Below, in pieces: positions 1 to 64,000 of a DNA stretch of 64,000 bases; position 1 is the first letter of the stretch, and each line of letters starts with the position of its first letter. The translations under genes were made by a program, and so were the position numbers. Source of the stretch: Prauserella isguenensis (lineage in GTDB: Bacteria > Actinomycetota > Actinomycetes > Mycobacteriales > Pseudonocardiaceae); assembly GCF_014191605.1 (NCBI RefSeq), contig NZ_JACHWU010000004.1, positions 186,001 through 250,000 on the forward strand, given 5' to 3'. The notes under the pieces are model-generated. The model was not told where the DNA came from, did no database searches, and saw nothing but the letters and a program-made list of their open reading frames with translations.

Positions 1-961
1 GATTGTGGGTGTCCTGGATGCCACAGTTCATCCCGAACCCGCCCTGCGGGGTGCTGACGTGTGCGGAATCGCCCGCGAGGAAGACCCGGCGATCCCGGAA
101 CGTGCCGGCCGTGACGGCCTGCTGCAGCCACGGCATCGTCGCGACGAGTTTCACGTCCAGTTCCGGGATGCCGACGGCCTCCCGGACGATCCGGGTGCAC
201 AGCTCCGGCGTGAAGTCGTCCGGGCTGCCGCCCTCGGCCGGGTCGTATCCGGTTTGGACGATCCACCTGCGGTCGTTGTCGACCGCTTCGACGGCACACG
301 GGATGGTGCTGCGGAGGAAGTACAGGGCGCACATCCGGTCGCGGAGTGCATCGGCGATGTCGGCCTCGAACATGATGCTGATCATGTGGCCGATCGGGGG
401 AGGGCCTTCGACGTCGATGCCGAGCTGCCCACGGATGCCGCTGCGTGCACCGTCCGCGGCGATCGCGTAGGAGGCGTGGACCTGTGCCACGGCGTCCTCC
501 GACTCGATCTCCGCCGTCACGCCGCCGTCGCGTTGCGTCAGGGACGTCATCGTCGTGCCGAACCGGACGTCGCACCCCGGGAGTGTCTCCGCGGTGCGCT
601 TGAGGATCACCTCGAGCACGTCCTGGGCACAGATGTAGGCGTACGTCGGGCTCTGGGCCGCGTCCTCCTCGATCGGTGCGACCTCGCGGTGGAGGTCCCC
701 GGAGGTGAGGGACGTGCCCACCCCGACGGCGAGGCTGTCCTCCCGCGGCAGGCCGGCACGTTCGACCTCCTCCTGAAGTCCCCACGCCCGTAGGAGTTCC
801 ATTGTGCGGGTGGACACCAGCCGGGCCTTCGGGAAGATGGAGGTCCCTGCGTGCCGCTCGACCAGCAACGAGGTCAGCCCGTGCCGGGAGCATTCCAGCG
901 CTGCGCTGAGCCCGACCGGGCCTCCGCCCACGATGAGGACGTCCACCTCGATGTCAGCCAT
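1..961 (-). CDS. FAD-dependent aromatic monooxygenase (3' end outside window)
   Basis: Class A flavoprotein hydroxylase of the PheA/TfdB type, which normally hydroxylates aromatic or polyketide substrates with NAD(P)H and O2. About 320 residues are visible. The FAD-binding GGGPVG lies at 12-17, the DG motif (ADGARSGIR) near 170, and the GD motif (LAGDSAH followed by PQGGFGMN) near 297-312. The C-terminal part is beyond base 1. The chosen ATG gives MADIEVDVLIVGGGPVG; an in-frame ATG 8 codons upstream is possible, and neither has a strong ribosome site. It diverges from the polyketide operon, so it is a plausible tailoring oxygenase of that cluster (inference). Confidence 0.85.
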   Translation of the reverse strand, partial: MADIEVDVLIVGGGPVGLSAALECSRHGLTSLLVERHAGTSIFPKARLVSTRTMELLRAWGLQEEVERAGLPREDSLAVGVGTSLTSGDLHREVAPIEEDAAQSPTYAYICAQDVLEVILKRTAETLPGCDVRFGTTMTSLTQRDGGVTAEIESEDAVAQVHASYAIAADGARSGIRGQLGIDVEGPPPIGHMISIMFEADIADALRDRMCALYFLRSTIPCAVEAVDNDRRWIVQTGYDPAEGGSPDDFTPELCTRIVREAVGIPELDVKLVATMPWLQQAVTAGTFRDRRVFLAGDSAHVSTPQGGFGMNCGIQDTHN

Positions 962-1102
962 GAGGCGAGCCTGTCGGAGGCGCATCGACGGGGTCAAGAC
1001 GCTGATATTCGCGTGATAACGCGGTGAAAACCGGGCGCAGTACGTTGGCCGTGCACATCGGGAAGAGGTACGTCCGGTACCGGGTGACCCGTGGAGACGT
1101 GA
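962..1102. promoter_or_regulatory. Divergent promoter region of the biosynthetic cluster
   Basis: This short spacer separates the monooxygenase from the long biosynthetic operon and must carry both promoters if no others exist. It contains a perfect 10-bp palindrome, ccggtaccgg, at 1074-1083, ending 19 bases before the ketoreductase start and well placed for an operator. No convincing -35/-10 pair could be assigned. No regulator gene lies in the visible part of the cluster. Confidence 0.4.
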
Positions 1103-1849
1103 ATGTTCGCAGCTGGTTCGGTGGCACTCGTCACCGGAGGTTCCCGCGGGCTGGGCAAGGCGGTCGCCTTGGACCTGGCAGCGCACGGGAATCACGTGGT
1201 GATCAACTACTCGCGATCGGAGGAGGCGGCGCAGGAGCTGGTCTCCCGGATCGAGCAGGACGGTGGTTCGGCGTCGGCCGTGCAGGCCGATGTCACGGAC
1301 GAAAGCGCCGTGCGTGAGATGTTCCGCTCCGTGCGTTCGGAACACGGGCGGCTCGACGTCTTGGTGACCAGTGCGGGAGTCACGCGCGATCGGCACCTCG
1401 TCGCGATGAGCGGTGAGATGTTCGACGAGACGATGGACATCAACATGAAGGGCACGTTCCACGCGTGCCGCGAAGCGATGCGCATCATGCAGCATCAGCG
1501 GAGCGGGTCCATCGTCACGCTCAGTTCGGCCAGCGGACTCGACGGCGGCTTTCCCGGTCAGACCAATTACGTCGCCTCGAAAGGCGCCATCATCGCGTTC
1601 AGCAAGGCGCTGTCGTACGAGGCCGCGCCGTACGGCGTGCGGGTCAACGCGGTCGCGCCCGGATTCGTCGAGACCGACATGACGAAGGCCATCCCCGCGA
1701 AACTCAGGGAAACCTACGCCTCGCGGATCCGGCTCGGCCGGATGGGCAAGCCGGAGGAGATCGCCAACGTGGTGACGTTCCTGGCGTCCGAGCGGGCTTC
1801 GTACATCACCAGCGAGACCTTCATCGCCAACGGTGGGGGACTCGGCTGA
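1103..1849 (+). CDS. FabG-type ketoreductase (SDR), first gene of PKS operon
   Basis: Classical short-chain dehydrogenase/reductase of 248 residues, predicted to reduce beta-ketoacyl-ACP with NADPH. The cofactor motif TGGSRGLG is at 11-18, and the catalytic set is Asn114, Ser142, Tyr156 and Lys160 (NYVASKG). A GGAG site sits 7 bases before the ATG. It is followed after 41 bases by the acyl carrier protein, so its natural substrate is probably the chain on that ACP. Length and motifs match FabG and type II PKS ketoreductases. The position next to ACP and dehydratase argues for secondary metabolism rather than housekeeping fatty acid synthesis. Confidence 0.9.
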   Translation: MFAAGSVALVTGGSRGLGKAVALDLAAHGNHVVINYSRSEEAAQELVSRIEQDGGSASAVQADVTDESAVREMFRSVRSEHGRLDVLVTSAGVTRDRHLVAMSGEMFDETMDINMKGTFHACREAMRIMQHQRSGSIVTLSSASGLDGGFPGQTNYVASKGAIIAFSKALSYEAAPYGVRVNAVAPGFVETDMTKAIPAKLRETYASRIRLGRMGKPEEIANVVTFLASERASYITSETFIANGGGLG

Positions 1850-1890
1850 GTACCTCGGTATCCGATCAGCTCGCACCTTCGGAGGAGATT

Positions 1891-2205
1891 GTGACCATCG
1901 ACGAACTCCGTGCCGCCGCGGCCGCACGGCAGCAGACGTGCTCGCGGATCAAGAAGATGATCGTCTCGCGACTCGACCTGCCCATCGAGCCGGACTGGAT
2001 CACCGACGACCAGCCGTTGTTCGGACGGGGCCTCGAACTCGACAGCCTGGACGTGCTGGAACTCTACGTCGCCATCGAGGCCGAGTTCGACGTCGCGCTC
2101 TACGACAGCGACATGTCGGTCTTCGGTTCGGTCTCCCGGCTCGCGGAGCACGTCGACCCGTCGCTGCCGAAGACCGAGCCCGCGACGGCCGACGGCGCGG
2201 CATGA
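1891..2205 (+). CDS. Acyl carrier protein
   Basis: Protein of 104 residues carrying the phosphopantetheine attachment motif ELDSLDVLEL, with Ser52 as the expected modified residue. The GTG start is chosen because GGAGGA lies 4 bases upstream. An N-terminal extension of about 15 residues precedes the four-helix core, so it is slightly longer than a typical 80-residue ACP. It would carry the growing acyl chain between the KS-CLF, KR, DH and MAT encoded in the same operon. Two AcpS-like genes downstream are candidates for activating it. Its stop overlaps the start of a 25-codon ORF (ATGA). Confidence 0.9.
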   Translation: MTIDELRAAAAARQQTCSRIKKMIVSRLDLPIEPDWITDDQPLFGRGLELDSLDVLELYVAIEAEFDVALYDSDMSVFGSVSRLAEHVDPSLPKTEPATADGAA

Positions 2206-2279
2206 CCACCGGAACGCCTGCGGCCGTGAAGGCTGTGTTTTCCGCCGTGTCTTCCGGTGTGAAGAAGGCGGAGTCATGA
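2202..2279 (+). CDS. 25-residue mini-ORF coupled to ACP and dehydratase genes
   Basis: A 25-codon reading frame that begins inside the ACP stop (ATGA) and ends inside the dehydratase start (again ATGA), so it links both genes by 4-bp overlaps. The predicted peptide begins MTTGTPAAVKAVF and ends in GVKKAES; it is Ala/Val/Ser-rich with three Lys. It resembles no family I know. It may be a real small protein or only a coupling device that carries ribosomes from ACP to dehydratase. Codon use in its middle (ttt, tct, ggt, gct) is less GC3-biased than in its neighbours, which weakens the case for a conserved protein. Confidence 0.35.
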   Translation: MTTGTPAAVKAVFSAVSSGVKKAES

Positions 2280-2749
2280 GCGAGACACCGGCCTCCCCCG
2301 AGGCCCTGACCGACCTCGGCCACGAGCGGATCCGCGAGATCCTGCCGCACCGGTGGCCGATGCTCATGATCGACAGAGTCGACCGGGTCGAGCCGGGCCT
2401 GCGTGCCACCGGCGTCAAGAACGTGTCGGCGACCGAACCCTGGTTCCAGGGGCATTTTCCGGACGAGGCCGTGCTGCCCGGAGTGCTGGTGACCGAGGCG
2501 CTGGCCCAGTTGTCCGGTGTCGTGTTCGCCCTCGCGGGCGCGGGCCCTATCGGCTACCTCGCAGGTGTGCGGTCGATGCGGTTCCGCAGGCCCGTGCGGC
2601 CCGGGGATTCGCTGCGCCTGTCCACCGAGCGCTCGGCGGGCGGACGCGGCTTCTGCGAGTACAAGGTCAGCGCGCGTGTGGACGGCTCGGTGGTCGCCGA
2701 AGGTTCGATCACCGTCGCCGATCCGTCCGCGACGAACGGAAAGGTGTGA
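2276..2749 (+). CDS. FabZ-like 3-hydroxyacyl-ACP dehydratase
   Basis: Single hot-dog domain protein of 157 residues with the FabZ signatures LPHRWPMLMIDRV and QGHFPDEAVLPGVLVTEALAQ. His60 (in GHFP) and Glu74 (in TEALAQ) are the expected catalytic pair. It should dehydrate the 3-hydroxyacyl-ACP made by the operon's ketoreductase. With no enoyl reductase visible, the resulting double bonds would be kept. The start overlaps the stop of the mini-ORF upstream. Confidence 0.88.
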   Translation: MSETPASPEALTDLGHERIREILPHRWPMLMIDRVDRVEPGLRATGVKNVSATEPWFQGHFPDEAVLPGVLVTEALAQLSGVVFALAGAGPIGYLAGVRSMRFRRPVRPGDSLRLSTERSAGGRGFCEYKVSARVDGSVVAEGSITVADPSATNGKV

Positions 2750-2756
2750 CAAACCC

Positions 2757-3833
2757 ATGACCCAGACGGAAACCCCGACGTCGCGGCTGCACGCGGCGTA
2801 TCCGGAGTCCACGGTGTACGGCGCCGTCGGTGATGCTGTCGTGGCGTTGCGGTTCTCGGAGATCGAGGACGAGTACGACGCGATCCGGAATCGTTCCGCG
2901 GTGTTCGACCTGGCGGGTACACCGCTGATCGAGATCAGCGGTTCCGGAGCGAACGACGTCGCCCAGCGGATCCTGGGCCGGGACGTGGAGTTCCTCACCG
3001 CGGAGCGGTGCATGACGAGCCTGGTGCTCGAAACCGACGGCACGGTCGTCGACCAGGTCGAGGTGTGGGGCAGGGAGGACGGCCTCCTGCTGGCCGGATC
3101 CGTCGGAGCGGGCGAGCGTCTCCTCGAGCATCTGCGTAGCGAGGCAGCGGACCGGGTGACGATCACCGACCGGACCGGCGAACTCGCGTTGCTGGCGTTC
3201 GAGGGACCGTACGCGTGGGGCGTGGTCGGCAGGCTGATCGACGGCGAACTGGCCGCGTTGCCGTTCGAGTCCATCGTCGACGCGACCTGGGAGGGTGAGG
3301 ACATCGTCTTCGCCCGCACCGGATCGACCGCCGAGTACGGCTACAAGATCCTCGCCTCCGCCGAGGCCGCGGAGAAGTTGTGGGCGCGTGCGACCGAGGA
3401 AGCCACGCCCGCGGGGTACGAGGCACTCGAGCTGGCGATGCTCGAGGTGCGGCAGCCGATCGTCCGGGCCGAGGCCACCGGCGCGAATGTCGTGGAGATG
3501 GGCGCCGGCTGGCTGGTCGACATCACCAAGGACGACTTCGTCGGCAAGGACGCGGTCCAGGCGGCGTTCGCGGCCGAGACCAGGCGCACGATCGGATTCT
3601 CGGGCGGCTCGGCCGTACCGGAGGCGGGCACGGAGGTCACGGTGGACGGCGAGGCCGTCGGCGAGGTCGTGCACGCGGTGCACAGTCTCGCGCTCGGCAC
3701 CACGCTCGGGCTCGCGCGCATCGCACCCGACCTCGCGGCCGCGGGCCTGACGCTGACCGTCGGGGATGCCGAGGTGAGGACGTTGACCAGTCCGTACGTC
3801 ACGCCGAAGAGCTGGAGCACCCCGATCATCTGA
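2757..3833 (+). CDS. GcvT-like aminomethyltransferase-family protein in PKS operon
   Basis: Protein of 358 residues with the folate-binding T-protein fold: an N-terminal GcvT region, then DDFVGKDAV, then a C-terminal barrel. In T-proteins a GGxxDD motif holds the catalytic Asp; the equivalent here reads GTVVDQ, so Asp99 is kept but the second Asp is Gln100. Family members bind tetrahydrofolate and move or accept one-carbon units; others (YgfZ) have lost that role. No gcvH or gcvP is near, and the gene sits between dehydratase and KS, so glycine cleavage is unlikely. A role in one-carbon tailoring or in shaping the acyl chain is inference. Confidence 0.8.
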   Translation: MTQTETPTSRLHAAYPESTVYGAVGDAVVALRFSEIEDEYDAIRNRSAVFDLAGTPLIEISGSGANDVAQRILGRDVEFLTAERCMTSLVLETDGTVVDQVEVWGREDGLLLAGSVGAGERLLEHLRSEAADRVTITDRTGELALLAFEGPYAWGVVGRLIDGELAALPFESIVDATWEGEDIVFARTGSTAEYGYKILASAEAAEKLWARATEEATPAGYEALELAMLEVRQPIVRAEATGANVVEMGAGWLVDITKDDFVGKDAVQAAFAAETRRTIGFSGGSAVPEAGTEVTVDGEAVGEVVHAVHSLALGTTLGLARIAPDLAAAGLTLTVGDAEVRTLTSPYVTPKSWSTPII

Positions 3834-3861
3834 CGGGATTCCCAAGGATCGAGGAGTCACA

Positions 3862-6051
3862 ATGGTGTTGCGCCCTGTCGTGATCACCGGGGTCGGGGTC
3901 ATCTGCGCGGCCGGCCGCGACGCGGACGAGTTCTGGCGGTCGCTCGTCGCGGGCGAGTCGGGGATCTCCGCCGTACGGGACGAACGGTTCGCCGCGTTCG
4001 AAGCCAGGTTCGCCGGACAGGTACCCGACGCGTGGATCGACGACCAGCTGCCCGTGGCGGAGCGGGAACTCGACCGCACGGCCAAGCTGGCGCTCGTGGC
4101 GGCGAGGCAGTCCGTGACGCACGCCGGGCTCGGCGACACGCCCGCGGAGCGTTTCGGCCTGGTGCTCGGGAAATGCCAGGCGACGCCTGCCGGGGACGGC
4201 GCCTACCAGCCGATGCACGCCACTGCGGACACCGTCGCCGCCCGGATCTCGGCGGCGGGGCCGCGGATCCTCGTGTCGACCGCGTGCGCCGCCGGCGGCA
4301 ACGCGGTCGGCCTCGCCCGTGACAAGATCCTCACCGGTGAAGCGGACGTCGTGCTGGCAGGCGGGGTCGACCCGTTGCTGTTCGGCACCTATGCGGGGTT
4401 CGCGGGGCTGCAGGCGCTGAGCGCCGGACCGTGCGCACCCTACAGCCGCTCGGAAGGGCTGAACCTGGGTGAAGGTGCGGCGTTCGTGGTCGTCGAACCG
4501 CTCGACGCTGCGCTCGCCAGGGGTGCGCAGCCACTCGCGGAGGTGGCGGGGTACGGGCTGTCGGCCGACGCGTATCACGCGACCGCACCCGATCCGACCG
4601 GGCGTGGCGGCACGAGCGCCGTCCGCCGCGCGCTGGTCGACGCAGGCCTGACCGCCGACGACGTCGATTACGTCAACGGCCACGGCACCGGCACACCCGC
4701 GAACGACGCCATGGAGAAGAAGGTCATGCGGACCGTCTTCGGCGAGCGTGCGGCGTCGGTGCCGACCAGCAGCATCAAATCGTTCATCGGCCACACGCTC
4801 GGCGCGGCCGGTGCGGTCGAAGCCGTCGCGAGCGTGCTGGCACTCCGCAACGGCACGGCACCGCCGACGATCGGATTCAGCGACGAGGACGCGGCCACGG
4901 CCACGCTCGACTTCGTGCCCAACGCGCCGCGCGAGCTGGACATGGACGTCGTCGTCTCCAACAACTACGCGTTCGGCGGGAACAACGCGTCGCTGGTGCT
5001 GCGCAAACCCGGACCCGCCAGGGACTTCGAACCGTTGCCGGAGGCGGAGGTCGTGGTGACCGGGCTGGGGCCGGTGCTCGGGCTCGGTGTCGGTGTCGAC
5101 GAGCTGACCGCGGCGCTGGCGGAAGGCCGGACCGCAGCCGGTGGTCACCCTTCGCTCGAAGGCCGGACGTTCGCGCCTCGGTCGGTATGGCGGCACATGA
5201 ACCGGCTGTCGCGCACGGCGATCGCGGCGTCCCGGCTCGCGTGGGACGACGCGGGCCTGAAGCTCGGCAGGGCCGGGCTGGAGAACGTCGGTGTCGTGTT
5301 CGCGACGGCCGCGGGGTCGATCGAGAGCACCGCCGGATTCGACGAGAGTGTGCTGGCGAACCCGAACAAGCCCGCGGTGCTGAGTTTCTCGAACGTCGTC
5401 CTCAACGCGACGGGTGGCGCCGTGTGCCAGACCTTGGGGCTGCGTGGTGTCACGACCACCATCTGCAACGGCAACGCGTCGGCCTCGGTCGCGCTGGACT
5501 GCGCCGTCGAGGCGGTGCGTTGTGGCAAGGCGGACGTCGTTCTCGTGGTCGCTGCCGACGAGGTCGCCGGCGGGTCCGGATCGGTCTGCTTGGTGGTGGA
5601 GTCGGCCGCCCACAGCGCCGCCCGCGGCGGCGTGCCGTACGCACGGGTGCGCGGCTCGACGCACGCGTCGGTGATCGGCGCCGGTGAACAGCAGCTGATC
5701 GAACACGGCATCGGGGCGTTGAACGCGCGGTCGGCGGATCTGGTCGTCGGCTCCGGTGCCCACGTCGGGGACGAGAGCGAGCGAGCTGCGGTCACCGCGA
5801 CGATGCCGGGGGCGCAGCTGGCGGGGTCGGCCGCCGTCACCGGAGATCTGCGCTCGGTGACGGGCGCTCTCGACCTGGCACTGGGGGCACTGGCGATCCG
5901 CGACGGAGCCGTGCCGGACGCGGTGCGGCGAGAGCCCGCAGCTGGCGTGGGTGAGGTGAGCGTGGTGGGCGTGGCTCCGGTGTCGACCGCCGTCGTGCTC
6001 GGCTCGTCCCCCGGCTCGGTGCGTGGTGCGACGCTGCTGGGGGCGGTATGA
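3862..6051 (+). CDS. Fused ketosynthase - chain-length-factor-like protein
   Basis: Protein of 729 residues with two thiolase-fold halves. Residues 1-385 form an intact condensing enzyme: Cys142 (STACAAGG), His274 (NGHGTGTPAND), Lys306 and His311 (KSFIGHTLGAAG). Residues 395-729 are a second, degenerate half. There Cys535 (TTICNGNAS) aligns with the nucleophile, but the two His positions are lost (GSGAHVGDE and TGDLRSVTG), as expected for a chain length factor. Type II PKS usually encode KS and CLF separately, so the fusion is unusual. GAGGAG precedes the ATG by 7 bases; the stop overlaps the next start (ATGA). It would build the chain from malonyl-ACP. Confidence 0.9.
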   Translation: MVLRPVVITGVGVICAAGRDADEFWRSLVAGESGISAVRDERFAAFEARFAGQVPDAWIDDQLPVAERELDRTAKLALVAARQSVTHAGLGDTPAERFGLVLGKCQATPAGDGAYQPMHATADTVAARISAAGPRILVSTACAAGGNAVGLARDKILTGEADVVLAGGVDPLLFGTYAGFAGLQALSAGPCAPYSRSEGLNLGEGAAFVVVEPLDAALARGAQPLAEVAGYGLSADAYHATAPDPTGRGGTSAVRRALVDAGLTADDVDYVNGHGTGTPANDAMEKKVMRTVFGERAASVPTSSIKSFIGHTLGAAGAVEAVASVLALRNGTAPPTIGFSDEDAATATLDFVPNAPRELDMDVVVSNNYAFGGNNASLVLRKPGPARDFEPLPEAEVVVTGLGPVLGLGVGVDELTAALAEGRTAAGGHPSLEGRTFAPRSVWRHMNRLSRTAIAASRLAWDDAGLKLGRAGLENVGVVFATAAGSIESTAGFDESVLANPNKPAVLSFSNVVLNATGGAVCQTLGLRGVTTTICNGNASASVALDCAVEAVRCGKADVVLVVAADEVAGGSGSVCLVVESAAHSAARGGVPYARVRGSTHASVIGAGEQQLIEHGIGALNARSADLVVGSGAHVGDESERAAVTATMPGAQLAGSAAVTGDLRSVTGALDLALGALAIRDGAVPDAVRREPAAGVGEVSVVGVAPVSTAVVLGSSPGSVRGATLLGAV

Positions 6052-6767
6052 CGGTGTTCGACGTCGCCGAGACCGACCGGCTGCTGACCACGACCCGGTC
6101 GGTCCGGCGCAGGCTCGACCTCGACCGGCCGGTGCGGCGGCAGCTCATCGAGGAGTCCCTCGACGTCGCCGTGCAGGCGCCGAACGCCAACGATCAGCAG
6201 TCGTGGCGGTGGGTGGTGATCACCGACGACGCCGTGAAGCAGGAGTTGTCGGAGGTGTTCGACATCTCGTGGCGGTTCCACCGTCACGAGGCGTGGACCA
6301 ATTCCGGCAGGCGGCGCAGGAACCGGTCCGCGCAGCGCAACAACGAGTCCGCGGAGCTGCTCGCCCGCAATATCGCGAGGGTGCCCGTACTGGTGATCCC
6401 GTGCCTGCTCGGCAGGCCGCCGGACATCTGTGAGGTGGACGCGGAGTGGCTGCGCACGAGGCCACGGGACGCCGACACGCAGCGGCAGGACGTGCGCCTC
6501 GGCGCGATGCGGGCCAGCACGTTCTACGGCTCGATATTCCCCGCGATCTGGTCGTTCCAACTCGCGCTCCGCAGCCGCGGTCTCGGCAGCACGATCACCT
6601 GCATGCACCTGCCGTTCGAACGCCGCGTCGGGCAGTTGCTCGGGATTCCGAGCGGAGTGACGCAGGTGTGCATGATTCCCGTCGCCCACACCGTCGGCAC
6701 GGAGTTCTCCCCGGCGAAGCGGAGTCCCGCGGCCTCGCGCACGAGTTGGGAGGGGTGGCAGACATGA
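6048..6767 (+). CDS. Nitroreductase-family FMN oxidoreductase
   Basis: Protein of 239 residues of the nitroreductase fold, a dimeric FMN enzyme family. Evidence is TRSVRRRL at 16-23, the APNANDQQSWRWVV segment typical of the FMN site, and the C-terminal helix region LALRSRGLGSTITCMHLP. In biosynthetic clusters such proteins may act as dehydrogenases, ene-type reductases or flavin reductases. Because the operon lacks a recognisable enoyl reductase, this protein or the adjacent flavoprotein could adjust chain saturation (inference). It is joined by ATGA overlaps to both neighbours. Confidence 0.8.
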   Translation: MTVFDVAETDRLLTTTRSVRRRLDLDRPVRRQLIEESLDVAVQAPNANDQQSWRWVVITDDAVKQELSEVFDISWRFHRHEAWTNSGRRRRNRSAQRNNESAELLARNIARVPVLVIPCLLGRPPDICEVDAEWLRTRPRDADTQRQDVRLGAMRASTFYGSIFPAIWSFQLALRSRGLGSTITCMHLPFERRVGQLLGIPSGVTQVCMIPVAHTVGTEFSPAKRSPAASRTSWEGWQT

Positions 6768-8008
6768 CGGTGCGGACGTGTGACGTGGCGATCGTCGGCG
6801 GCGGGATCGCGGGCACGGCCGCCGCCGCGTACTTGACCGCCAACGGACTGTCGGTCGTGCTCCTCGAACGGCAGGAGGTATTCAGCGACCTCGTACGGGG
6901 GGAGTGGCTCGCCCCGTGGGGCGTCGCCGAGGCGCAACGCCTCGGTGTCGACGATGCCATCGCCGTCGGCGGCGGGTGGGAGATCCGCGAGTGGACCCAG
7001 TGGGACGAGGTGGTCGCTCCCGGGGACGCCGTGACCGTCGACATGACGAGCTTCGTCCCCGGCGCGGGCGGCCCCCGTGGCATTCCGCACCACCTCGTGT
7101 GCGACGCGATCGCAGAACAGGCGGAGGAATCCGGCGCCGAGATCGTCATGGGCGCCCGAGACTGCGAAGTGGATGCGGGTGAGGAGCCGATCGTCCGCTA
7201 CCGCAAGGACGACGAGGCCGTCGAGGTGCGCGCCCGGATCGTGCTCGGTGCGACCGGAACCAACTGCCGGGTCGGCAGACAGGTGGGGTTGCCGATGAAC
7301 ACGTCGGTGGACCACTGGGGCGCGGGACTGCGGGTCGAGGGCCTCACGGACTGGCCGATGGACGTGCAGGCGATGGGCACCGAGGGTGAACGCAACTTCA
7401 TGGTCTTCCCGCAGGGCGACGGGATGGCACGCCTGTATCTCAACTACCCGACGAGCCACCGGCACCAGTACCGGGGCGACGGCGCCGCGGAGCGGTTCCT
7501 CGCGGACTTCGAGCTCGAGGCCCTGCCCGGCCACGGCAGATCCGTGTACGCCGCGGCACGGCCCATCGGACCGCTGAAGGAATGGCCCGCGATCACCTAC
7601 CGCCCGCAGCACGGCATCGTGACCGACGGGGTCGTCCTGATCGGCGACGAGGCGGGGACATCGGACACCGTGCTCGGGGTGGGTCTGTCGTGTGCGCTGC
7701 GCGACGTGCGCATCGTCTCCGACGTGCTGCTCTCGGAGAGGGAGTGGACGCCGGAGGCCTTCCTCCCGTACCGGGAGGAACGAGCGTTCCGCATGGAGCG
7801 ACTGGTGTTCGGCGCATCCGTGATCGCCAAGCTGCAGTGCGAGTTCGGCCCCGAGGCGACGGCGCGCAGGCGCCGGGTCCGTGCGCTCATGGACGAGAAC
7901 CCGGCCGCACAGGTTCTCGGCCTGCTCAACATGGTGCCGCCGGAGGAAGTCCCGGAGTTCGGCTTCAGCGAGTTCTTCGTCGAGCGTCTGTTCAGGGAGA
8001 CGGTATGA
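6764..8008 (+). CDS. FAD-dependent oxidoreductase/monooxygenase
   Basis: Flavoprotein of 414 residues with an N-terminal GGGIAGTAAAAYL dinucleotide-binding motif, an ATGTNCRVGRQ segment, and a C-terminal FAD motif LIGDEAGTSDTVLGVGLS. It resembles the PHBH/halogenase-like superfamily, but I see no WxWxIP motif of flavin halogenases, so hydroxylation or epoxidation is more likely. An epoxide-hydrolase-like gene follows with a 4-bp overlap. The two may act in sequence on a double bond of the polyene chain (inference). Confidence 0.82.
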   Translation: MTVRTCDVAIVGGGIAGTAAAAYLTANGLSVVLLERQEVFSDLVRGEWLAPWGVAEAQRLGVDDAIAVGGGWEIREWTQWDEVVAPGDAVTVDMTSFVPGAGGPRGIPHHLVCDAIAEQAEESGAEIVMGARDCEVDAGEEPIVRYRKDDEAVEVRARIVLGATGTNCRVGRQVGLPMNTSVDHWGAGLRVEGLTDWPMDVQAMGTEGERNFMVFPQGDGMARLYLNYPTSHRHQYRGDGAAERFLADFELEALPGHGRSVYAAARPIGPLKEWPAITYRPQHGIVTDGVVLIGDEAGTSDTVLGVGLSCALRDVRIVSDVLLSEREWTPEAFLPYREERAFRMERLVFGASVIAKLQCEFGPEATARRRRVRALMDENPAAQVLGLLNMVPPEEVPEFGFSEFFVERLFRETV

Positions 8009-8886
8009 CCACCACGCAATCACTGCTCACCGATTCCGTCCACGTCAACGGAGTCGACATCGCCTATGTCGACAAGGGCGAAGGCGACCCGGTGGTGCTG
8101 CTGCACGGGTTCCCCGACTCGCATTATCTCTGGCGGAACCAGATCGACCCGCTCGTGGAGGCGGGTTACCGGGTCGTCGTGCCCGATCAGCGCGGGTTCG
8201 GGGAGTCGAGCAAACCGCAGGACATCGAGGCCTACGACATGCGGACGCTGGTCAACGACATCGTCGGGTTGACCCAGCAGCTCGGGATCGGCAGGGCACA
8301 TCTGGTCGGCCACGACTGGGGCGCCGCGATCGCGTGGATGTACGCGTTCCTGATGCCCCGCCGGGTCGACCATCTCGCGGTGTTCTCCGTCGGACATCCC
8401 GGGGTGTTCGCCACGCCCAGCATCGAACAGCGCAAGGCCAGCTGGTACATGCTGTTCTACCAGTTCCCCGGTGTCAGTGAGGAGCTGTTGCGTCGCAACG
8501 GATGGCGGTTGTTCAAGGAGATCATCGGCGCCGACGGCGACCACCGGCGCTACCTGCGGGAACTCGCCAAGCCGGGAGCGCTCACGGCTGCCCTCAACTG
8601 GTACCGGGCGAACCGTTCTCCCGAGGCCGAGCTGCGGACCGAGCGCAACTTCCCGCCGGTGCTGGCTCCGACATTGGGCGTCTGGTCGACCGGTGACCAG
8701 GCGTTGTTGGAGGAAGGCATGACCGGTTCGCAGAAGTTCGTGAAGGGGCCGTGGCGTTACGAACGGGTGGAGGACGCCGGCCACTGGATCCCGCTCGACC
8801 GGCCCGAGCTGACGACGGACCTGCTGCGCGGATTCCTGGGTTCGCAGAGTTCGGCCGCGGCGCCGTCCCGCCGCCGCAGGCTCTGA
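8005..8886 (+). CDS. Epoxide-hydrolase-like alpha/beta-hydrolase
   Basis: Alpha/beta-hydrolase of 293 residues. HGFPDSHYLWRNQ forms the oxyanion region, and the nucleophile elbow GHDWGA carries Asp104, which separates epoxide hydrolases and dehalogenases from Ser hydrolases. The late catalytic His lies in AGHWIPLDRP. These features favour epoxide opening over chain release. It overlaps the flavin monooxygenase gene by ATGA. The C-terminus ends in a run of basic residues (PSRRRRL) of unknown meaning. Confidence 0.85.
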   Translation: MTTTQSLLTDSVHVNGVDIAYVDKGEGDPVVLLHGFPDSHYLWRNQIDPLVEAGYRVVVPDQRGFGESSKPQDIEAYDMRTLVNDIVGLTQQLGIGRAHLVGHDWGAAIAWMYAFLMPRRVDHLAVFSVGHPGVFATPSIEQRKASWYMLFYQFPGVSEELLRRNGWRLFKEIIGADGDHRRYLRELAKPGALTAALNWYRANRSPEAELRTERNFPPVLAPTLGVWSTGDQALLEEGMTGSQKFVKGPWRYERVEDAGHWIPLDRPELTTDLLRGFLGSQSSAAAPSRRRRL

Positions 8887-8906
8887 CGCGGACAGGAGGG
8901 ATCGGT

Positions 8907-9812
8907 GTGATCGGGTTCGTGTTCCCCGGCCAGGGGACGGTACGGGTCGGCATGGGTGGTTGGCTGCGCCGTGAGGGAGCCGCCGCCCCGGTCTGGGAGT
9001 GCGCCGAGGAGCTCTTCGGCGAGTCCGTGGCACGGCTGTGCGCGCGGGGTCCGCTCGCACGGCTCGTCGACACCGAGCATGCCCAGCCCGCCGTGACGGT
9101 GTGCAACCTCGCCGGGCTCGCCGTGCTCAGGGCCCGCGGCTACGAGCCGGACATCGTCGCCGGGCACAGCGTGGGCGAGCTCAGCGCGCTGTGCGCCGCA
9201 GGCGTGCTGGACGAGGCCGAGACGTTGCGGCTGGTAGCCACCAGGTCGGCGTTGATGGCCGAACTGCCCGGCCACGGGGTCATGAGCTCGGTGCTGGGCC
9301 TGCCCGTCGAGCGGGTCGAGGAACTCGCGGCCGAGTCGTCCCGGCCGGGCCAGCCACTGGTCGTGGGGCTCGACAACGCGCGGGAACAGGTCGTCGTGTC
9401 GGGGCATCCGGAGGCGCTCGAACGGTTCGCAGCCTCGGCGGACGGCGCCCGCAGCATCGTTGCGCTGAAGGTGGGTCATGCCTTCCACTCGCCGCTGATG
9501 GCGGGAGCGGTCGACGCGTGGGCCGAGGCCGTGCGGGCCGCACCGCTGAAACCGCCGCGGCTGCCCGTCGTGCCGAACGTGACCGGCGAGCCGACGACCG
9601 ATCTCGGCACCATCACCGACGCGCTGATCGAACAGCTGGTGGCCCGGGTCCAGTGGACGCGCACGATGAACGAGCTGTCCACTGTGGAGGGGTGCGTCGA
9701 GGTGGGGGACAGCAAATCGCTCACCGGGATGTTCCGTACCGTCGGCGTGCGCTGTGTCAGCATGTCCACGCCCGCGGTACTGCGTTCCCTGCCCGCAGGC
9801 GGTGTGCGATGA
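8907..9812 (+). CDS. Malonyl-CoA:ACP transacylase (FabD-like)
   Basis: Acyltransferase of 301 residues with GQG at 8-10, the nucleophile motif GHSVGELSAL (Ser88), and GHAFHSPLM carrying the second catalytic His. The AFHS form is typical of malonyl rather than methylmalonyl specificity. The GTG start is favoured by caggagg 8 bases upstream and by the immediate MIGFVFPGQG. A dedicated transferase inside a type II PKS operon is uncommon, since many such systems borrow the fatty acid synthase FabD. It suggests the cluster can supply its own extender units. Confidence 0.9.
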   Translation: MIGFVFPGQGTVRVGMGGWLRREGAAAPVWECAEELFGESVARLCARGPLARLVDTEHAQPAVTVCNLAGLAVLRARGYEPDIVAGHSVGELSALCAAGVLDEAETLRLVATRSALMAELPGHGVMSSVLGLPVERVEELAAESSRPGQPLVVGLDNAREQVVVSGHPEALERFAASADGARSIVALKVGHAFHSPLMAGAVDAWAEAVRAAPLKPPRLPVVPNVTGEPTTDLGTITDALIEQLVARVQWTRTMNELSTVEGCVEVGDSKSLTGMFRTVGVRCVSMSTPAVLRSLPAGGVR

Positions 9813-10300
9813 CGTCCTGGGGTAGCGCGGCCGTCTCCTTCGACGGGGTTCGTGGTCCGGCGGCGCTCGTTGCGCCGATGCCGGTCGAGCGGGTGTTCAC
9901 CCGGGCCGAACGACTGCACTCCGGGAAGGGTAGGACGCTCCAGCACTGGGCAGGGCGGCTCGCGGCCAAGTACGCGGTGCTCCGGCTGCTGACTGTGCAG
10001 GAGGACGAACACAGCCTGGGCGAGGTGGAGATCCTGCCGCGGCCGTCGCCGATCTGCGGGAGCGGTGCCGCGTGTCTGCACGGGCATCCGCCGGCCGTCC
10101 AGCTGCGGGGAACATTGTGGACGCGGGTCCGGCCGGAACGCCGTGTCGGGGTGTCGATCAGTCACGCGGCGAGCCTGGCCGTGGCGGTCGCGCTGGAATC
10201 GGCGCGGCTTCCGGGGGACGGCGACGAGGGCCGGACGTGCGACGAGGGCCGGACGTGCGACGAGGACCGGACGCGGGCCGGGAAAGGGGCTCTGCGATGA
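9809..10300 (+). CDS. Degenerate AcpS-like protein
   Basis: Protein of 163 residues resembling holo-ACP synthase over its middle: VERVFTRAERLHSGKG, WAGRLAAKYAVLRLL, LGEVEILPRPSP and GVSISHAASLAVAVAL. The AcpS core motif RFAAKEA reads RLAAKYA here, so the Mg-binding Glu is Tyr, and the N-terminal GxDxxxxxR motif is absent. Phosphopantetheinyl transfer may therefore be lost. It may instead partner the second AcpS-like protein of the operon or have a new role. The C-terminus is an 18-bp tandem repeat. It overlaps both neighbours by ATGA. Confidence 0.65.
   Translation: MTSWGSAAVSFDGVRGPAALVAPMPVERVFTRAERLHSGKGRTLQHWAGRLAAKYAVLRLLTVQEDEHSLGEVEILPRPSPICGSGAACLHGHPPAVQLRGTLWTRVRPERRVGVSISHAASLAVAVALESARLPGDGDEGRTCDEGRTCDEDRTRAGKGALR
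10223..10276 (+). repeat. Three 18-bp in-frame tandem repeats
   Basis: Two identical copies of gacgagggccggacgtgc followed by a diverged third copy. They encode DEGRTC, DEGRTC and DEDRTR at the C-terminus of the degenerate AcpS-like protein. The repeat keeps frame, so copy number changes would lengthen or shorten an acidic/basic tail. Confidence 0.9.
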
Positions 10301-11148
10301 GGGACACGGCTCAGCGCTGGCTCGACGCGTGGCGTGCGGGCAGCGTCACCGAACTGACCGCCGTCGCCGAATCCTTTTCGGACCCGGACACCGACGGCGC
10401 GGTGTCCGGTGCGGAACTGGCCGAACACCTGGCTGGAGTGTTGCGCCGCTTCCCCCGGTGGCCCCTCGACGCGGAGACGACGGCCGAGACCGACGACACG
10501 ATCGTGCTCACGTGGACCGTCACCGCCGCGCACCGCGCGCCGTATCTGGGCATTCCCTCCGCGGGCGGTGACGCCACCATCAGCGGGGTCGACGTACTCA
10601 CGCGCAGCGCCGGGCGGGTGTCGGTCACCCGCCGGTTCGACCGGCTCGCACTCGCACGGTCACTCGGTTACGACGCCCGATTCCTGCCGCCGTCGACCGA
10701 TGTCGTCGACTACGGCATCAGCATGGGTGCGGGTTCGTCCCGCACCGCGGCACCGGGTGCGCTGACGCTGACCTGGCTCGACGTCCACGACGACGAGGAG
10801 GGCGCGGACGTGGACCTGCTCACGTACGAGGTCGTCAAATCCCTCAGGCACAGCAAGGGATTCCTCGGCGCGGCGATCTTCGAGATCGGCGGTCGCCGCT
10901 ACACTCTGAGCGCCTTCACCACCCTCGACGCGGTCAGAGCGGTGCATGCCAAACCGCATCAGCGAGCGATGCGCCGGTTCTTCCGCGGCGGGTTGTGCAC
11001 CGGCGCCTACACCAGCGTGTGGTCCCTCGAACGCGACAGCGTGTACCTGCGCTGTGCCGGGTGTTCCGCGGTCGTGCCGGGCGACCGGGCGTGCGACTGC
11101 GGCAACGAACCGTCCGCCCGTCCGCTGATCCCCCTACCCGAGGAGTGA
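10297..11148 (+). CDS. SnoaL-like protein with C-terminal zinc-ribbon-like tail
   Basis: Protein of 283 residues. Residues 1-125 look like a SnoaL/NTF2-type domain (AQRWLDAWRAGSVTELTAVAESFSDP, later GDATISGVDVLTRSAGRVSVTRRFDRL), a fold used by polyketide cyclases. Residues 150-245 resemble a ferredoxin-like domain of the antibiotic-biosynthesis-monooxygenase kind, but this is weak. The C-terminus has LRCAGCSAVVPGDRACDCGN, a C-x2-C-x8-C-x-C arrangement suited to zinc binding. I know no protein with this combination. A cyclase or chain-shaping role is inference. Starts in an ATGA overlap. Confidence 0.55.
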   Translation: MRDTAQRWLDAWRAGSVTELTAVAESFSDPDTDGAVSGAELAEHLAGVLRRFPRWPLDAETTAETDDTIVLTWTVTAAHRAPYLGIPSAGGDATISGVDVLTRSAGRVSVTRRFDRLALARSLGYDARFLPPSTDVVDYGISMGAGSSRTAAPGALTLTWLDVHDDEEGADVDLLTYEVVKSLRHSKGFLGAAIFEIGGRRYTLSAFTTLDAVRAVHAKPHQRAMRRFFRGGLCTGAYTSVWSLERDSVYLRCAGCSAVVPGDRACDCGNEPSARPLIPLPEE

Positions 11149-11154
11149 GCACCC

Positions 11155-11928
11155 GTGCCCGTCTTCACCTCCGAACACCGCAACACGCCGGGAGACGGCC
11201 CCCTGGTCGTGTTCATGTCCGCATTATTCGCAGGCAAGTGGATCTGGGACCACCCGTTCACCGAGCTCGGCAACGCGGGCCGTCCGGTCATGCGGATCAA
11301 CGAGGCCATCTGCGCGGTCGACAGCAAGGTGGCCGGTTCGATCGAACGCCTCGGTGACGAGCTGATCGCCGCCTGCGACGCGGTCGGGGCCGAGGACGTC
11401 GTGGTCTGCGCGAACTCGCTCGGCGGGCTCGTGTCCATCGACCTGGCGGGCCGCCGTCCCGACCGGGTCAAGGGAATCGTCGTCAGCGGCGCGCCGGGCC
11501 TGACCACCGAACCCGACGTCGGCCTGAGCATGGACCGGCGCGGCAGCGTCAAACTGGCGACCGACCAGTTCCGCGAACGCATGCTGGCAGCGCTCTTCCA
11601 CGGCGAACCGCTGTTCACCGAGGAACAGATCGAGGAGACGGGCGCGCTGCTCAGCACCGGTCCCGCCATGGTCGCGATGGCGCGCAGCCTGCGGGCGACC
11701 CGGAACTACGCCGTGTCCGCGGGACTGGACGGCGTGCAGTGCCCGTCGTTGTACGTGTGGGGCGCCCGTGACCGGATGACTCCGGTCGCGCCGTGGCAGG
11801 AACTCCTCGAAGGCTACGACGACGCGGAATTCGTCACCGTCGACGACTGCGGGCACATCCCGATGGTCGAACGCAGCGAGCTCTACACCGCGCGGTTGAC
11901 CCGGTTCGTCGACCGGATCGCGGCGTGA
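11155..11928 (+). CDS. Ser alpha/beta-hydrolase, candidate chain-release enzyme
   Basis: Alpha/beta-hydrolase of 257 residues. The elbow CANSLGGLVSIDLA carries a Ser nucleophile, WGARDRMTPV supplies the likely Asp, and DDCGHIPMVERSE the His. Unlike the epoxide-hydrolase-like protein upstream it has Ser, so it is the better candidate for releasing the finished chain from ACP. The GTG start is supported by gaggag 9 bases upstream. Its stop overlaps the next start (GTGA). Confidence 0.8.
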   Translation: MPVFTSEHRNTPGDGPLVVFMSALFAGKWIWDHPFTELGNAGRPVMRINEAICAVDSKVAGSIERLGDELIAACDAVGAEDVVVCANSLGGLVSIDLAGRRPDRVKGIVVSGAPGLTTEPDVGLSMDRRGSVKLATDQFRERMLAALFHGEPLFTEEQIEETGALLSTGPAMVAMARSLRATRNYAVSAGLDGVQCPSLYVWGARDRMTPVAPWQELLEGYDDAEFVTVDDCGHIPMVERSELYTARLTRFVDRIAA

Positions 11929-12425
11929 CCGCGCGGGCCGTCCTGTTCGGGGTCGATGTGCTCGACGTCCGCAGGGTGTCGCGCGCCATCGACTACAGCG
12001 GCAGCTCGTACGTTCGGCACGTGACCGCGGACGAGGAGCCGCGGCTGCATCCCGACGGCGCGGTGGCGACGGCAGCCACGGTCGCCGTCAAGGAGGCACT
12101 GATCAAAGCCATCGGCGGACGTCCGCCCGGGTTCAGCTGGCACGACTTCCTCGCCGGTTCCGACACCGACACGCTGGTTCCGGCGACGGCGGGGCGCCTC
12201 CTCGAGGACGCGACGCCCCAGCTCGGCCAGGTCACCGACGTCATGCTCACGGAACACTGCAGCTACCGCGTCCGCGGCGCGAGCCTCGACGCGGCTCTCA
12301 CCCGCCTGGGCGTCGCCGACCGGGACGGGGCGTCCGCGGTCGGCTCCGCCCGCTGGGGGCGGCGCGAGGAAACGCTCGTCGCCCTCGCCGTTCTCGTCAC
12401 GACCACCGCGAAGGAGTCCGCATGA
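11925..12425 (+). CDS. AcpS-type holo-ACP synthase-like protein
   Basis: Protein of 166 residues with the AcpS layout: FGVDVLDVRRV (the GxDxxxxxR motif), YVRHVTADEE, and ATVAVKEALIKAIGG (the KEA motif). Thus the Asp and Glu needed for Mg-CoA binding are both present, unlike in the operon's other AcpS-like protein. It probably attaches phosphopantetheine to Ser52 of the operon ACP. The GTG start lies in a GTGA overlap with the hydrolase gene. The C-terminal 50 residues go beyond the usual AcpS length of about 125. Confidence 0.75.
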   Translation: MTARAVLFGVDVLDVRRVSRAIDYSGSSYVRHVTADEEPRLHPDGAVATAATVAVKEALIKAIGGRPPGFSWHDFLAGSDTDTLVPATAGRLLEDATPQLGQVTDVMLTEHCSYRVRGASLDAALTRLGVADRDGASAVGSARWGRREETLVALAVLVTTTAKESA

Positions 12426-13468
12426 GCATGTCCACCCGGTCGGCCACCGAGGTCCTCGTCGCTGAAGGAGAATCGGTGCAGTCGGCGCTCGACGCCGCGG
12501 CCGAGGGCACGATCATCCGCCTCGCCGAAGGAACGTTCGAAGGGAACTTGTCGGTCACCACGCCGGGCGTCACGCTCGTCGGGGCGGGCAGGGGCCGCAC
12601 GGTGCTCGTGCCCGGAGCGCCCGCTCCGACGTCGATCCCGCCGTTGCACGACGCCCCGGCTGACGTCATCAGTGGGATCGCGCTGCACGAGATGACCGAC
12701 GTGGCGATCGAAGGCATGACCGTGCGCGGCTTCAGCGGTGCCGGCGTGTACGCCCACAGCTGCCGCGGGATCCGGCTGGCCGACGTCGAATCGGACGGCA
12801 ACCGGGTGTGGGGGCTGTACGTGCGCGAATCCGCCGACGTCGAGGTCGAGTCGTGCCAGGCCCGCGGCAGCCAGTACGCGGGGGTCGCCTTCGCGTTCTG
12901 CCCGGCCGGTTCGCGCTGTCTGGTCACCGGCAGCGAATGCAGCGAGTCGGCCTTCGGTGTGTTCGTCGACAACTCCAGCACCGTTCGGGTCGTCGGCAAC
13001 CGTTGCCACGGCAATGCTGCGGGCATCCTCCTGCTGCACCAGACCTACGAGGGCGAACTGCCGGGTGGTGTGAACGACTGCCTCGTCTCCGACAACGACG
13101 TCACGGGGAACACTCTTGCCGCGGGAGGTGAGGCGCCGGACGATCTCGGCGCTGCGGGCCCTCCCATCTCGGGCGTCGGCATCGCGGCCATCGGCACGGA
13201 GCGGGTCGCCGTGGTCGGCAACCGGGTGCACGACAACCGGCCGTCCGGCGAGACGGTGATGCCGGGGGCGGTCGTACTGGCGAGCTCGGCCGACTGGGGC
13301 GGCTCCGACTCGTCGGACAACTCCCTCGAATGGAATGTGATCACCGGAAACGAGCCGTTCGACGCGTTGGTCGCGGTGGACCCGGCCGGTCAGCGTTTCC
13401 GCAACAATGTCATCGGCACTTCCCAGCCGGAACGACTCGACGACCACGCGCCACAGGGGACGGTATGA
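12422..13468 (+). CDS. Right-handed parallel beta-helix (NosD/CASH-like) protein
   Basis: Protein of 348 residues. It opens with EGESVQSALDAAAEGTIIRL and GVTLVGAGRGRTVL, typical of the first coils of pectate-lyase-like helices. Repeated coils of about 22 residues follow (VAIEGMTVRGFSGAGVYA, IRLADVESDGNRVWGLYV, VRVVGNRCHGNAAGILLL). No signal peptide or membrane segment is seen, so it should be cytoplasmic unless exported by another route. It directly precedes an ABC-2 ATPase and two permeases, an order recalling nosD-nosF-nosY. Its task may be binding, isomerising or presenting the product to the exporter (inference). Confidence 0.8.
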   Translation: MSMSTRSATEVLVAEGESVQSALDAAAEGTIIRLAEGTFEGNLSVTTPGVTLVGAGRGRTVLVPGAPAPTSIPPLHDAPADVISGIALHEMTDVAIEGMTVRGFSGAGVYAHSCRGIRLADVESDGNRVWGLYVRESADVEVESCQARGSQYAGVAFAFCPAGSRCLVTGSECSESAFGVFVDNSSTVRVVGNRCHGNAAGILLLHQTYEGELPGGVNDCLVSDNDVTGNTLAAGGEAPDDLGAAGPPISGVGIAAIGTERVAVVGNRVHDNRPSGETVMPGAVVLASSADWGGSDSSDNSLEWNVITGNEPFDALVAVDPAGQRFRNNVIGTSQPERLDDHAPQGTV

Positions 13469-14403
13469 CCTTTGCGCTGACCTGCGAGAACCTGGTCAAG
13501 CGATACGACGGGACGGCGGTGGTGGACCACGTCGGTTTCCACATCGACTCCGGCGAGGCCTACGGCCTGCTCGGGCCGAACGGTGCGGGCAAGACCACCA
13601 CGATCTCGATGCTGGTGGGCCTCTTGCGTCCCGACGGCGGTTCCGTGCAGGTGAACGGCATCGAGATGGGTTCCGACCCGGTCGAGGCCAAACGCCTTAT
13701 CGGTTACGTGCCGCAGGAGATCGCGCTCTATCCGGAGCTGACCGCCCGGGAGAACCTGCGCTACTTCGGCAGGCTCTACGGCCTCGGGCGGCGCAGACTC
13801 GCCGCCCGGATCACGGAGGTCCTCGACGCGGTCGGCCTGAGCGAGCGCGGTGACGACAAGGTGCAGACCTATTCCGGCGGGATGAAACGCAGGGCCAACA
13901 TCGGGGTGGCGCTGCTGCACGAACCGGAACTGCTCATCCTCGACGAGCCGACCGTCGGCGTGGACCCGCAGAGCAGGGTCGCCATCCTCGACAGCATCGA
14001 ACGGCTCGTCGGGGAAGGCGTGAGCTTGCTCTACACCTCCCATTACATGGAGGAGGTCGAACGGGTCTGCACGAGGGTCGGAATCATCGACAAGGGTCGC
14101 GTCGTCGCCGACGGCACCCGGCGTGAACTGGTCGCGGAACTGGGCGGGACCGACAAGGTGGACCTGGTGCTCGACGGCGACGTCCACGCGGCGGCCGAGA
14201 AGCTCCGCGCGGTCGAGGGCGTCACCGAAGCAGCCGTGACGGGCCAGAACTCGCTGCGCCTGCTGGCCGTCGGAGGAAGGCACCTGCTGCCCGCACTCCT
14301 CGGCGCGGTGGACGGACTCGCCCAGGTCACCGGTGTCGACGTGATCGAACCGGACCTCGAGGCCGCGTTCCTGCACCTGACCGGCAGCACGTTGCGCGAC
14401 TGA
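13465..14403 (+). CDS. ABC-2 transporter ATPase
   Basis: ATPase of 312 residues with Walker A GPNGAGKTTT near 35-44, the signature YSGGMKRR, and Walker B LLILDEPTVG. It matches the DrrA/CcmA group that drives drug and lipid exporters. It overlaps the beta-helix gene by ATGA and precedes two membrane subunits, so the three probably form one exporter that gives self-resistance or secretes the cluster product. Confidence 0.92.
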   Translation: MTFALTCENLVKRYDGTAVVDHVGFHIDSGEAYGLLGPNGAGKTTTISMLVGLLRPDGGSVQVNGIEMGSDPVEAKRLIGYVPQEIALYPELTARENLRYFGRLYGLGRRRLAARITEVLDAVGLSERGDDKVQTYSGGMKRRANIGVALLHEPELLILDEPTVGVDPQSRVAILDSIERLVGEGVSLLYTSHYMEEVERVCTRVGIIDKGRVVADGTRRELVAELGGTDKVDLVLDGDVHAAAEKLRAVEGVTEAAVTGQNSLRLLAVGGRHLLPALLGAVDGLAQVTGVDVIEPDLEAAFLHLTGSTLRD

Positions 14404-14425
14404 ACGAACAAGGGGTTGTCGGTAG

Positions 14426-15616
14426 GTGTTGACAAAGCTCTCGGCACTGGCGGTCGTCGCCGGGCACGAGGTCAGGGCGCGGCTGCGCGACGGCACGGCG
14501 GTGCTGATCGCCTTCGTGGCGCCGGTGCTGCTGGCGACGCTGTTCGGTGTCGCACTCGGCGGGGACGACGAACAAGCGCTCGACACGACGATCGGCATCG
14601 TCGACAACGACGGCGGCGAGGTGCCCGCGAGTGTCCAGCGGGAAGCGATGGACAGCGAACAGCTGCGTGACATGATCGGGTTCGAGCGCTTCCCGGACGT
14701 CGATGCGGCACAGCAGGCGGTCGACGACGGTGCGGCCGGCGCGGCGATCGTGTTCGAGGAGGGCTTCAGCGAGAGCGTGAGCGCCGGTGAGGGCGGCGAG
14801 GTGTCCGTCCTCGAATCGGCGGAGGCGCCGTACGCGGGCGTCGTGGCGCGCAGCCTCGTCGACCAGGTCTCGTCCTTGGTCGCCTCGCGCACCCTGGCGG
14901 TGGACGTGTCGCTGGCGGCGGGCGTGCCCCCGGAGCGGGTGACCGAGTTCGTCGAGGAGAACGGCGCCGACGGGCCCGCGCTGCGGCTCTCCGACGCCAC
15001 GGTCGCGGGCGCGCAAGTCGGGATGACGGTGCATTACGGCGCGGGCATGGCGGTGATGTTCGCCTTCTTCGTGGCGGGAACGTCGGCACGGGCTCTGCTC
15101 ACCGACCGGCAGTTGGGCACACTCGACCGCATCCGGGCGGGCCCCGTGCCCGCCTGGACGCCACTGGCGGGCAAGGCCGTGGTGGGGTTCGGGCTGGCCC
15201 TCGTCAGCATGTGCACGACATGGGTCTCGTCCGAACTGATCTTTGGGGTCAGCTGGGGAGATCCCGTCGCGGTGCTGCTCCTGCTCGTCGCGCACGTCTT
15301 CGCCGCGACGATGCTCGTGCTGCTGGTGGCGAGCAGGGCGCGGACCGATGCCCAGGTCGACGGCTTCGTGCTGGGACTGGCCTTCGTGCTGGCGCTGCTC
15401 GGCGGGAGCATCGTGCCGGTCTACGACCTTCCGGACTTCCTGCAGACGGCCGCGCTCGTGACACCGAACGGCTGGGTGTCGGAAGGAATCGGGCAGCTCG
15501 CGGCCGCAGGCACGGGAGTGTCGGACGTGACGACGCCGCTGCTGGTGCTCGTCGGCATCGGCGTCGCGGCCGGGATTCCCGCATTCCTGCGCTTCTCGAA
15601 GGGACGGTTCGCATGA
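14426..15616 (+). CDS. ABC-2 type permease subunit 1
   Basis: Membrane protein of 396 residues. One helix is near the N-terminus (VLIAFVAPVLLATLFGVAL), then a large polar domain of about 170 residues rich in Glu/Asp, then five C-terminal helices, the layout of YhgE/Pip-like ABC-2 permeases. The GTG start gives MLTKLSALAVVAGHEVRARL; aaggggtt upstream is a weak ribosome site. Together with the next gene it would form the membrane channel for the adjacent ATPase. Confidence 0.88.
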   Translation: MLTKLSALAVVAGHEVRARLRDGTAVLIAFVAPVLLATLFGVALGGDDEQALDTTIGIVDNDGGEVPASVQREAMDSEQLRDMIGFERFPDVDAAQQAVDDGAAGAAIVFEEGFSESVSAGEGGEVSVLESAEAPYAGVVARSLVDQVSSLVASRTLAVDVSLAAGVPPERVTEFVEENGADGPALRLSDATVAGAQVGMTVHYGAGMAVMFAFFVAGTSARALLTDRQLGTLDRIRAGPVPAWTPLAGKAVVGFGLALVSMCTTWVSSELIFGVSWGDPVAVLLLLVAHVFAATMLVLLVASRARTDAQVDGFVLGLAFVLALLGGSIVPVYDLPDFLQTAALVTPNGWVSEGIGQLAAAGTGVSDVTTPLLVLVGIGVAAGIPAFLRFSKGRFA

Positions 15617-16761
15617 GGCCACGTCCGGTCGTCGCGCTGGTTGCGGCGAATCTGCTCCGCCAGGCCCGGGACAGGGTGGGGCTGTTCTTCATGGTCGTCA
15701 TGCCGTTCGTGACGATCCTGTTCGTCGGCATGGCGATGGGCGGTGCCTCGGGGGACGACGAACTCCCCGTCGCGGTGCACGCGGCCGACGGCGACCGGAT
15801 CGGGACCGCGGTGATCTCCGAATTGGAGGACGCAGGCACCGTGCGGGTCGTGTCCCCGGACTCGGAGCAGGCGCTGCGCGACGCCGTACGCACCGGCGAA
15901 GCGGCCGCCGGGCTGGTGATTCCGCGGGACGGTCGCGAGCTCGACCTCGTCATGGCCCAGAACACGGGCACGAGCATGGCCGCGCGCAGCGAGATCGACG
16001 CGGCGATCGGCAAGGTTGCGGCGGTGCTCGAGGCCGAAAGCGCGGCGGAGAAGGCGGGTGCCACGCCCGAGGAGGCGGAACGGTTCGTCCGGCAAGCGCA
16101 GGAGCGCGGCGTCGAGGGCACCGTGACCGTCCGGGGGAGCGGCGGAGACGACACGCCCACGGGGTTCGCCTACACGGCTCCGGCGAACCTGCTGCTGTTC
16201 ACGTTCATCAATTCGATGGCCGTGGCGGCTGCGCTGGTCGAGAGCAAACGCCTCGGCATGGTGCGCCGGTCCGTCGCCGCGCCGCTCTCGGGTGGGCGGA
16301 TCCTGCTCGGCGAAGCGGTGAGCCGGTTCGTCGTCGCGCTGGCGCAAGCGCTGTTGATCATCGGCGTGAGCTCGTTGCTGTTCGACGTCGCCTGGGGTGA
16401 TCCGCTCGGCGTCGCCGCGGTCGTGGGCGCGTTCAGCCTGGTCGCGACCGGCGCCGCGATGCTGGTCGGTGCATGGGTGCGCTCACCCCAGCAGGCGCCC
16501 GCCATCGGACCGCCTCTCGGCATCGTGCTGGGCATGCTCGGCGGTTGCCTGTGGCCCAGGGAGGTCGCGGGCGAGCCGCTGAACACGATCGGCTACGTCT
16601 TCCCGCACTCGTGGGGCATGGATGCGCTGCTGACGTTGAGCGAGCCGGGAACCGGTATCGCCGACGTGTGGACCGAGGTGCTCGTGCTCGGCGGCATGGC
16701 GGTCGTCGTTCTCGGTCTCGCACTGGTGGTGTTCCGCAAGCGTGCGGTGCTCGTGAGCTGA
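15613..16761 (+). CDS. ABC-2 type permease subunit 2
   Basis: Membrane protein of 382 residues with the same layout as the preceding gene: an N-terminal helix (GLFFMVVMPFVTILFVGMAM), an external domain of about 150 residues, and five C-terminal helices. The pair probably form a heterodimer. Starts in an ATGA overlap. This is the last gene of the biosynthetic run; a short hairpin follows its stop. Confidence 0.88.
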   Translation: MRPRPVVALVAANLLRQARDRVGLFFMVVMPFVTILFVGMAMGGASGDDELPVAVHAADGDRIGTAVISELEDAGTVRVVSPDSEQALRDAVRTGEAAAGLVIPRDGRELDLVMAQNTGTSMAARSEIDAAIGKVAAVLEAESAAEKAGATPEEAERFVRQAQERGVEGTVTVRGSGGDDTPTGFAYTAPANLLLFTFINSMAVAAALVESKRLGMVRRSVAAPLSGGRILLGEAVSRFVVALAQALLIIGVSSLLFDVAWGDPLGVAAVVGAFSLVATGAAMLVGAWVRSPQQAPAIGPPLGIVLGMLGGCLWPREVAGEPLNTIGYVFPHSWGMDALLTLSEPGTGIADVWTEVLVLGGMAVVVLGLALVVFRKRAVLVS

Positions 16762-16763
16762 CA

Positions 16764-16788
16764 GGCGGGCGGTGGTGGGTGGCCCGCC
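16764..16788 (+). terminator. Candidate terminator of the biosynthetic operon
   Basis: A 7-bp perfect inverted repeat, ggcgggc / gcccgcc, with an 11-base loop starts 3 bases after the last permease gene. There is no T-run, as is common in high-GC actinobacteria. The stem is short, so termination is only suggested. Confidence 0.45.
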
Positions 16789-16789
16789 G

Positions 16790-16955
16790 ACCGGTCACCG
16801 GAGAGGCGGTGCAGCGTCGCGGCCTGTTTCGCGACCGAGAACGGCTCCCGCAGCGGCAGCACCAGCACGGACGTGCCCAGTCGGAGTCGCGTCGTGTGCG
16901 CCGCGAGGTGCGCCAGCGTGACCAGGGTTCGTACACGCCGAGCCACACCTCGCGC
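16790..16955 (-). pseudogene. Fragment of luciferase-like (LLM) oxidoreductase
   Basis: On the minus strand a reading frame gives LAHLAAHTTRLRLGTSV, then LVLPLREPFSVAKQ, then AATLHRLSGDR, a recognisable internal stretch of F420/FMN luciferase-like monooxygenases. The preceding residues EVWLGVYEP lie in another frame, and one missing base near 16927 would join them. Nothing of the rest of the gene is present on either side. The remnant lies between the cluster exporter and prmC. Confidence 0.55.
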
Positions 16956-17071
16956 CGTGCCCCGAGCTCGTCGCGACCCTTCGCCGGGAACTGGCGGCCA
17001 TGGCCGAGTCGATCGCGTCGATGCGGCGTACCCGTGCCGCGCTCGCGGGGTACGTCCCGCCCGATGGCTGA
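16940..17071 (+). pseudogene. Truncated C-terminus resembling a MerR-type regulator
   Basis: An open stretch of 43 codons ending in TGA encodes PCPELVATLRRELAAM, then AESIASMRRTRAALAGYV. This is the dimerisation-helix pattern common at the C-terminus of MerR-family regulators. No start or DNA-binding domain precedes it, and its 5' edge overlaps the luciferase-like remnant. It looks like the tail of a gene cut by a rearrangement. Assignment rests on pattern only. Confidence 0.35.
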
Positions 17072-17092
17072 CGAATATGCCAGGGTAGAAGG

Positions 17093-17956
17093 GTGAACAG
17101 ACAGCCTCTCCGCCTGGCGATCCTGGAGGCGACGCGCATCCTCGAGCAGGCCGGTGTGGCCTCGCCGCGCAACGACGCGGAGCTCATAGCGGCTCACGTG
17201 CTGGGGATCGACCGTGGTCGGCTCCCGTTGACCCCGCTGGTCGATCCGCCCGTCGTCGAGTCGATGCGGCGCGTCGTCGAACAGCGCGCCAAACGGGTGC
17301 CGCTGCAGCACCTCACCGGATGGGCGGCGCTCGGGGACATCACCGTCGACGTCGGCGCCGGCGTGTTCGTGCCGCGCCCGGAGACGGAACTGCTCCTCGA
17401 ATGGGGGCTCAAGCTTCTCAAGGGCCGCGAGTACCCCGTGGTCGTCGACCTGTGCACCGGCTCGGGTGCGCTGGCGCTCGCCGTGGCCCGCGCCCGCCCG
17501 GACGCGGTGGTCTACGCCGTCGACAACGACCCCACCGCGCTGGCCTGGGCCCGGCACAACGCCGACGCCCGTGCCGAGGCGGGGGACACGCCGGTCCGGC
17601 TGTACTCCGGCGACGTCACCGACCCGACCGTGTTCGCCGAGCTCGACGGCCTCGTCGACCTGGTGCTGTGCAACCCGCCGTACGTCCCCGAGGGCACCGA
17701 GGTCCCGCGCGAGGTCTCGGACCACGACCCGCCGCAGGCCGTGTTCGCGCCCGGGGGAGGGCTGGCCGTCATCCGCCACGTCGTCGGCATGGCCGCGCGG
17801 CTGCTCAAACCCGGCGGCGGGGTGGCCATGGAGCACGACGACACCCACGGCGGCGCGGTGCCGGAACTGCTGCGCGCGCGAAAGGTGCTCACCGACGTCC
17901 GGGACCACCAGGACCTGGCAGGCCGCGCCCGCTTCGCCACCGCCCTGCGGGGCTGA
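17093..17956 (+). CDS. prmC: Release factor glutamine methyltransferase
   Basis: SAM-dependent methyltransferase of 287 residues that modifies the GGQ glutamine of peptide release factors. Family marks are VPLQHLTGWA, FVPRPETELL, the SAM loop DLCTGSGALALA, and the catalytic NPPYVP. The GTG start gives MNRQPLRLAILEATRILEQAG. In actinobacteria prmC normally follows prfA directly; here a biosynthetic cluster lies upstream instead. Downstream order (sua5, wecA, atp genes) is the usual one. Confidence 0.93.
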   Translation: MNRQPLRLAILEATRILEQAGVASPRNDAELIAAHVLGIDRGRLPLTPLVDPPVVESMRRVVEQRAKRVPLQHLTGWAALGDITVDVGAGVFVPRPETELLLEWGLKLLKGREYPVVVDLCTGSGALALAVARARPDAVVYAVDNDPTALAWARHNADARAEAGDTPVRLYSGDVTDPTVFAELDGLVDLVLCNPPYVPEGTEVPREVSDHDPPQAVFAPGGGLAVIRHVVGMAARLLKPGGGVAMEHDDTHGGAVPELLRARKVLTDVRDHQDLAGRARFATALRG

Positions 17957-18029
17957 GCGGTCGGGCCTGTGGGTCCGAGATGCGGTCGAGCCGAGATGCG
18001 GTGGGCCGATGCCCCGACTGGCGTGTCGG

Positions 18030-18371
18030 CTACGGCGTCAGCGCATCGTTGAGTAACGCGAGCGCGGCGGCTGAGAGCGGGATCGCGGCGAACAGGTAGA
18101 TGGCGACTCCGGTCAGGGCGGCCCTGCCCGTGGACCATCGCGCGGCGCGCGTTCCGACGAACCAGACGAGCAGGCAGATCGCGGCGTAGCCGGCGAGCAG
18201 TGCGGGCCAGAACACGAGCGTGATGAGACCTCCGCTCAGCGCCGTGACGTCGATGAGTACGTGCGCCACGAGCAACGGCAACAGGAGCAGCAGCGTCCGG
18301 CCGAGCCCGGCGGGACCGCGCCATCGCGCGCCACCCGCTTGCCCGTCGGTTTCCTCGGACCGTGTCGTCAT
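18030..18371 (-). CDS. Small membrane protein of unknown function
   Basis: Protein of 113 residues. After a polar, Arg-rich N-terminus it has three hydrophobic helices (LLLLLPLLVAHVLIDVTAL, LITLVFWPALLAGYAAICLL, GVAIYLFAAIPLSAAALALL). I do not recognise the family. It is convergent with prmC and divergent from sua5. The ATG giving MTTRSEETDG is preferred because longer forms run into the inverted repeat upstream. Confidence 0.6.
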   Translation of the reverse strand: MTTRSEETDGQAGGARWRGPAGLGRTLLLLLPLLVAHVLIDVTALSGGLITLVFWPALLAGYAAICLLVWFVGTRAARWSTGRAALTGVAIYLFAAIPLSAAALALLNDALTP

Positions 18372-18390
18372 CGGCAGAAGTTCATCACGG

Positions 18391-18436
18391 CGTGCACTGC
18401 CGCGCATCGCCGCCCGCCGATGCGCGGCAGTGCACG
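18391..18436. repeat. Perfect 19-bp inverted repeat between divergent genes
   Basis: cgtgcactgccgcgcatcg is repeated as its exact complement after an 8-base loop. It lies between the start of the small membrane protein gene and the start of sua5, where a terminator is not expected. It could be a regulator site or a leader hairpin for either gene. Confidence 0.85.
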
Positions 18437-18489
18437 TGCGCCGACCGCCGCTGCGAGCGGTGGAGACGGGCGGGTCTAAGCTGCCGGTC

Positions 18490-19140
18490 ATGAGCGTGGT
18501 CTACGACTGCAGCGACCCGGATTCCCGCGTCGACGGACTCAAGGCCGCGGCCGCATCGGTCCGCTCGGGGCGCCTCGTGGTGCTGCCCACCGACACCGTC
18601 TACGGCATCGGCGCGGATGCCTTCGACTCCGCCGCCGTGCGCGCACTTCTGCAGGCGAAACACCGCGGACCGGACATGCCGGTCGGCGTGCTCGTCGGTT
18701 CGTGGTCCACAGTGGACGGGTTGGTGCTCGGGGTGCCGCAGCAGGCGCGCGCCCTCATCGAGGCGTTCTGGCCCGGCGACCTGTCGATCGTGCTGCCGCA
18801 TGCGCCGAGCCTGAACTGGGACCTCGGCACCACCCGCGGCACGGTGATGCTGCGGATGCCGTTGCACCCGGTGGCGCTCGAACTGCTCCGTGAGGTCGGG
18901 CCGATGGCCGTGTCGAGCGCCAACGTCTCCGGCAAGCCCGCCGCCGCGAACGCGCAGGAGGCGAAGGACCAGCTCGGCGAGTCGGTGTCGGTGTACCTCG
19001 ACGGCGGCCCCAGCGGGGAGGTGGTGCCGTCGACGATCGTCGACCTGACCGGCTCGGCGCCGGTCATGCTGCGGGAAGGTGCCGTGAGCGCCGACGCGGT
19101 GTCCGAGGTGCTCGGCGTCGAACTCGGCCCGCAGGAGTGA
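18490..19140 (+). CDS. L-threonylcarbamoyladenylate synthase
   Basis: Sua5/YwlC/TsaC-family enzyme of 216 residues that makes threonylcarbamoyl-AMP for the t6A tRNA modification. Motifs are LPTDTVYGIGADAF near 37-50, KHRGPDMPVGVLVG (substrate loop), FWPGDLSIVLP, and SSANVSGKPAA. Its length equals the TsaC-like catalytic domain without the Sua5 C-terminal domain. It follows prmC in the usual actinobacterial order. Confidence 0.92.
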   Translation: MSVVYDCSDPDSRVDGLKAAAASVRSGRLVVLPTDTVYGIGADAFDSAAVRALLQAKHRGPDMPVGVLVGSWSTVDGLVLGVPQQARALIEAFWPGDLSIVLPHAPSLNWDLGTTRGTVMLRMPLHPVALELLREVGPMAVSSANVSGKPAAANAQEAKDQLGESVSVYLDGGPSGEVVPSTIVDLTGSAPVMLREGAVSADAVSEVLGVELGPQE

Positions 19141-19257
19141 CGCCGTCGGTATGGCGATAGCGTTACCCGCCGTGACTTCCCACCGACTGGCCGGGACCCA
19201 CCGTGTCCCCGGGAGCCGCCGGACGGGGACACGGGGTGTCGTCGGAACGGGGCGCCC

Positions 19258-20421
19258 GTGACTCCCACGGCGGGTCTTCCCATCCGCGAGTACATCCTCG
19301 TCGCGCTCGTCTCCGCGGCCGTGACGTTCCTGCTCACGGCTCTCGTGCGGAAGTTCGCCATGAAGTCGGGCGCCGTCGCCGTCCCACGGCAACGCGACGT
19401 GCACGTGGTGCCCATCCCGCGCATGGGCGGCCTGGCGATGTACTTCGGCGTCGTCGGAGGGATGGCGCTCGCGCACCAGCTGCCGGTGCTGCGCCGCGCG
19501 TTCGAGTACTCCTACGACCCGCTCGCCGTGCTCATCGGCGGCGCGGTGATCGTGCTGATCGGCGCGCTCGACGACCGGTTCGAGCTCGACGCCTGGACGA
19601 AACTCGCGGGCCAGGTCATGTGCGCGGGCATCCTCGTGCTGTTCGGCCTGCAGTGGGTCTCGTTCTGGGTGCCGTGGGGCGGTGAGGGCGAAGCGCTCGG
19701 CCAGGTGCTGATCCTCGACCGCAACCAGGGCGGACTGCTCGCGGTGCTGCTCGTCGTGGTGATGGTCAACGCGATGAACTTCGTCGACGGTCTCGACGGA
19801 CTGGCGGGCGGTCTCGGTTTCATCGCCGCCGCCGCGACGTGCGCGTTCTCGCTCGGCCTGCTCGCCTCGTCCGGCGGGGATGTCGGGACGTACCCGCCCG
19901 CGCTGATCGCCGCGACGCTGGCGGGCGCATGTCTCGGCTTCCTGCCCCACAACTTCCAGCCCGCGAAGATCTTCATGGGCGATTCCGGGTCGATGATGAT
20001 CGGCCTGATGCTCGCCGCGGCCAGTACGTCGGCGTCCGGGAAGATCAACTACACCTCGTTCGACGCCACCGACGTCGTCGCGCTCCTCTCACCGCTGTTC
20101 GTCGTCGCCGCGGTGCTGTTCCTGCCGCTGCTGGACCTGGTGATGGCCGTCGTGCGGCGCACCCGCCGGGGCGAGAGCCCGTTCGCGGCCGACAAGATGC
20201 ACCTGCACCACCGCCTGCTCGAGATCGGCCATTCGCAGCGGCGGGCCGTGCTGCTGATCTACCTCTGGGCCGGGCTGCTGGCGTTCGGCGCGGTCGCCGT
20301 GACCCTCTTCGACACCGGCGTCGTGTTCTGGCTGACCTGCGCGGGCCTGCTGCTCGCGGCACTCGTGTCGGGAGTCCCTAGACTGAAACGACAGCGCGAA
20401 GGCCCCTCGTCGAGGTCGTGA
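19258..20421 (+). CDS. wecA: Undecaprenyl-phosphate GlcNAc-1-phosphate transferase (WecA/Rfe)
   Basis: Polytopic membrane enzyme of 387 residues (about 11 helices) that starts arabinogalactan linker or wall polymer synthesis by moving GlcNAc-1-P to decaprenyl phosphate. Signatures: GALDDRFELD, NAMNFVDGLDGLAGG, FMGDSGS, and the HLHHRLLEIGHSQR loop. The GTG start gives MTPTAGLPIREYIL. Its location between sua5 and the atp genes equals rfe (Rv1302) of mycobacteria. Confidence 0.92.
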   Translation: MTPTAGLPIREYILVALVSAAVTFLLTALVRKFAMKSGAVAVPRQRDVHVVPIPRMGGLAMYFGVVGGMALAHQLPVLRRAFEYSYDPLAVLIGGAVIVLIGALDDRFELDAWTKLAGQVMCAGILVLFGLQWVSFWVPWGGEGEALGQVLILDRNQGGLLAVLLVVVMVNAMNFVDGLDGLAGGLGFIAAAATCAFSLGLLASSGGDVGTYPPALIAATLAGACLGFLPHNFQPAKIFMGDSGSMMIGLMLAAASTSASGKINYTSFDATDVVALLSPLFVVAAVLFLPLLDLVMAVVRRTRRGESPFAADKMHLHHRLLEIGHSQRRAVLLIYLWAGLLAFGAVAVTLFDTGVVFWLTCAGLLLAALVSGVPRLKRQREGPSSRS

Positions 20422-20476
20422 CCGGCCTCCACGGCGTCTCGCGCCCGCCCTCCGCCCACGATCCGAAGGCCGTCCG

Positions 20477-21154
20477 ATGAATGCCGAGACCGAGTCCGAG
20501 CCCCCGGCCGACGCCGACGCCGCGGTCCGCGCCGAGCACGCGCGGTCGGTGCACCGGCTGGCCGACGCGATGCTCGCCTGGGGCCTGCGGATCTCCCTCC
20601 CGCTGAGCCTGCTCACGCTCGGTGTCGCGGTGCTGACCGCGGGCACCGAAGGGCTGGTCGGCGGCGGTTTCGGCGTCGTGCTGGGCCAGGGTTCGGCGCT
20701 GGTGACGATCACGATGATGCGGCTGGCCGCGTCGCGCGGTCCCAACTCGCTGATGGGCTTCGCACTGGGCGGATACGCGCTGAAGATGACGGCGCTGCTC
20801 GTCGTCATGGTGCTCCTACGTGACGTCGACGGGTTCAGCAGACCGGCGCTGGCCTTCGGCATGCTCGTGGTGGTCGTCGCGTGGGCGGCGGGGGAGGTCA
20901 TCGCCTTCCAGCGGACGAAGACGCCGACGCTGGTCATTCCGCCGTCGGCGGCCCATCCCGCCGACGCCGGCCCCGCGGGCACCGAGTCGCCCGAGCCGGA
21001 GGCCGGCGCGGCCGTATCCGCCGGTCACGGGGCCGACGATGGCGACGCCGAGGCGGTGGGCGACACCCGCGCCGAACGTGACGCTGCTGACATTTCCGGC
21101 ACGACGGCCGTTGAGGGCGCCCCAGCACACACCTGGTCCGGGAAACGGGACTGA
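20477..21154 (+). CDS. ATP synthase subunit I-like membrane protein
   Basis: Protein of 225 residues with four predicted helices (residues about 34-150) and a long acidic C-terminal tail. Position directly before atpB and the four-helix core match the AtpI-like proteins of actinobacteria (Rv1303 position). AtpI is thought to help assemble the c-ring. The tail of about 70 residues, rich in Ala, Asp, Glu and Pro, is longer than in most relatives. About 240 bases separate it from atpB; that spacer has no clear gene and may carry the main atp promoter. Confidence 0.75.
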   Translation: MNAETESEPPADADAAVRAEHARSVHRLADAMLAWGLRISLPLSLLTLGVAVLTAGTEGLVGGGFGVVLGQGSALVTITMMRLAASRGPNSLMGFALGGYALKMTALLVVMVLLRDVDGFSRPALAFGMLVVVVAWAAGEVIAFQRTKTPTLVIPPSAAHPADAGPAGTESPEPEAGAAVSAGHGADDGDAEAVGDTRAERDAADISGTTAVEGAPAHTWSGKRD

Positions 21155-21395
21155 ATCGTTTCACAAATCCCTACGACGTTGCGTAGTTCCAGGTCGGCGG
21201 CATTGTGAAGCGAAGAAGTATGCCCGTACGGCTGCGGCTGTTACGGGACTGATAACGTCCCGGGCAAGGTAGCCCTTGCTGCACACGAAGGGACGCCCCG
21301 CATAGCACCGGATCTGCGTCCGGTACGTTATGCCCAGGTTGCATCGATTCCCCCGGCGGAGTGAACGCCGGCCGGGAGAACCGGAAGGAGCCCAG

Positions 21396-22178
21396 TTGGG
21401 CGCGCTGGTACTAGCCGCGGGTGACGAATTCACGCCGCCGACGGCCGAGGCGTTTAATCTGCCTCCCATTTTCGGCTGGGTCACCAAACCCATGCTGCTT
21501 GTTGTGCTGTCGGTCGTCCTGATCATCGGGTTCTTCCTGCTCTCCAGCAGGAAGCTGAGCGTCGTGCCTGGCAAGGGACAGTTCCTGGTCGAGTCGTTCT
21601 ACGACTTCGGGCGTAACAACATCGCCCGGGAGCAGATCGGTTCCAGGGACTTCCTGCGCTTTTTACCGCTGATTCTGGCTCTGTTCAGCTTCGTCCTCGT
21701 GAACAACCTGTTCGGGATCATTCCGATCCTGCAGTTCCCGACGATGTCGCACATCGGCTTCCCGCTCGCACTCTCCGTGCTGGTGGTCTACCCCGTGTAC
21801 CACTACGCGGGCATCCGCCGGCACGGCCTCGGTGGCTACCTGAAGCACCAGCTGGTTCCGCCGGGCGCGCCGAAGCCGGTGTACCTCCTGCTGACACCGA
21901 TCGAGTTCTTCACGAAGTTCATCATGAACCCGCTGACGCTCGCGATCCGAGTTTTCGCGGCGATGTTCGCGGGTCACCTGCTGATCATGCTGTTCGGCAT
22001 CTCAGCGGAGTTCCTGCTGCTCCACGGTGACGGCATCACGAAGATCTTCTCCCTCTTCTCGTTCGGGGGAGCGCTCGCGATGACGTTCATCGAGGTCCTG
22101 ATCATGTCGATCCAGGCCTTCATCTTCGCGCTGCTGTCCGCCAACTACATCGGCGCGGCAATGGCCGAAGAGCACTAG
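21396..22178 (+). CDS. atpB: ATP synthase subunit a
   Basis: Fo subunit a of 260 residues, forming the proton half-channels. The C-terminal signature is present: NPLTLAIRVFAAMFAGHL carries the essential Arg, and the last helix is IMSIQAFIFALLSANYIGAA. The TTG start is chosen because AAGGAG lies 5 bases upstream and the product MGALVLAAGDEFTPP has the usual length; the frame is open further upstream but lacks a ribosome site. Confidence 0.93.
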   Translation: MGALVLAAGDEFTPPTAEAFNLPPIFGWVTKPMLLVVLSVVLIIGFFLLSSRKLSVVPGKGQFLVESFYDFGRNNIAREQIGSRDFLRFLPLILALFSFVLVNNLFGIIPILQFPTMSHIGFPLALSVLVVYPVYHYAGIRRHGLGGYLKHQLVPPGAPKPVYLLLTPIEFFTKFIMNPLTLAIRVFAAMFAGHLLIMLFGISAEFLLLHGDGITKIFSLFSFGGALAMTFIEVLIMSIQAFIFALLSANYIGAAMAEEH

Positions 22179-22299
22179 GAACCACCGCACCGACCCTCAG
22201 ATCCCGGACGGCTCACGCGCGAGCGACGAGAACGTCCGTCCGAACCCACAGACAAGACATCCGTTACCGAATACGGACGAAGTTGGAAAGGGAAAACAC

Positions 22300-22545
22300 G
22301 TGAGCTCCATTGTTCTCGCCCAGCAGGCCGCAGAGACCAGCATCAACTCGGGCCTCGCCGTCGTCGGCTACGGCCTCGGTGCCATCGGTGGTGGTATCGG
22401 CGTCGGCATGATCTTCTCCTCCGTCATCAGCGGCACCGCCCGCCAGCCGGAGGCCCAGGGCAAGCTGATGAACATCGGCTTCACCACCTTCGCCCTGGTC
22501 GAGGTTCTGGCGCTGCTGGGCTTCGTTCTCTTCTTCCTCGCCTGA
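22300..22545 (+). CDS. atpE: ATP synthase subunit c
   Basis: Fo subunit c of 81 residues: two helices joined by the polar loop RQPEAQGK, with the proton-binding Glu68 in TTFALVEVLALLGF. The first helix has the Gly-rich face GAIGGGIGVG. The GTG start follows ggaaaggg by 7 bases. This subunit is the target of diarylquinolines in mycobacteria. Confidence 0.96.
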   Translation: MSSIVLAQQAAETSINSGLAVVGYGLGAIGGGIGVGMIFSSVISGTARQPEAQGKLMNIGFTTFALVEVLALLGFVLFFLA

Positions 22546-22594
22546 CGTCGGCGACCGCCGACGCCGGTAATGACAGGACGAAGTGGAGACGACG

Positions 22595-23134
22595 ATGATT
22601 CTGGCGGCTGAAGAGTACAACCCGGTGATGCCGCACGTTGCCGAGATCATCATCGGTCTGATCGCGTTCCTGCTTCTGCTGTGGGTACTGCGCAAGTTCG
22701 TGGTGCCGCGCTTCGAGAAGCTGTACGAGGAGCGGACCGCGAAGATCGAAGGCGGCATCGAGAAGGCGGAGAAGGCTCAGGCCGAGGCAGAGCAGGCGCT
22801 GGAGCAGTACAAGGCGCAGCTGGCCGAAGCACGGACCGAGGCCGCCAAGATCCGCGACGACGCACGGCTCGAAGCCGAGACGATCAAGGCGGAACTGCGT
22901 GCCGAGGCCGAGCAGGAGGCGAGCCGGATCGTCGCCCAAGGCGAGGCGCAGCTGCAGCAGCAGCGTGCACAGCTCGTCGCTGAGCTGCGAGCCGACCTCG
23001 GCCGGAACTCGGTGGCGTTGGCCAGCCGGATCGTCGGTGAGTCGCTGGAAGACGAGGCCCGCAGGCGCGGCACTGTCGACCGGTTCCTCGCCGAACTCGA
23101 CGCCGGTGCCGACGGTGCCGGAGCCAGGAACTAG
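22595..23134 (+). CDS. atpF: ATP synthase subunit b
   Basis: Peripheral stalk subunit of 179 residues: one N-terminal helix (IIIGLIAFLLLLWVLRKFVV) and a long charged coiled coil rich in Glu, Ala, Gln and Lys. The ATG is preferred because GGAG lies 6 bases upstream; a GTG 12 bases earlier in frame is also possible. It is the usual b subunit, not the b-delta fusion, which is the separate atpH of mycobacteria. Confidence 0.92.
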   Translation: MILAAEEYNPVMPHVAEIIIGLIAFLLLLWVLRKFVVPRFEKLYEERTAKIEGGIEKAEKAQAEAEQALEQYKAQLAEARTEAAKIRDDARLEAETIKAELRAEAEQEASRIVAQGEAQLQQQRAQLVAELRADLGRNSVALASRIVGESLEDEARRRGTVDRFLAELDAGADGAGARN

Positions 23135-23146
23135 GAGTAGGCGCAC

Positions 23147-23968
23147 ATGACGCTGCATGCTGCGAGCCGGGACGCTCTTGGCTTCGCCGAGACCCGTCTC
23201 GACGAGGTGCTCGGCGATGCGGGCACGAATCCGTCCGCCGTCGGGGAAGAGCTGCTCTCCGTGGTGGAACTGCTCACCAGGGAGGTGGGGTTGCGGCGGG
23301 CCGTCGGCGACGGCTCGTCCGATCCCGAGGCCCGCAAGCGGCTCGTCAGGTCGTTGCTGCAAGGCAAGGTGTCCGAACCCGCCCTCGGCGTGCTCGACAC
23401 CGTGGTGGGCAGCCGCTGGTCCAGCCCGCGTGAGCTGCTGGACGGCCTGGAGACCGTCGCCCGCAAGGCGCTGCTGGTCAGCGCCGACAAGGCCGGGAAG
23501 CTCGACACGGTCGAGGGGGAACTGTTCCATCTCGCCCGTATCGTCGAGGCAGAGCCGGAACTCGAGCGGGCCCTGGGCGACCAGGTCCGTTCCGCCTCCG
23601 GACGACGGTCGCTGTTGCGCGGTCTGGTCGGCGAGAAGGTCGACGCGGTCACGCTCGTGCTCGTCGAACAGGTCGTGGCCCGTCCGCGTGGACGAGGTGT
23701 CGCAGCCGGTATCGACACGCTGGTCGAGCAGGCCGCGGCGTACCGCTCGAAGTCGGTCGCGTACGTCAAGAGTGCGACCGAGCTGACCGGCGGTCAGCGG
23801 GACCAGCTGGCCGCGCGCCTCGAGCAGATCTACCGGCGCAGCCTGGCCCTGCACGTCCAGGTCGACGACAAGGTGGGTGCCGGGCTCGTCATCCGGGTCG
23901 GTGACGAGGTCATCGACGGAAGCGTCGCGGGTCGGATCGAGGCGTTGCGCAGGCAGCTCGCGAGCTGA
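23147..23968 (+). CDS. atpH: ATP synthase subunit delta
   Basis: F1 delta subunit of 273 residues, about 90 longer than the E. coli protein, as is usual in actinobacteria. The C-terminal part [26 protein letters not shown] is the OSCP/delta signature. AGGAG lies 9 bases before the ATG. It connects the peripheral stalk to the alpha3beta3 head. Confidence 0.92.
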
Positions 23969-24029
23969 CGGCGCGCACGCAACACAAACTTTGCACAGTG
24001 GCAAGACACGAAGTGAGAGCGGGAACGAC

Positions 24030-25670
24030 ATGACGGAGCTGACGATCTCCTCGGATGAGATCCGCAGTGCGATCGAGAACTACGTCTCGAGTTACTCCCC
24101 GGAGGTAAACCGGGAAGAGGTCGGCGTCGTCGTCGACACCGGTGACGGTGTCGCCCACGTCGAGGGCCTGCCGTCGACCATGGCCAACGAGCTGCTGGAG
24201 TTCCCCGGTGGCGTCTACGGCGTTGCGCAGAACCTGGAGCCGCGTGAGATCGGCGTCGTGCTCCTCGGCGACTTCGAGAAGGTCGAGGAGGGCCAGGAGG
24301 TCAAGCGCACCGGGCGGATCCTGTCGGTGCCGGTCGGTGAGAACTTCCTCGGTCGCGTCATCGACCCGCTCGGCACTCCGATCGACGGCCTCGGTGACAT
24401 CGAGTCGGACGAGCGTCGCGCGCTGGAACTGCAGGCCGCCTCGGTGGTCGAGCGCCAGCCGGTCGACGAGCCGCTGGCGACCGGTATCACCGCCATCGAC
24501 GCGATGACGCCGATCGGCCGTGGCCAGCGTCAGCTGATCATCGGCGACCGCAAGACCGGTAAGACCGCGGTCTGCATCGACACGATCATCAACCAGAAGG
24601 CCAACTGGGAGAGCGGCGACCCGAACCAGCAGGTCCGCTGCATCTACGTCGCCATCGGCCAGAAGGGCTCGACGGTCGCCGCGGTGCGCAAGTCCCTCGA
24701 GGACGCGGGCGCCCTGGAGTACACGACCATCGTCGCCGCCCCGGCGTCCGACCCGGCCGGCTTCAAGTGGCTGGCGCCGTACTCCGGTTCCGCGCTCGGC
24801 CAGCACTGGATGTACCAGGGCAAGCACGTCCTGATCGTCTTCGACGACCTGACCAAGCAGGCCGAGGCCTACCGAGCGATCTCGCTGCTGCTGCGTCGTC
24901 CGCCGGGCCGCGAGGCGTTCCCCGGTGACGTCTTCTACTTGCACTCGCGCCTGCTCGAGCGCTGCGCCAAGCTCTCGGACGAGCTGGGTGGCGGTTCGCT
25001 GACGGGGCTGCCGGTCATCGAGACGAAGGCCAACGACATCTCGGCCTACATCCCGACGAACGTCATCTCGATCACCGACGGGCAGTGCTTCTTCCAGTCG
25101 GACAAGTTCAACTCGGGCCAGCGCCCCGCCGTCGACACGACGACCTCGGTGTCGCGAGTCGGTGGTGACGCGCAGACCAAGGCCATGAAGAAGGTCGCCG
25201 GTACGCTGCGTATCGACCTGTCGCAGTACGAGGAGCTGAAGGCGTTCTCCGCGTTCGCCTCGGACCTCGACGCGGCGTCGAAGGCCCAGCTGGACCGTGG
25301 TGTCCGCCTGTACGAGCTGCTCAAGCAGCCGCAGTACTCGCCGGTGCCGGTCGAGCAGCAGGTCGTCACCGTGTACCTCGGCACGAACGGGCACTTCGAC
25401 GACATCCCGGTCGAGGACACCGCGCGGTTCAACACCGAGCTGCTCGAGAACATGCGTCACAAGCACGCGGACGTCCTGGCGGAGATCCGTGACACGGGCA
25501 AGTGGAGCGACGAGCTGGCCGAGAAGGTCGCCGCCGCGGCCACGGAGTTCAAGAAGGGCTTCACGACCTCGGAGGGCAAGCAGCTCGATGAGGCCGAGGC
25601 CGACGCGATGGACGCCGAGAAGGTCGGACAGGAATCCGTGAAGGTGAACCGTCCGGCTCCGAAGAAGTAG
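24030..25670 (+). CDS. atpA: ATP synthase subunit alpha
   Basis: F1 alpha subunit of 546 residues with Walker [11 protein letters not shown] near 172-181 and the family stretch [22 protein letters not shown]. It has a C-terminal extension of about 35 residues ending in [10 protein letters not shown]. The mycobacterial alpha C-terminal extension suppresses ATP hydrolysis, so a similar role is possible (inference). Confidence 0.96.
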
Positions 25671-25682
25671 TGGGCGGTAGCC

Positions 25683-26621
25683 ATGGCACAGCTTCGTGAG
25701 CTCCGGTCGAAGATCCGGTCAACCAAGAACATCGGCAAGATCACCAAGGCGATGGAGCTCATCGCCACTTCGCGCATCAGCAAGGCGCAGGCGAGGGTCG
25801 AGGCCGCGCGTCCGTACGCGTCGGAAATCACCGAGGTGCTCTCCGCGATGGCGACGGCCTCGTCGAACCTCGATCACCCGCTCCTGGTCGAGCGCGAGCA
25901 GGTTCGTCGGGTCGCGGTACTCGTCGTGACCAGTGACAAAGGGCTGTGCGGTGGCTACAACGCCAACGTTCTGCGGGCCACCGAGGAGCTCCTGTCGCTC
26001 CTGCGTGAGCAGGGCAAGGATCCGCAGCTCTATGTCATCGGCGGCAAGGGCATGAACTACTACTCGTTCCGCGGCCGGGAATTGTCCGGCAGCTGGACCG
26101 GGTTCTCCCAGCAGCCGAGCTACGAGAACGCGGCCGAGGTCGGAGAGAGCCTCATCGAGGCGTTCCTCGCCGGTGGCGAGGACACGACCCCCGACGGGGT
26201 GCTCGGGGTCGACGAACTCCACATCGTCTACACCGAGTTCCGGTCGATGCTGACGCAGACACCGGTCGCCAAGCGGATGGCCCCGCTGGAGGTCGAGTAC
26301 GCCGACGGTGAGGACAGCGCTGCCGAGACCGGTGGTGGGGTCGCACCGGCGTACGACTTCGAGCCGAACGCGGAGACGTTGCTCGGCGCCCTGCTGCCGA
26401 AGTACATCAACACGCGGATCTTCGCGGCGTTGCTGGAATCGGCGGCCTCCGAGCTGGCCGCCCAGCGGAACGCGATGAAGGCGGCGTCGGACAACGCGAG
26501 TGAGCTGGTGGAGACCTACACCCGGCAGGCGAACCAGGCCCGCCAGGCCCAGATCACCCAGGAGATCAGCGAAATCGTCGGCGGAGTGGATGCGCTCGCC
26601 GCAGTAGGAAGTGATGACTGA
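25683..26621 (+). CDS. atpG: ATP synthase subunit gamma
   Basis: Rotor subunit of 312 residues. The N-terminus [32 protein letters not shown] and the C-terminus ending [22 protein letters not shown] are the two halves of the central coiled coil. An insert near residues 165-190 ([10 protein letters not shown]) corresponds to the loop region special to actinobacterial gamma. Follows atpA after 12 bases. Confidence 0.95.
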
Positions 26622-28049
<1,428 letters not shown>

Positions 28050-28072
28050 CCGGCTGAACTCGAGTGACACAC

Positions 28073-28115
28073 ACGGCAGTGACGGGACCGGGCCTCCCGG
28101 TCCCGTCACTGCCGT
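28073..28115 (+). terminator. Strong hairpin between atpD and atpC
   Basis: Perfect 20-bp stem (left arm 28073-28092, right arm 28096-28115) with a 3-base loop cct, all G/C-rich and starting ggcagtgacgggacc on its left side. There is no T-run. It lies 24 bases after the atpD stop and about 70 bases before atpC, so it sits inside the ATP synthase operon. It may end most transcripts or set the epsilon level. Confidence 0.75.
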
Positions 28116-28184
28116 ACTCACCCCCTGCCAAGGACAGCGTGGCGGTTACACTGGCGCCAGCGCTGATGGAGAAGGAGACCCCAC

Positions 28185-28550
28185 GTGGCTGAGATGTCCG
28201 TCGAGTTGGTCGCCGTCGAACGGCGGCTGTGGTCCGGCCAGGCCTCGTTCGTCGTCGCGCAGACCACCGAAGGCGAGATCGGCATCATGCCGAGCCACGA
28301 GCCGATGCTCGGCCAGCTGGTCGAGGGCGGCGTGGTCAAGGTGACGACGACGGCCGGTGACACCGTCACGGCCGCGGTACACGGCGGGTTCCTTTCGGTG
28401 ACCGCCGAGCGCGTCAGCGTGCTGGCCGAATCCGCCGAGCTGGGCGAGGAAGTCGACGTCGCCGCCGCGCGTGCCGCGCTCACCGATGCCGACGAGGTCG
28501 AGCGCGAGAGAGCGACGGCGAAACTCCGCGCGGCCGGCCAGACGGTCTGA
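28185..28550 (+). CDS. atpC: ATP synthase subunit epsilon
   Basis: Regulatory F1 subunit of 121 residues: N-terminal beta-sandwich ([39 protein letters not shown]) and a short C-terminal helical part. The GTG start has gaaggaga upstream. It is separated from atpD by a strong hairpin, so its expression may differ from that of the other subunits. Confidence 0.94.
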
Positions 28551-28578
28551 CAGGCGAGACCAGCAGAGGCGGGTGGCC

Positions 28579-29013
28579 GTGGACGCAGCGATCGTGGTCT
28601 TCGCCCTCCTGCTGGTGCTGCTCGTCTTCGCGAGCTGGTACGGCCTCCGCTGGTTCGCGATGCGCCGTCGCGGCGGCGTGAGCGTGGCGCTGCGCTGGGA
28701 TCCGGATCGCGAACGTTCCGGTTGGCACCTGGGGATCGCCCGCTACCACGGTGAGCAGTTCCTCTGGTATCGCGTGTGGAGCCTGCGTTCCGGGCCGGAT
28801 CGCGTGCTCGGCCGGGACGGTCTCGAGATCGCGGATCGCCGTGAACCCATCGGCACCGAGTCGTACGCCGTGCCGTCCGGTTCGACCGTGCTGCGCTGTC
28901 AGCCGGCACGCGGTGAACCCATCGAGGTCGCGATGGGCCCGGATGCGCTCACCGGCTTCCTGTCCTGGCTCGAATCGGCACCGCCGGGCCGGCGCATGCG
29001 CCGCGCCTCCTGA
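28579..29013 (+). CDS. DUF2550 family membrane-anchored protein
   Basis: Protein of 144 residues: one N-terminal helix (AAIVVFALLLVLLVFASWYGL) and a cytoplasmic domain with RWDPDRERSGWHLGIARYHGEQFLWYRVWSL split by the usual Trp/Arg pattern of DUF2550. This family follows atpC in mycobacteria (Rv1312 position). Function is unknown. The second GTG is chosen because GAGG lies 9 bases before it; another GTG 6 bases earlier is possible. Confidence 0.8.
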   Translation: MDAAIVVFALLLVLLVFASWYGLRWFAMRRRGGVSVALRWDPDRERSGWHLGIARYHGEQFLWYRVWSLRSGPDRVLGRDGLEIADRREPIGTESYAVPSGSTVLRCQPARGEPIEVAMGPDALTGFLSWLESAPPGRRMRRAS

Positions 29014-29084
29014 GCAGCCCCACCCTCGCGTGTTCTTCACTTCGACAGCGAGTGTCGACTCCGAAGCCGCGCGCCATCGTGATA

Positions 29085-29115
29085 TCGAAGCCCCTGCCGA
29101 CGGCAGGGGCTTCGA
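29085..29115. terminator. Bidirectional terminator between DUF2550 and adenosyltransferase genes
   Basis: Perfect 14-bp stem, tcgaagcccctgcc and its complement, with a 3-base loop. It lies between two convergent genes and could stop transcription from both sides. Confidence 0.8.
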
Positions 29116-29132
29116 CGTGTTTCCGGTCCTGC

Positions 29133-29705
29133 TCAGCGGCCGCCGCCGGGTTGCCACAGGACGTCGCCGTCCGGGTTGGCCAACCGGGCGAGGATGAACA
29201 GCAGGTCCGACAGGCGGTTCAGGTACTTCACGGCGAGGGTGTTGGTGCGGTCGGGGTCCGCCTCCGCGAGCTCCCACGCCGACCGCTCCGCACGCCGGGA
29301 GACGGTGCGTGCCTGGTGCAGCAGGGCCGCGCCTGCCGTGCCGCCGGGCAGGATGAACGACGTCAGCTTGCCGAGTCGCTCGTTGAACTCGTCGCACCAA
29401 TCTTCGAGCCGCTCGATGTAGGGCTCGGTGACGCGCAACGGCGGATACTCGGGGTCGGGTACGACGGGTGAACACAGGTCCGCGCCGACGTCGAACAAGT
29501 CGTTCTGCACGCCGCGGAGTACGTCGGCGATCTCGTCGGACAGACCGCCGAGGGCGATCGCGACCCCGATGACGGAGTTGGTCTCGTCGACGTCGGCGTA
29601 GGCGCCGAGCCGGGGGTCGGTCTTGGCGACCCGGGACCCGTCGCCGAGAGCGGTGGTGCCGCTGTCGCCCACCTTGGTGTACACGCGGTTGATCCGGACA
29701 GACAT
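29133..29705 (-). CDS. Cob(I)yrinic acid a,c-diamide adenosyltransferase (PduO type)
   Basis: Protein of 190 residues of the PduO-type ATP:cob(I)alamin adenosyltransferase family. It has the N-terminal ATP site RVYTKVGDSGTTALGDGSRVAK, then YADVDETNSVIG, and the C-terminal RRAERSAWELAE and LAVKYLNRLSDLLFILAR. It makes adenosylcobalamin from cob(I)alamin and ATP. It diverges from murA. Confidence 0.93.
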   Translation of the reverse strand: MSVRINRVYTKVGDSGTTALGDGSRVAKTDPRLGAYADVDETNSVIGVAIALGGLSDEIADVLRGVQNDLFDVGADLCSPVVPDPEYPPLRVTEPYIERLEDWCDEFNERLGKLTSFILPGGTAGAALLHQARTVSRRAERSAWELAEADPDRTNTLAVKYLNRLSDLLFILARLANPDGDVLWQPGGGR

Positions 29706-29791
29706 GTGACGAGGCTACGTCAGGTACCGATGGCGCGGACATCGTCGGACGGAGATCGTGCGTTTCGGTCGTGGTCGAATTGTGACCACCC

Positions 29792-29819
29792 TTGCCGTAA
29801 GCATGCCCCTGCGTAGAGT
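29792..29819 (+). promoter_or_regulatory. Candidate housekeeping-type promoter of murA
   Basis: ttgccg and tagagt are separated by 16 bases and lie 28 bases before the murA start, in the divergent spacer. The spacing suits an actinobacterial sigma-70 promoter, but the -10 is a weak match. Confidence 0.4.
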
Positions 29820-29847
29820 GCGCGGATCGGGCGGGCAAGATGTCCGC

Positions 29848-31125
29848 ATGAGCGAGCACTTCGACGTACATGGCGGGGCGCGCCTGACCGGCGAGGTCGA
29901 GGTCGTCGGAGCCAAGAACAGCGTGCTGAAGCTGATGGCGGCGGCGCTGCTCGCCGAGGGCACCACGACGATCACGAACTGCCCCCGGATCCTCGACGTC
30001 CCGTTGATGGCCGACGTGTTGCGGAGCGTCGGCTGCCACGTCGAGATCGACGACGATGTGGTGCGTATCACCACGCCGGCGGAGCTGTCGCACGAGGCGT
30101 CGTCGAGCGCCATGAGCAAGCTGCGCGCGTCGGTGTGTGTGTTGGGCCCGCTGGTCGGCAAGCTCAAGAAGGCGGTCGTGGCGCTGCCGGGTGGGGACGC
30201 GATCGGTTCGCGGCCGCTGGACATGCACCAGAACGGGCTGCGCAAGCTCGGCGCGACGAGCGCCATCGAGCACGGTTGTGTCGTCGCCGAGGCCGACGGG
30301 CTGCACGGCGCACAGATCTGGCTCGACTTCCCGAGCGTCGGCGCCACCGAGAACATCCTCATGGCCGCCGTCCTCGCCGAGGGCACCACGGTGATCGACA
30401 ACGCCGCGCGGGAACCGGAGATCGCCGACATCGCGGCGATGCTGGGGGAGATGGGCGCGAAGATCTCGGGCGCGGGCACGTCGACGCTCACCGTCGAGGG
30501 CGTGGCCGAGCTCAAGCCGACCGAACACCGGGTCATCGGTGACCGGATCGTCGGTGCCACCTGGGCGTTCGCCGCAGCCATGACCCGCGGCGACGTCACC
30601 GTGACGGGGGTCGACCCGCACCATCTCGAACTGGTCCTGGAGAAGCTGCGCCTGGCGGGCGCCGAGGTGACGACCTACGACGGCAAGGGCTTCCGCGTCC
30701 GGCAGCCCGAGCGTCCGGAGTCGGTCGACTTCGTCACCCTCCCGTACCCCGGTTTCGCGACCGATCTGCAGCCGTTCGCCGTCGCCCTGTCGTCGGTGTC
30801 CAACGGCACGTCGATGATCACCGAGAACGTCTACGAGGCGCGGTTCCGGTTCATCGAGGAGATGGTGCGGCTCGGCGCGGACGCGCGCACGGACGGGCAT
30901 CACGCCGTCGTCCGTGGCGTGGGGGCCCTGTCGAGCGCGCCGGTGTGGGCTTCCGACATCCGTGCGGGCGCGGGACTCGTACTCGCGGGTCTGTGCGCCG
31001 ACGGCGTCACCGAAGTGTGGGACGTGTTCCACATCGACCGCGGCTACCCGCACTTCGTGGAGAACCTCAACCGCCTCGGCGCGCGTATCGACCGGGTCGG
31101 CACTCCCGGCCCGGAATCCGACTGA
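29848..31125 (+). CDS. murA: UDP-N-acetylglucosamine 1-carboxyvinyltransferase (Asp117 type)
   Basis: Enzyme of 425 residues that moves enolpyruvate from PEP to UDP-GlcNAc, the first step of peptidoglycan synthesis. The family marks [20 protein letters not shown] and the C-terminal [15 protein letters not shown] are present. In the active-site loop the usual Cys of PGGCAIG is replaced: [11 protein letters not shown] has Asp117. Mycobacterial MurA has the same change and is insensitive to fosfomycin. The ATG giving [13 protein letters not shown] is chosen; a longer frame upstream covers the promoter. Confidence 0.95.
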
Positions 31126-31145
31126 CGGTCCGCCACCCCGCTGCG

Positions 31146-31166
31146 GGAGCCGCGGCCGGCGGCTCC
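31146..31166. terminator. Hairpin between convergent murA and lysE-like genes
   Basis: ggagccg and cggctcc form a 7-bp stem with a 7-base loop in the 72-base spacer of two convergent genes. Modest stem, so a terminator is likely but not certain. Confidence 0.45.
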
Positions 31167-31197
31167 GCGGACGGCGGGAGTCGGCGCGTGTCCGGGC

Positions 31198-31821
31198 TCA
31201 GCCGCCCGCCGCGAGCGACACGCCGAAGCCGATGAGCGTGCCGCCGGTCGCGACGTCCAGCCCCCGGCGCACGCGGCGTCGCTGCAGCCACGCACGGACG
31301 CGGTGCACGAACATCAGGAGCAGCGCCAGCCACAGCGCACCGAGGACGGCCACGGTGTAGGCGAGCAGGAGTGCGTGCAGCGGCGTGCTCGTCACGGGGT
31401 CGAGGAACTGCGGCAGCACCGACAGGTACAGCGCCAGCACCTTGGGGTTCGTGACATTGGAGATGAAGCCCTCGCGCCACCGGCGGAAAGCGCTGACGTC
31501 GGCGCCCTGCGCGTCCATCGCCGCGTAGTCGCCCCGCCAGGCCGACCGCAGGGCCTGGATGCCCAGGTAGCAGAGGTAGGCGACGCCGGCCCACCGAATC
31601 GTCGTGAACACCGGCTGCGACTGGACGATGAGCGTGCCCAGACCGAGCGCGACGAGCGTGCCCTGCACGAGGTTGCCGACGGCGATGCCGAAGGTGGCCG
31701 TCATGCCGCCCCGCAGGCCGCCCGCGAACGCGTTCTTGAGCGTCACGACCGTGTCGGGGCCGGGCGCGATCACGACCAGGATCGTCAGAACCAGGTAGCT
31801 GCTGTAGGCACTCCACGTCAC
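31198..31821 (-). CDS. LysE/RhtB family amino-acid exporter
   Basis: Membrane protein of 207 residues with about six helices and the LysE signature VIAPGPDTVVTLKNAFAGGLRGGM near its N-terminus, followed by GIAVGNLVQGTLVALGLG and NPKVLALYLSVLPQF. Such proteins export amino acids or related small molecules. The GTG giving MTWSAYSSYLVL is preferred as it places the first helix at the start; an upstream extension rich in Arg is probably not translated. Confidence 0.85.
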   Translation of the reverse strand: MTWSAYSSYLVLTILVVIAPGPDTVVTLKNAFAGGLRGGMTATFGIAVGNLVQGTLVALGLGTLIVQSQPVFTTIRWAGVAYLCYLGIQALRSAWRGDYAAMDAQGADVSAFRRWREGFISNVTNPKVLALYLSVLPQFLDPVTSTPLHALLLAYTVAVLGALWLALLLMFVHRVRAWLQRRRVRRGLDVATGGTLIGFGVSLAAGG

Positions 31822-32266
31822 GAGGTTCCACGGTAGGGCATGACGCGCCGGAGCCCGCCGTGCAGGTGAGCGCGTGGGCGCGAACATCACGCGGCCGCGG
31901 GGTGAACCCCGCCGCCGGGCGCGGCCGGGAATGCATTCGCGGCGGCGTTTCCGCCCGGTGGTGGGCAGGGCGGCCCGGCGTGGCACGCGCATTTCTTAAA
32001 CGCTCGTGCCACAGTACTGAGTATGGGTGGGAACACGCCGACGACTCATGGATTCTATCCATGTGTCCGGACTGTTGTTTTCCCACGTCACGCATGCCAT
32101 TCCGACCGTGTCGACGTCACTCGGCGTGACGAAAATTGCGGAGTTGATTGCGCACAATCGGGTGACCTGCATAGGGTGAGCCGCCAATCGCGACGGCGGT
32201 GGCCGCGGCGATACGGGAAACCCGTCTCCGTGTGTCGCCGATGTCCAGACGGGAGCTGACGAGCAC
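31822..32266. promoter_or_regulatory. Divergent intergenic region lysE / ehuB with two palindromes
   Basis: A 445-base spacer without a convincing gene. The half next to ehuB is richer in A/T than its surroundings. It holds catgga-ttcta-tccatg at 32047-32063 and cgtcac-tcggc-gtgacg at 32115-32131, both with 6-bp arms and 5-base spacers, spaced like GntR- or TetR-type operators. No regulator gene is adjacent. Confidence 0.4.
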
Positions 32267-33175
32267 GTGAACAACTCCAGGCTGAGCAGGCGGGGTTTCC
32301 TGCGCGGAGCCTCCGGACTCACTCTCGGTGTCGCGGTGGGCGGTGGTGCGCTGACCGCGGGCTGCACGTCGGTGAACGTGTCGGCCGACGGCGGAGGCGG
32401 CGATCTGCTCGAACGTCTCCGCAGTTCCGGCACGGTGCGGATGGGTTTCGCGAACGAGCGGCCCTTCGGCTACATCAACCAGGGCGGCGAACTCACCGGT
32501 GAGGCGCCCGCGGTCGGCAAGGAGATCTTCCGCAGGCTGGGCGTCGACTCGTTCGAGCCGAAGCTCGCGGACTTCAGCTCGCTGATCCCGGGGCTCAAGG
32601 CGGGTTTGTTCGACGTCATCGCCGCAGGGATGTACATCACGCCCGACCGCTGCGCCGAGATCGAGTTCACCAACCCCGACTACAACGCGCCCGCCGCGTT
32701 GTTGCTGCCCCAGGGCAATCCGAAGAATCTCTCGGACCTGCAGAGCATCGAGGAGTCCGGGGCGCGCATCGGCGTGCTGACCGGTTCGGTGGAGGAGGGC
32801 TACGCCGAGGATCTCGGCCTGCCCGGCATCGTCGTCTACCCGGACCAGTCGTCCGGTATCGACGGCGTCGCAGCGGGTCGTTCGGACTGCTTGATGCTGA
32901 CGCGCCTGTCGCTGAATGCCGCGTTGCAGCAGCGGAAAGGAATGCCGTTGGAGATCGGGGAGTCGTTCATCCCGACGGTCCACGGCGAGGAGAAGTTCGG
33001 TGCGGGGGGATTCGGTTTCCGCAAGGGTGAGACGGCGATCGTCGATGCGTTCAACCGGGAGCTCGCGAAGATGAAGCAGGCGGGCGAAATCCTGAAACTG
33101 ACCGAGCCGTTCGGCTTCGCGAAGGCGGAAATGACGAATCTGACGGCAGCCGATCTGTGCGCCGGAACCGCGTAG
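32267..33175 (+). CDS. ehuB: Ectoine/hydroxyectoine ABC transporter binding lipoprotein
   Basis: Family 3 solute-binding protein of 302 residues. The N-terminus has a twin-arginine motif (SRRGFLRG at 7-14) and a lipobox LTAGC with Cys33, so it is probably exported folded and lipid-anchored. The core shows VRMGFANERPFGYIN, TGEAPAVGKEIFRRLGVD, IPGLKAGLFDVIAAGMYITP and PDRCAEIEFTNPDY, which closely resembles EhuB. It starts a four-gene importer operon, likely for osmoprotectants. The GTG start has GGAG about 12 bases upstream. Confidence 0.85.
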   Translation: MNNSRLSRRGFLRGASGLTLGVAVGGGALTAGCTSVNVSADGGGGDLLERLRSSGTVRMGFANERPFGYINQGGELTGEAPAVGKEIFRRLGVDSFEPKLADFSSLIPGLKAGLFDVIAAGMYITPDRCAEIEFTNPDYNAPAALLLPQGNPKNLSDLQSIEESGARIGVLTGSVEEGYAEDLGLPGIVVYPDQSSGIDGVAAGRSDCLMLTRLSLNAALQQRKGMPLEIGESFIPTVHGEEKFGAGGFGFRKGETAIVDAFNRELAKMKQAGEILKLTEPFGFAKAEMTNLTAADLCAGTA

Positions 33176-33185
33176 GAGGCCATTC

Positions 33186-33869
33186 ATGTCTGCCGGCCTG
33201 ATGGCCTATATCTGGGAGGGCCTGGGCGTCACGCTGATGCTCACCGTGTTCGGTGCGTTGCTGGGCCTGGTGTTCGCGTTCATCGCGGGATTGGGCCGCT
33301 CCAGCAACCGCAAGGTCGTGCGTGGGGCCGCGATGGTGTACACGGAGATCTTCCGCGGCTTCCCGTCGTTGGTGCTGTTGTTCGCGCTGATCTTCATCCT
33401 GCCCCAGTTCGGGTATCAGCTGAACACGTTGTTCGCGGGCATCCTCGCGCTGGCGCTGAACATCGGCGCCTACGCGGCGGAGGTTGTGCGCGGCGCGGTG
33501 AAGTCGGTGCCGCCGGGCCAGTTGGAGGCGGCCGTCGCGTTGAACTTCACACCGATGCAGCGCCTCCGGAAGGTCGTGCTGCCGCAGGCGGTGGTCGCGA
33601 TGATCCCGCCGTTCTCCAACAACCTGATCGAGCTGCTCAAAGCGACATCGCTGGTGTCACTGGTCTACATCTCCGACCTGACGTTCGCCGCACAGTTGGT
33701 GCGCGCCTCGACGGGCGAGACGACGCTGGTGTTCCTCGGCCTGCTCGTCGGCTACGGGCTGATCGCGCTGGTGCTGACGACGATCATGCGACTGCTCGAG
33801 CGTCTGGCGGCGCGGCGACTGGGCCGCCAGGTGCCGACGGGGCTGTTCGCCAGGAAGGAGGCCGTGTGA
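33186..33869 (+). CDS. ehuC: Ectoine/polar amino acid ABC permease (EhuC)
   Basis: HisM/ArtQ-type permease of 227 residues with five to six helices. The conserved cytoplasmic loop that docks the ATPase is present: VPPGQLEAAVALNFTPMQRL followed by VLPQAVVAMIPPFSNN. A strong AGGAGG precedes the ATG. Its stop overlaps a 30-codon ORF. Confidence 0.85.
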   Translation: MSAGLMAYIWEGLGVTLMLTVFGALLGLVFAFIAGLGRSSNRKVVRGAAMVYTEIFRGFPSLVLLFALIFILPQFGYQLNTLFAGILALALNIGAYAAEVVRGAVKSVPPGQLEAAVALNFTPMQRLRKVVLPQAVVAMIPPFSNNLIELLKATSLVSLVYISDLTFAAQLVRASTGETTLVFLGLLVGYGLIALVLTTIMRLLERLAARRLGRQVPTGLFARKEAV

Positions 33870-33958
33870 ACGACCATCGCGAAGCCTGCGGAGCCTCGTT
33901 CGCCAAGGCCGACCGGGTGCGGGTGTCCCGCAGGACACGGCAGGAGGTGGCCGCGTGA
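33866..33958 (+). CDS. 30-residue mini-ORF linking ehuC and ehuD
   Basis: A 30-codon frame starts in a GTGA overlap with the ehuC stop and ends in a GTGA overlap with the ehuD start. GGAGG lies 5 bases before its GTG. The peptide begins MNDHREACGASFAKADRVRV and is basic. It fills what would otherwise be an 85-base gap and may only couple translation of the two permease genes. Confidence 0.35.
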   Translation: MNDHREACGASFAKADRVRVSRRTRQEVAA

Positions 33959-34620
33959 ACGAGGTGTTCGACTGGGGCGGCGTCTGGGACGCGATGCCCG
34001 CGATGCTCGACGGACTCGTCGTCGCGTTGCAGGCCACCCTCATCGGCTACGTCATCGCCCTGATCCTCGGACTGGCGTTCGCACTGCTGCGCCGCAGCGG
34101 CAGCCGGTGGGTGAGCATGCCCGTCGGGTTCGTCGTGGAGTTCATCCGCTCGACGCCGCTGCTGGTGCAGTTGTTCTTCTTCTTCTACGTGCTGCCGCTG
34201 ATCGGCGTCAGCGTGTCGCCGTTGGCCACGGGTGCGTTCGCGCTGGGCCTGCATTACGCGACGTACACCTCGGAGGTGTACCGGTCGGGCATCGACGGTG
34301 TCCCACCGGGACAGTGGGAGGCCGCGCGCGCGCTGAACTTCTCGCGGCGTCGCACGTGGACAGCGATCATCCTGCCGCAGGCGATCCCGCGGGTGGTGCC
34401 TGCACTGGCGAACTACGTGATCGCGATGTTCAAGGACACGCCGCAGCTACTGGCCATCACGGTCGTGGAGATGCTCGGTGCGGCGGTTGCGATCGGGTCG
34501 GAGACCTTCCGCTACTCCGAACCCGTCGCCGCGGCGGGTCTGGTGTACCTGGTCGTTGCTCTGGTGATGGCCTGGCTGGCGCGCATTGTCGAGCGCCGGT
34601 TCGGGCAGGTTCGGGTCTAG
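33955..34620 (+). CDS. ehuD: Ectoine/polar amino acid ABC permease (EhuD)
   Basis: HisM/ArtM-type permease of 221 residues. It has the docking loop VPPGQWEAARALNFSRRRTW followed by LPQAIPRVVPALANY, and the segment STPLLVQLFFFFYVLPL. AGGAGG precedes the GTG start. It pairs with the other permease to form the transmembrane channel. Confidence 0.85.
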   Translation: MNEVFDWGGVWDAMPAMLDGLVVALQATLIGYVIALILGLAFALLRRSGSRWVSMPVGFVVEFIRSTPLLVQLFFFFYVLPLIGVSVSPLATGAFALGLHYATYTSEVYRSGIDGVPPGQWEAARALNFSRRRTWTAIILPQAIPRVVPALANYVIAMFKDTPQLLAITVVEMLGAAVAIGSETFRYSEPVAAAGLVYLVVALVMAWLARIVERRFGQVRV

Positions 34621-34634
34621 GAGAGGAATAGTTC

Positions 34635-35414
<780 letters not shown>

Positions 35415-35532
35415 CTCGGGCCCACCGCGGCCGGCGGCCCGGTGCCGGCGGGACGGCTCGGGTCGGCCTCAACGGCGCGGGCCGGTCGGCGCGGCATCGA
35501 CGGCAGGGGGCGGGGCGGGCTACCGTCGCGCC

Positions 35533-36372
35533 ATGACCGACAACGGCGCCGGTACGGCGGGCTTCCCTGGTTCCTCACGAGCCGTCGGGCCTTCGGGCCA
35601 CGGCGAGTTCGAGCACATCCTCGTCAAGCGCGAGGGCGACACCGTCACGGTCACGATGAACCGGGCGGCGCGTCGCAACTCGCTGACCGAGGACCATCTG
35701 CGTGAACTGCTGACCGCACTGCGCGAGATCGGCGAAACGGATGCCACGGGCGTGGTGCTGGCGGGAGACGGGCCGGTGTTGTCGGCGGGTCACGACTTCG
35801 GTGACGTCGCCGCGCGCGATCTGTCCGGGGTGCGCGAGCTGCTGACCGTGTGCACCGACCTGATGCGGACGATCCACTCGATGCCGCAGGTCGTCCTCGC
35901 GCGCGTGCACGGGCTCGCGACCGCCGCGGGCTGTCAGCTCGTGGCCTCGTGCGATCTGGCGGTGGCGGCCGAATCGGCAGGGTTCGCGCTGCCGGGCGGC
36001 AAGGGCGGCTGGTTCTGCCACACGCCCGCGGTGCCGGTCGCGCGGTCGATCGGCAGGAAACGTCTCATGGAGATGGCGCTCACCGGCGATCCGATCGACG
36101 CGGCGACCGCGCTGGACTGGGGACTGGTCAACCGGGTGGTGCCGGACGACGACCTGGACGACGCCGTCGCAGAACTGCTGGGTCGCGCGACACGGGGGAG
36201 CAGGGCGTCGAAGGCGCTCGGTAAGCAGACCCTGTACGCCCAGCTGGACCGGCCGGAAGACGATGCCTACGCGATCGCGATGGAAGTCATGGCGTCGGCC
36301 TCGCAGCTGCCCGGCGCCCGTGAGGGCATGGCGGCGTTCCTGGAGAAGCGGCCGCCGGAGTGGCCGGACTGA
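35533..36372 (+). CDS. Crotonase-fold protein (enoyl-CoA hydratase-like, catalytic Glu absent)
   Basis: Crotonase-superfamily protein of 279 residues with an N-terminal extension of about 25. The oxyanion segments SAGHDF and ATAAGCQLVASCD are present. The two Glu residues of true enoyl-CoA hydratases are replaced: the first (GGGCEL) is Gln in AAGCQL, the second (QPEI) is Gly in LPGGKGG. This fits ECHDC2/3-like proteins rather than a hydratase. Substrate unknown. Confidence 0.75.
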   Translation: MTDNGAGTAGFPGSSRAVGPSGHGEFEHILVKREGDTVTVTMNRAARRNSLTEDHLRELLTALREIGETDATGVVLAGDGPVLSAGHDFGDVAARDLSGVRELLTVCTDLMRTIHSMPQVVLARVHGLATAAGCQLVASCDLAVAAESAGFALPGGKGGWFCHTPAVPVARSIGRKRLMEMALTGDPIDAATALDWGLVNRVVPDDDLDDAVAELLGRATRGSRASKALGKQTLYAQLDRPEDDAYAIAMEVMASASQLPGAREGMAAFLEKRPPEWPD

Positions 36373-36381
36373 GCGGGCCTC

Positions 36382-36921
36382 TCAGCCCCGCTCGTGGAGT
36401 TGAAGGAGGGCGTAGGCGGCGAGCGACTGGGCGTCGGTGATCTCGCCGGCTCGGACCATCTTCTCGAACTCGGTGCGCGAGAACCACGCCGCGGCCATGT
36501 CCTGCTCCTCGGGCTCGCGTTCGTGCCGCCCCTCGGTCAGGTCGGTCGCGAGGTATGCGGTGCCGCGCTGGCTCGCCAGTCCCGCGGCGACGTCGAGGGT
36601 GCCGAGGGCGACCATCGAGCCGGCCCGTAGGCCGGTCTCCTCCCGTAGTTCCCGCGCGGCGAGCTCGGCCGGGTCGACGTCGGCGCGACCCGGCGCCGTG
36701 CCTTGAGGGAATTCCCAGCGGCGCAACCCGAGGGGGTAGCGATACTGCTCGACGAGGTGCAGCCGGTCGCCGTCACACGGGATGACCAGGGCATAGTGAG
36801 GCTTGTCGACGACGCCGTAGATGCCCGGTGTCCCGTCCGCGCGGACGATCTCGTCCTCGCGGAGCGTCATCCAGTCGTTCCGGTACACCTCGCGGCTCGA
36901 CACGCGTTCGATGGGGTCCAC
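36382..36921 (-). CDS. NUDIX hydrolase (ADP-ribose pyrophosphatase-like)
   Basis: Protein of 179 residues with the Nudix box ending [17 protein letters not shown], preceded by [10 protein letters not shown]. The [17 protein letters not shown] context is typical of ADP-sugar pyrophosphatases. It is divergent from nucS; the two start codons are 35 bases apart. Confidence 0.88.
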
Positions 36922-36943
36922 ACAACGAGTGTCGCAAGTCCCC

Positions 36944-36949
36944 TAATCT
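36944..36949 (+). promoter_or_regulatory. Candidate -10 box for leaderless nucS mRNA
   Basis: taatct lies 7 bases before the GTG start of nucS, so transcription would begin at or next to the start codon. No ribosome site precedes the gene. No clear -35 was found. Confidence 0.5.
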
Positions 36950-36956
36950 CTGCCGG

Positions 36957-37616
36957 GTGCGATTGGTCATTGCCCGGTGCCAGGTCGACTATGCCGGCCG
37001 TCTCACCGCCCACCTGCCCATGGCCACCCGGCTGCTGTTGGTCAAGTCGGACGGTTCGGTGTCGGTGCACTCCGACGACCGCGCCTACAAGCCGCTGAAC
37101 TGGATGAGCCCGCCGTGTTGGCTCATCGAGGACGGCAACCTGTGGATCGTCGAGAACAAGGCCGGCGAGAAGCTGGTCATCACGATCGAGCAGATCATCG
37201 AGGAGGTCTCGCACGATCTGGGTGCCGAGCCGGGCCTGCAGAAGGACGGCGTCGAGGCGCATCTGCAGGAACTGCTGGCCGAACACATCACCACGCTCGG
37301 CGACGGCTACTCGCTCGTGCGGCGGGAGTACCCGACGGCGATCGGGCCGGTCGACATCCTCGCGCGCGACGCGGCCGGGGCGTCGGTGGCGGTGGAGATC
37401 AAGCGGCGCGGCGAGATCGACGGTGTCGAACAGCTGACGCGGTACCTGGAGTTGTTGAATCGTGATCCACTCCTCGCGCCGGTGCAGGGTGTGTTCGCGG
37501 CCCAACAGATCCGGCCTCAGGCGCGCACGCTCGCCGAGGACCGCGGAATCCGCTGCGTCACGCTGGACTACGACGCCCTGCGCGGTATCGAGCCCGACGA
37601 GTTCCGCCTCTTCTGA
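36957..37616 (+). CDS. nucS: Endonuclease NucS/EndoMS (mismatch repair)
   Basis: Protein of 219 residues. NucS cuts both strands at mismatches and replaces MutS/MutL in many actinobacteria. The N-terminal DNA-binding half shows [12 protein letters not shown], and the C-terminal RecB-like nuclease has Asp133 (GPVDILARD), Glu147 and Lys149 (VAVEIKRRG). The C-terminus EFRLF resembles the beta-clamp-interacting end of the family. The GTG start gives [16 protein letters not shown] and is probably leaderless. Confidence 0.94.
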
Positions 37617-37814
37617 CGCCGGCTGCGTGGGCGCGACCGGTCGGCGCGCCACCGACGGCACGGACTCGCGCCTGCCACCCGGGACGATCACACCCGCGAC
37701 GGGCCCGTGCTGTGCCGTTTCTCGCTCACTGTCCGTAGGTCAGCGGAGGCGGTACGTGATTCAGCATGTGGGATTCAGGTGAGGATCTGCGTGCGGTAAT
37801 GTTCGCGCGCAGCT

Positions 37815-37827
37815 TGATCTGTGATCA
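37815..37827. promoter_or_regulatory. Palindrome upstream of sodium:solute symporter gene
   Basis: tgatc-tgt-gatca, a perfect 5-bp-arm palindrome, followed by a direct repeat of ctgttga 10 bases apart. It lies about 40 bases before the symporter start in a 247-base spacer that otherwise shows nothing. Confidence 0.35.
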
Positions 37828-37863
37828 TTTCTGTTGACTACTGTTGATTCCGGAGGTGGGCCG

Positions 37864-39561
37864 ATGACCGTCCTAGCCCAGGATCTACGGCTCGACGCGA
37901 ACGCGATCGACTACGTGTTGCTCGCGTTCTACTTCGCCCTGGTGCTGGGTATCGGTTACCTGGCGCGCAAACAGGTGTCGTCGAGTCTGGACTTCTTCCT
38001 TTCCGGCAGGTCGTTGCCCGCGTGGGTCACCGGCCTGGCGTTCGTCGCGGCCAACCTGGGCGCGATCGAAGTCATGGGCATGTCGGCGAACGGTGCTCAA
38101 TACGGCCTGCCGACCGTGCATTACTTCTGGGTCGGCGCGATCCCGGCGATGCTGTTCCTCGCCATCGTGATGATGCCGTTCTACTACGGGTCGAAGGTGC
38201 GCAGTGTCCCGGAGTTCATGCTCCGGCGGTTCGGCAAGCCCGCGCACCTGGTGAACGGCGTCAGCTTCGCGGCGGCGCAGATCCTCATCGCGGGCGCGAA
38301 CCTGTTCCTGCTGGCCAGCGTCGTCAACCTGCTGCTGGGCTGGCCGCTGTGGCTGTCGATCGTCCTCGCCGCGGTCATCGTGCTCGCCTACACCGCACTC
38401 GGCGGACTGTCGGCGGCGATCTACAACGAGGTACTGCAGTTCTTCGTCATCGTCGCGGCCCTGCTGCCGCTGACGCTGGTCGGTCTGCACGAGGTCGGCG
38501 GCTGGGAAGGCCTCGTCGACAAGGTCGCGAACGGCCCCGGCGGCGAGGAACAGCTCAGCTCCTGGCCGGGTAACCAGCTCACCGGCTTCGGCGACAACTT
38601 CCTGTCGGTCCTCGGCCTCGTGTTCGGTCTCGGCTTCGTGCTGTCGTTCGGTTACTGGACGACGAACTTCGTCGAGGTGCAGCGCGCGATGGCTTCGAAG
38701 AGCATGTCGGCCGCACAGCGCACGCCGATCATCGGTGCGTTCCCGAAGATGCTCGTCCCGTTCATCGTGATCATCCCCGGCATGATCGCCGGTGTCAGCG
38801 TCACGGAGCTGTCGGGCGAGAACAAGGCCGCACTGATGGCGGGGGAGGCCGCGCCCAGTGGCGCGACGTTCAACGACGCGTTGCTGTTGCTGATGCGCGA
38901 CCTGCTGCCGAACGGCATGCTCGGCATCGCGATCGCCGGTCTGCTGGCCTCGTTCATGGCCGGTATGGCGGCGAACCTGAGCGCCTTCAACACCGTCTTC
39001 ACCTACGACATCTGGCAGGCCTACATCAAGAAGGACAGGCCGGACCAGTACTACCTGCGGGCGGGCCGGGTGGTCACGGCGTGCGCCACGATCCTGGCGA
39101 TCGGCACGGCGTTCATCGCCTCCACCTACAGCAACCTGATGGACTACCTGCAGCAGCTGTTCTCGTTCTTCAACGCACCGCTGTTCGCGACGTTCATCCT
39201 CGGTATGTTCTGGAAGCGGATGACGCCCACCGCCGGGTGGACGGGTCTCGTCACCGGTACGGGCGCCGCGATCGGTGTCTTCCTGCTCGCCGAGACCGGG
39301 GTGTGGGACCTGCCCGGCCAGGGTGCGTCCTTCATCGGTGCCGGCGCGGCGTTCGTGGTGGACATCGTGGTCAGCGTCGTGGTCACGATGATGACCAAGC
39401 CGAAGCCGGAGGCACAGCTCGTGGGCCTGGTCTACTCGCTGACACCGAAGGAGAAGCTGAAGCGCTCGACGGTGGGCGAGGACGCGGGCTGGTACCGCAA
39501 CCCGGGCCTGCTGGCGGGCATCGTCCTGGTCCTCACGATCGTCCTGAACATCTTCTTCTAG
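37864..39561 (+). CDS. Sodium:solute symporter (SSS family)
   Basis: Membrane protein of 565 residues with about 14 helices. SSS marks include SLDFFLSGRSLPAWVTGLAF, MSANGAQYGLPTVHYFWVGA and AIAGLLASFMAGMAANLSAF. It belongs with the SGLT-like sugar/solute branch; the substrate cannot be told. ATG chosen with ggagg 8 bases upstream. A small membrane protein follows after 10 bases, and dihydroxyacetone kinase genes lie beyond a terminator. Confidence 0.9.
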   Translation: MTVLAQDLRLDANAIDYVLLAFYFALVLGIGYLARKQVSSSLDFFLSGRSLPAWVTGLAFVAANLGAIEVMGMSANGAQYGLPTVHYFWVGAIPAMLFLAIVMMPFYYGSKVRSVPEFMLRRFGKPAHLVNGVSFAAAQILIAGANLFLLASVVNLLLGWPLWLSIVLAAVIVLAYTALGGLSAAIYNEVLQFFVIVAALLPLTLVGLHEVGGWEGLVDKVANGPGGEEQLSSWPGNQLTGFGDNFLSVLGLVFGLGFVLSFGYWTTNFVEVQRAMASKSMSAAQRTPIIGAFPKMLVPFIVIIPGMIAGVSVTELSGENKAALMAGEAAPSGATFNDALLLLMRDLLPNGMLGIAIAGLLASFMAGMAANLSAFNTVFTYDIWQAYIKKDRPDQYYLRAGRVVTACATILAIGTAFIASTYSNLMDYLQQLFSFFNAPLFATFILGMFWKRMTPTAGWTGLVTGTGAAIGVFLLAETGVWDLPGQGASFIGAGAAFVVDIVVSVVVTMMTKPKPEAQLVGLVYSLTPKEKLKRSTVGEDAGWYRNPGLLAGIVLVLTIVLNIFF

Positions 39562-39571
39562 GAGGCGGACA

Positions 39572-39853
39572 ATGGGCAGCGACACGCGCAAGCGCACCGC
39601 CGGTGCGTTCGACGTCCGGCTGGTCATCGCACTGCTGACCGGCGTGTACGGAGCGGTGATCACCGTCCTCGGGATCGGGTTCGTCTCCGATGAGGATCTG
39701 GCCAAGGCCGGCGGCATGAACATCAACCTGATCGCGGGCATCGGCATGCTCGCGTTCACGGCGTTGTTCCTGCTGTGGGTGAAGCTCCGTCCGCTGAGGG
39801 TGCCGGCACCCGAGGACGAACAGGAGGACGACGAGTCCTCCTCGGCGGAGTAG
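39572..39853 (+). CDS. Small two-helix membrane protein, partner of the symporter
   Basis: Protein of 93 residues with two helices (VIALLTGVYGAVITVLGIGFV and LIAGIGMLAFTALFLLWVKL) and an acidic tail EDEQEDDESSSAE. Its close spacing to the symporter gene suggests an accessory subunit. Such small partners are common beside SSS transporters in actinobacteria; function unknown. Confidence 0.75.
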   Translation: MGSDTRKRTAGAFDVRLVIALLTGVYGAVITVLGIGFVSDEDLAKAGGMNINLIAGIGMLAFTALFLLWVKLRPLRVPAPEDEQEDDESSSAE

Positions 39854-39872
39854 GGCCGAGCAACGAATCGAC

Positions 39873-39926
39873 GAAGCAGGCCGGGCGTCGCCCGCGGGAG
39901 ATCTCGCGTGGCGCCCGGCCTGCTTC
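39873..39926 (+). terminator. Terminator-like hairpin after the symporter operon
   Basis: gaagcaggccgggcg is matched by its exact 15-base complement after a 24-base loop. It lies 20 bases after the small membrane protein gene and before dhaK. Confidence 0.65.
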
Positions 39927-39999
39927 TGTCGTTAGCGTTGCTCCAGCACGCGCCGCGTTCGTGGGGCGAAGTCGAAGGTGACAGGGAAAGTAGGACGTC

Positions 40000-41001
40000 G
40001 TGAAGAAGATCATCAACGATCCGGCGGCGGTGGTCGCCGAATCGCTCAGAGGACTGGCGGCCGCGCACGCGGACCTGGTGCGGGTGGCCTACGACCCGGA
40101 CCACGTGGTGCGTGCCGACGCGCCGGTCGCCGACAAGGTGGCCGTGATCTCGGGCGGGGGTTCCGGTCACGAGCCGTTGCACACCGGGTTCGTGGGTGCG
40201 GGCATGCTCGATGCGGCGGTTCCCGGCCCGGTGTTCACCTCGCCGACACCGGATGCGGTGCAGGCGGCGATCTCGGCGACGACCGGGCAGCCCGGTGCTC
40301 TCCTGGTCGTGAAGAACTACACCGGTGACGTGCTGAACTTCGAGACGGCGGCCGAGCTCGCCGCCGCGGAGGACCTGGACGTGCGCAGCGTGGTCATCGA
40401 CGACGACGTCGCCGTCGCCGACTCGACGTTCACCGCGGGCAGGCGCGGCGTCGGAGGCACGGTGCTGCTGGAGAAGCTCGTCGGTGCCGCGGCCGCTCGC
40501 GGGGACGGGCTGGACGCCGTGGAGACGTTGGCACGGCGCGTGGTCGGGCAGGTGCGGTCGATCGGTGTGGCGCTCTCGCCGCCGACGGTGCCGCACGCCG
40601 GCGAGCCGAGCTTCGACCTCGGCGAGGGCGAGATCGAGTTCGGCATCGGCATCCACGGCGAACCGGGCCGCGAACGCATCCCGGCCGAGTCCGCGGACGC
40701 GCTCGTCGAGCGGATGGTCGCGGCCGTCGTCGAGGACCTGCCGTTCGGCGAGGGCGACGACGTGCTGCTGTTCACCAATTCCATGGGCGGCACCCCGCCA
40801 ATGGAGACGTATCTGGCCCACGGCATCGCCGAGCGGCTGCTGGCCGACCGCGGCATCCGCGTGACGCGCAGGCTCGTCGGGCCGTACATCACGAGCCTGG
40901 AGATGCAGGGCATCAGCCTGACGCTGCTGCGGATGGACGACGAACTGACCGAGCTGTGGGACGCCCCGGTGCACACGCCGTCGCTGCGATGGGGGGTCTG
41001 A
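40000..41001 (+). CDS. dhaK: Dihydroxyacetone kinase subunit DhaK
   Basis: Protein of 333 residues that binds dihydroxyacetone covalently through His219 (GIGIHGEPG). Other marks are ISGGGSGHEPLHTGFVG and LLVVKNYTGDVLNFETAAEL. It receives phosphate from the DhaL-bound nucleotide. First of a three-gene operon; its stop overlaps dhaL by one base (TGATG). Confidence 0.94.
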   Translation: MKKIINDPAAVVAESLRGLAAAHADLVRVAYDPDHVVRADAPVADKVAVISGGGSGHEPLHTGFVGAGMLDAAVPGPVFTSPTPDAVQAAISATTGQPGALLVVKNYTGDVLNFETAAELAAAEDLDVRSVVIDDDVAVADSTFTAGRRGVGGTVLLEKLVGAAAARGDGLDAVETLARRVVGQVRSIGVALSPPTVPHAGEPSFDLGEGEIEFGIGIHGEPGRERIPAESADALVERMVAAVVEDLPFGEGDDVLLFTNSMGGTPPMETYLAHGIAERLLADRGIRVTRRLVGPYITSLEMQGISLTLLRMDDELTELWDAPVHTPSLRWGV

Positions 41002-41630
41002 TGGGCTGCAACGCCGAACGGGTGGCCGAGGTGCTGCGCGCGGGCGGTGCGACGGTCGCCGAGCACAAGGCCGAACTGATCGAGCTGGACCGCGCCATCG
41101 GCGACGCCGACCACGGGGAGAACCTCGACCGCGGCTTCGCTGCGGTGCTCACCGCGTTGGACGGAGGACTACCGGAGACTCCCGGTGCGGTACTGAAGGT
41201 CGCCGCCACGACGCTGATCTCGAAGGTCGGCGGCGCCGCGGGACCGCTGTACGGCACGGCGTTCCTGCGTGCGGCGACGAAGCTGGGCGATGCGTCCGAA
41301 CTGGACGCCGCCGCGGTCGCGGCGGGCCTGCGTGCCGCGCTGGACGGCGTGGTCGCCCGCGGCAAGGCCGAGGTCGGGGACGCCACGATGGTCGATGCGC
41401 TCGCTCCCGCCGTCGACGCGGCCGAACGCGCGCAGTCCGACGGCGGCGACCCGGCCGCTGTGCTCGCGGCCGCGGCCGACGCGGCGAAGGAGGGCGCCGA
41501 CTCGACGGTGCCGCTGACCGCTCGGAAGGGGCGCGCCTCCTACCTGGGCGAACGCAGCGTCGGCCACGCCGACCCCGGTGCGACGTCGACGGCGCTGTTG
41601 TTGCGGGCGTTCGCGGAGTCGGCCCGATGA
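41001..41630 (+). CDS. dhaL: Dihydroxyacetone kinase ADP-binding subunit DhaL
   Basis: Protein of 209 residues. The Mg-ADP site DRAIGDADHGENLDRG has Asp30, Asp35 and Asp37. ISKVGGAAGPLYGTAFL and ADPGATSTALLLRA complete the family pattern. In PTS-dependent systems the bound ADP is rephosphorylated by DhaM. Confidence 0.94.
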   Translation: MGCNAERVAEVLRAGGATVAEHKAELIELDRAIGDADHGENLDRGFAAVLTALDGGLPETPGAVLKVAATTLISKVGGAAGPLYGTAFLRAATKLGDASELDAAAVAAGLRAALDGVVARGKAEVGDATMVDALAPAVDAAERAQSDGGDPAAVLAAAADAAKEGADSTVPLTARKGRASYLGERSVGHADPGATSTALLLRAFAESAR

Positions 41631-42355
41631 GCGGGGAGCTGGTCGGGCTGGTGGTCGTATCGCACAGCGGCCGCCTCGCCGAGGGGGTCGCCGAGGTGGC
41701 CGCACAGATGGCGCCCGACGTGACGGTCAAGCCCGCGGGCGGACTGCCGGACGGCGGTGTCGGCACCGATTTCGAGGCCGTACTCGCGGCGGTGACCGAG
41801 GCCGCCACGGGTGCGGGCGCGGTCGTGCTCTACGACCTCGGCAGCGCGCAGATGACGGCGGAGATGGCGGTGGAATCGCTGCCGGAGCCGGATGCGGCCG
41901 TCATCGTCGACGCTCCGCTCGTCGAGGGCGCGATCGCGGCAGCGGTGTCCGCACAGGGCGGTGGCGACCGCGCCGCGGTGGCGACCGCGGCCCGTGCGGC
42001 GGCAGGCAGGCCCGAGGTCGCCGACACGGCCGGTGCGGTGGAGCCCGGTGGTGAGGCGGAGTCCGGTGGTGAGGCGGAGTCCGGTGGGGCCGGGGCCAGG
42101 GCGGAGATCACCCTCGTCAACGAGGTCGGACTGCATGCCCGGCCCGCGGCGCTGCTCGCCAGGAGCGTCGCCGACCTGGACGCGGACGTGCGGGTCTCGC
42201 TCGGTGACACCGATGCGGACGCCAAGAGCGTGTTCTCCCTGATGTCCCTCACTGCCCGCAAGGGCGACACGGTCGTCGTGACGGCCACGGGTGCACAGGC
42301 CGAGGACGCGGTCGCACGCGTCACCGCGCTGGCGGAGCGCAACTTCGACGAGTAG
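41627..42355 (+). CDS. dhaM: DhaM-type phosphoryl donor: EIIA(Man)-HPr fusion
   Basis: Protein of 242 residues. Residues 1-125 are an EIIA domain with phospho-His13 (LVVVSHSGRLAEG), and residues 158-242 are an HPr domain with phospho-His170 (NEVGLHARPAALLA) and a regulatory-type Ser in SVFSLMSL. A Gly/Glu linker made of an 18-bp tandem repeat joins them. E. coli DhaM has a further EI-like domain, absent here, so general PTS enzyme I must phosphorylate it. Overlaps dhaL by ATGA. Confidence 0.9.
   Translation: MSGELVGLVVVSHSGRLAEGVAEVAAQMAPDVTVKPAGGLPDGGVGTDFEAVLAAVTEAATGAGAVVLYDLGSAQMTAEMAVESLPEPDAAVIVDAPLVEGAIAAAVSAQGGGDRAAVATAARAAAGRPEVADTAGAVEPGGEAESGGEAESGGAGARAEITLVNEVGLHARPAALLARSVADLDADVRVSLGDTDADAKSVFSLMSLTARKGDTVVVTATGAQAEDAVARVTALAERNFDE
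42047..42082 (+). repeat. Two 18-bp tandem repeats in the dhaM linker
   Basis: ggtggtgaggcggagtcc occurs twice without change, encoding part of the GGEAESGGEAESGG linker between the EIIA and HPr domains. Confidence 0.9.
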
Positions 42356-43058
42356 CGACTCGTCGGTCTTCCGGCGCCGCGCCCGGCCGCGCCCCTGTGG
42401 GTGCGTGCCGGGCGTGGACGCGCTCCGCGTACCACGCCGTCCACCCCGACAGTGCGGCGACGACCGCCAGCAGGAGGGCGATGGACACGGCGACCATCAC
42501 ATCCGGGGGCAGGAGGTACACGAGCGGTACGCGCAGCGCGGACTCGGCGAGCAGGGCGACACCCCACACCGCCGTCATCCGTACGAACGCCCGACGGAAC
42601 GCCGGGATCTCGGCGCGGAGCCGCTCGATCTCGTCGCGTTTGGACCTGCTGGAACCGGCTCGTACCGCGACGAGAACCAACGGGTTCCGTCCCGCGCAGC
42701 TGGCGATGATGAGCAGTGCAGCCACGCCGGTCGCGAACGATTCCTTGAGCAGCAGGAAACGGGCGTCGCCCGAGACCAGGGACAGGATCAGTCCGACGCC
42801 GAGCACCGAGGCGAGCAGCGCGGCGAAGCCGTCGAACGACCGGTAACGCACGCCGACCCAGGCCATGCGCGTGGCCGCCAGCAGCGCGCCTGCCAACAGC
42901 GCCGCTTGCTCGTTCACACCGGCGGCGCGAAGGCCGTAGTAGGCGGCGAGCGGAACGCCCACGTCCCAGAGCAACAGCCCGAGCAGGCTCCCGTGGCCGG
43001 AGGGCTGTTCGGTTCCGCCCTCGTCGTTCGTCGGGTCGGGGGCCGGGTCGGAGGTCAT
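42321..43058 (-). CDS. VC0807-like multi-pass membrane protein
   Basis: Protein of 245 residues with about six helices, including LLGLLLWDVGVPLAAYYGL, TRMAWVGVRYRSFDGFAALL and SGDARFLLLKESFATGVAAL, the pattern of VC0807-family proteins of unknown function. Its 3' end overlaps the convergent dhaM gene by 35 bases. Its start overlaps the stop of the hydrolase gene before it (ATGA), so the two form an operon. Confidence 0.75.
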   Translation of the reverse strand: MTSDPAPDPTNDEGGTEQPSGHGSLLGLLLWDVGVPLAAYYGLRAAGVNEQAALLAGALLAATRMAWVGVRYRSFDGFAALLASVLGVGLILSLVSGDARFLLLKESFATGVAALLIIASCAGRNPLVLVAVRAGSSRSKRDEIERLRAEIPAFRRAFVRMTAVWGVALLAESALRVPLVYLLPPDVMVAVSIALLLAVVAALSGWTAWYAERVHARHAPTGARPGAAPEDRRVATRRSCAPPAR

Positions 43059-43954
43059 GATGTTGTCTCCCGGTGGGCGAGGAACGTCAGGATGCGGTTG
43101 CTGACGGCGGCGGCGTACTCGCCGGCGATCGCGTGCGTGGCCGACGGCCACAGCTCGACGTCGGCTTCCGTGACGAGGCGGCGTGCTCGGTCCGCGGCAC
43201 GGCGGCCGTCGTGGATGACGCTGCGGCCGGCGATGAGCGCGAGTACGGGGAGCCGAAGTCCGCGCAGCTGCTTGTCCGTGAACACGGTGGGAGTCGGCAG
43301 GGCGATCCGGTAGGTCCGCATGCCCGTGTCGATGACGTTCACGACCGGATCGTTCGAACCGCGTGCCGCCGCGTCGGCGTCCCCGGACATCCAGCTCAGG
43401 AACGAGGTGCGGGCACGGCCACGGATTCCGGGTACGACGGTCAGCGTGCTGCGCGCGACGAGCCCGAGGGGGAACCGCGCGAACGTCTGCACCGGATCGA
43501 GGGCCGTGAGGGAGGCCAGTCGGTCCGGTCGGCGCACCGCCAGGTTGGCGGCGAGCCACCCGCCGAACGAGTAGCCGACGACGTGTACGTCGGTGAGGTC
43601 CAGTTCGGACAGCACTGCGGCGAGCCAGGCCGCCTGGTCGTCGCTGCTGCGGACAGGAGCGGTCTGCACGCTGCGGCCGGGCTCGCCGAGGAGGTCGAGT
43701 GCGTACACCGGATGTCGTGCGGCGAGCGCACGCAGGTTCGGCTCCCACATGACGACCGTGCCGGCCCTTCCGGGGAGCAGGACGATCGGCGCCGTCGAGG
43801 TGGTGCCCTCGCCGAACCGGTAGACGCGGGCGTGACCGAACGCGGTCGGTACGTCCCACTGGTCGGTGGGCGTGGGCAGTGTGGCCATGCCGCGGTCGTA
43901 GGCGGCGCAGAACTCGGCCCGCGCTTCGTCGGAGACGAATCCACCCACCTTCAT
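43055..43954 (-). CDS. Alpha/beta-hydrolase
   Basis: Protein of 299 residues with the nucleophile elbow VVGYSFGGWLA (Ser), oxyanion segment LLPGRAGTVVMWEPN and a late His in SATHAIAGEY. GGGGAG lies 6 bases before the ATG. It is divergent from a TetR gene with a palindrome between them, so it is the probable target of that regulator. Substrate unknown. Confidence 0.85.
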   Translation of the reverse strand: MKVGGFVSDEARAEFCAAYDRGMATLPTPTDQWDVPTAFGHARVYRFGEGTTSTAPIVLLPGRAGTVVMWEPNLRALAARHPVYALDLLGEPGRSVQTAPVRSSDDQAAWLAAVLSELDLTDVHVVGYSFGGWLAANLAVRRPDRLASLTALDPVQTFARFPLGLVARSTLTVVPGIRGRARTSFLSWMSGDADAAARGSNDPVVNVIDTGMRTYRIALPTPTVFTDKQLRGLRLPVLALIAGRSVIHDGRRAADRARRLVTEADVELWPSATHAIAGEYAAAVSNRILTFLAHRETTS

Positions 43955-44012
43955 CGACCGCTCCCCGGAGTTGTTGACGATACGATCGGACGATAAAGAC
44001 TGCGGACGGGTT

Positions 44013-44034
44013 TTGCAATCCGGTCGTATTGCAA
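44013..44034. promoter_or_regulatory. Candidate TetR operator
   Basis: ttgcaat-N8-attgcaa, a 22-base site with perfect 7-bp arms, lies between the hydrolase and TetR genes, 17 bases before the TetR start. Size and place fit an autoregulatory TetR operator. Confidence 0.6.
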
Positions 44035-44050
44035 TAGATCGGAGGTGGCA

Positions 44051-44620
44051 TTGCCGAAGGTTGTCGATCACGACGAACGCCGGCGCCTGATCGCCGAGGC
44101 CGTCCGCAGGATCGCCGCCGACCGGGGCCTCGAGGCCGTGAGTCTCGGGGAGGTCGCCGCCGAAGCGGGGATCTCCAAGGGGCTCGTGCAGCACTACTTC
44201 GCCACGAAGGACGAGATGCTGCGCTACGCGACCTCGACCCTGCGCACCCAGGTCGAACGGCGCATGACCACGGGCGGACCCGCGCTGCGGGAGCTTCTGG
44301 TGGCGCTGCTGCCGATGGAGGAGACGGCGAGAACCGACGCCCTGGTGGCGAACGCGTTCGTGACGCGCGCGATGAAGGATCCGGAGATCGGAGCACGGTT
44401 CCGCGACGGCTACGAGGAGCTCCGGAAGGTGGTCGCCGGGCTCGTCGTGGCCGAACAGGACGCGGCGCGGGTGGACGCGGCGCTGGACCCCGAACCCGAG
44501 GCGGACCTGCTCCTGGCGCTCGTGTCGGGTCTCGGGGACGCGGTGCTGCTGGGGCAGCGGAGTCCCGGGCAGGCCGAGGCGCTGATCGATCGGCAGTTGG
44601 CCCGGCTGGCGCCGCGCTGA
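44051..44620 (+). CDS. TetR family transcriptional regulator
   Basis: Regulator of 189 residues with helix-turn-helix SLGEVAAEAGISKGLVQHYFATKDEML near 34-61. The TTG start giving MPKVVDHDERRR is chosen because GGAGG lies 5 bases before it; the GTG two codons upstream overlaps that ribosome site. Likely represses the divergent hydrolase/membrane protein operon and itself. Confidence 0.9.
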   Translation: MPKVVDHDERRRLIAEAVRRIAADRGLEAVSLGEVAAEAGISKGLVQHYFATKDEMLRYATSTLRTQVERRMTTGGPALRELLVALLPMEETARTDALVANAFVTRAMKDPEIGARFRDGYEELRKVVAGLVVAEQDAARVDAALDPEPEADLLLALVSGLGDAVLLGQRSPGQAEALIDRQLARLAPR

Positions 44621-44705
44621 GCGCGTCGGGTCGGCCGGGGGAGCGTGGCGTCGCGGAGCGACTATCGCTGGCGCGGGGGCCGGGGTGGCCGCGATCCTGG
44701 GCGGT

Positions 44706-45824
44706 ATGGATCATCCGCACTTGTCCCGTGTCGTGCCGACCATGCTGGCCGCGTCGGGGGTGCCCGGTTACGAACGGTCGATCCCCGAGCTGCCGGAAGC
44801 GTCCCGGGCATGCGTTCTGCTCATCGACGGCCTCGGCTGGGAGCTTCTGCACGAGCACGCCGACTGCGCACCGGTGATCCGGGAGCTGTGCCGCAGGCCG
44901 TTGCGGGTCGGATATCCGGCCACCACCGCGGCCGGGCTGGCCGCGATCGGTACGGGCGGCGCCTCGGGTGAGCACGGCATGGCGGGGTACAGCTTCGAGG
45001 TGCCGGGCACGGGCGTGGTGAACGCGCTGCGCTGGTGCCGGCACCCCGGCGGGCCCGACCTGTCGGAGGAACTCGCCGCCGAGGACGTGCAGCCGCTGGT
45101 TACGACGTTCGAACGCGCCGCCGCGGCAGGCGTGGCGACGAGCGTCGTCTCGGCGGCGCAGTTCGACGGCTCGCCGTTGACGCGGGCAGTGCTGCGGGGC
45201 GGTCGGTACGTGGGCGTGCACGCGCTGGGAGACCTCGCGATGCGGATCACCGAGGCGTTGCGGCCCGAGCACGCGTTCGTCTACGGCTACCACAGCGAAC
45301 TCGACATGCTCGGCCACCTGTACGGGCCGGGGTCGGTGGCGTGGCGGATGCAGTTACGGCAGGTCGACCGGCTCGTGGAGTCCGTGGTCGAGGCGCTGCC
45401 GCCAGGCGCAGTACTCGCCGTCGTCGCCGACCACGGCATGGTGCGGATCGGGGAGACCATGGACGTCGATGCGACTCCGACGCTGCGGGAGGGTGTCCGT
45501 GCGCTGGGCGGCGAGGTGCGCGCCCGGCACGTGTACGCCGAGCCCGGCGCGGCCGACGACGTGCTGGCGGCCTGGCGGGAGACCCTCGGCGAGCGCGCAT
45601 GGGTCGTGTCGCGGGACCAGGCGGTCGCCGACGGCTGGTTCGGACCGTACGTCGACGACCGGGTGCGGCCACGGATCGGCGACGTCGTCGCGGCGGCCCG
45701 TGATCGCTACGGCATCGTGAGCGCCGCGGCCGAACCCGCCGAGACGTCGTTGACGGGACACCACGGCTCGTTCACGGATGCCGAACAGCTCGTCCCGCTG
45801 GCCGTGGCCGACACGGTGGGATGA
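44706..45824 (+). CDS. Type I phosphodiesterase / nucleotide pyrophosphatase family protein
   Basis: Protein of 372 residues of the alkaline phosphatase superfamily. Metal and nucleophile positions are visible: LLIDGLGW, YPATTAAGLAAIGTG (Thr nucleophile region), YHSELDMLGH, VVADHGMV and LTGHHGSFT. No signal peptide, so it should act in the cytoplasm. The substrate is unknown. The ATG giving MDHPHLSRVVP is preferred over an upstream in-frame GTG. Confidence 0.85.
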   Translation: MDHPHLSRVVPTMLAASGVPGYERSIPELPEASRACVLLIDGLGWELLHEHADCAPVIRELCRRPLRVGYPATTAAGLAAIGTGGASGEHGMAGYSFEVPGTGVVNALRWCRHPGGPDLSEELAAEDVQPLVTTFERAAAAGVATSVVSAAQFDGSPLTRAVLRGGRYVGVHALGDLAMRITEALRPEHAFVYGYHSELDMLGHLYGPGSVAWRMQLRQVDRLVESVVEALPPGAVLAVVADHGMVRIGETMDVDATPTLREGVRALGGEVRARHVYAEPGAADDVLAAWRETLGERAWVVSRDQAVADGWFGPYVDDRVRPRIGDVVAAARDRYGIVSAAAEPAETSLTGHHGSFTDAEQLVPLAVADTVG

Positions 45825-45866
45825 GGAGCGCTCGGGCGCAGGACACGCCTGGGCGGGCTGGTCGAC

Positions 45867-46334
45867 CTACTTGAGTCCGCCTTCGCTGGCGGGTTTCAAC
45901 AGCGGCGCTCCGGGGCCGAACTGGGAGAGCCGGTCGTCGACGTTGTGGAGCCCGCAGGCCTTCAGTGACAGGCAGCCGCAACCGACACAGCCGGTGAGCT
46001 GATCGCGCAGACGTTGCAGGGCGTCGATGCGGGCGTCGAGCTCGTCGCGCCAGTCCCGGGACAACCGTGCCCAGTCGGCCTTCGTCGGCGCGTGGTCGTG
46101 GGGCAGCGTGTCGAGCGCGGAACCGATCTCGTCGAGGCTGAGCCCGACACGTTGCGCGGCGCGGATGAAGGCGATGCGGCGCAGGACCGAACGCGGGTAC
46201 CGGCGTTGGTTGCCGCTGGATCGCTGCGACGTGATGAGTCCGCGGTCCTCGTAGAACCGCAACGCGGTGTGCGGCACGCCGCTGCGCTGAGCGACCTGCC
46301 CGATCGTGAGATGATCGGCGAGCCTGGTGGTCAC
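45867..46334 (-). CDS. soxR: Redox-sensitive transcriptional activator SoxR
   Basis: MerR-family regulator of 155 residues: HTH TIGQVAQRSGVPHTALRFYEDRGLI, and the [2Fe-2S] ligands Cys116, Cys119, Cys121 and Cys127 (CVGCGCLSLKAC). SoxR of actinomycetes responds to redox-active metabolites and controls a small set of genes, not a soxS. A SoxR-type palindrome lies just upstream of its GTG start. Confidence 0.92.
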   Translation of the reverse strand: MTTRLADHLTIGQVAQRSGVPHTALRFYEDRGLITSQRSSGNQRRYPRSVLRRIAFIRAAQRVGLSLDEIGSALDTLPHDHAPTKADWARLSRDWRDELDARIDALQRLRDQLTGCVGCGCLSLKACGLHNVDDRLSQFGPGAPLLKPASEGGLK

Positions 46335-46361
46335 CCCGCCACGGTATCCGAACCCACGCCC

Positions 46362-46385
46362 CGACTTCCACCTAACTCGAAGTCG
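46362..46385. promoter_or_regulatory. Candidate SoxR operator
   Basis: cgacttc-N10-gaagtcg, with acctaact in the centre, resembles MerR/SoxR sites of the ACCTCAA-type dyad. It lies 28 bases upstream of soxR and suggests self-regulation. Confidence 0.5.
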
Positions 46386-46502
46386 GCGCGGCGGTTCGGC
46401 TCGCCGACCACGCGTGCCGCGACGGAGGCCGCCGCGGCACGCGTATCCAGGCGGTGCACACCGGGTCGGCTCGCCACCCCGGACCGCCAAGGCGGCGAGG
46501 CG

Positions 46503-47318
46503 TCACCGTGGGATCACGTGCTCCTCGTAGGCGGTGATCACCTGCCGGAGAACCTCGTCGCCCGGCTGTTGCCACAGGTCGGCGTCGAACACCTCGACCT
46601 CGACGGGCCCGTCGTAGCCCGCCTCCTCGACGCAGGACCGCAGCCTGCGGTGGTCGATCGGCCCGGTGCCGGGCAGCGAACGTGCCATCAGCCCGTCGGT
46701 GATCGGAACCTGCTGGTCACAGACGTGGAACCCGGCGATCCGTCCCGCGGCCTTCGCGATCGACTCCTCGACACGCGGGTCCCACCACACGTGGAACTCG
46801 TCGACGATCACGCCGACCGCGTCGGACGGGTGCTCCTGGGCGATCTCCAACGCCTGGTCGAGCGTCGACAGCACGGATCGTTCGGCGCACTGCATGGGGT
46901 GCAACGGCTCGAGCGCGAGCCGCACGCCGCGCTCCCTGGCATACGGGGCGAGTTCGCCGACCGCATCGGCGACGCGCTGGCGGGACGAGAGCAGGTCGCC
47001 ATCCGCGATTCCGCCGACCACGAGTACCAACACGTCTGCGCCGACCGTCGCGGTCTCGTCGATCGCCTCCCTGGTCATGCCGACGCCGTCGACCGCGGCG
47101 CCCTCCGGCGTCACGCCCGTGAAGAACCCGCCGCGGCACACCGACGAGGCGCGCACGCCGTGCTCGGCCAACAGCCGTGCGGTCTCGGCGGCACCGACCT
47201 CGGCGATCTTGTCCCGCCACAGGCCTATCCATTCGACGCCCTGGTCGGCGCAGCCGCGCACGGCCTCCGGGACGGACCAGCGCTTCGTGGTGATCTGGTT
47301 CAAGCTGAGGCGGTTCAT
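46503..47318 (-). CDS. Sugar phosphate isomerase/epimerase (AP-endonuclease 2 fold)
   Basis: TIM-barrel protein of 271 residues, xylose-isomerase-like. Metal ligands are likely in LALEPLHPM, IVDEFHVWWDP, FHVCDQQVP and VEVEVFDADLW. It probably isomerises or epimerises a sugar or inositol derivative. It overlaps the DUF993 gene by ATGA, and the pair is controlled from the operator at 48669-48697. Confidence 0.87.
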   Translation of the reverse strand: MNRLSLNQITTKRWSVPEAVRGCADQGVEWIGLWRDKIAEVGAAETARLLAEHGVRASSVCRGGFFTGVTPEGAAVDGVGMTREAIDETATVGADVLVLVVGGIADGDLLSSRQRVADAVGELAPYARERGVRLALEPLHPMQCAERSVLSTLDQALEIAQEHPSDAVGVIVDEFHVWWDPRVEESIAKAAGRIAGFHVCDQQVPITDGLMARSLPGTGPIDHRRLRSCVEEAGYDGPVEVEVFDADLWQQPGDEVLRQVITAYEEHVIPR

Positions 47319-48484
47319 GCGTGCACCCCCGCGGCCGCGAGCAGCGAACGCATCCTGGAGACGGCGAGTTCCGGGTCGGCGAGGAGCCCGGCCCGGTCGG
47401 CGAGCCGCAGGACGTCGGACAGATGCGTGATCGACCGTGCCGACTCGAGACCGCCGACCATTCGGAAGTGGTCCTGGTGGCCGTTCAGGTACGCGAGGAA
47501 CACGACGCCGACCTTGTAGTGCGGGGTCGGGGCGCGGAAGATCTCGCGGGACAGCGGCACGGTGGGCGCCAGCAGGTCGTGGAAGCGGGTCGTGTCGCCG
47601 TGGTCGAGTGCGGCCAGCGCCGCGCCCGCCACCGGCGCGATCGGGTCGAAGATGCCGAGCAGCGCCTCGCTGTGTCCGTGCTCGTCCCCGGCGATCAGCT
47701 CGGGGTAGTTGAAGTCGTCGCCCGTGTAGCAGGCGACGCCCTCCGGCAGTGCGCGCCGGAACTCCCGTTCCACGTCGGCGTCCAGGACCGACACCTTCAC
47801 GCCCGCGACGGTCGAGGAATGCTCTGCGCAGAGCGCGGCGAGCTCACGGGCCGCGGCGCGCACGTCCGAGTGTCCCCAGTAACCCGCCAGGGCGGGATCG
47901 AACGGTTCGCCCAGCCAGTGCAACAGCACCGGACCGTCCGCGACGGACAGCAGCTTGCCGTAGGCGTCGCGGTACAGCTCCGGACCGTCGGCCGCCGCGG
48001 CCAGGGCACGGCTCGCCATGACGACCGGCACGGCACCTTCCCCGGTCACCAGGGCGAGCTGCTCCTGCCACGCGCCGACGATGTCGTCGGTCGTCGCCGG
48101 GCCCGCGGGCAGCTGGTCGGTGCCCACACCCGCGACCCACGGCCGGTTGCCGGCACGGGCGGCCGCGCCCGTGCGGCGGATGAGTTCCTGCGTCGCCTGC
48201 CAGTCGAGGCCCATACCGCGCTGGGCGGTGTCCATCGCCTCGGCCACCCCGAGTCCACACGACCAGAGGTGCTCACGGAAGGCGAGCGTCGTCTCCCAGT
48301 CGACCTCGACGACGTGCGTCGGGTCGCCGGGGGCGAACGGGTCGGCCACCACGTGCGCGGCCGCGTAGGCGACCCGCGAGGTAGGCGGGGTCGCCTGCGC
48401 CGCCGCCGGTGGTCCGACCGGCGTCCCGGACGGGGACCACTGTTCGAGCGTGCGGTCGCGCGACGGAAGCAGCAACGAGCTCAT
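47315..48484 (-). CDS. DUF993 / dihydrodipicolinate synthase-like protein
   Basis: Protein of 389 residues with an aldolase-type barrel: WETTLAFREHLWSCGLGVAEAMDTAQRG, MASRALAAAADG, VLLHWLGEPFDPALAGYWG and TVAGVKVSVLD (Lys of the Schiff-base type region). DUF993 genes commonly accompany Gfo/Idh oxidoreductases and sugar isomerases, as here. AAAGGAG precedes the ATG. Likely an aldolase or lyase acting on a keto-sugar (inference). Confidence 0.82.
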   Translation of the reverse strand: MSSLLLPSRDRTLEQWSPSGTPVGPPAAAQATPPTSRVAYAAAHVVADPFAPGDPTHVVEVDWETTLAFREHLWSCGLGVAEAMDTAQRGMGLDWQATQELIRRTGAAARAGNRPWVAGVGTDQLPAGPATTDDIVGAWQEQLALVTGEGAVPVVMASRALAAAADGPELYRDAYGKLLSVADGPVLLHWLGEPFDPALAGYWGHSDVRAAARELAALCAEHSSTVAGVKVSVLDADVEREFRRALPEGVACYTGDDFNYPELIAGDEHGHSEALLGIFDPIAPVAGAALAALDHGDTTRFHDLLAPTVPLSREIFRAPTPHYKVGVVFLAYLNGHQDHFRMVGGLESARSITHLSDVLRLADRAGLLADPELAVSRMRSLLAAAGVHA

Positions 48485-48668
48485 GATCACTCCTTTGTGG
48501 CCGGACCCGGCCACGGATTCGACGCGGAAGGCTCCGGACTCGGGCACCCGGTGGAGGCGAGTACGGCGGTGCCGCGGTGGCCACTGCCGGGCCGGAGGGC
48601 GCCCCGGTGACGCCGACCGACCTGTGACGTCGGCTCATCCGAGACGTCCGATCACCTGTGATGCTTGC

Positions 48669-48697
48669 TGAAAGCGCTTGTAGAAAGCGTTTTCACA
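48669..48697. promoter_or_regulatory. LacI-type double operator upstream of DUF993 operon
   Basis: Two overlapping GAAAGCG-type half-palindromes, tgaaagcgctt and gaaagcgttttc, lie 13 bases apart. Each fits the LacI-family consensus with central CG. They stand about 185 bases before the DUF993 start, behind the 3' end of the lacI gene. Confidence 0.75.
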
Positions 48698-48737
48698 CAC
48701 CCTAAACGCCGTCGTCGCACGCGACAAGACGGCCGCG

Positions 48738-49775
48738 TCAGGTGTCGGCGATCGGACGGGTGCTCTCGCGAACCACGACCGTGCCCGGCATGCGCAGGAT
48801 GCGGCTGCGCTTGCCGCGGTTGTCCCGGACCGCCAACTCCATGACCTTCTCGCCCAGCTCTTCGAGGGGCAGTGCGACGGTCGTGAGCGGGGGAGCGAGG
48901 TCACGCACCACGGGGATGTCGTCGAAACCGGCCAGGGAGATGTCCTCGGGTACGGACCTGCCCGCCTCGCGTAGCGCGGCCAGCGCGCCCATGGCCATCA
49001 CGTCGGTCACCGCGAACACGCAGGTCGCATCGAAGCCCCGCGCCAGCAGTTCGGACATCGCCGCGTGCCCGCCGTCGCGAGTGAACGCCGCCTCGACGAT
49101 GTCGTGCTCGGCGAGCTCGACGCCCGCCTCCGCGAGGCCCTCCCGGAAGCCCCGGATCCGGTCGACCACGGTGGTCAGGGCGCGCGGTCCGGCGAGCACC
49201 GCGAACCGGCGGTGCCCCTGCGCGGTGAGGGTCCGGGCCAGCTGTGCCGCGCCCTCGCGGTTCTCGGGTTGCACGCTGTCGACACGCAGCGTGCGGTGCC
49301 TGCTGACGACCGCGACCTGGCCGCCGCCCCGCTGGTACGGCTCGATCTCGGCCGCGAGGGCCCGCTCCCACTCCCTGTCCTCGAATCCCGAGCCGACCAG
49401 CAGGATCGCCGAGGCCCGCTGGGCGCGCAGCATCGAGATGTAGGCGATCTCGCGCTGCGGATCGCGGAACGTGCTGGCCAGCATCACGAGCAGACCGGCC
49501 TCGTCGGCTGCGCGCATGACGCCGCGGGAGATGCCGGCGAAATAGGGGTCGCTGACGTCGTGGCAGATGACGCCGACCGTGCGGTGGGCACCGCCCGCTA
49601 GCGCCTGGGCGTGCGCGTTCGGCGTGTAGGCGAGCTGTTCGGCCGCTGCCAGTACGCGTTCCCGCAGGTCGGAGCGTACTTTTGTGGTGCCGTTCAGGGC
49701 GCGTGATGCCGTGGCGAGGGAGACCTGCGCCTCCCGCGCGACGTCCTCGAGCGTGACGTGCGGCCGATCGTCCAT
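48738..49775 (-). CDS. LacI family transcriptional regulator
   Basis: Regulator of 345 residues: HTH VTLEDVAREAQVSLATASRALNG at 8-30, hinge helix near NAHAQALAGG, and a periplasmic-binding-protein-like sensor domain. It stands between two gene groups that each have tandem GAAAGCG operators, so it most likely controls the DUF993/isomerase operon, itself, and the ABC importer with the Gfo/Idh gene. The effector is unknown, probably a sugar-like compound. Confidence 0.93.
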   Translation of the reverse strand: MDDRPHVTLEDVAREAQVSLATASRALNGTTKVRSDLRERVLAAAEQLAYTPNAHAQALAGGAHRTVGVICHDVSDPYFAGISRGVMRAADEAGLLVMLASTFRDPQREIAYISMLRAQRASAILLVGSGFEDREWERALAAEIEPYQRGGGQVAVVSRHRTLRVDSVQPENREGAAQLARTLTAQGHRRFAVLAGPRALTTVVDRIRGFREGLAEAGVELAEHDIVEAAFTRDGGHAAMSELLARGFDATCVFAVTDVMAMGALAALREAGRSVPEDISLAGFDDIPVVRDLAPPLTTVALPLEELGEKVMELAVRDNRGKRSRILRMPGTVVVRESTRPIADT

Positions 49776-49888
49776 TCGCGACTCTCCCTGCTCGTTTCCT
49801 GAGCACCGATCAGGGTAGGCCCTTCGGTTCGGCGCTCGACGCTTGACCGGTTCTGTCCGATCTGCATACGCTGTCCACATCCTAGCGT

Positions 49889-49913
49889 GAAAGCGCATTC
49901 AGAAAGCGCATTC
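49889..49913. promoter_or_regulatory. LacI-type tandem operators between lacI and ABC importer
   Basis: gaaagcgcattc occurs twice, separated by one base. The same core (gaaagcg) forms the operator upstream of the DUF993 operon. The site lies between the divergent lacI and permease genes and could control both. Confidence 0.78.
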
Positions 49914-49977
49914 ACACAACGTGTGCCGGGTCTCGATCAGGTTCTTGCACGACACGTTCGACGGTGAACGGAGGGTC

Positions 49978-50859
49978 ATGGTCACGCACACACAGTCCGC
50001 ACGGACCGGGCAGCGGGAGCGAGCGGGCGAAGCCTCCGGCATCGCCGAACGCAGCCGCCCCGGCCTCGGGCAGCGGCTGGGCGGATTCCTGGAACGCTCG
50101 TGGCGGCCGTTCGCGCTGCTCGCGGCGCTGTTCGTCGCGTGGTGGGGCGTCACGGCGGCCGAGTTGGTCGAGCCCTATCTGGTTCCGTCGCCGGGCAACA
50201 CGTTCGACGCCATCGCGGCGCGCCCGGAGTACTTCTGGGAGCACACCTGGACCACGACGTACGAGACGGTCCTCGGCTTCGTCATCGCGATCGCTGTGGG
50301 CGTGGTCGCGGCCGTGGCCATGGTGCAGTCGTCGACGCTCGAGAAGACGCTGTACCCGCTGCTGCTGTTCGCACAGGTCATCCCGAAGATCGCCATCGCG
50401 CCGCTGTTCGTCGTGTGGCTCGGGTTCGGGCTCGGGCCGAAGATCCTGGTCGCCGTGCTGATGGCGTTCTTCCCCGTCGTCATCTCCATGGTCACGGGCC
50501 TGAAGTCCGTCGACCCCGAGATGCTGCAGCTGTCGTCGACGATGGGGGCGAAATCGGGGCAGACGTTCTGGAAGATCCGGTTCCCGGCGTCGCTGCCGCA
50601 CCTGTTCTCGGGGCTGAAGGTGGCCGCGACGATGGCCGTCACCGGTGCCGTCGTCGGCGAGTTCGTCGGTGCCGACGCCGGTCTCGGCTTCGTCATCCTG
50701 CAGGCCAACGGCAATCTCGACACGCCGGTGCTGTTCGCGGGCCTGCTGATCATGTCGCTGCTCGGCGTGCTGCTGTTCGTGCTCGTGGAATGGCTGGAAC
50801 AGCTGCTGCTGCCCTGGCACGCGAGCCGCCGCGACGAGGGCGCGAGCACGACCCTCTGA
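49978..50859 (+). CDS. ABC importer permease (SsuC/TauC/ThiX-like)
   Basis: Permease of 293 residues with a polar N-terminus and about six helices. The docking loop is STMGAKSGQTFWKIRFPASL followed by PHLFSGLKVAATMAVTGAVVGEF, typical of nitrate/sulfonate/pyrimidine-type importers. GGAGG lies close before the ATG. First gene of an importer operon under the tandem LacI operators. Confidence 0.87.
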   Translation: MVTHTQSARTGQRERAGEASGIAERSRPGLGQRLGGFLERSWRPFALLAALFVAWWGVTAAELVEPYLVPSPGNTFDAIAARPEYFWEHTWTTTYETVLGFVIAIAVGVVAAVAMVQSSTLEKTLYPLLLFAQVIPKIAIAPLFVVWLGFGLGPKILVAVLMAFFPVVISMVTGLKSVDPEMLQLSSTMGAKSGQTFWKIRFPASLPHLFSGLKVAATMAVTGAVVGEFVGADAGLGFVILQANGNLDTPVLFAGLLIMSLLGVLLFVLVEWLEQLLLPWHASRRDEGASTTL

Positions 50860-50898
50860 CCCGTACCCACCCAGAGCCCAGTGAGTCGAAGGAGAGCA

Positions 50899-51921
50899 AT
50901 GAAGCTACGTGCACTCACCGCAGGCACCGCCGCCACAGCCCTGCTGCTGGCCGCAGGCTGCGGCGGATCGGATGTCGAGACGGTCACCAACGCCGAGGGC
51001 GAGCAGCTGGACAAGGTCACGCTCACCCTGAACTGGTACCCGTACGGTGAACACGCGCCGTTCTACTACGGCAAGCAGCAGGGGATCTACGAGGAACACG
51101 GGATCTCGCTGGACATCCGCGCAGGCCAAGGCTCGCAGAAGACGGTGCAGGCCACCGCGGCCGGGCAGACCGACTTCGGGTGGGCGGATACGCCGGCCCT
51201 GCTGGCCGGTGTGTCGCAGGGGCTCGACGTCAAGAGCGTCGGCGTCTACCTGCAGACGACGCCGTCGTCGGTGCAGTTCTTCTCGGAACAGGGCATCTCC
51301 GAACCGAAGGATCTCAAGGGCAAGACCGTGGCGAGCACCGCGGGCGACGCGCTGACGAACGTCTTCCCGTTGTTCCTCGAGGCGAACGGAATGTCCGAAC
51401 AGGACGTCGATGTGCAGAACACCGACGCTGCGGGGAAGATGGCCGCGGTGATGCAGGGGCAGACCGATGCGCTGCTCGGCTACGCCACCGACCAGGGGCC
51501 GACGATGCAGGAGAAGTCCGGCAAGGAGGTCTCGTACCTCCGCTGGGCCGAGCACGGCCTGAACTTCTACAGCAACGGTCTGCTCACGGCGCAGGAGGTG
51601 CTCGACGACCGCGGTGACCTCGCCCAGCGCATGGTGGCCGCAACCACCGAGGCGTGGGAGCAGGCGGGCGAGGACCGCGAGGCGGCCGTCGACGCCATGG
51701 AAGGCGCGTCGGAGCAACTGCCGTCGAAGCAGGTGCTGACCGAGCAGTTCGGCGAGACGCTCGAGCTGCTGCACACCGACGCCACCGAAGGCCAGCGGCC
51801 CGGCGTCAACACACCCGAGGACTGGAAGAAGACCATCGGCATCTTCGCCGACGCGGGGGTGATCGAGGAGGCCGGCGAGCCCGGCGAGTACTGGAACAGC
51901 GACATCGCACCCAAGGAGTGA
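50899..51921 (+). CDS. NMT1/THI5-like ABC substrate-binding lipoprotein
   Basis: Binding protein of 340 residues with a lipoprotein signal (LLLAAGC, Cys21). The mature protein starts with VTLTLNWYPYGEHAPFYYGK then QQGIYEEHGISLDI, the pattern of the NMT1/THI5 family, which binds pyrimidine precursors, riboflavin or sulfonates. The LacI control and sugar enzymes nearby make a different, sugar-like ligand possible. No TPP-type leader was seen. Confidence 0.87.
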   Translation: MKLRALTAGTAATALLLAAGCGGSDVETVTNAEGEQLDKVTLTLNWYPYGEHAPFYYGKQQGIYEEHGISLDIRAGQGSQKTVQATAAGQTDFGWADTPALLAGVSQGLDVKSVGVYLQTTPSSVQFFSEQGISEPKDLKGKTVASTAGDALTNVFPLFLEANGMSEQDVDVQNTDAAGKMAAVMQGQTDALLGYATDQGPTMQEKSGKEVSYLRWAEHGLNFYSNGLLTAQEVLDDRGDLAQRMVAATTEAWEQAGEDREAAVDAMEGASEQLPSKQVLTEQFGETLELLHTDATEGQRPGVNTPEDWKKTIGIFADAGVIEEAGEPGEYWNSDIAPKE

Positions 51922-52015
51922 CGGCGGCGCGTGGCGGGCGAACACGAAACGCCCGCCACGCATCGCCGGAGGACAACCGCCACCCGAGAACAGGTCCGAG
52001 GAGTGGGGAAGGCAC

Positions 52016-52792
52016 ATGGCTGGCTACGCGGTCGAGATCGACGACGTCACGGTGCGATTCCGCAGTAAGAAGCGTGACGTGACGGCGCTGGCCGACGTGA
52101 CGATGCACGTCGAACCGGGGGAGTTCGTCTCCATCGTCGGGCCGTCGGGGTGCGGCAAATCGACACTGCTCAAGCTGTCGTCGGGGCTGCTGCCGGCGTC
52201 GAAGGGCGACGTCCGGTTGTTCGGCGAACCGGTGAACGGGCCGCGCAAGGACATCGGCTACGTCTTCCAGAAGGCGGCGCTGCTCGAGTGGCGTTCGGCC
52301 CGCAAGAACATCCTGCTGCAGGCGGAGATGCGGAAGATGCCTGCGAAGGAGGCGGCCGCGCGCGCCGACGAGTTGATCGAGATGACCGGCCTGTCGGGCT
52401 TCGAGGACGCGCTGCCGCACGAGCTGTCCGGCGGTATGCAGCAGCGCGTCGCGCTGTGCCGAGCGTTGCTGCACCGTCCGCCGGTGTTGCTGATGGACGA
52501 GCCCTTCGGCGCGCTCGACGCGCTCACCCGCGAGCAGATGAACGTCGAGCTGCGCCGGATCTGGCAGGAGACGGGTACGACCGTCCTGTTGGTGACGCAT
52601 TCGATCGCCGAGGCGGTGTATCTGTCCGACCAGGTCGTGATGATCTCCGCGCGGCCGGGCACCGTCGCGGGCGTCGTCGACGTGAACCTGCCGGTCGAGC
52701 GGGACTACGGCCCGACGATGGCCGAGCCCGAGTTCGCCAAGGCGACCCGGCACATCCGTGACCACCTCGGCGCGGCCGCCGCGGCCGAGTAG
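52016..52792 (+). CDS. ABC importer ATPase (SsuB/TauB/ThiZ-like)
   Basis: ATPase of 258 residues with Walker A GPSGCGKST near 41-49, signature LSGGMQQRVALCRALL, Walker B VLLMDEPFGALDALTRE and the switch His in VTHSIAEAVYLSD. Completes the importer with the preceding permease and binding protein. Confidence 0.92.
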   Translation: MAGYAVEIDDVTVRFRSKKRDVTALADVTMHVEPGEFVSIVGPSGCGKSTLLKLSSGLLPASKGDVRLFGEPVNGPRKDIGYVFQKAALLEWRSARKNILLQAEMRKMPAKEAAARADELIEMTGLSGFEDALPHELSGGMQQRVALCRALLHRPPVLLMDEPFGALDALTREQMNVELRRIWQETGTTVLLVTHSIAEAVYLSDQVVMISARPGTVAGVVDVNLPVERDYGPTMAEPEFAKATRHIRDHLGAAAAAE

Positions 52793-52892
52793 CCGCCCCC
52801 CGTCGAGACATCCGAAGAACCCTCGGGCGACCGCGGGCCGCGTGCGCGGCCGCGGGCGTTCGGCCCCGCACGTCAATCTCAGAAAGGGCGTC

Positions 52893-54047
52893 ATGGTCAA
52901 CGAACTGCGATCCGTCGGGATCGTCATGAACGGTGTCACGGGCCGGATGGGCTACCGCCAGCACCTCGTCCGGTCGATCCTGGCGATCCGTGAACAAGGC
53001 GGACTGTCCCTTCCGGACGGAACACTGCTGTGGCCGGAGCCGATCCTCGTCGGCAGGAGCGAGTCGAAACTCGCCGCCATCGCGAAGGAACACGGTCTCG
53101 ACCGGTGGACGACCGACCTCGACGAGGCGCTGCGCTCGGGCGCCGAGATCTACTTCGACGCACAGGTCACGAGCAGGCGCGCCGAGGGCGTGCGCAAGGC
53201 CGTCGACGCGGGCATGCACATCTACACCGAGAAGCCGATCGCCGAGGACACCGAGGGCGCACTCGAACTGGGCAGGCTGGCCGCCCGCGCCGGCGTGAAG
53301 GTCGGCGTCGTGCAGGACAAACTGTTCCTGCCCGGCCTGCGCAAACTGAAGCGCCTCGTCGACGGCGGGTTCTTCGGCGAGATCCTCTCCGTGCGCGGCG
53401 AGTTCGGCTACTGGGTATTCGAGGGCGACTGGCAGGAGGCCCAGCGCCCGTCGTGGAACTACCGGGCCGAGGACGGTGGCGGCATCATCGTCGACATGTT
53501 CTGCCACTGGCGCTACGTGCTGGAGGACATCATCGCGCCGGTGCGGTCGGTGCAGGCCCTCGCGGCCACGCACATCCCCAAGCGTGTGGACGAACAGGGC
53601 AGGACGTACGAGGCGACCGCCGACGACGCGGCGTACGGCATCTTCGAACTCGGCGGCGGGATCGTGGCGCAGCTGAACTCGTCGTGGACGACGCGGGTGT
53701 TCCGGGACGAGCTCGTCGAGTTCCAGGTCGACGGCACCGAGGGCAGCGCCGTGGCAGGCCTGCGGCGGTGCCGCGTGCAGCATCGGGCGATGACGCCGAA
53801 GCCGGTGTGGAACCCGGATCTGCCCGCCACGGAGGACTTCCGCGGCCAGTGGCAGGAGGTGCCGGACAACGGCGAGTTCGACAACGGCTTCAAGGTGCAA
53901 TGGGAGATGTTCCTGCGGCACGTCGCCGGCGACGAGCCGTTCCCGTGGGACTTCCTCGCCGGTGCGCGGGGGGTTCAGCTCGCCGAGCTGGGCCTGCGGT
54001 CGGCACGCGAAGGCCGCCGGGTGGAGATCCCGACGCTGTCGTTGTAG
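52893..54047 (+). CDS. Gfo/Idh/MocA family oxidoreductase
   Basis: NAD(P)-dependent dehydrogenase of 384 residues. The Rossmann start is GIVMNGVTGRMGYRQHLVRSI, and EKP at 113-115 carries the family catalytic Lys. It probably oxidises a sugar or cyclitol to a keto form, the likely substrate of the DUF993 and isomerase proteins encoded across the LacI gene. It follows the importer genes in the same direction. Confidence 0.88.
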   Translation: MVNELRSVGIVMNGVTGRMGYRQHLVRSILAIREQGGLSLPDGTLLWPEPILVGRSESKLAAIAKEHGLDRWTTDLDEALRSGAEIYFDAQVTSRRAEGVRKAVDAGMHIYTEKPIAEDTEGALELGRLAARAGVKVGVVQDKLFLPGLRKLKRLVDGGFFGEILSVRGEFGYWVFEGDWQEAQRPSWNYRAEDGGGIIVDMFCHWRYVLEDIIAPVRSVQALAATHIPKRVDEQGRTYEATADDAAYGIFELGGGIVAQLNSSWTTRVFRDELVEFQVDGTEGSAVAGLRRCRVQHRAMTPKPVWNPDLPATEDFRGQWQEVPDNGEFDNGFKVQWEMFLRHVAGDEPFPWDFLAGARGVQLAELGLRSAREGRRVEIPTLSL

Positions 54048-54071
54048 CGCCGGACGGGCAGACTGCGGGGT

Positions 54072-55022
54072 ATGCAACTCGTTTCACTCGACGACATCCG
54101 GACCGCGGCCGACCGTGTGCGTGGTCAGGTCCTGCGTACCCCGCTTCTGCCCGCGCTGTGGGCGGACGCGGACCGCCCGTTGTGGCTGAAGCCCGAGAAC
54201 CTTCAGGCGACCGGCGCCTTCAAGCTCCGCGGTGCCTCCAACGCGCTCGCGGCGCTGGACGAGCGCACCCGGGGGAAGGGTGTCGTCGCGTACTCGAGCG
54301 GTAACCACGCCCAGGCGGTGGCGCGCGCGGCGCAGTTGCTCGGCGTACCCGCGCACATCGTCATGGCCGACAGCACGCCGCAGGTGAAGATCGACGGCAC
54401 GCGGCGTTACGGCGCCGAGGTCGTGCTGGTGCCGGTCGCCGAACGGGAAACGACCGCCCATCGGCTGGTCGACGAGCTGGGGGCCGTGCTCGTGCCCCCG
54501 TTCGACCACCCCGACATCATCGCGGGTCAGGGGACGGCGGGTTTGGAGATCGCCGAGGACCTGCCGGACGTCGAGCTCGTGCTCGTGCCGGTCAGCGGAG
54601 GCGGACTCGCCTCGGGCATCGGGACGGCGGTGACGGCGCTGTGCCCGAACGCCACCGTGATCGGCGTCGAACCGGAGCTCGCCGCCGACACCGCCGACGG
54701 CCTGCGCGCCGGGCACATCGTCGAATGGCCCGTCGAGGACCGCGGCAGGACGATCGCCGACGGACTGCGCGCACAACCCTCCGAGCTGACGTTCGCGCAC
54801 CTGCAGACCGTCCTCGACGGCGTGGTCACCGTCTCCGACGACGAGATCGGTGAAGCCATGCGCGTCCTCGCCACGCGTAACCGGCTGGTCGCCGAGCCGT
54901 CAGGCGCGGTGCCGCTCGCCGCCTACCTCCACCGGTCGGGTGAGTTGCCGCGCGGTCGCACCGTCGTGGTGGTGTCCGGCGGCAACGTGGACCGCGCGAT
55001 GCTCGCCGACGTCCTAGGCTGA
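54072..55022 (+). CDS. Threonine/serine dehydratase
   Basis: Fold-type II PLP enzyme of 316 residues. The PLP Lys51 is in NLQATGAFKLRGASNAL, and the phosphate loop is VPVSGGGLASGIG. It lacks the C-terminal ACT-like regulatory domain of biosynthetic IlvA, so it is the short catabolic type, or an amino acid racemase/dehydratase relative. It follows the Gfo/Idh gene after 24 bases. Confidence 0.85.
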   Translation: MQLVSLDDIRTAADRVRGQVLRTPLLPALWADADRPLWLKPENLQATGAFKLRGASNALAALDERTRGKGVVAYSSGNHAQAVARAAQLLGVPAHIVMADSTPQVKIDGTRRYGAEVVLVPVAERETTAHRLVDELGAVLVPPFDHPDIIAGQGTAGLEIAEDLPDVELVLVPVSGGGLASGIGTAVTALCPNATVIGVEPELAADTADGLRAGHIVEWPVEDRGRTIADGLRAQPSELTFAHLQTVLDGVVTVSDDEIGEAMRVLATRNRLVAEPSGAVPLAAYLHRSGELPRGRTVVVVSGGNVDRAMLADVLG

Positions 55023-55063
55023 CGGGGAGCAGACCCAGCCGACGCGTGACGAAGGGGCCGACG

Positions 55064-55477
55064 ATGAGCGACGTGCTGTTCGGCGATGAACACGTCCAGA
55101 AGTACGAGGAGACCGACGGCGAGGTCGGCCACGTGTGGCAGGACGGCGTGCCGACGTTGATCCTGACGACCACCGGGCGCAAGACCGGCGAGCCGCGCAA
55201 GTTCGCGTTGATCTACCAGACGCACGGCGATGCGTACGTCGTCGTCGCGTCCAAGGGCGGCGCGCCCGATGATCCGGGCTGGTACAAGAACCTCGTCGCC
55301 CACCCGAACGTCAAGGTGCAGGTCGGTGCCGAGAAGTTCGACGCCGTGGCCCGCACCGCGAGCGCCGAGGAGAAGGCCGAGCTGTGGCCGATGATGGCCG
55401 CGGTGTGGCCCTCCTACGACGACTACAAGGTCAAGACCAGCCGCGACATCCCCGTGGTGCTACTCGACCCCGCCTGA
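55064..55477 (+). CDS. Deazaflavin (F420)-dependent nitroreductase-family protein
   Basis: Protein of 137 residues of the Ddn-like split-barrel family: [19 protein letters not shown] and [20 protein letters not shown] followed by HPNVKVQVG. These proteins use F420H2 or bind quinones at the membrane. The ATG is chosen since aagggg lies 7 bases upstream; an in-frame GTG 18 bases earlier is less likely. Confidence 0.9.
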
Positions 55478-55573
55478 CCTGCGCAAACGCTCTGCCGGGC
55501 CGGTGGTGCGCCCGGCAGAGCGACCCACGTCACGCCCGCGGCCGGGGTGGGGGCGAGGTGGTGTGGTCCGGGG

Positions 55574-55579
55574 CATAAT
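55574..55579 (+). promoter_or_regulatory. Candidate -10 box for leaderless lpd mRNA
   Basis: cataat lies 7 bases before the lpd ATG, without a ribosome site between. Transcription would start at or beside the start codon. Confidence 0.45.
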
Positions 55580-55586
55580 CGCCGCC

Positions 55587-56987
55587 ATGAGCGAACACTT
55601 CGACGTTGTGGTCCTGGGTGCCGGTCCCGGCGGGTACACCGCCGCCGTCCGAGCGGCCCAGCTCGGGTACGACACCGCCGTCATCGAGGAGCGCTACTGG
55701 GGCGGTGTGTGCCTGAACGTGGGCTGCATCCCGTCGAAGGCGCTGCTGCGGAACGCGGAGCTGGCCCATCTGTTCACGTCCGAGGCCAAGACCTTCGGCA
55801 TCCAGACGACCGGCGATGTCACCTTCGACTACGGTGCGGCTTACCAGCGCAGCCGCAAGGTCGCCGACGGCCGCGTCAAAGGTATTCACTACCTGATGAA
55901 GAAGAACGCCATCGCCCAGTTCAACGGCCGCGGTTCGTTCACCGGCCCCAACTCGATCGACGTGCGGCGCGCGGACGGCGAGACCGACACGGTCACGTTC
56001 GACCACTGCATCATCGCTTCGGGCGCCAGCCCGAAGCTGCTGCCCGGCACGCAGCGCAGCCAGAACGTCGTCACCTACGAGGAGCAGATCCTCGCCGAGG
56101 AGCTGCCGGACAGCATCGTCGTCGCCGGCGCAGGCGCGATCGGCGTCGAGTTCGCATACGTGCTGCACAACTACGGCGTCAAGGTCACGATCGTCGAGTT
56201 CGCCGACCGCATGGTGCCCGCCGAGGACGAAGAGGTCTCGGCCGAGCTGGCGCGCCGGTATCGCAAGCTCGGCGTCGACGTGCTGACGTCGACGAAGGTC
56301 GAGTCCATTGAGGACAACGGCACGGGAGTGCGGGTGACCGTGTCGAAGGAGGGCCAGCAGCAGGTGCTCGAGGCCGACAAGGTGCTGCAGGCCATGGGCT
56401 TCGTACCGAACGTCGAGGGCTTCGGGCTCGAGAACGCCGGCGTGCGGCTGACCGAGCGTGGCGCGATCGACGTCGACGGCCGCGGCCGCACCAACGTGGG
56501 GCACATCTTCGCGATCGGTGACGTGACGGCGAAGCTGATGCTCGCCCACGCCGCCGAGTCGATGGCCATGATCGCCGCGGAGACCATCGCCGACGCCGAG
56601 ACGATGGAACTCGACTTCCGGATGATTCCCCGCGCGACCTATTGCCAGCCGCAGATCGCCTCCTTCGGGCTCACCGAGCAGGAGGCGCGCGACGCGGGCC
56701 ACGACGTGCAGGTGCAGAAGTTCCCGTTCACCGCGAACGGCAAGGCGCACGGCCTCGCCGAACCGGTCGGGTTCGTCAAGGTGATCGCCGACTCCGAGCA
56801 CGGCGAGTTCCTCGGCGCCCACCTGATCGGCCCGGAAGTCACCGAACTGCTGCCGGAACTGACGCTCGCGCAGCAGTGGGACCTGACGGTGCACGAGGTC
56901 GCCCGCAACGTGCACGCTCACCCGACGCTCGGCGAAGCCGTCAAGGAGGCCGTCCACGGCCTCGCGGGCCACATGATCAACATGTGA
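55587..56987 (+). CDS. lpdA: Dihydrolipoyl dehydrogenase
   Basis: Flavoprotein of 466 residues, the E3 of 2-oxoacid dehydrogenase complexes. FAD motif [10 protein letters not shown] near 11-20, redox disulfide Cys42/Cys47 ([13 protein letters not shown]), NAD motif [15 protein letters not shown], and C-terminal [16 protein letters not shown] with the catalytic His. Matches the mycobacterial Lpd type. A 21-bp repeat array begins 9 bases after its stop. Confidence 0.95.
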
Positions 56988-56995
56988 CCGGTGCC

Positions 56996-57100
56996 GTGTT
57001 GCACCCGCGGGGGGCCGTGTTGCGTTCCGGGGTGGCCGTGTTGCGGTTTCGGGGGACGGTGTTGCGGTTTCAGGAGACGGTGTTGCGTTCCGGGGAGCGA
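56996..57100 (+). repeat. Array of five 21-bp tandem repeats (GTGTTGC array, forward)
   Basis: GTGTTGC recurs exactly every 21 bases at 56996, 57017, 57038, 57059 and 57080. The rest of each unit is degenerate but G-rich, often gttccgggg or ggtttcggggg. The array starts just after the lpdA stop. The same unit occurs in inverse orientation at 59113-59259. Confidence 0.9.
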
Positions 57101-57162
57101 AGGTGCCCCGTCGCCGGCCGTCGCTTCTCGTCGGCGTGAGGTGCGGCTGCGTCCGGGAGTCG

Positions 57163-57603
57163 TCACCCGGCCACGCGGCGGACGGACGCGGGGTGGACCG
57201 CGATCCGCAACCAGTCCGCCGTGCGCATCTCGGCGAGCTGGGCGGCGCGTGCGGGGTCGTCGAGATCCCAGTACCGGGCGGCGAGACGTTCCAGCAGCGC
57301 GTGCGCACCTTCCGACTCGATCGTGACCGGGCCCGCCACCGACACCCAGTGTTCGGGCTCGCCCACCGGTGAGGCGACGACGATCGAGGCGCGCGGGTCC
57401 TGCCGCAGCCGTCGGACCTTGGGTGCGTCCGGGTCGGTGAACAGCTGGATCGTGCCGTCGTCGGCCGCCTCGAACCACAGCGGTCGGGGCTGCGGCGGGA
57501 GTGGTCCGGCCGCAACGGTGAAGAACCCCTGCAGTGGGCGCCGAAGGAATGCCAAGTCGTCGGCCGTCAAAGACGATGCGGGTGACGCGGTGTCCATGCT
57601 CAT
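57163..57603 (-). CDS. Pyridoxamine 5'-phosphate oxidase-family protein
   Basis: Split-barrel protein of 146 residues: LTADDLAFLRRPLQGFFTVA, QLFTDPDAPKVRRLRQDPRASIVV (cofactor-binding strand) and PEHWVSVAGPVTIE. It resembles FMN- or F420-binding PPOX proteins. Divergent from an AraC regulator with a spacer of 82 bases, so it is the likely regulated gene. Two in-frame ATGs 6 bases apart are possible. Confidence 0.85.
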   Translation of the reverse strand: MSMDTASPASSLTADDLAFLRRPLQGFFTVAAGPLPPQPRPLWFEAADDGTIQLFTDPDAPKVRRLRQDPRASIVVASPVGEPEHWVSVAGPVTIESEGAHALLERLAARYWDLDDPARAAQLAEMRTADWLRIAVHPASVRRVAG

Positions 57604-57685
57604 GTACCCCAGTGAAGCCCAGTCTCTCGGACGATCCCATAGGCAGAACGCCGAATCGCCTGTGTATTCGTCTACTGTCGGCAGG

Positions 57686-58609
57686 GTGGATGTCTTCGAC
57701 GATCTGATCCGCGGCGTGCGTGCACACGGATCGCTCTTCGGCAGCTCGGTCCTGACACCGCCGTGGTCGTTGCGGTTCGTCGACGGTGCACCGCTGACCT
57801 TGTGCACAGTGCTCGGCGGAGCGGGGTGGATCGTCCCGGACGGCGGGCGGCCGGTGCCGCTGCGTGATCGCGACACGGTCGTTGTCCGCGGTCCGGAGCC
57901 GTTCCGCTTCGTCGACGACGTCGACACCGGCGCCGAGCCGGTCGACTGCGGGCAGCAGTGTGCGGTCCCCGGCGAGGGCGGAACACGGCATCGCCGCGGG
58001 TGGCACGACACCGGCGAGGGCGGCGTGACGTTGATCGTCGGCGCCTACCCGGTACATGGCGAGATCAGCCGCATGCTGCTGGAAACACTGCCCGACGTGT
58101 TGCGTGTGGACGGTGGCGGTACCGGCGACGGTGTGCTGGACCACGTCGCGGACGAGGTGTCGATCGACCGGCCGGGCCAGCAGGTGGTCCTCGACCGGCT
58201 GCTCGACTGGATGTTGGTCTGCACGTTGCGTGAGTGGTTCGACCGGCCCGACACCGACCCGCCGGCGTGGTGGGCGGCGCAGCACGACCCGGTCGTCGGC
58301 GAGTCGTTGCGGTGGATACACGCAGAACCCGCGGCGCCGTGGACGGTCGCCGCGCTTGCCGAACGCGCCCGCGTCTCACGGTCCACCCTGGCCAAACGGT
58401 TCGCCGACATCATGGGCGAACCGCCGTTGGCGTATCTCATTCGCTGGCGGATGACGCTCGCCGCGGAGATGCTGGTCGAGCGCAGTTCGGCGACGATCGC
58501 CGACGTGGCGCACGCGGTCGGCTACTCCGATCCGTTCGGGTTCAGCGCGGCGTTCAAGCGGGTCCGCGGCGTCAACCCCAGCGATTTCCGCAGAGCGGCG
58601 ACCGGTTAG
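57686..58609 (+). CDS. AraC family transcriptional regulator (cupin type)
   Basis: Regulator of 307 residues: an N-terminal cupin-like sensor (PLTLCTVLGGAGWIVPDGG, LRDRDTVVVRGPEPFRF) and two C-terminal HTHs, WTVAALAERARVSRSTLAKRF and ATIADVAHAVGYSDPFGFSAAFKR. The GTG start gives MDVFDDLIRGVRAHG. Divergent from the PPOX gene, its probable target. Confidence 0.9.
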   Translation: MDVFDDLIRGVRAHGSLFGSSVLTPPWSLRFVDGAPLTLCTVLGGAGWIVPDGGRPVPLRDRDTVVVRGPEPFRFVDDVDTGAEPVDCGQQCAVPGEGGTRHRRGWHDTGEGGVTLIVGAYPVHGEISRMLLETLPDVLRVDGGGTGDGVLDHVADEVSIDRPGQQVVLDRLLDWMLVCTLREWFDRPDTDPPAWWAAQHDPVVGESLRWIHAEPAAPWTVAALAERARVSRSTLAKRFADIMGEPPLAYLIRWRMTLAAEMLVERSSATIADVAHAVGYSDPFGFSAAFKRVRGVNPSDFRRAATG

Positions 58610-58754
58610 CGCGGACGTACTCCCAGCCGGTGTTGCGGTCCTGTGCGCTCGCGAGCCGCAGCGCGCCGAGCCGCGAAACACGCCGGATGTGGCAGAGCGC
58701 TCCGGGGCTGTGGCCTTCCGTTGCGGGCCTCGATGGTCGGGATCAGGACGACGT

Positions 58755-59112
58755 GCCTCAGGACGTGCACGAGCCCAGAACCTCCGCTGGACGGAAAGCG
58801 GGCATTTCCGTCGTGCACGACTGGGACAGCCTCGCCCGGCAACCCGAGGCGGCGCTGGCCGGTGCAGCGAGTGGCGGATTCGCCGCCGCCGGGCACGGCC
58901 TGCGACGCTGGCGCCGATCGACAGCTCGCAGGCGTTCCTCGACCGGTACCGGCGCGTGCGCGGTCGCCGGTTCACAGCCGCTGAACAGGAGGTCGCGTGG
59001 GCGGCGAGCGTGTGGCAGGCCGCCCACCATGCTCGGTGGAAAGCCCTGCACGGTGCCGTTCCGGTGTGCGGTCACGAGCTTCGGCGTCACGCGGGTGACC
59101 GGTTGCGCCTGG
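58755..59112 (+). pseudogene. Frameshifted aminoglycoside/macrolide phosphotransferase-like pseudogene
   Basis: Parts of one protein lie in different frames. One frame gives AQNLRW, another GRKAGISVVHDWDSLARQPE followed by AALAGAASGGFAAAGHG, and the first again gives SSQAFLDRYRRVRGRRFTAA, then EQEVAWAASVWQAAHHARWKALHG. The HDWDSLA.QPEAALAG and AFL..Y...RGRRFTA.E..VAWAA patterns match a phosphotransferase (APH/choline kinase-like) family. At least two frame changes are needed, near 58780 and 58890. The 5' part is not recognisable; the 3' end runs into the 21-bp repeat array. Confidence 0.65.
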
Positions 59113-59259
59113 CGAACGCCTCGTGCAGAACACGCGTGCCCGAGTGCAGGACACGCGCCCGGAGATCTGCAACACGGTCCCTGGAGAACGCAACACGCGC
59201 CCGGGGATCTGCAACACGGGCCCCGGAGGGCGCAACACGGGCCCCGGGATCTGCAACAC
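59113..59259 (-). repeat. Array of seven 21-bp tandem repeats (GTGTTGC array, reverse)
   Basis: On the plus strand GCAACAC (or the variants gcagaacac, gcaggacac) ends at 59133, 59154, 59175, 59196, 59217, 59238 and 59259, always 21 bases apart. Read on the minus strand the units begin GTGTTGC and continue with agatcccgggg or gttctccaggg. It is the same family as the array after lpdA, inverted. The last 50 bases before the clpC ribosome site are free of it. Confidence 0.9.
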
Positions 59260-59360
59260 GCGGGGGCCGGAGGGTGCGGCGCGGACGGGCTGGTTGACAC
59301 CTCGGCTCTGTGGGTAGCCGTGCCGGGCAGATTGCGCCATCGGTTAGGAGGATGCTGTCG

Positions 59361-61955
<2,595 letters not shown>

Positions 61956-61975
61956 ACACCGGTTACGGTGACGGC

Positions 61976-62854
61976 GTGTCCCTCGCCGACGAGTACGCAG
62001 GCCTCTTCGAGGAGGCGCGTGGCCGACTGTTGGCCATCGCCTACCGCATGCTCGGCACCGTGGCCGATGCCGAGGACGCCGTCCAGGACACCTTCGTCCG
62101 CTGGTCGGGAGCCGCTCACGGCGAGGTCCGCGAACCGGTCGCCTGGCTGACGAGGGTGTTGACCAACGTGTGCCTGAACCGGCTCACGTCGGCCAGGGCC
62201 CGACGCGAGGAGTACGTGGGGCCCTGGCTGCCGGAGCCGGTCGTCACCGAACAGCCGCTGACGACCGTCGCCGAACGCGAGTCCGTGTCGATGGCGATGC
62301 TCCACATACTCGAACGGCTGACGCCGCCGGAGCGGGCGGTGTTCGTGCTGAGGGAGGCGTTCGGCCACGCGCACGCCGAGATCGCCGACAAGCTCGGCAT
62401 CACGGAGGCCTCCAGTCAGCAGCTGTACCGCAGGGCGCGCGGGCACGTGGCCGACGGCAGGGCCCGGTTCACCACCTCGGTCGACGAATGTCGGCGGATC
62501 ACCGAGCGCTTTCTGTTCGCGGCCCGCGGCGGTGATCAGGAGGCGTTGCGCAGCATGTTCGCCGACGACGTCGTCGCGTGGGCCGACGGCGGCGGCAAGG
62601 TGTCGGCCGCCCGGAACCCGGTGTCGGGCGCCGAGCGCGTGACGCGTTACCTGTCCTGGATGAGCAGGGACATCCCGGGCCTCGAAGTGGACGTGCTCGA
62701 GATCAACGGGATGCCGGGCCTGGTGGCGTCGGTCGACGGGGCGAACATGCTCGCCGTATCGCTGCACATCGTCGACGGTGCGATCGCGGACGTCTACCTC
62801 GTCGCCAACCCGGACAAGCTCACCCGGCTCGCCGCGCCGCGGTCTGGAGTGTGA
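61976..62854 (+). CDS. ECF41-type RNA polymerase sigma factor (SigJ-like)
   Basis: Sigma factor of 292 residues. Region 2 is YRMLGTVADAEDAVQDTFVRW, region 4 is LTPPERAVFVLREAFGHAHAEIADKLG. A C-terminal SnoaL-like domain of about 110 residues ends with NPDKL at 278-282, the hallmark of ECF41 factors, in which the C-terminal domain controls activity instead of an anti-sigma. ECF41 genes usually adjoin an oxidoreductase or carboxymuconolactone decarboxylase gene; here an FAD oxidoreductase follows. Confidence 0.9.
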   Translation: MSLADEYAGLFEEARGRLLAIAYRMLGTVADAEDAVQDTFVRWSGAAHGEVREPVAWLTRVLTNVCLNRLTSARARREEYVGPWLPEPVVTEQPLTTVAERESVSMAMLHILERLTPPERAVFVLREAFGHAHAEIADKLGITEASSQQLYRRARGHVADGRARFTTSVDECRRITERFLFAARGGDQEALRSMFADDVVAWADGGGKVSAARNPVSGAERVTRYLSWMSRDIPGLEVDVLEINGMPGLVASVDGANMLAVSLHIVDGAIADVYLVANPDKLTRLAAPRSGV

Positions 62855-62936
62855 CGCGCCCCACGGTGGCTCGCTGTCAGTTCTCGCACCGCTGTGCGGT
62901 TCATGAGGTGACGTCCTCGGTTGGAAGGAGTTCCTC

Positions 62937-64000
62937 ATGGCCCATCGGATCGTGATCCTCGGCGGCGGCTACGCGGGCGTGACCGCGGCGAACCGCCTGG
63001 CCCGCAGGCTCGACGGTGCCGACGTGACGCTGGTCAACGAACGCGCCACGTTCGTCGAACGGGTGCGGCTGCATCAGGTCGCGGCAGGGGAGTCGATCGC
63101 CCTGCAGCCGCTCGGGCAGCGGCTGCGTCCCGATGTCACCGTCGTCGTGGCCAGAGCCGGTGGCATCGACCTCGAGCGGCGGGAGGTCGTGCTGGACGGT
63201 GACGCCGCGTCCGATGCGGGGCGGCTGCCGTACGACACGCTCGTCTACGCGCTCGGCAGCCACGCGGCGCCCGCACCGGACGACGCCGTCACGCTGGCCA
63301 CGGTGGACGACGCGTGGCGGGTGCGCGATCGCGTCGGCGAACTGGCGGCCGAACACGGCACCGTGGCGGTCGTCGGCGGCGGGCTGACGGGTATCGAGGC
63401 CGCGACCGAGCTCGCCGAACGGTATCCGGCAGCGTGCGTACGCATGGTGTCCGATGTAGACCCGGGGGCGTGGTTGTCGCACCGGGCTCAGCGGCATCTC
63501 CGGCGCGTCTTCGCGAGGCTCGGAATCGAGGTCGTCCGCGGCTCGGTCACCGACGTCCGGGGAGGTGCGGTGCGGCTGACCGACGGCCGGGCCGTCGGCG
63601 CGGGCCTCACCCTGGCGTGCACGGGTTTCGCCGTGCCGTCGCTGGCGGCCGGAGCCGGACTGGCCGTCGACGACACGGGCCGGATCCGCGTGGACGGGAC
63701 GTTGCGTTCGGTGTCCCATCCGCACGTCTACGCGGTCGGAGACGCGGCTGTGCCGGAGTTGCCGAACGGACGTTCCTTCCGCATGGCGTGCGCGACGGCG
63801 TTGCCGATGAGTGCGGTCACGGGGACGGCGATCGCCGACCGACTGGCGGAACGTAAGCCTGCAAGCCTGCGTTTCCGGTACGTCAACCAATGCATCAGCC
63901 TCGGCAGAAGGAACGGCGTGATCCAGGCCGTCGACGGCGACGACCGTCCACATCGGATGATCCTGACCGGGCGGGCGGCCGCGTCGTACAAGGAGGCCGT
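62937..64000 (+). CDS. NADH dehydrogenase-like FAD oxidoreductase (3' end outside window)
   Basis: About 354 residues are visible of an FAD/NAD(P)-dependent oxidoreductase. FAD motif ILGGGYAGVTAANRLARRL near 6-24, FVERVRLHQVAAGES, NAD motif VAVVGGGLTGIEAATELAER, and C-terminal FAD motif HPHVYAVGDAA. It resembles type II NADH dehydrogenases and related quinone reductases. ggaaggag precedes the ATG by 6 bases. It is the probable target of the ECF41 sigma factor upstream. Confidence 0.88.
   Translation, partial: MAHRIVILGGGYAGVTAANRLARRLDGADVTLVNERATFVERVRLHQVAAGESIALQPLGQRLRPDVTVVVARAGGIDLERREVVLDGDAASDAGRLPYDTLVYALGSHAAPAPDDAVTLATVDDAWRVRDRVGELAAEHGTVAVVGGGLTGIEAATELAERYPAACVRMVSDVDPGAWLSHRAQRHLRRVFARLGIEVVRGSVTDVRGGAVRLTDGRAVGAGLTLACTGFAVPSLAAGAGLAVDDTGRIRVDGTLRSVSHPHVYAVGDAAVPELPNGRSFRMACATALPMSAVTGTAIADRLAERKPASLRFRYVNQCISLGRRNGVIQAVDGDDRPHRMILTGRAAASYKEA

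Follow-up and report, generated by a model that had tools for sequence, protein, structure and literature searches.

Gene content and extent of the cluster

The window analysed here is a stretch of 64,000 nucleotides from Prauserella isguenensis. Positions 1103-16761 hold 17 collinear genes on the + strand, from a ketoreductase (KR) through an ABC exporter. A divergent monooxygenase gene crosses the left edge of the window, and beyond it lie seven further cluster genes, of which two encode regulators, one a glycosyltransferase and four the enzymes for an amino-deoxysugar. The full cluster comprises 25 genes in 28 kb and extends about 11 kb to the left of the window, so the left boundary drawn in an earlier, sequence-only reading, which had no view of these seven genes, was wrong. 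The features in the window are as follows.

1..961, continuing past the left edge to C4:185339, - strand: FAD monooxygenase of 540 aa, divergent from the KR
1103..1849, + strand: ketoreductase (KR; adh_short_C2, E 2.2e-64)
1891..2205, + strand: acyl carrier protein (ACP; PP-binding, E 5.9e-9)
2276..2749, + strand: FabA/FabZ-like dehydratase (DH; FabA, E 5.5e-24)
2757..3833, + strand: GcvT-fold (CylF-like) protein (GCV_T, E 8.7e-32)
3862..6051, + strand: fused KS-CLF (CylI-like; ketoacyl-synt in two stretches, E 6.9e-45)
6048..6767, + strand: nitroreductase-fold flavoprotein (Nitroreductase, E 6.5e-18)
6764..8008, + strand: FAD protein of the monooxygenase/halogenase/geranylgeranyl-reductase superfamily (FAD_binding_3, E 2.6e-20)
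8005..8886, + strand: epoxide hydrolase, an alpha/beta hydrolase (top-scoring solved structure an epoxide hydrolase, E 1.7e-57)
8907..9812, + strand: malonyl-CoA:ACP acyltransferase (MAT; Acyl_transf_1, E 5.4e-39)
9809..10300, + strand: AcpS-like protein 1, without the active-site motifs (NCBIfam AcpS models weak, best E 1.9e-4)
10297..11148, + strand: SnoaL domain, middle domain and C-terminal Cys4 ribbon (SnoaL, E 2.3e-9)
11155..11928, + strand: Ser-type alpha/beta hydrolase, candidate chain-release enzyme (Abhydrolase_6, E 3.4e-13)
11925..12425, + strand: AcpS-like protein 2, with the active-site motifs (NCBIfam AcpS model, E 6.1e-8)
12422..13468, + strand: right-handed beta-helix protein (Beta_helix, E 4.2e-15)
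13465..14403, + strand: ABC exporter ATPase (ABC_tran, E 4.9e-33)
14426..15616, + strand: ABC-2 permease 1 (ABC2_membrane_3, E 3.1e-30)
15613..16761, + strand: ABC-2 permease 2, right end of the conserved block (ABC2_membrane_3, E 3.2e-35)

Profile searches confirmed as real every gene class that the sequence-only reading had named, including the ATPase and two permeases of the ABC-2 type exporter. Its list left out the Ser-type hydrolase at 11155-11928, and the KS and CLF that it reported are present as a single protein of 729 aa. It had also seen no enoyl reductase (ER), and none was recognised among the cluster genes by profile search; the Pfam short-chain models that the KR matches include one named enoyl reductase, which FabG-type KRs match as well. 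Counts of promoter-like sites (1 versus 0.5 in shuffles) and of terminator-like sites (6 versus 4.2) gave nothing usable.

The names CylF and CylI refer to the cyl operons of granadaene, the orange pigment of some streptococci. The core of the cyl operon (PMC6985545) is composed of CylG, AcpC, CylZ, CylF and CylH/I, together with a malonyl transferase and an ACP synthase.

Active sites of the synthase core

Alignment with the relatives shows that the active sites of the core are well conserved. The S-Y-K motif of the KR is present in all 24 rows and the DSL motif of the ACP in all 23, and the catalytic His and Glu columns of the DH are kept in all rows that cover them (23 of 26). In the MAT, the GHSxGE and FHS alignment columns are kept in 25 of 25 rows. 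The KS half of the fused protein retains its Cys in all 44 rows and its two His residues in 43, the exception being L062, which is unaligned there; the CLF half lacks the KS His residues. As judged from these residues, the fusion corresponds to an active KS joined to an inactive CLF partner. The two AcpS-like proteins, neither of which has a Pfam match, differ in the motifs G(V/I)D and KE, which we take to be those of the AcpS active site: protein 1 has neither (0 of 25 rows for each), and protein 2 has GVD or GID in 24 of 25 rows and KE in 25 of 25.

Discrete KR, DH and ACP proteins, with no recognised ER, form the pattern of a reducing type II PKS. A dissociated, iteratively reducing PKS of this kind would be expected to yield a polyene.

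Conservation and distribution

The 18-gene block from the monooxygenase to the last permease was found in 26 of the 43 actinobacterial genomes that have a KS-CLF fusion. The 18 genes agree fully in order and orientation in 21 of 42 relative neighbourhoods, the window not being counted, and four further neighbourhoods agree over their visible part of the block. Every relative with the full block keeps the left-edge monooxygenase (21/21). Conservation of the order across relatives indicates that the gene set is more than a chance association; co-conservation in related genomes was a check proposed in the earlier reading, and it is observed. A variant, G423, also carries the nitroreductase-fold protein and the Ser-type alpha/beta hydrolase.

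The cluster occurs in several genera and at least two actinobacterial orders, and its presence is patchy (2/7 genomes of the genus, 21/390 of the family). These searches used KS-CLF with E limits of 1e-90 for the family and 1e-75 for the order and class, which more distant cyl operons can escape. A genus search at 1e-60 added matches to the KS part only in G005 (residues 4-387) and G002 (residues 4-384), which were left uncounted. Left flanks were read in 22 of 25 relatives; the view of G238, G247 and G251 is limited to DH through the last permease, G011 is truncated by a contig end, and the left flank of G004 stops at one.

Tailoring enzymes and the predicted product

The left flank carries SARP and LuxR-type regulators, the glycosyltransferase and sugar genes for an NDP-hexose 2,3-dehydratase, a DegT aminotransferase, a sugar C-methyltransferase and an epimerase/ketoreductase-family protein. 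These genes are kept on the left flanks of relatives, except that the sugar genes are missing from 2 of the 22 flanks examined (G067 and G957). Vancosamine-type deoxysugar pathways share all four of these sugar gene types; unlike those pathways, the genes scanned here include no recognised 3,5-epimerase.

Among the tailoring enzymes, the epoxide hydrolase keeps the Asp of GHDWG, a second Asp, the His and both lid Tyr residues in the alignment columns of 25 of 25 rows, and the Ser-type alpha/beta hydrolase keeps its Ser and His columns in as many. The SnoaL protein has four invariant Cys in its C-terminal ribbon; in its model (mean pLDDT 79.5, pTM 0.46) the structure matches listed fall on the SnoaL part and so assign no fold to the middle domain. 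The beta-helix protein has two marginal solved matches. For the FAD protein at 6764-8008, assignment as a halogenase or as a C=C reductase was tried and dropped, as halogenase, reductase and monooxygenase profiles match about equally weakly and the solved relatives leave the reaction undecided.

We consider it fairly likely that the 25 genes form one set built on a polyene synthase of the CylI/CylF type, whose product is oxidised, glycosylated and exported. In such a pathway, judging from what is known of these families, KS-CLF would condense malonyl units on the ACP, and the KR and DH would convert each keto group to a double bond, so that a conjugated polyene grows. We infer all steps after chain building, as well as the identity of the product and the role of the GcvT-fold protein. 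Since CylE, the acyltransferase of cyl operons, is absent, the chain would probably be released by the Ser-type alpha/beta hydrolase. The flavin enzymes would then oxidise the released chain and the epoxide hydrolase would open an epoxide; ring formation or a change in the degree of unsaturation may be the task of the SnoaL-Zn and nitroreductase-fold proteins. The glycosyltransferase would attach an amino-deoxysugar that would carry a C-methyl group in most relatives, and export by the ABC pump would follow, with SARP and LuxR-type regulators in control. This scheme gives no step to AcpS-like protein 1, to the beta-helix protein or specifically to the FAD protein at 6764-8008. The product is probably a conjugated polyene chain that is oxidised, perhaps cyclised, and bears a sugar; it would belong to a class of glycosylated polyene-derived metabolites that is as yet unexplored.

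The sequence-only reading had predicted a polyene that is then oxygenated, which is partly supported: it fits the active sites and the nearest relatives of this ER-less PKS. The left-edge monooxygenase (FAD_binding_3, E 1.7e-86, plus Rng_hyd_C) has as its nearest NCBIfam model the aklavinone 12-hydroxylase RdmE (452 bits, cut-off 700), followed by another aklavinone 12-hydroxylase, DnrF, at 385 bits, also below its cut-off. Since RdmE is an aromatic hydroxylase, the oxidised product may hold a ring rather than being a plain polyene, which lowers our confidence in the latter and makes a ring more likely. A reduced polyketide that closes to an aromatic or carbocyclic ring, then hydroxylated and glycosylated, would also agree with the likeness of the SnoaL domain to solved polyketide cyclases and hydroxylases and with the nitroreductase-fold flavoproteins, which include dehydrogenases (albonoursin synthase is listed among the matches). 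Reducing type II systems that turn a polyene into a benzene ring are known. However, Pfam finds no aromatase or ketoreductase-linked cyclase family among the 25 genes, and we regard the cyclised product as a possible but doubtful outcome. The epoxide hydrolase and the exporter are compatible with either structure.

The GcvT-fold protein

The GcvT-like protein was modelled with AlphaFold2 (pLDDT 93.5) and has the fold of a T-protein, aligning to 1wos with a TM-score of 0.90 and an rmsd of 2.0. It scores 112 bits, below the curated GcvT cut-off of 235.85, a value that another GcvT of this genome exceeds. In a tree, E. coli GcvT and five same-genome paralogues fall outside the group of CylF-like rows (86/85). 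The Asp changed in the D97N variant of E. coli T-protein, which we fixed as the second Asp of the VIDD motif from the title and sequence of that structure, is replaced by other residues in 36 of 36 CylF-like rows. Glu at E. coli position 192 is kept in all of them, so a ligand could still be bound.

It has been proposed that CylF makes ammonia for ornithine. Only 2 of 30 actinobacterial GcvT-KS/CLF clusters have CylE (a direct search for CylE in the class sample found it in one of 394 genomes, G945), and this, with the loss of the Asp, argues against the proposal and suggests that CylF does something else. According to PMC6920887, cylF mutants have milder defects than acpC, cylZ or cylE mutants. 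As cylI mutants are likewise milder there, this phenotype is unspecific to cylF.

Our best reading is that the GcvT-fold protein belongs to the synthase core and does not cleave glycine. By analogy with the T-protein, which docks the lipoyl arm of the H-protein, it would dock polyenoyl-ACP or KS-CLF and guide or protect the growing chain. GcvT adjoins KS-CLF in 30 of the 43 genomes with the fusion; in the other 13 no GcvT match was found in the examined stretch, which means that these fusions can do without it. We put forward only tentatively that CylF-like proteins, from Bacillota to Actinomycetota, are a new PKS partner, a former T-protein that handles the ACP-bound polyene for the fused KS-CLF. 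If this is true, the published role of CylF is wrong, and the polyene-derived compounds made by the actinobacterial family, glycosylated and oxidised, form a new class. The cluster has non-pathogenic hosts, in which the role of CylF could be examined apart from CylE and ornithine.

It seems unlikely that the protein is instead a working folate enzyme of a different kind, such as a LigM-like demethylase, acting on the product. LigM and DmdA are indeed among the structural matches of this T-protein fold, and the retained Glu would suit such an activity. However, the gene is placed between DH and KS-CLF and is also found in minimal Priestia clusters with few tailoring genes; moreover, the Asp is lost, as are Arg 224 and Arg 228 within the 18-gene family.

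Comparison with known systems

The sequence-only reading knew of no system with this full gene set and likened the cluster to the ishigamide, skyllamycin and colabomycin types. For the full set this holds: we found no characterised cluster with it in the open-licence PMC literature, where searches on fused KS-CLF, on GcvT in polyketide clusters and on the tailoring set returned no matching cluster. The core, including the GcvT-like protein, is however that of the cyl/granadaene operon, the nearest known system, which that reading did not name.

By gene class, the cluster shares with cyl operons (PMC6985545 and PMC6920887) a KR, an ACP, a DH, a GcvT-like CylF, a CylH/I-type KS, a malonyl transferase, an ACP synthase and a glycosyltransferase. 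Both also have an ABC exporter, the ABC-2 one here being a candidate orthologue of CylA/B. The letter-level comparison was made with actinobacterial operons. Two CylE-bearing actinobacterial operons share the core gene classes at 24-49% identity, along with the order KR-ACP-DH-...-GcvT-KS/CLF. These likenesses, and the glycosyltransferase, would suit a cyl operon of actinobacteria whose product is a granadaene-like ornithine-polyene lipid. That reading is very improbable and already largely refuted. CylE is reported to be universal in cyl operons, and ornithine cyclodeaminase is present in some actinobacterial ones; tblastn at E <= 1e-3 found no match to CylE (queries L064 and L101) or to the cyclodeaminase (query L101) in the window or in L009, while the L064 and L101 references find each other. 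Furthermore, the KS-CLF tree, from which G245 (L062) was omitted as its middle does not align, places the cluster in a separate clade (100/100). Least credible of all is a housekeeping fatty-acid or lipid operon, since the FAS-like enzymes and a nearby prmC-like gene in this genome are set against patchy presence and accompanying pathway regulators, sugar genes and exporter.

The cluster also goes beyond cyl operons in having an epoxide hydrolase, a nitroreductase, two FAD proteins, the SnoaL-Zn and beta-helix proteins, amino-deoxysugar genes and SARP/LuxR regulators. The plasmid clusters of Priestia megaterium (pBM500, pBMG6) have an AcpS-MAT-FabG-ACP-FabZ-GcvT-KS/CLF core like that described here, likewise with no CylE annotated, and among the plasmid matches of the window GcvT theirs ranks first. 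In contrast to the present cluster, they have no annotated tailoring flavoproteins, epoxide hydrolase or sugar genes, and an MFS transporter takes the place of the ABC exporter.

In the reducing type II clusters known to us, KS and CLF are separate proteins, and we know of none with a GcvT-like gene. The clusters for ishigamide, the skyllamycin side chain and aryl polyenes share the KS, CLF, KR, DH and ACP logic that leads to polyenes (see also PMC9582728). The comparison with cyl operons links an orphan cluster of actinobacteria to the granadaene machinery.

Extent and gene content of the cluster

The cluster comprises 25 genes (C4:174757-202761) of the 4.95 Mb genome, the window covering 186001-250000 of contig C4. 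It extends past the left edge of the window, and the left boundary drawn by the sequence-only reading must move. A FAD monooxygenase of 540 amino acids, divergent from the KR gene, spans this edge. Seventeen plus-strand genes follow, KR (1103) being the first and the second ABC permease (16761) the last; 9 of their 16 junctions have four-base overlaps, as in one operon. KS and CLF form a single protein of 729 amino acids, encoded at 3862-6051. Profile searches recovered each gene class named in the sequence-only reading, whose observation of an unusual gene set holds, and its list omits a serine-type alpha/beta hydrolase (11155-11928). From 17093 onward (frames judged by eye), prmC-like, Sua5-like and ATP synthase genes are found, so the cluster adjoins housekeeping genes; a prmC homologue is also downstream of the cluster in two compared stretches, L038 and L047. 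Adjacent KS genes resembling another type II PKS (G000:C7:36735-38680) and large frames with ketosynthase matches (G000:C1:1520830-1532165) point to further polyketide loci in the strain.

The seven left-side genes lie in L009, the stretch of C4 left of the window:

L009 17844-19355, SARP regulator (BTAD)
L009 16636-17844, macrolide-family glycosyltransferase
L009 15253-16374, minus strand, DegT aminotransferase
L009 13797-15236, NDP-hexose 2,3-dehydratase
L009 12699-13682, epimerase/ketoreductase-family protein
L009 11440-12705, sugar C-methyltransferase
L009 8757-11429, large LuxR-type regulator

In 22 left flanks of relatives (E <= 1e-20), matches were found to the SARP regulator in 21, the glycosyltransferase and the aminotransferase in 20 each, the 2,3-dehydratase in 19, the LuxR-type regulator in 16 (some at just 32-37% identity), the C-methyltransferase in 15 and the epimerase in 12. 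At this threshold none of the seven genes is matched in genome G067, and only the two regulators are in G957. A dTDP-glucose 4,6-dehydratase scoring above its cut-off is encoded elsewhere in the genome (contig C5). The sugar gene set is akin to a vancosamine-type pathway and, by this likeness, the product should carry some amino-deoxysugar.

Conservation among actinobacteria

Fused KS-CLF proteins were searched in overlapping genome samples of the family (390), the order (397) and the class (394), which gave 24, 15 and 17 matches, respectively, from 43 different genomes in all. The neighbourhoods were compared gene by gene and the 18-gene block, composed of the monooxygenase and the 17 plus-strand genes, was then recounted. 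The complete set, with order and orientation kept and the monooxygenase divergent, occurs in 21 of the 42 relatives besides the window. The block is interrupted by a contig end in G011 and is visible from DH onward in Lentzea jiangxiensis, L. albida and 'Nocardia' sp. NRRL S-836 (counted as G247, G238 and G251), which brings the total, window included, to 26/43. Genome G423 has a shorter version, with KR, ACP, GcvT, KS/CLF, nitroreductase, MAT, two AcpS-like proteins and the serine hydrolase. GcvT adjoins KS/CLF in other settings in G234, G945 and G937, and no GcvT match was found in the compared stretch of 13 of the 43 genomes.

In the KS-CLF tree, the 18-gene family is one clade (100/100) with G423 as its sister (100/100). 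Two CylE-bearing operons branch next (88/81), and the deeper order is unsure because of long branches. A second fused KS-CLF group has no GcvT match in the stretch (L063, L065, L066, L091, L092, L098-L100 and L102-L107); in L066, a plasmid of Streptomyces sp. NBC_00876, two more KS genes are annotated as neighbours, together with a KS III and an ester cyclase. Fused KS-CLF genes of Bacillota, on plasmids of [Eubacterium] eligens (L068) and Pseudalkalibacillus (L069), adjoin ACP, KR and DH genes and have very long branches.

Active sites and proposed biosynthesis

The KS cysteine is present in 44/44 sequences and both KS histidines in 43/44; the CLF half is without these histidines. A CLF cysteine at the KS active-site position (near residue 537) is kept in the 18-gene family; in other fused CLFs this position is mostly occupied by Thr, Ser, Val or Ala. 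The KS-CLF of L062 (genome G245) has an unalignable middle despite an open frame, possibly a double frameshift or an assembly error. The epoxide hydrolase keeps its catalytic set in 25/25 sequences. Both motifs are missing from the first AcpS-like protein in 25/25 and those of the second are found in 24/25 and 25/25, which suggests a non-catalytic and a catalytic partner. In the SnoaL-Zn protein, a SnoaL domain is accompanied by a middle domain without family assignment and four invariant cysteines.

By what is established for these enzyme families, MAT loads malonyl and KS-CLF condenses; KR and DH yield a conjugated chain where no enoyl reductase acts. Gene content, order, conservation and the active-site residues kept or lost are directly established. 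The biosynthetic class proposed earlier is supported. The serine hydrolase would release the chain. Epoxidation followed by hydrolysis of the epoxide, ring formation, if any, glycosylation with the amino sugar and export would complete the product, with the GcvT-like protein as a putative partner handling the carrier protein. In the main rival scheme, ring closure of the chain precedes hydroxylation. This order would suit the SnoaL domain and the divergent monooxygenase, whose nearest named models are the aklavinone 12-hydroxylases RdmE (452 bits) and DnrF (385 bits), both below their cut-offs. For the FAD protein at 6764-8008, our comparisons give no assignment among oxygenation, halogenation and reduction.

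The GcvT-like protein

A confident predicted model (pLDDT 93.5) gives the GcvT-like, or CylF-like, protein a T-protein fold, matching 1wos at TM 0.90 and 23% identity. In structure 3a8k (titled D97N), the altered residue is the latter Asp of the VIDD motif in E. coli, 98 when Met is counted. This Asp is missing in all 36 CylF-like sequences, comprising 31 from the 18-gene family (26 different) and five others. The equivalents of E. coli Arg 224 and 228 are lost in all of the 18-gene family. Glu at E. coli 192 is retained in all sequences, so some ligand binding may remain. A small tree separates CylF-like proteins, with modest support (86/85), from the GcvT of E. coli and from five paralogues encoded by the strain. 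The genome has six other GcvT-family places outside the cluster (on C3, C2 and C1; L109-L113 and L115), one of them above the GcvT cut-off.

Where GcvT adjoins KS/CLF in actinobacteria (30 clusters), CylE occurs in 2, and it is not annotated in two Priestia plasmid records; the GcvT-like gene thus tracks the polyene synthase more closely than ornithine transfer. PMC6985545 proposed CylF as a glycine cleaver giving ammonia for ornithine. Since the gene occurs without ornithine genes and the Asp is missing, the sequences speak against this role in the compared clusters, which is not a statement on streptococcal CylF itself. According to PMC6920887, cylF, cylI, cylJ and cylK mutants have milder defects than acpC, cylZ, cylA, cylB and cylE mutants; the mild phenotype, which is not specific to cylF, suits an auxiliary role. 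The most interesting side of the cluster is that it uncouples CylF from ornithine chemistry, making the role of CylF testable.

Comparison with known systems

PMC6985545 describes CylE as universally present in cyl operons. Neither CylE nor ornithine cyclodeaminase has a match in the window or L009, although the reference sequences of L064 and L101 detect each other, and CylE was found in 1/394 genomes of the class sample. By that published definition, the gene content places the window cluster outside the cyl operons. The sequence-only reading named no known system with the full gene set. The full set was not found in searches of open-licence papers (including PMC10132072, PMC3469384 and PMC9582728), but a view of the cluster as unlike any known system finds no support, because its core is known from granadaene.

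The top-ranked plasmid match of the GcvT-like protein is a Priestia megaterium GcvT (190 bits). Plasmids L067 (NC_014025.1) and L147 (NZ_CP048889.1) of this species carry a minimal AcpS-MAT-FabG-ACP-FabZ-GcvT-KS/CLF core; on pBMG6, annotated transposases flank it on both sides, ~2 to 3 kb away. The core of the Priestia clusters equals that of the window cluster. The core gene set of the granadaene cyl operon, which in PMC6985545 comprises CylG, AcpC, CylZ, CylF (GcvT-like) and CylH/I, with an ACP synthase and a malonyl transferase also in actinobacterial versions, matches it as well.
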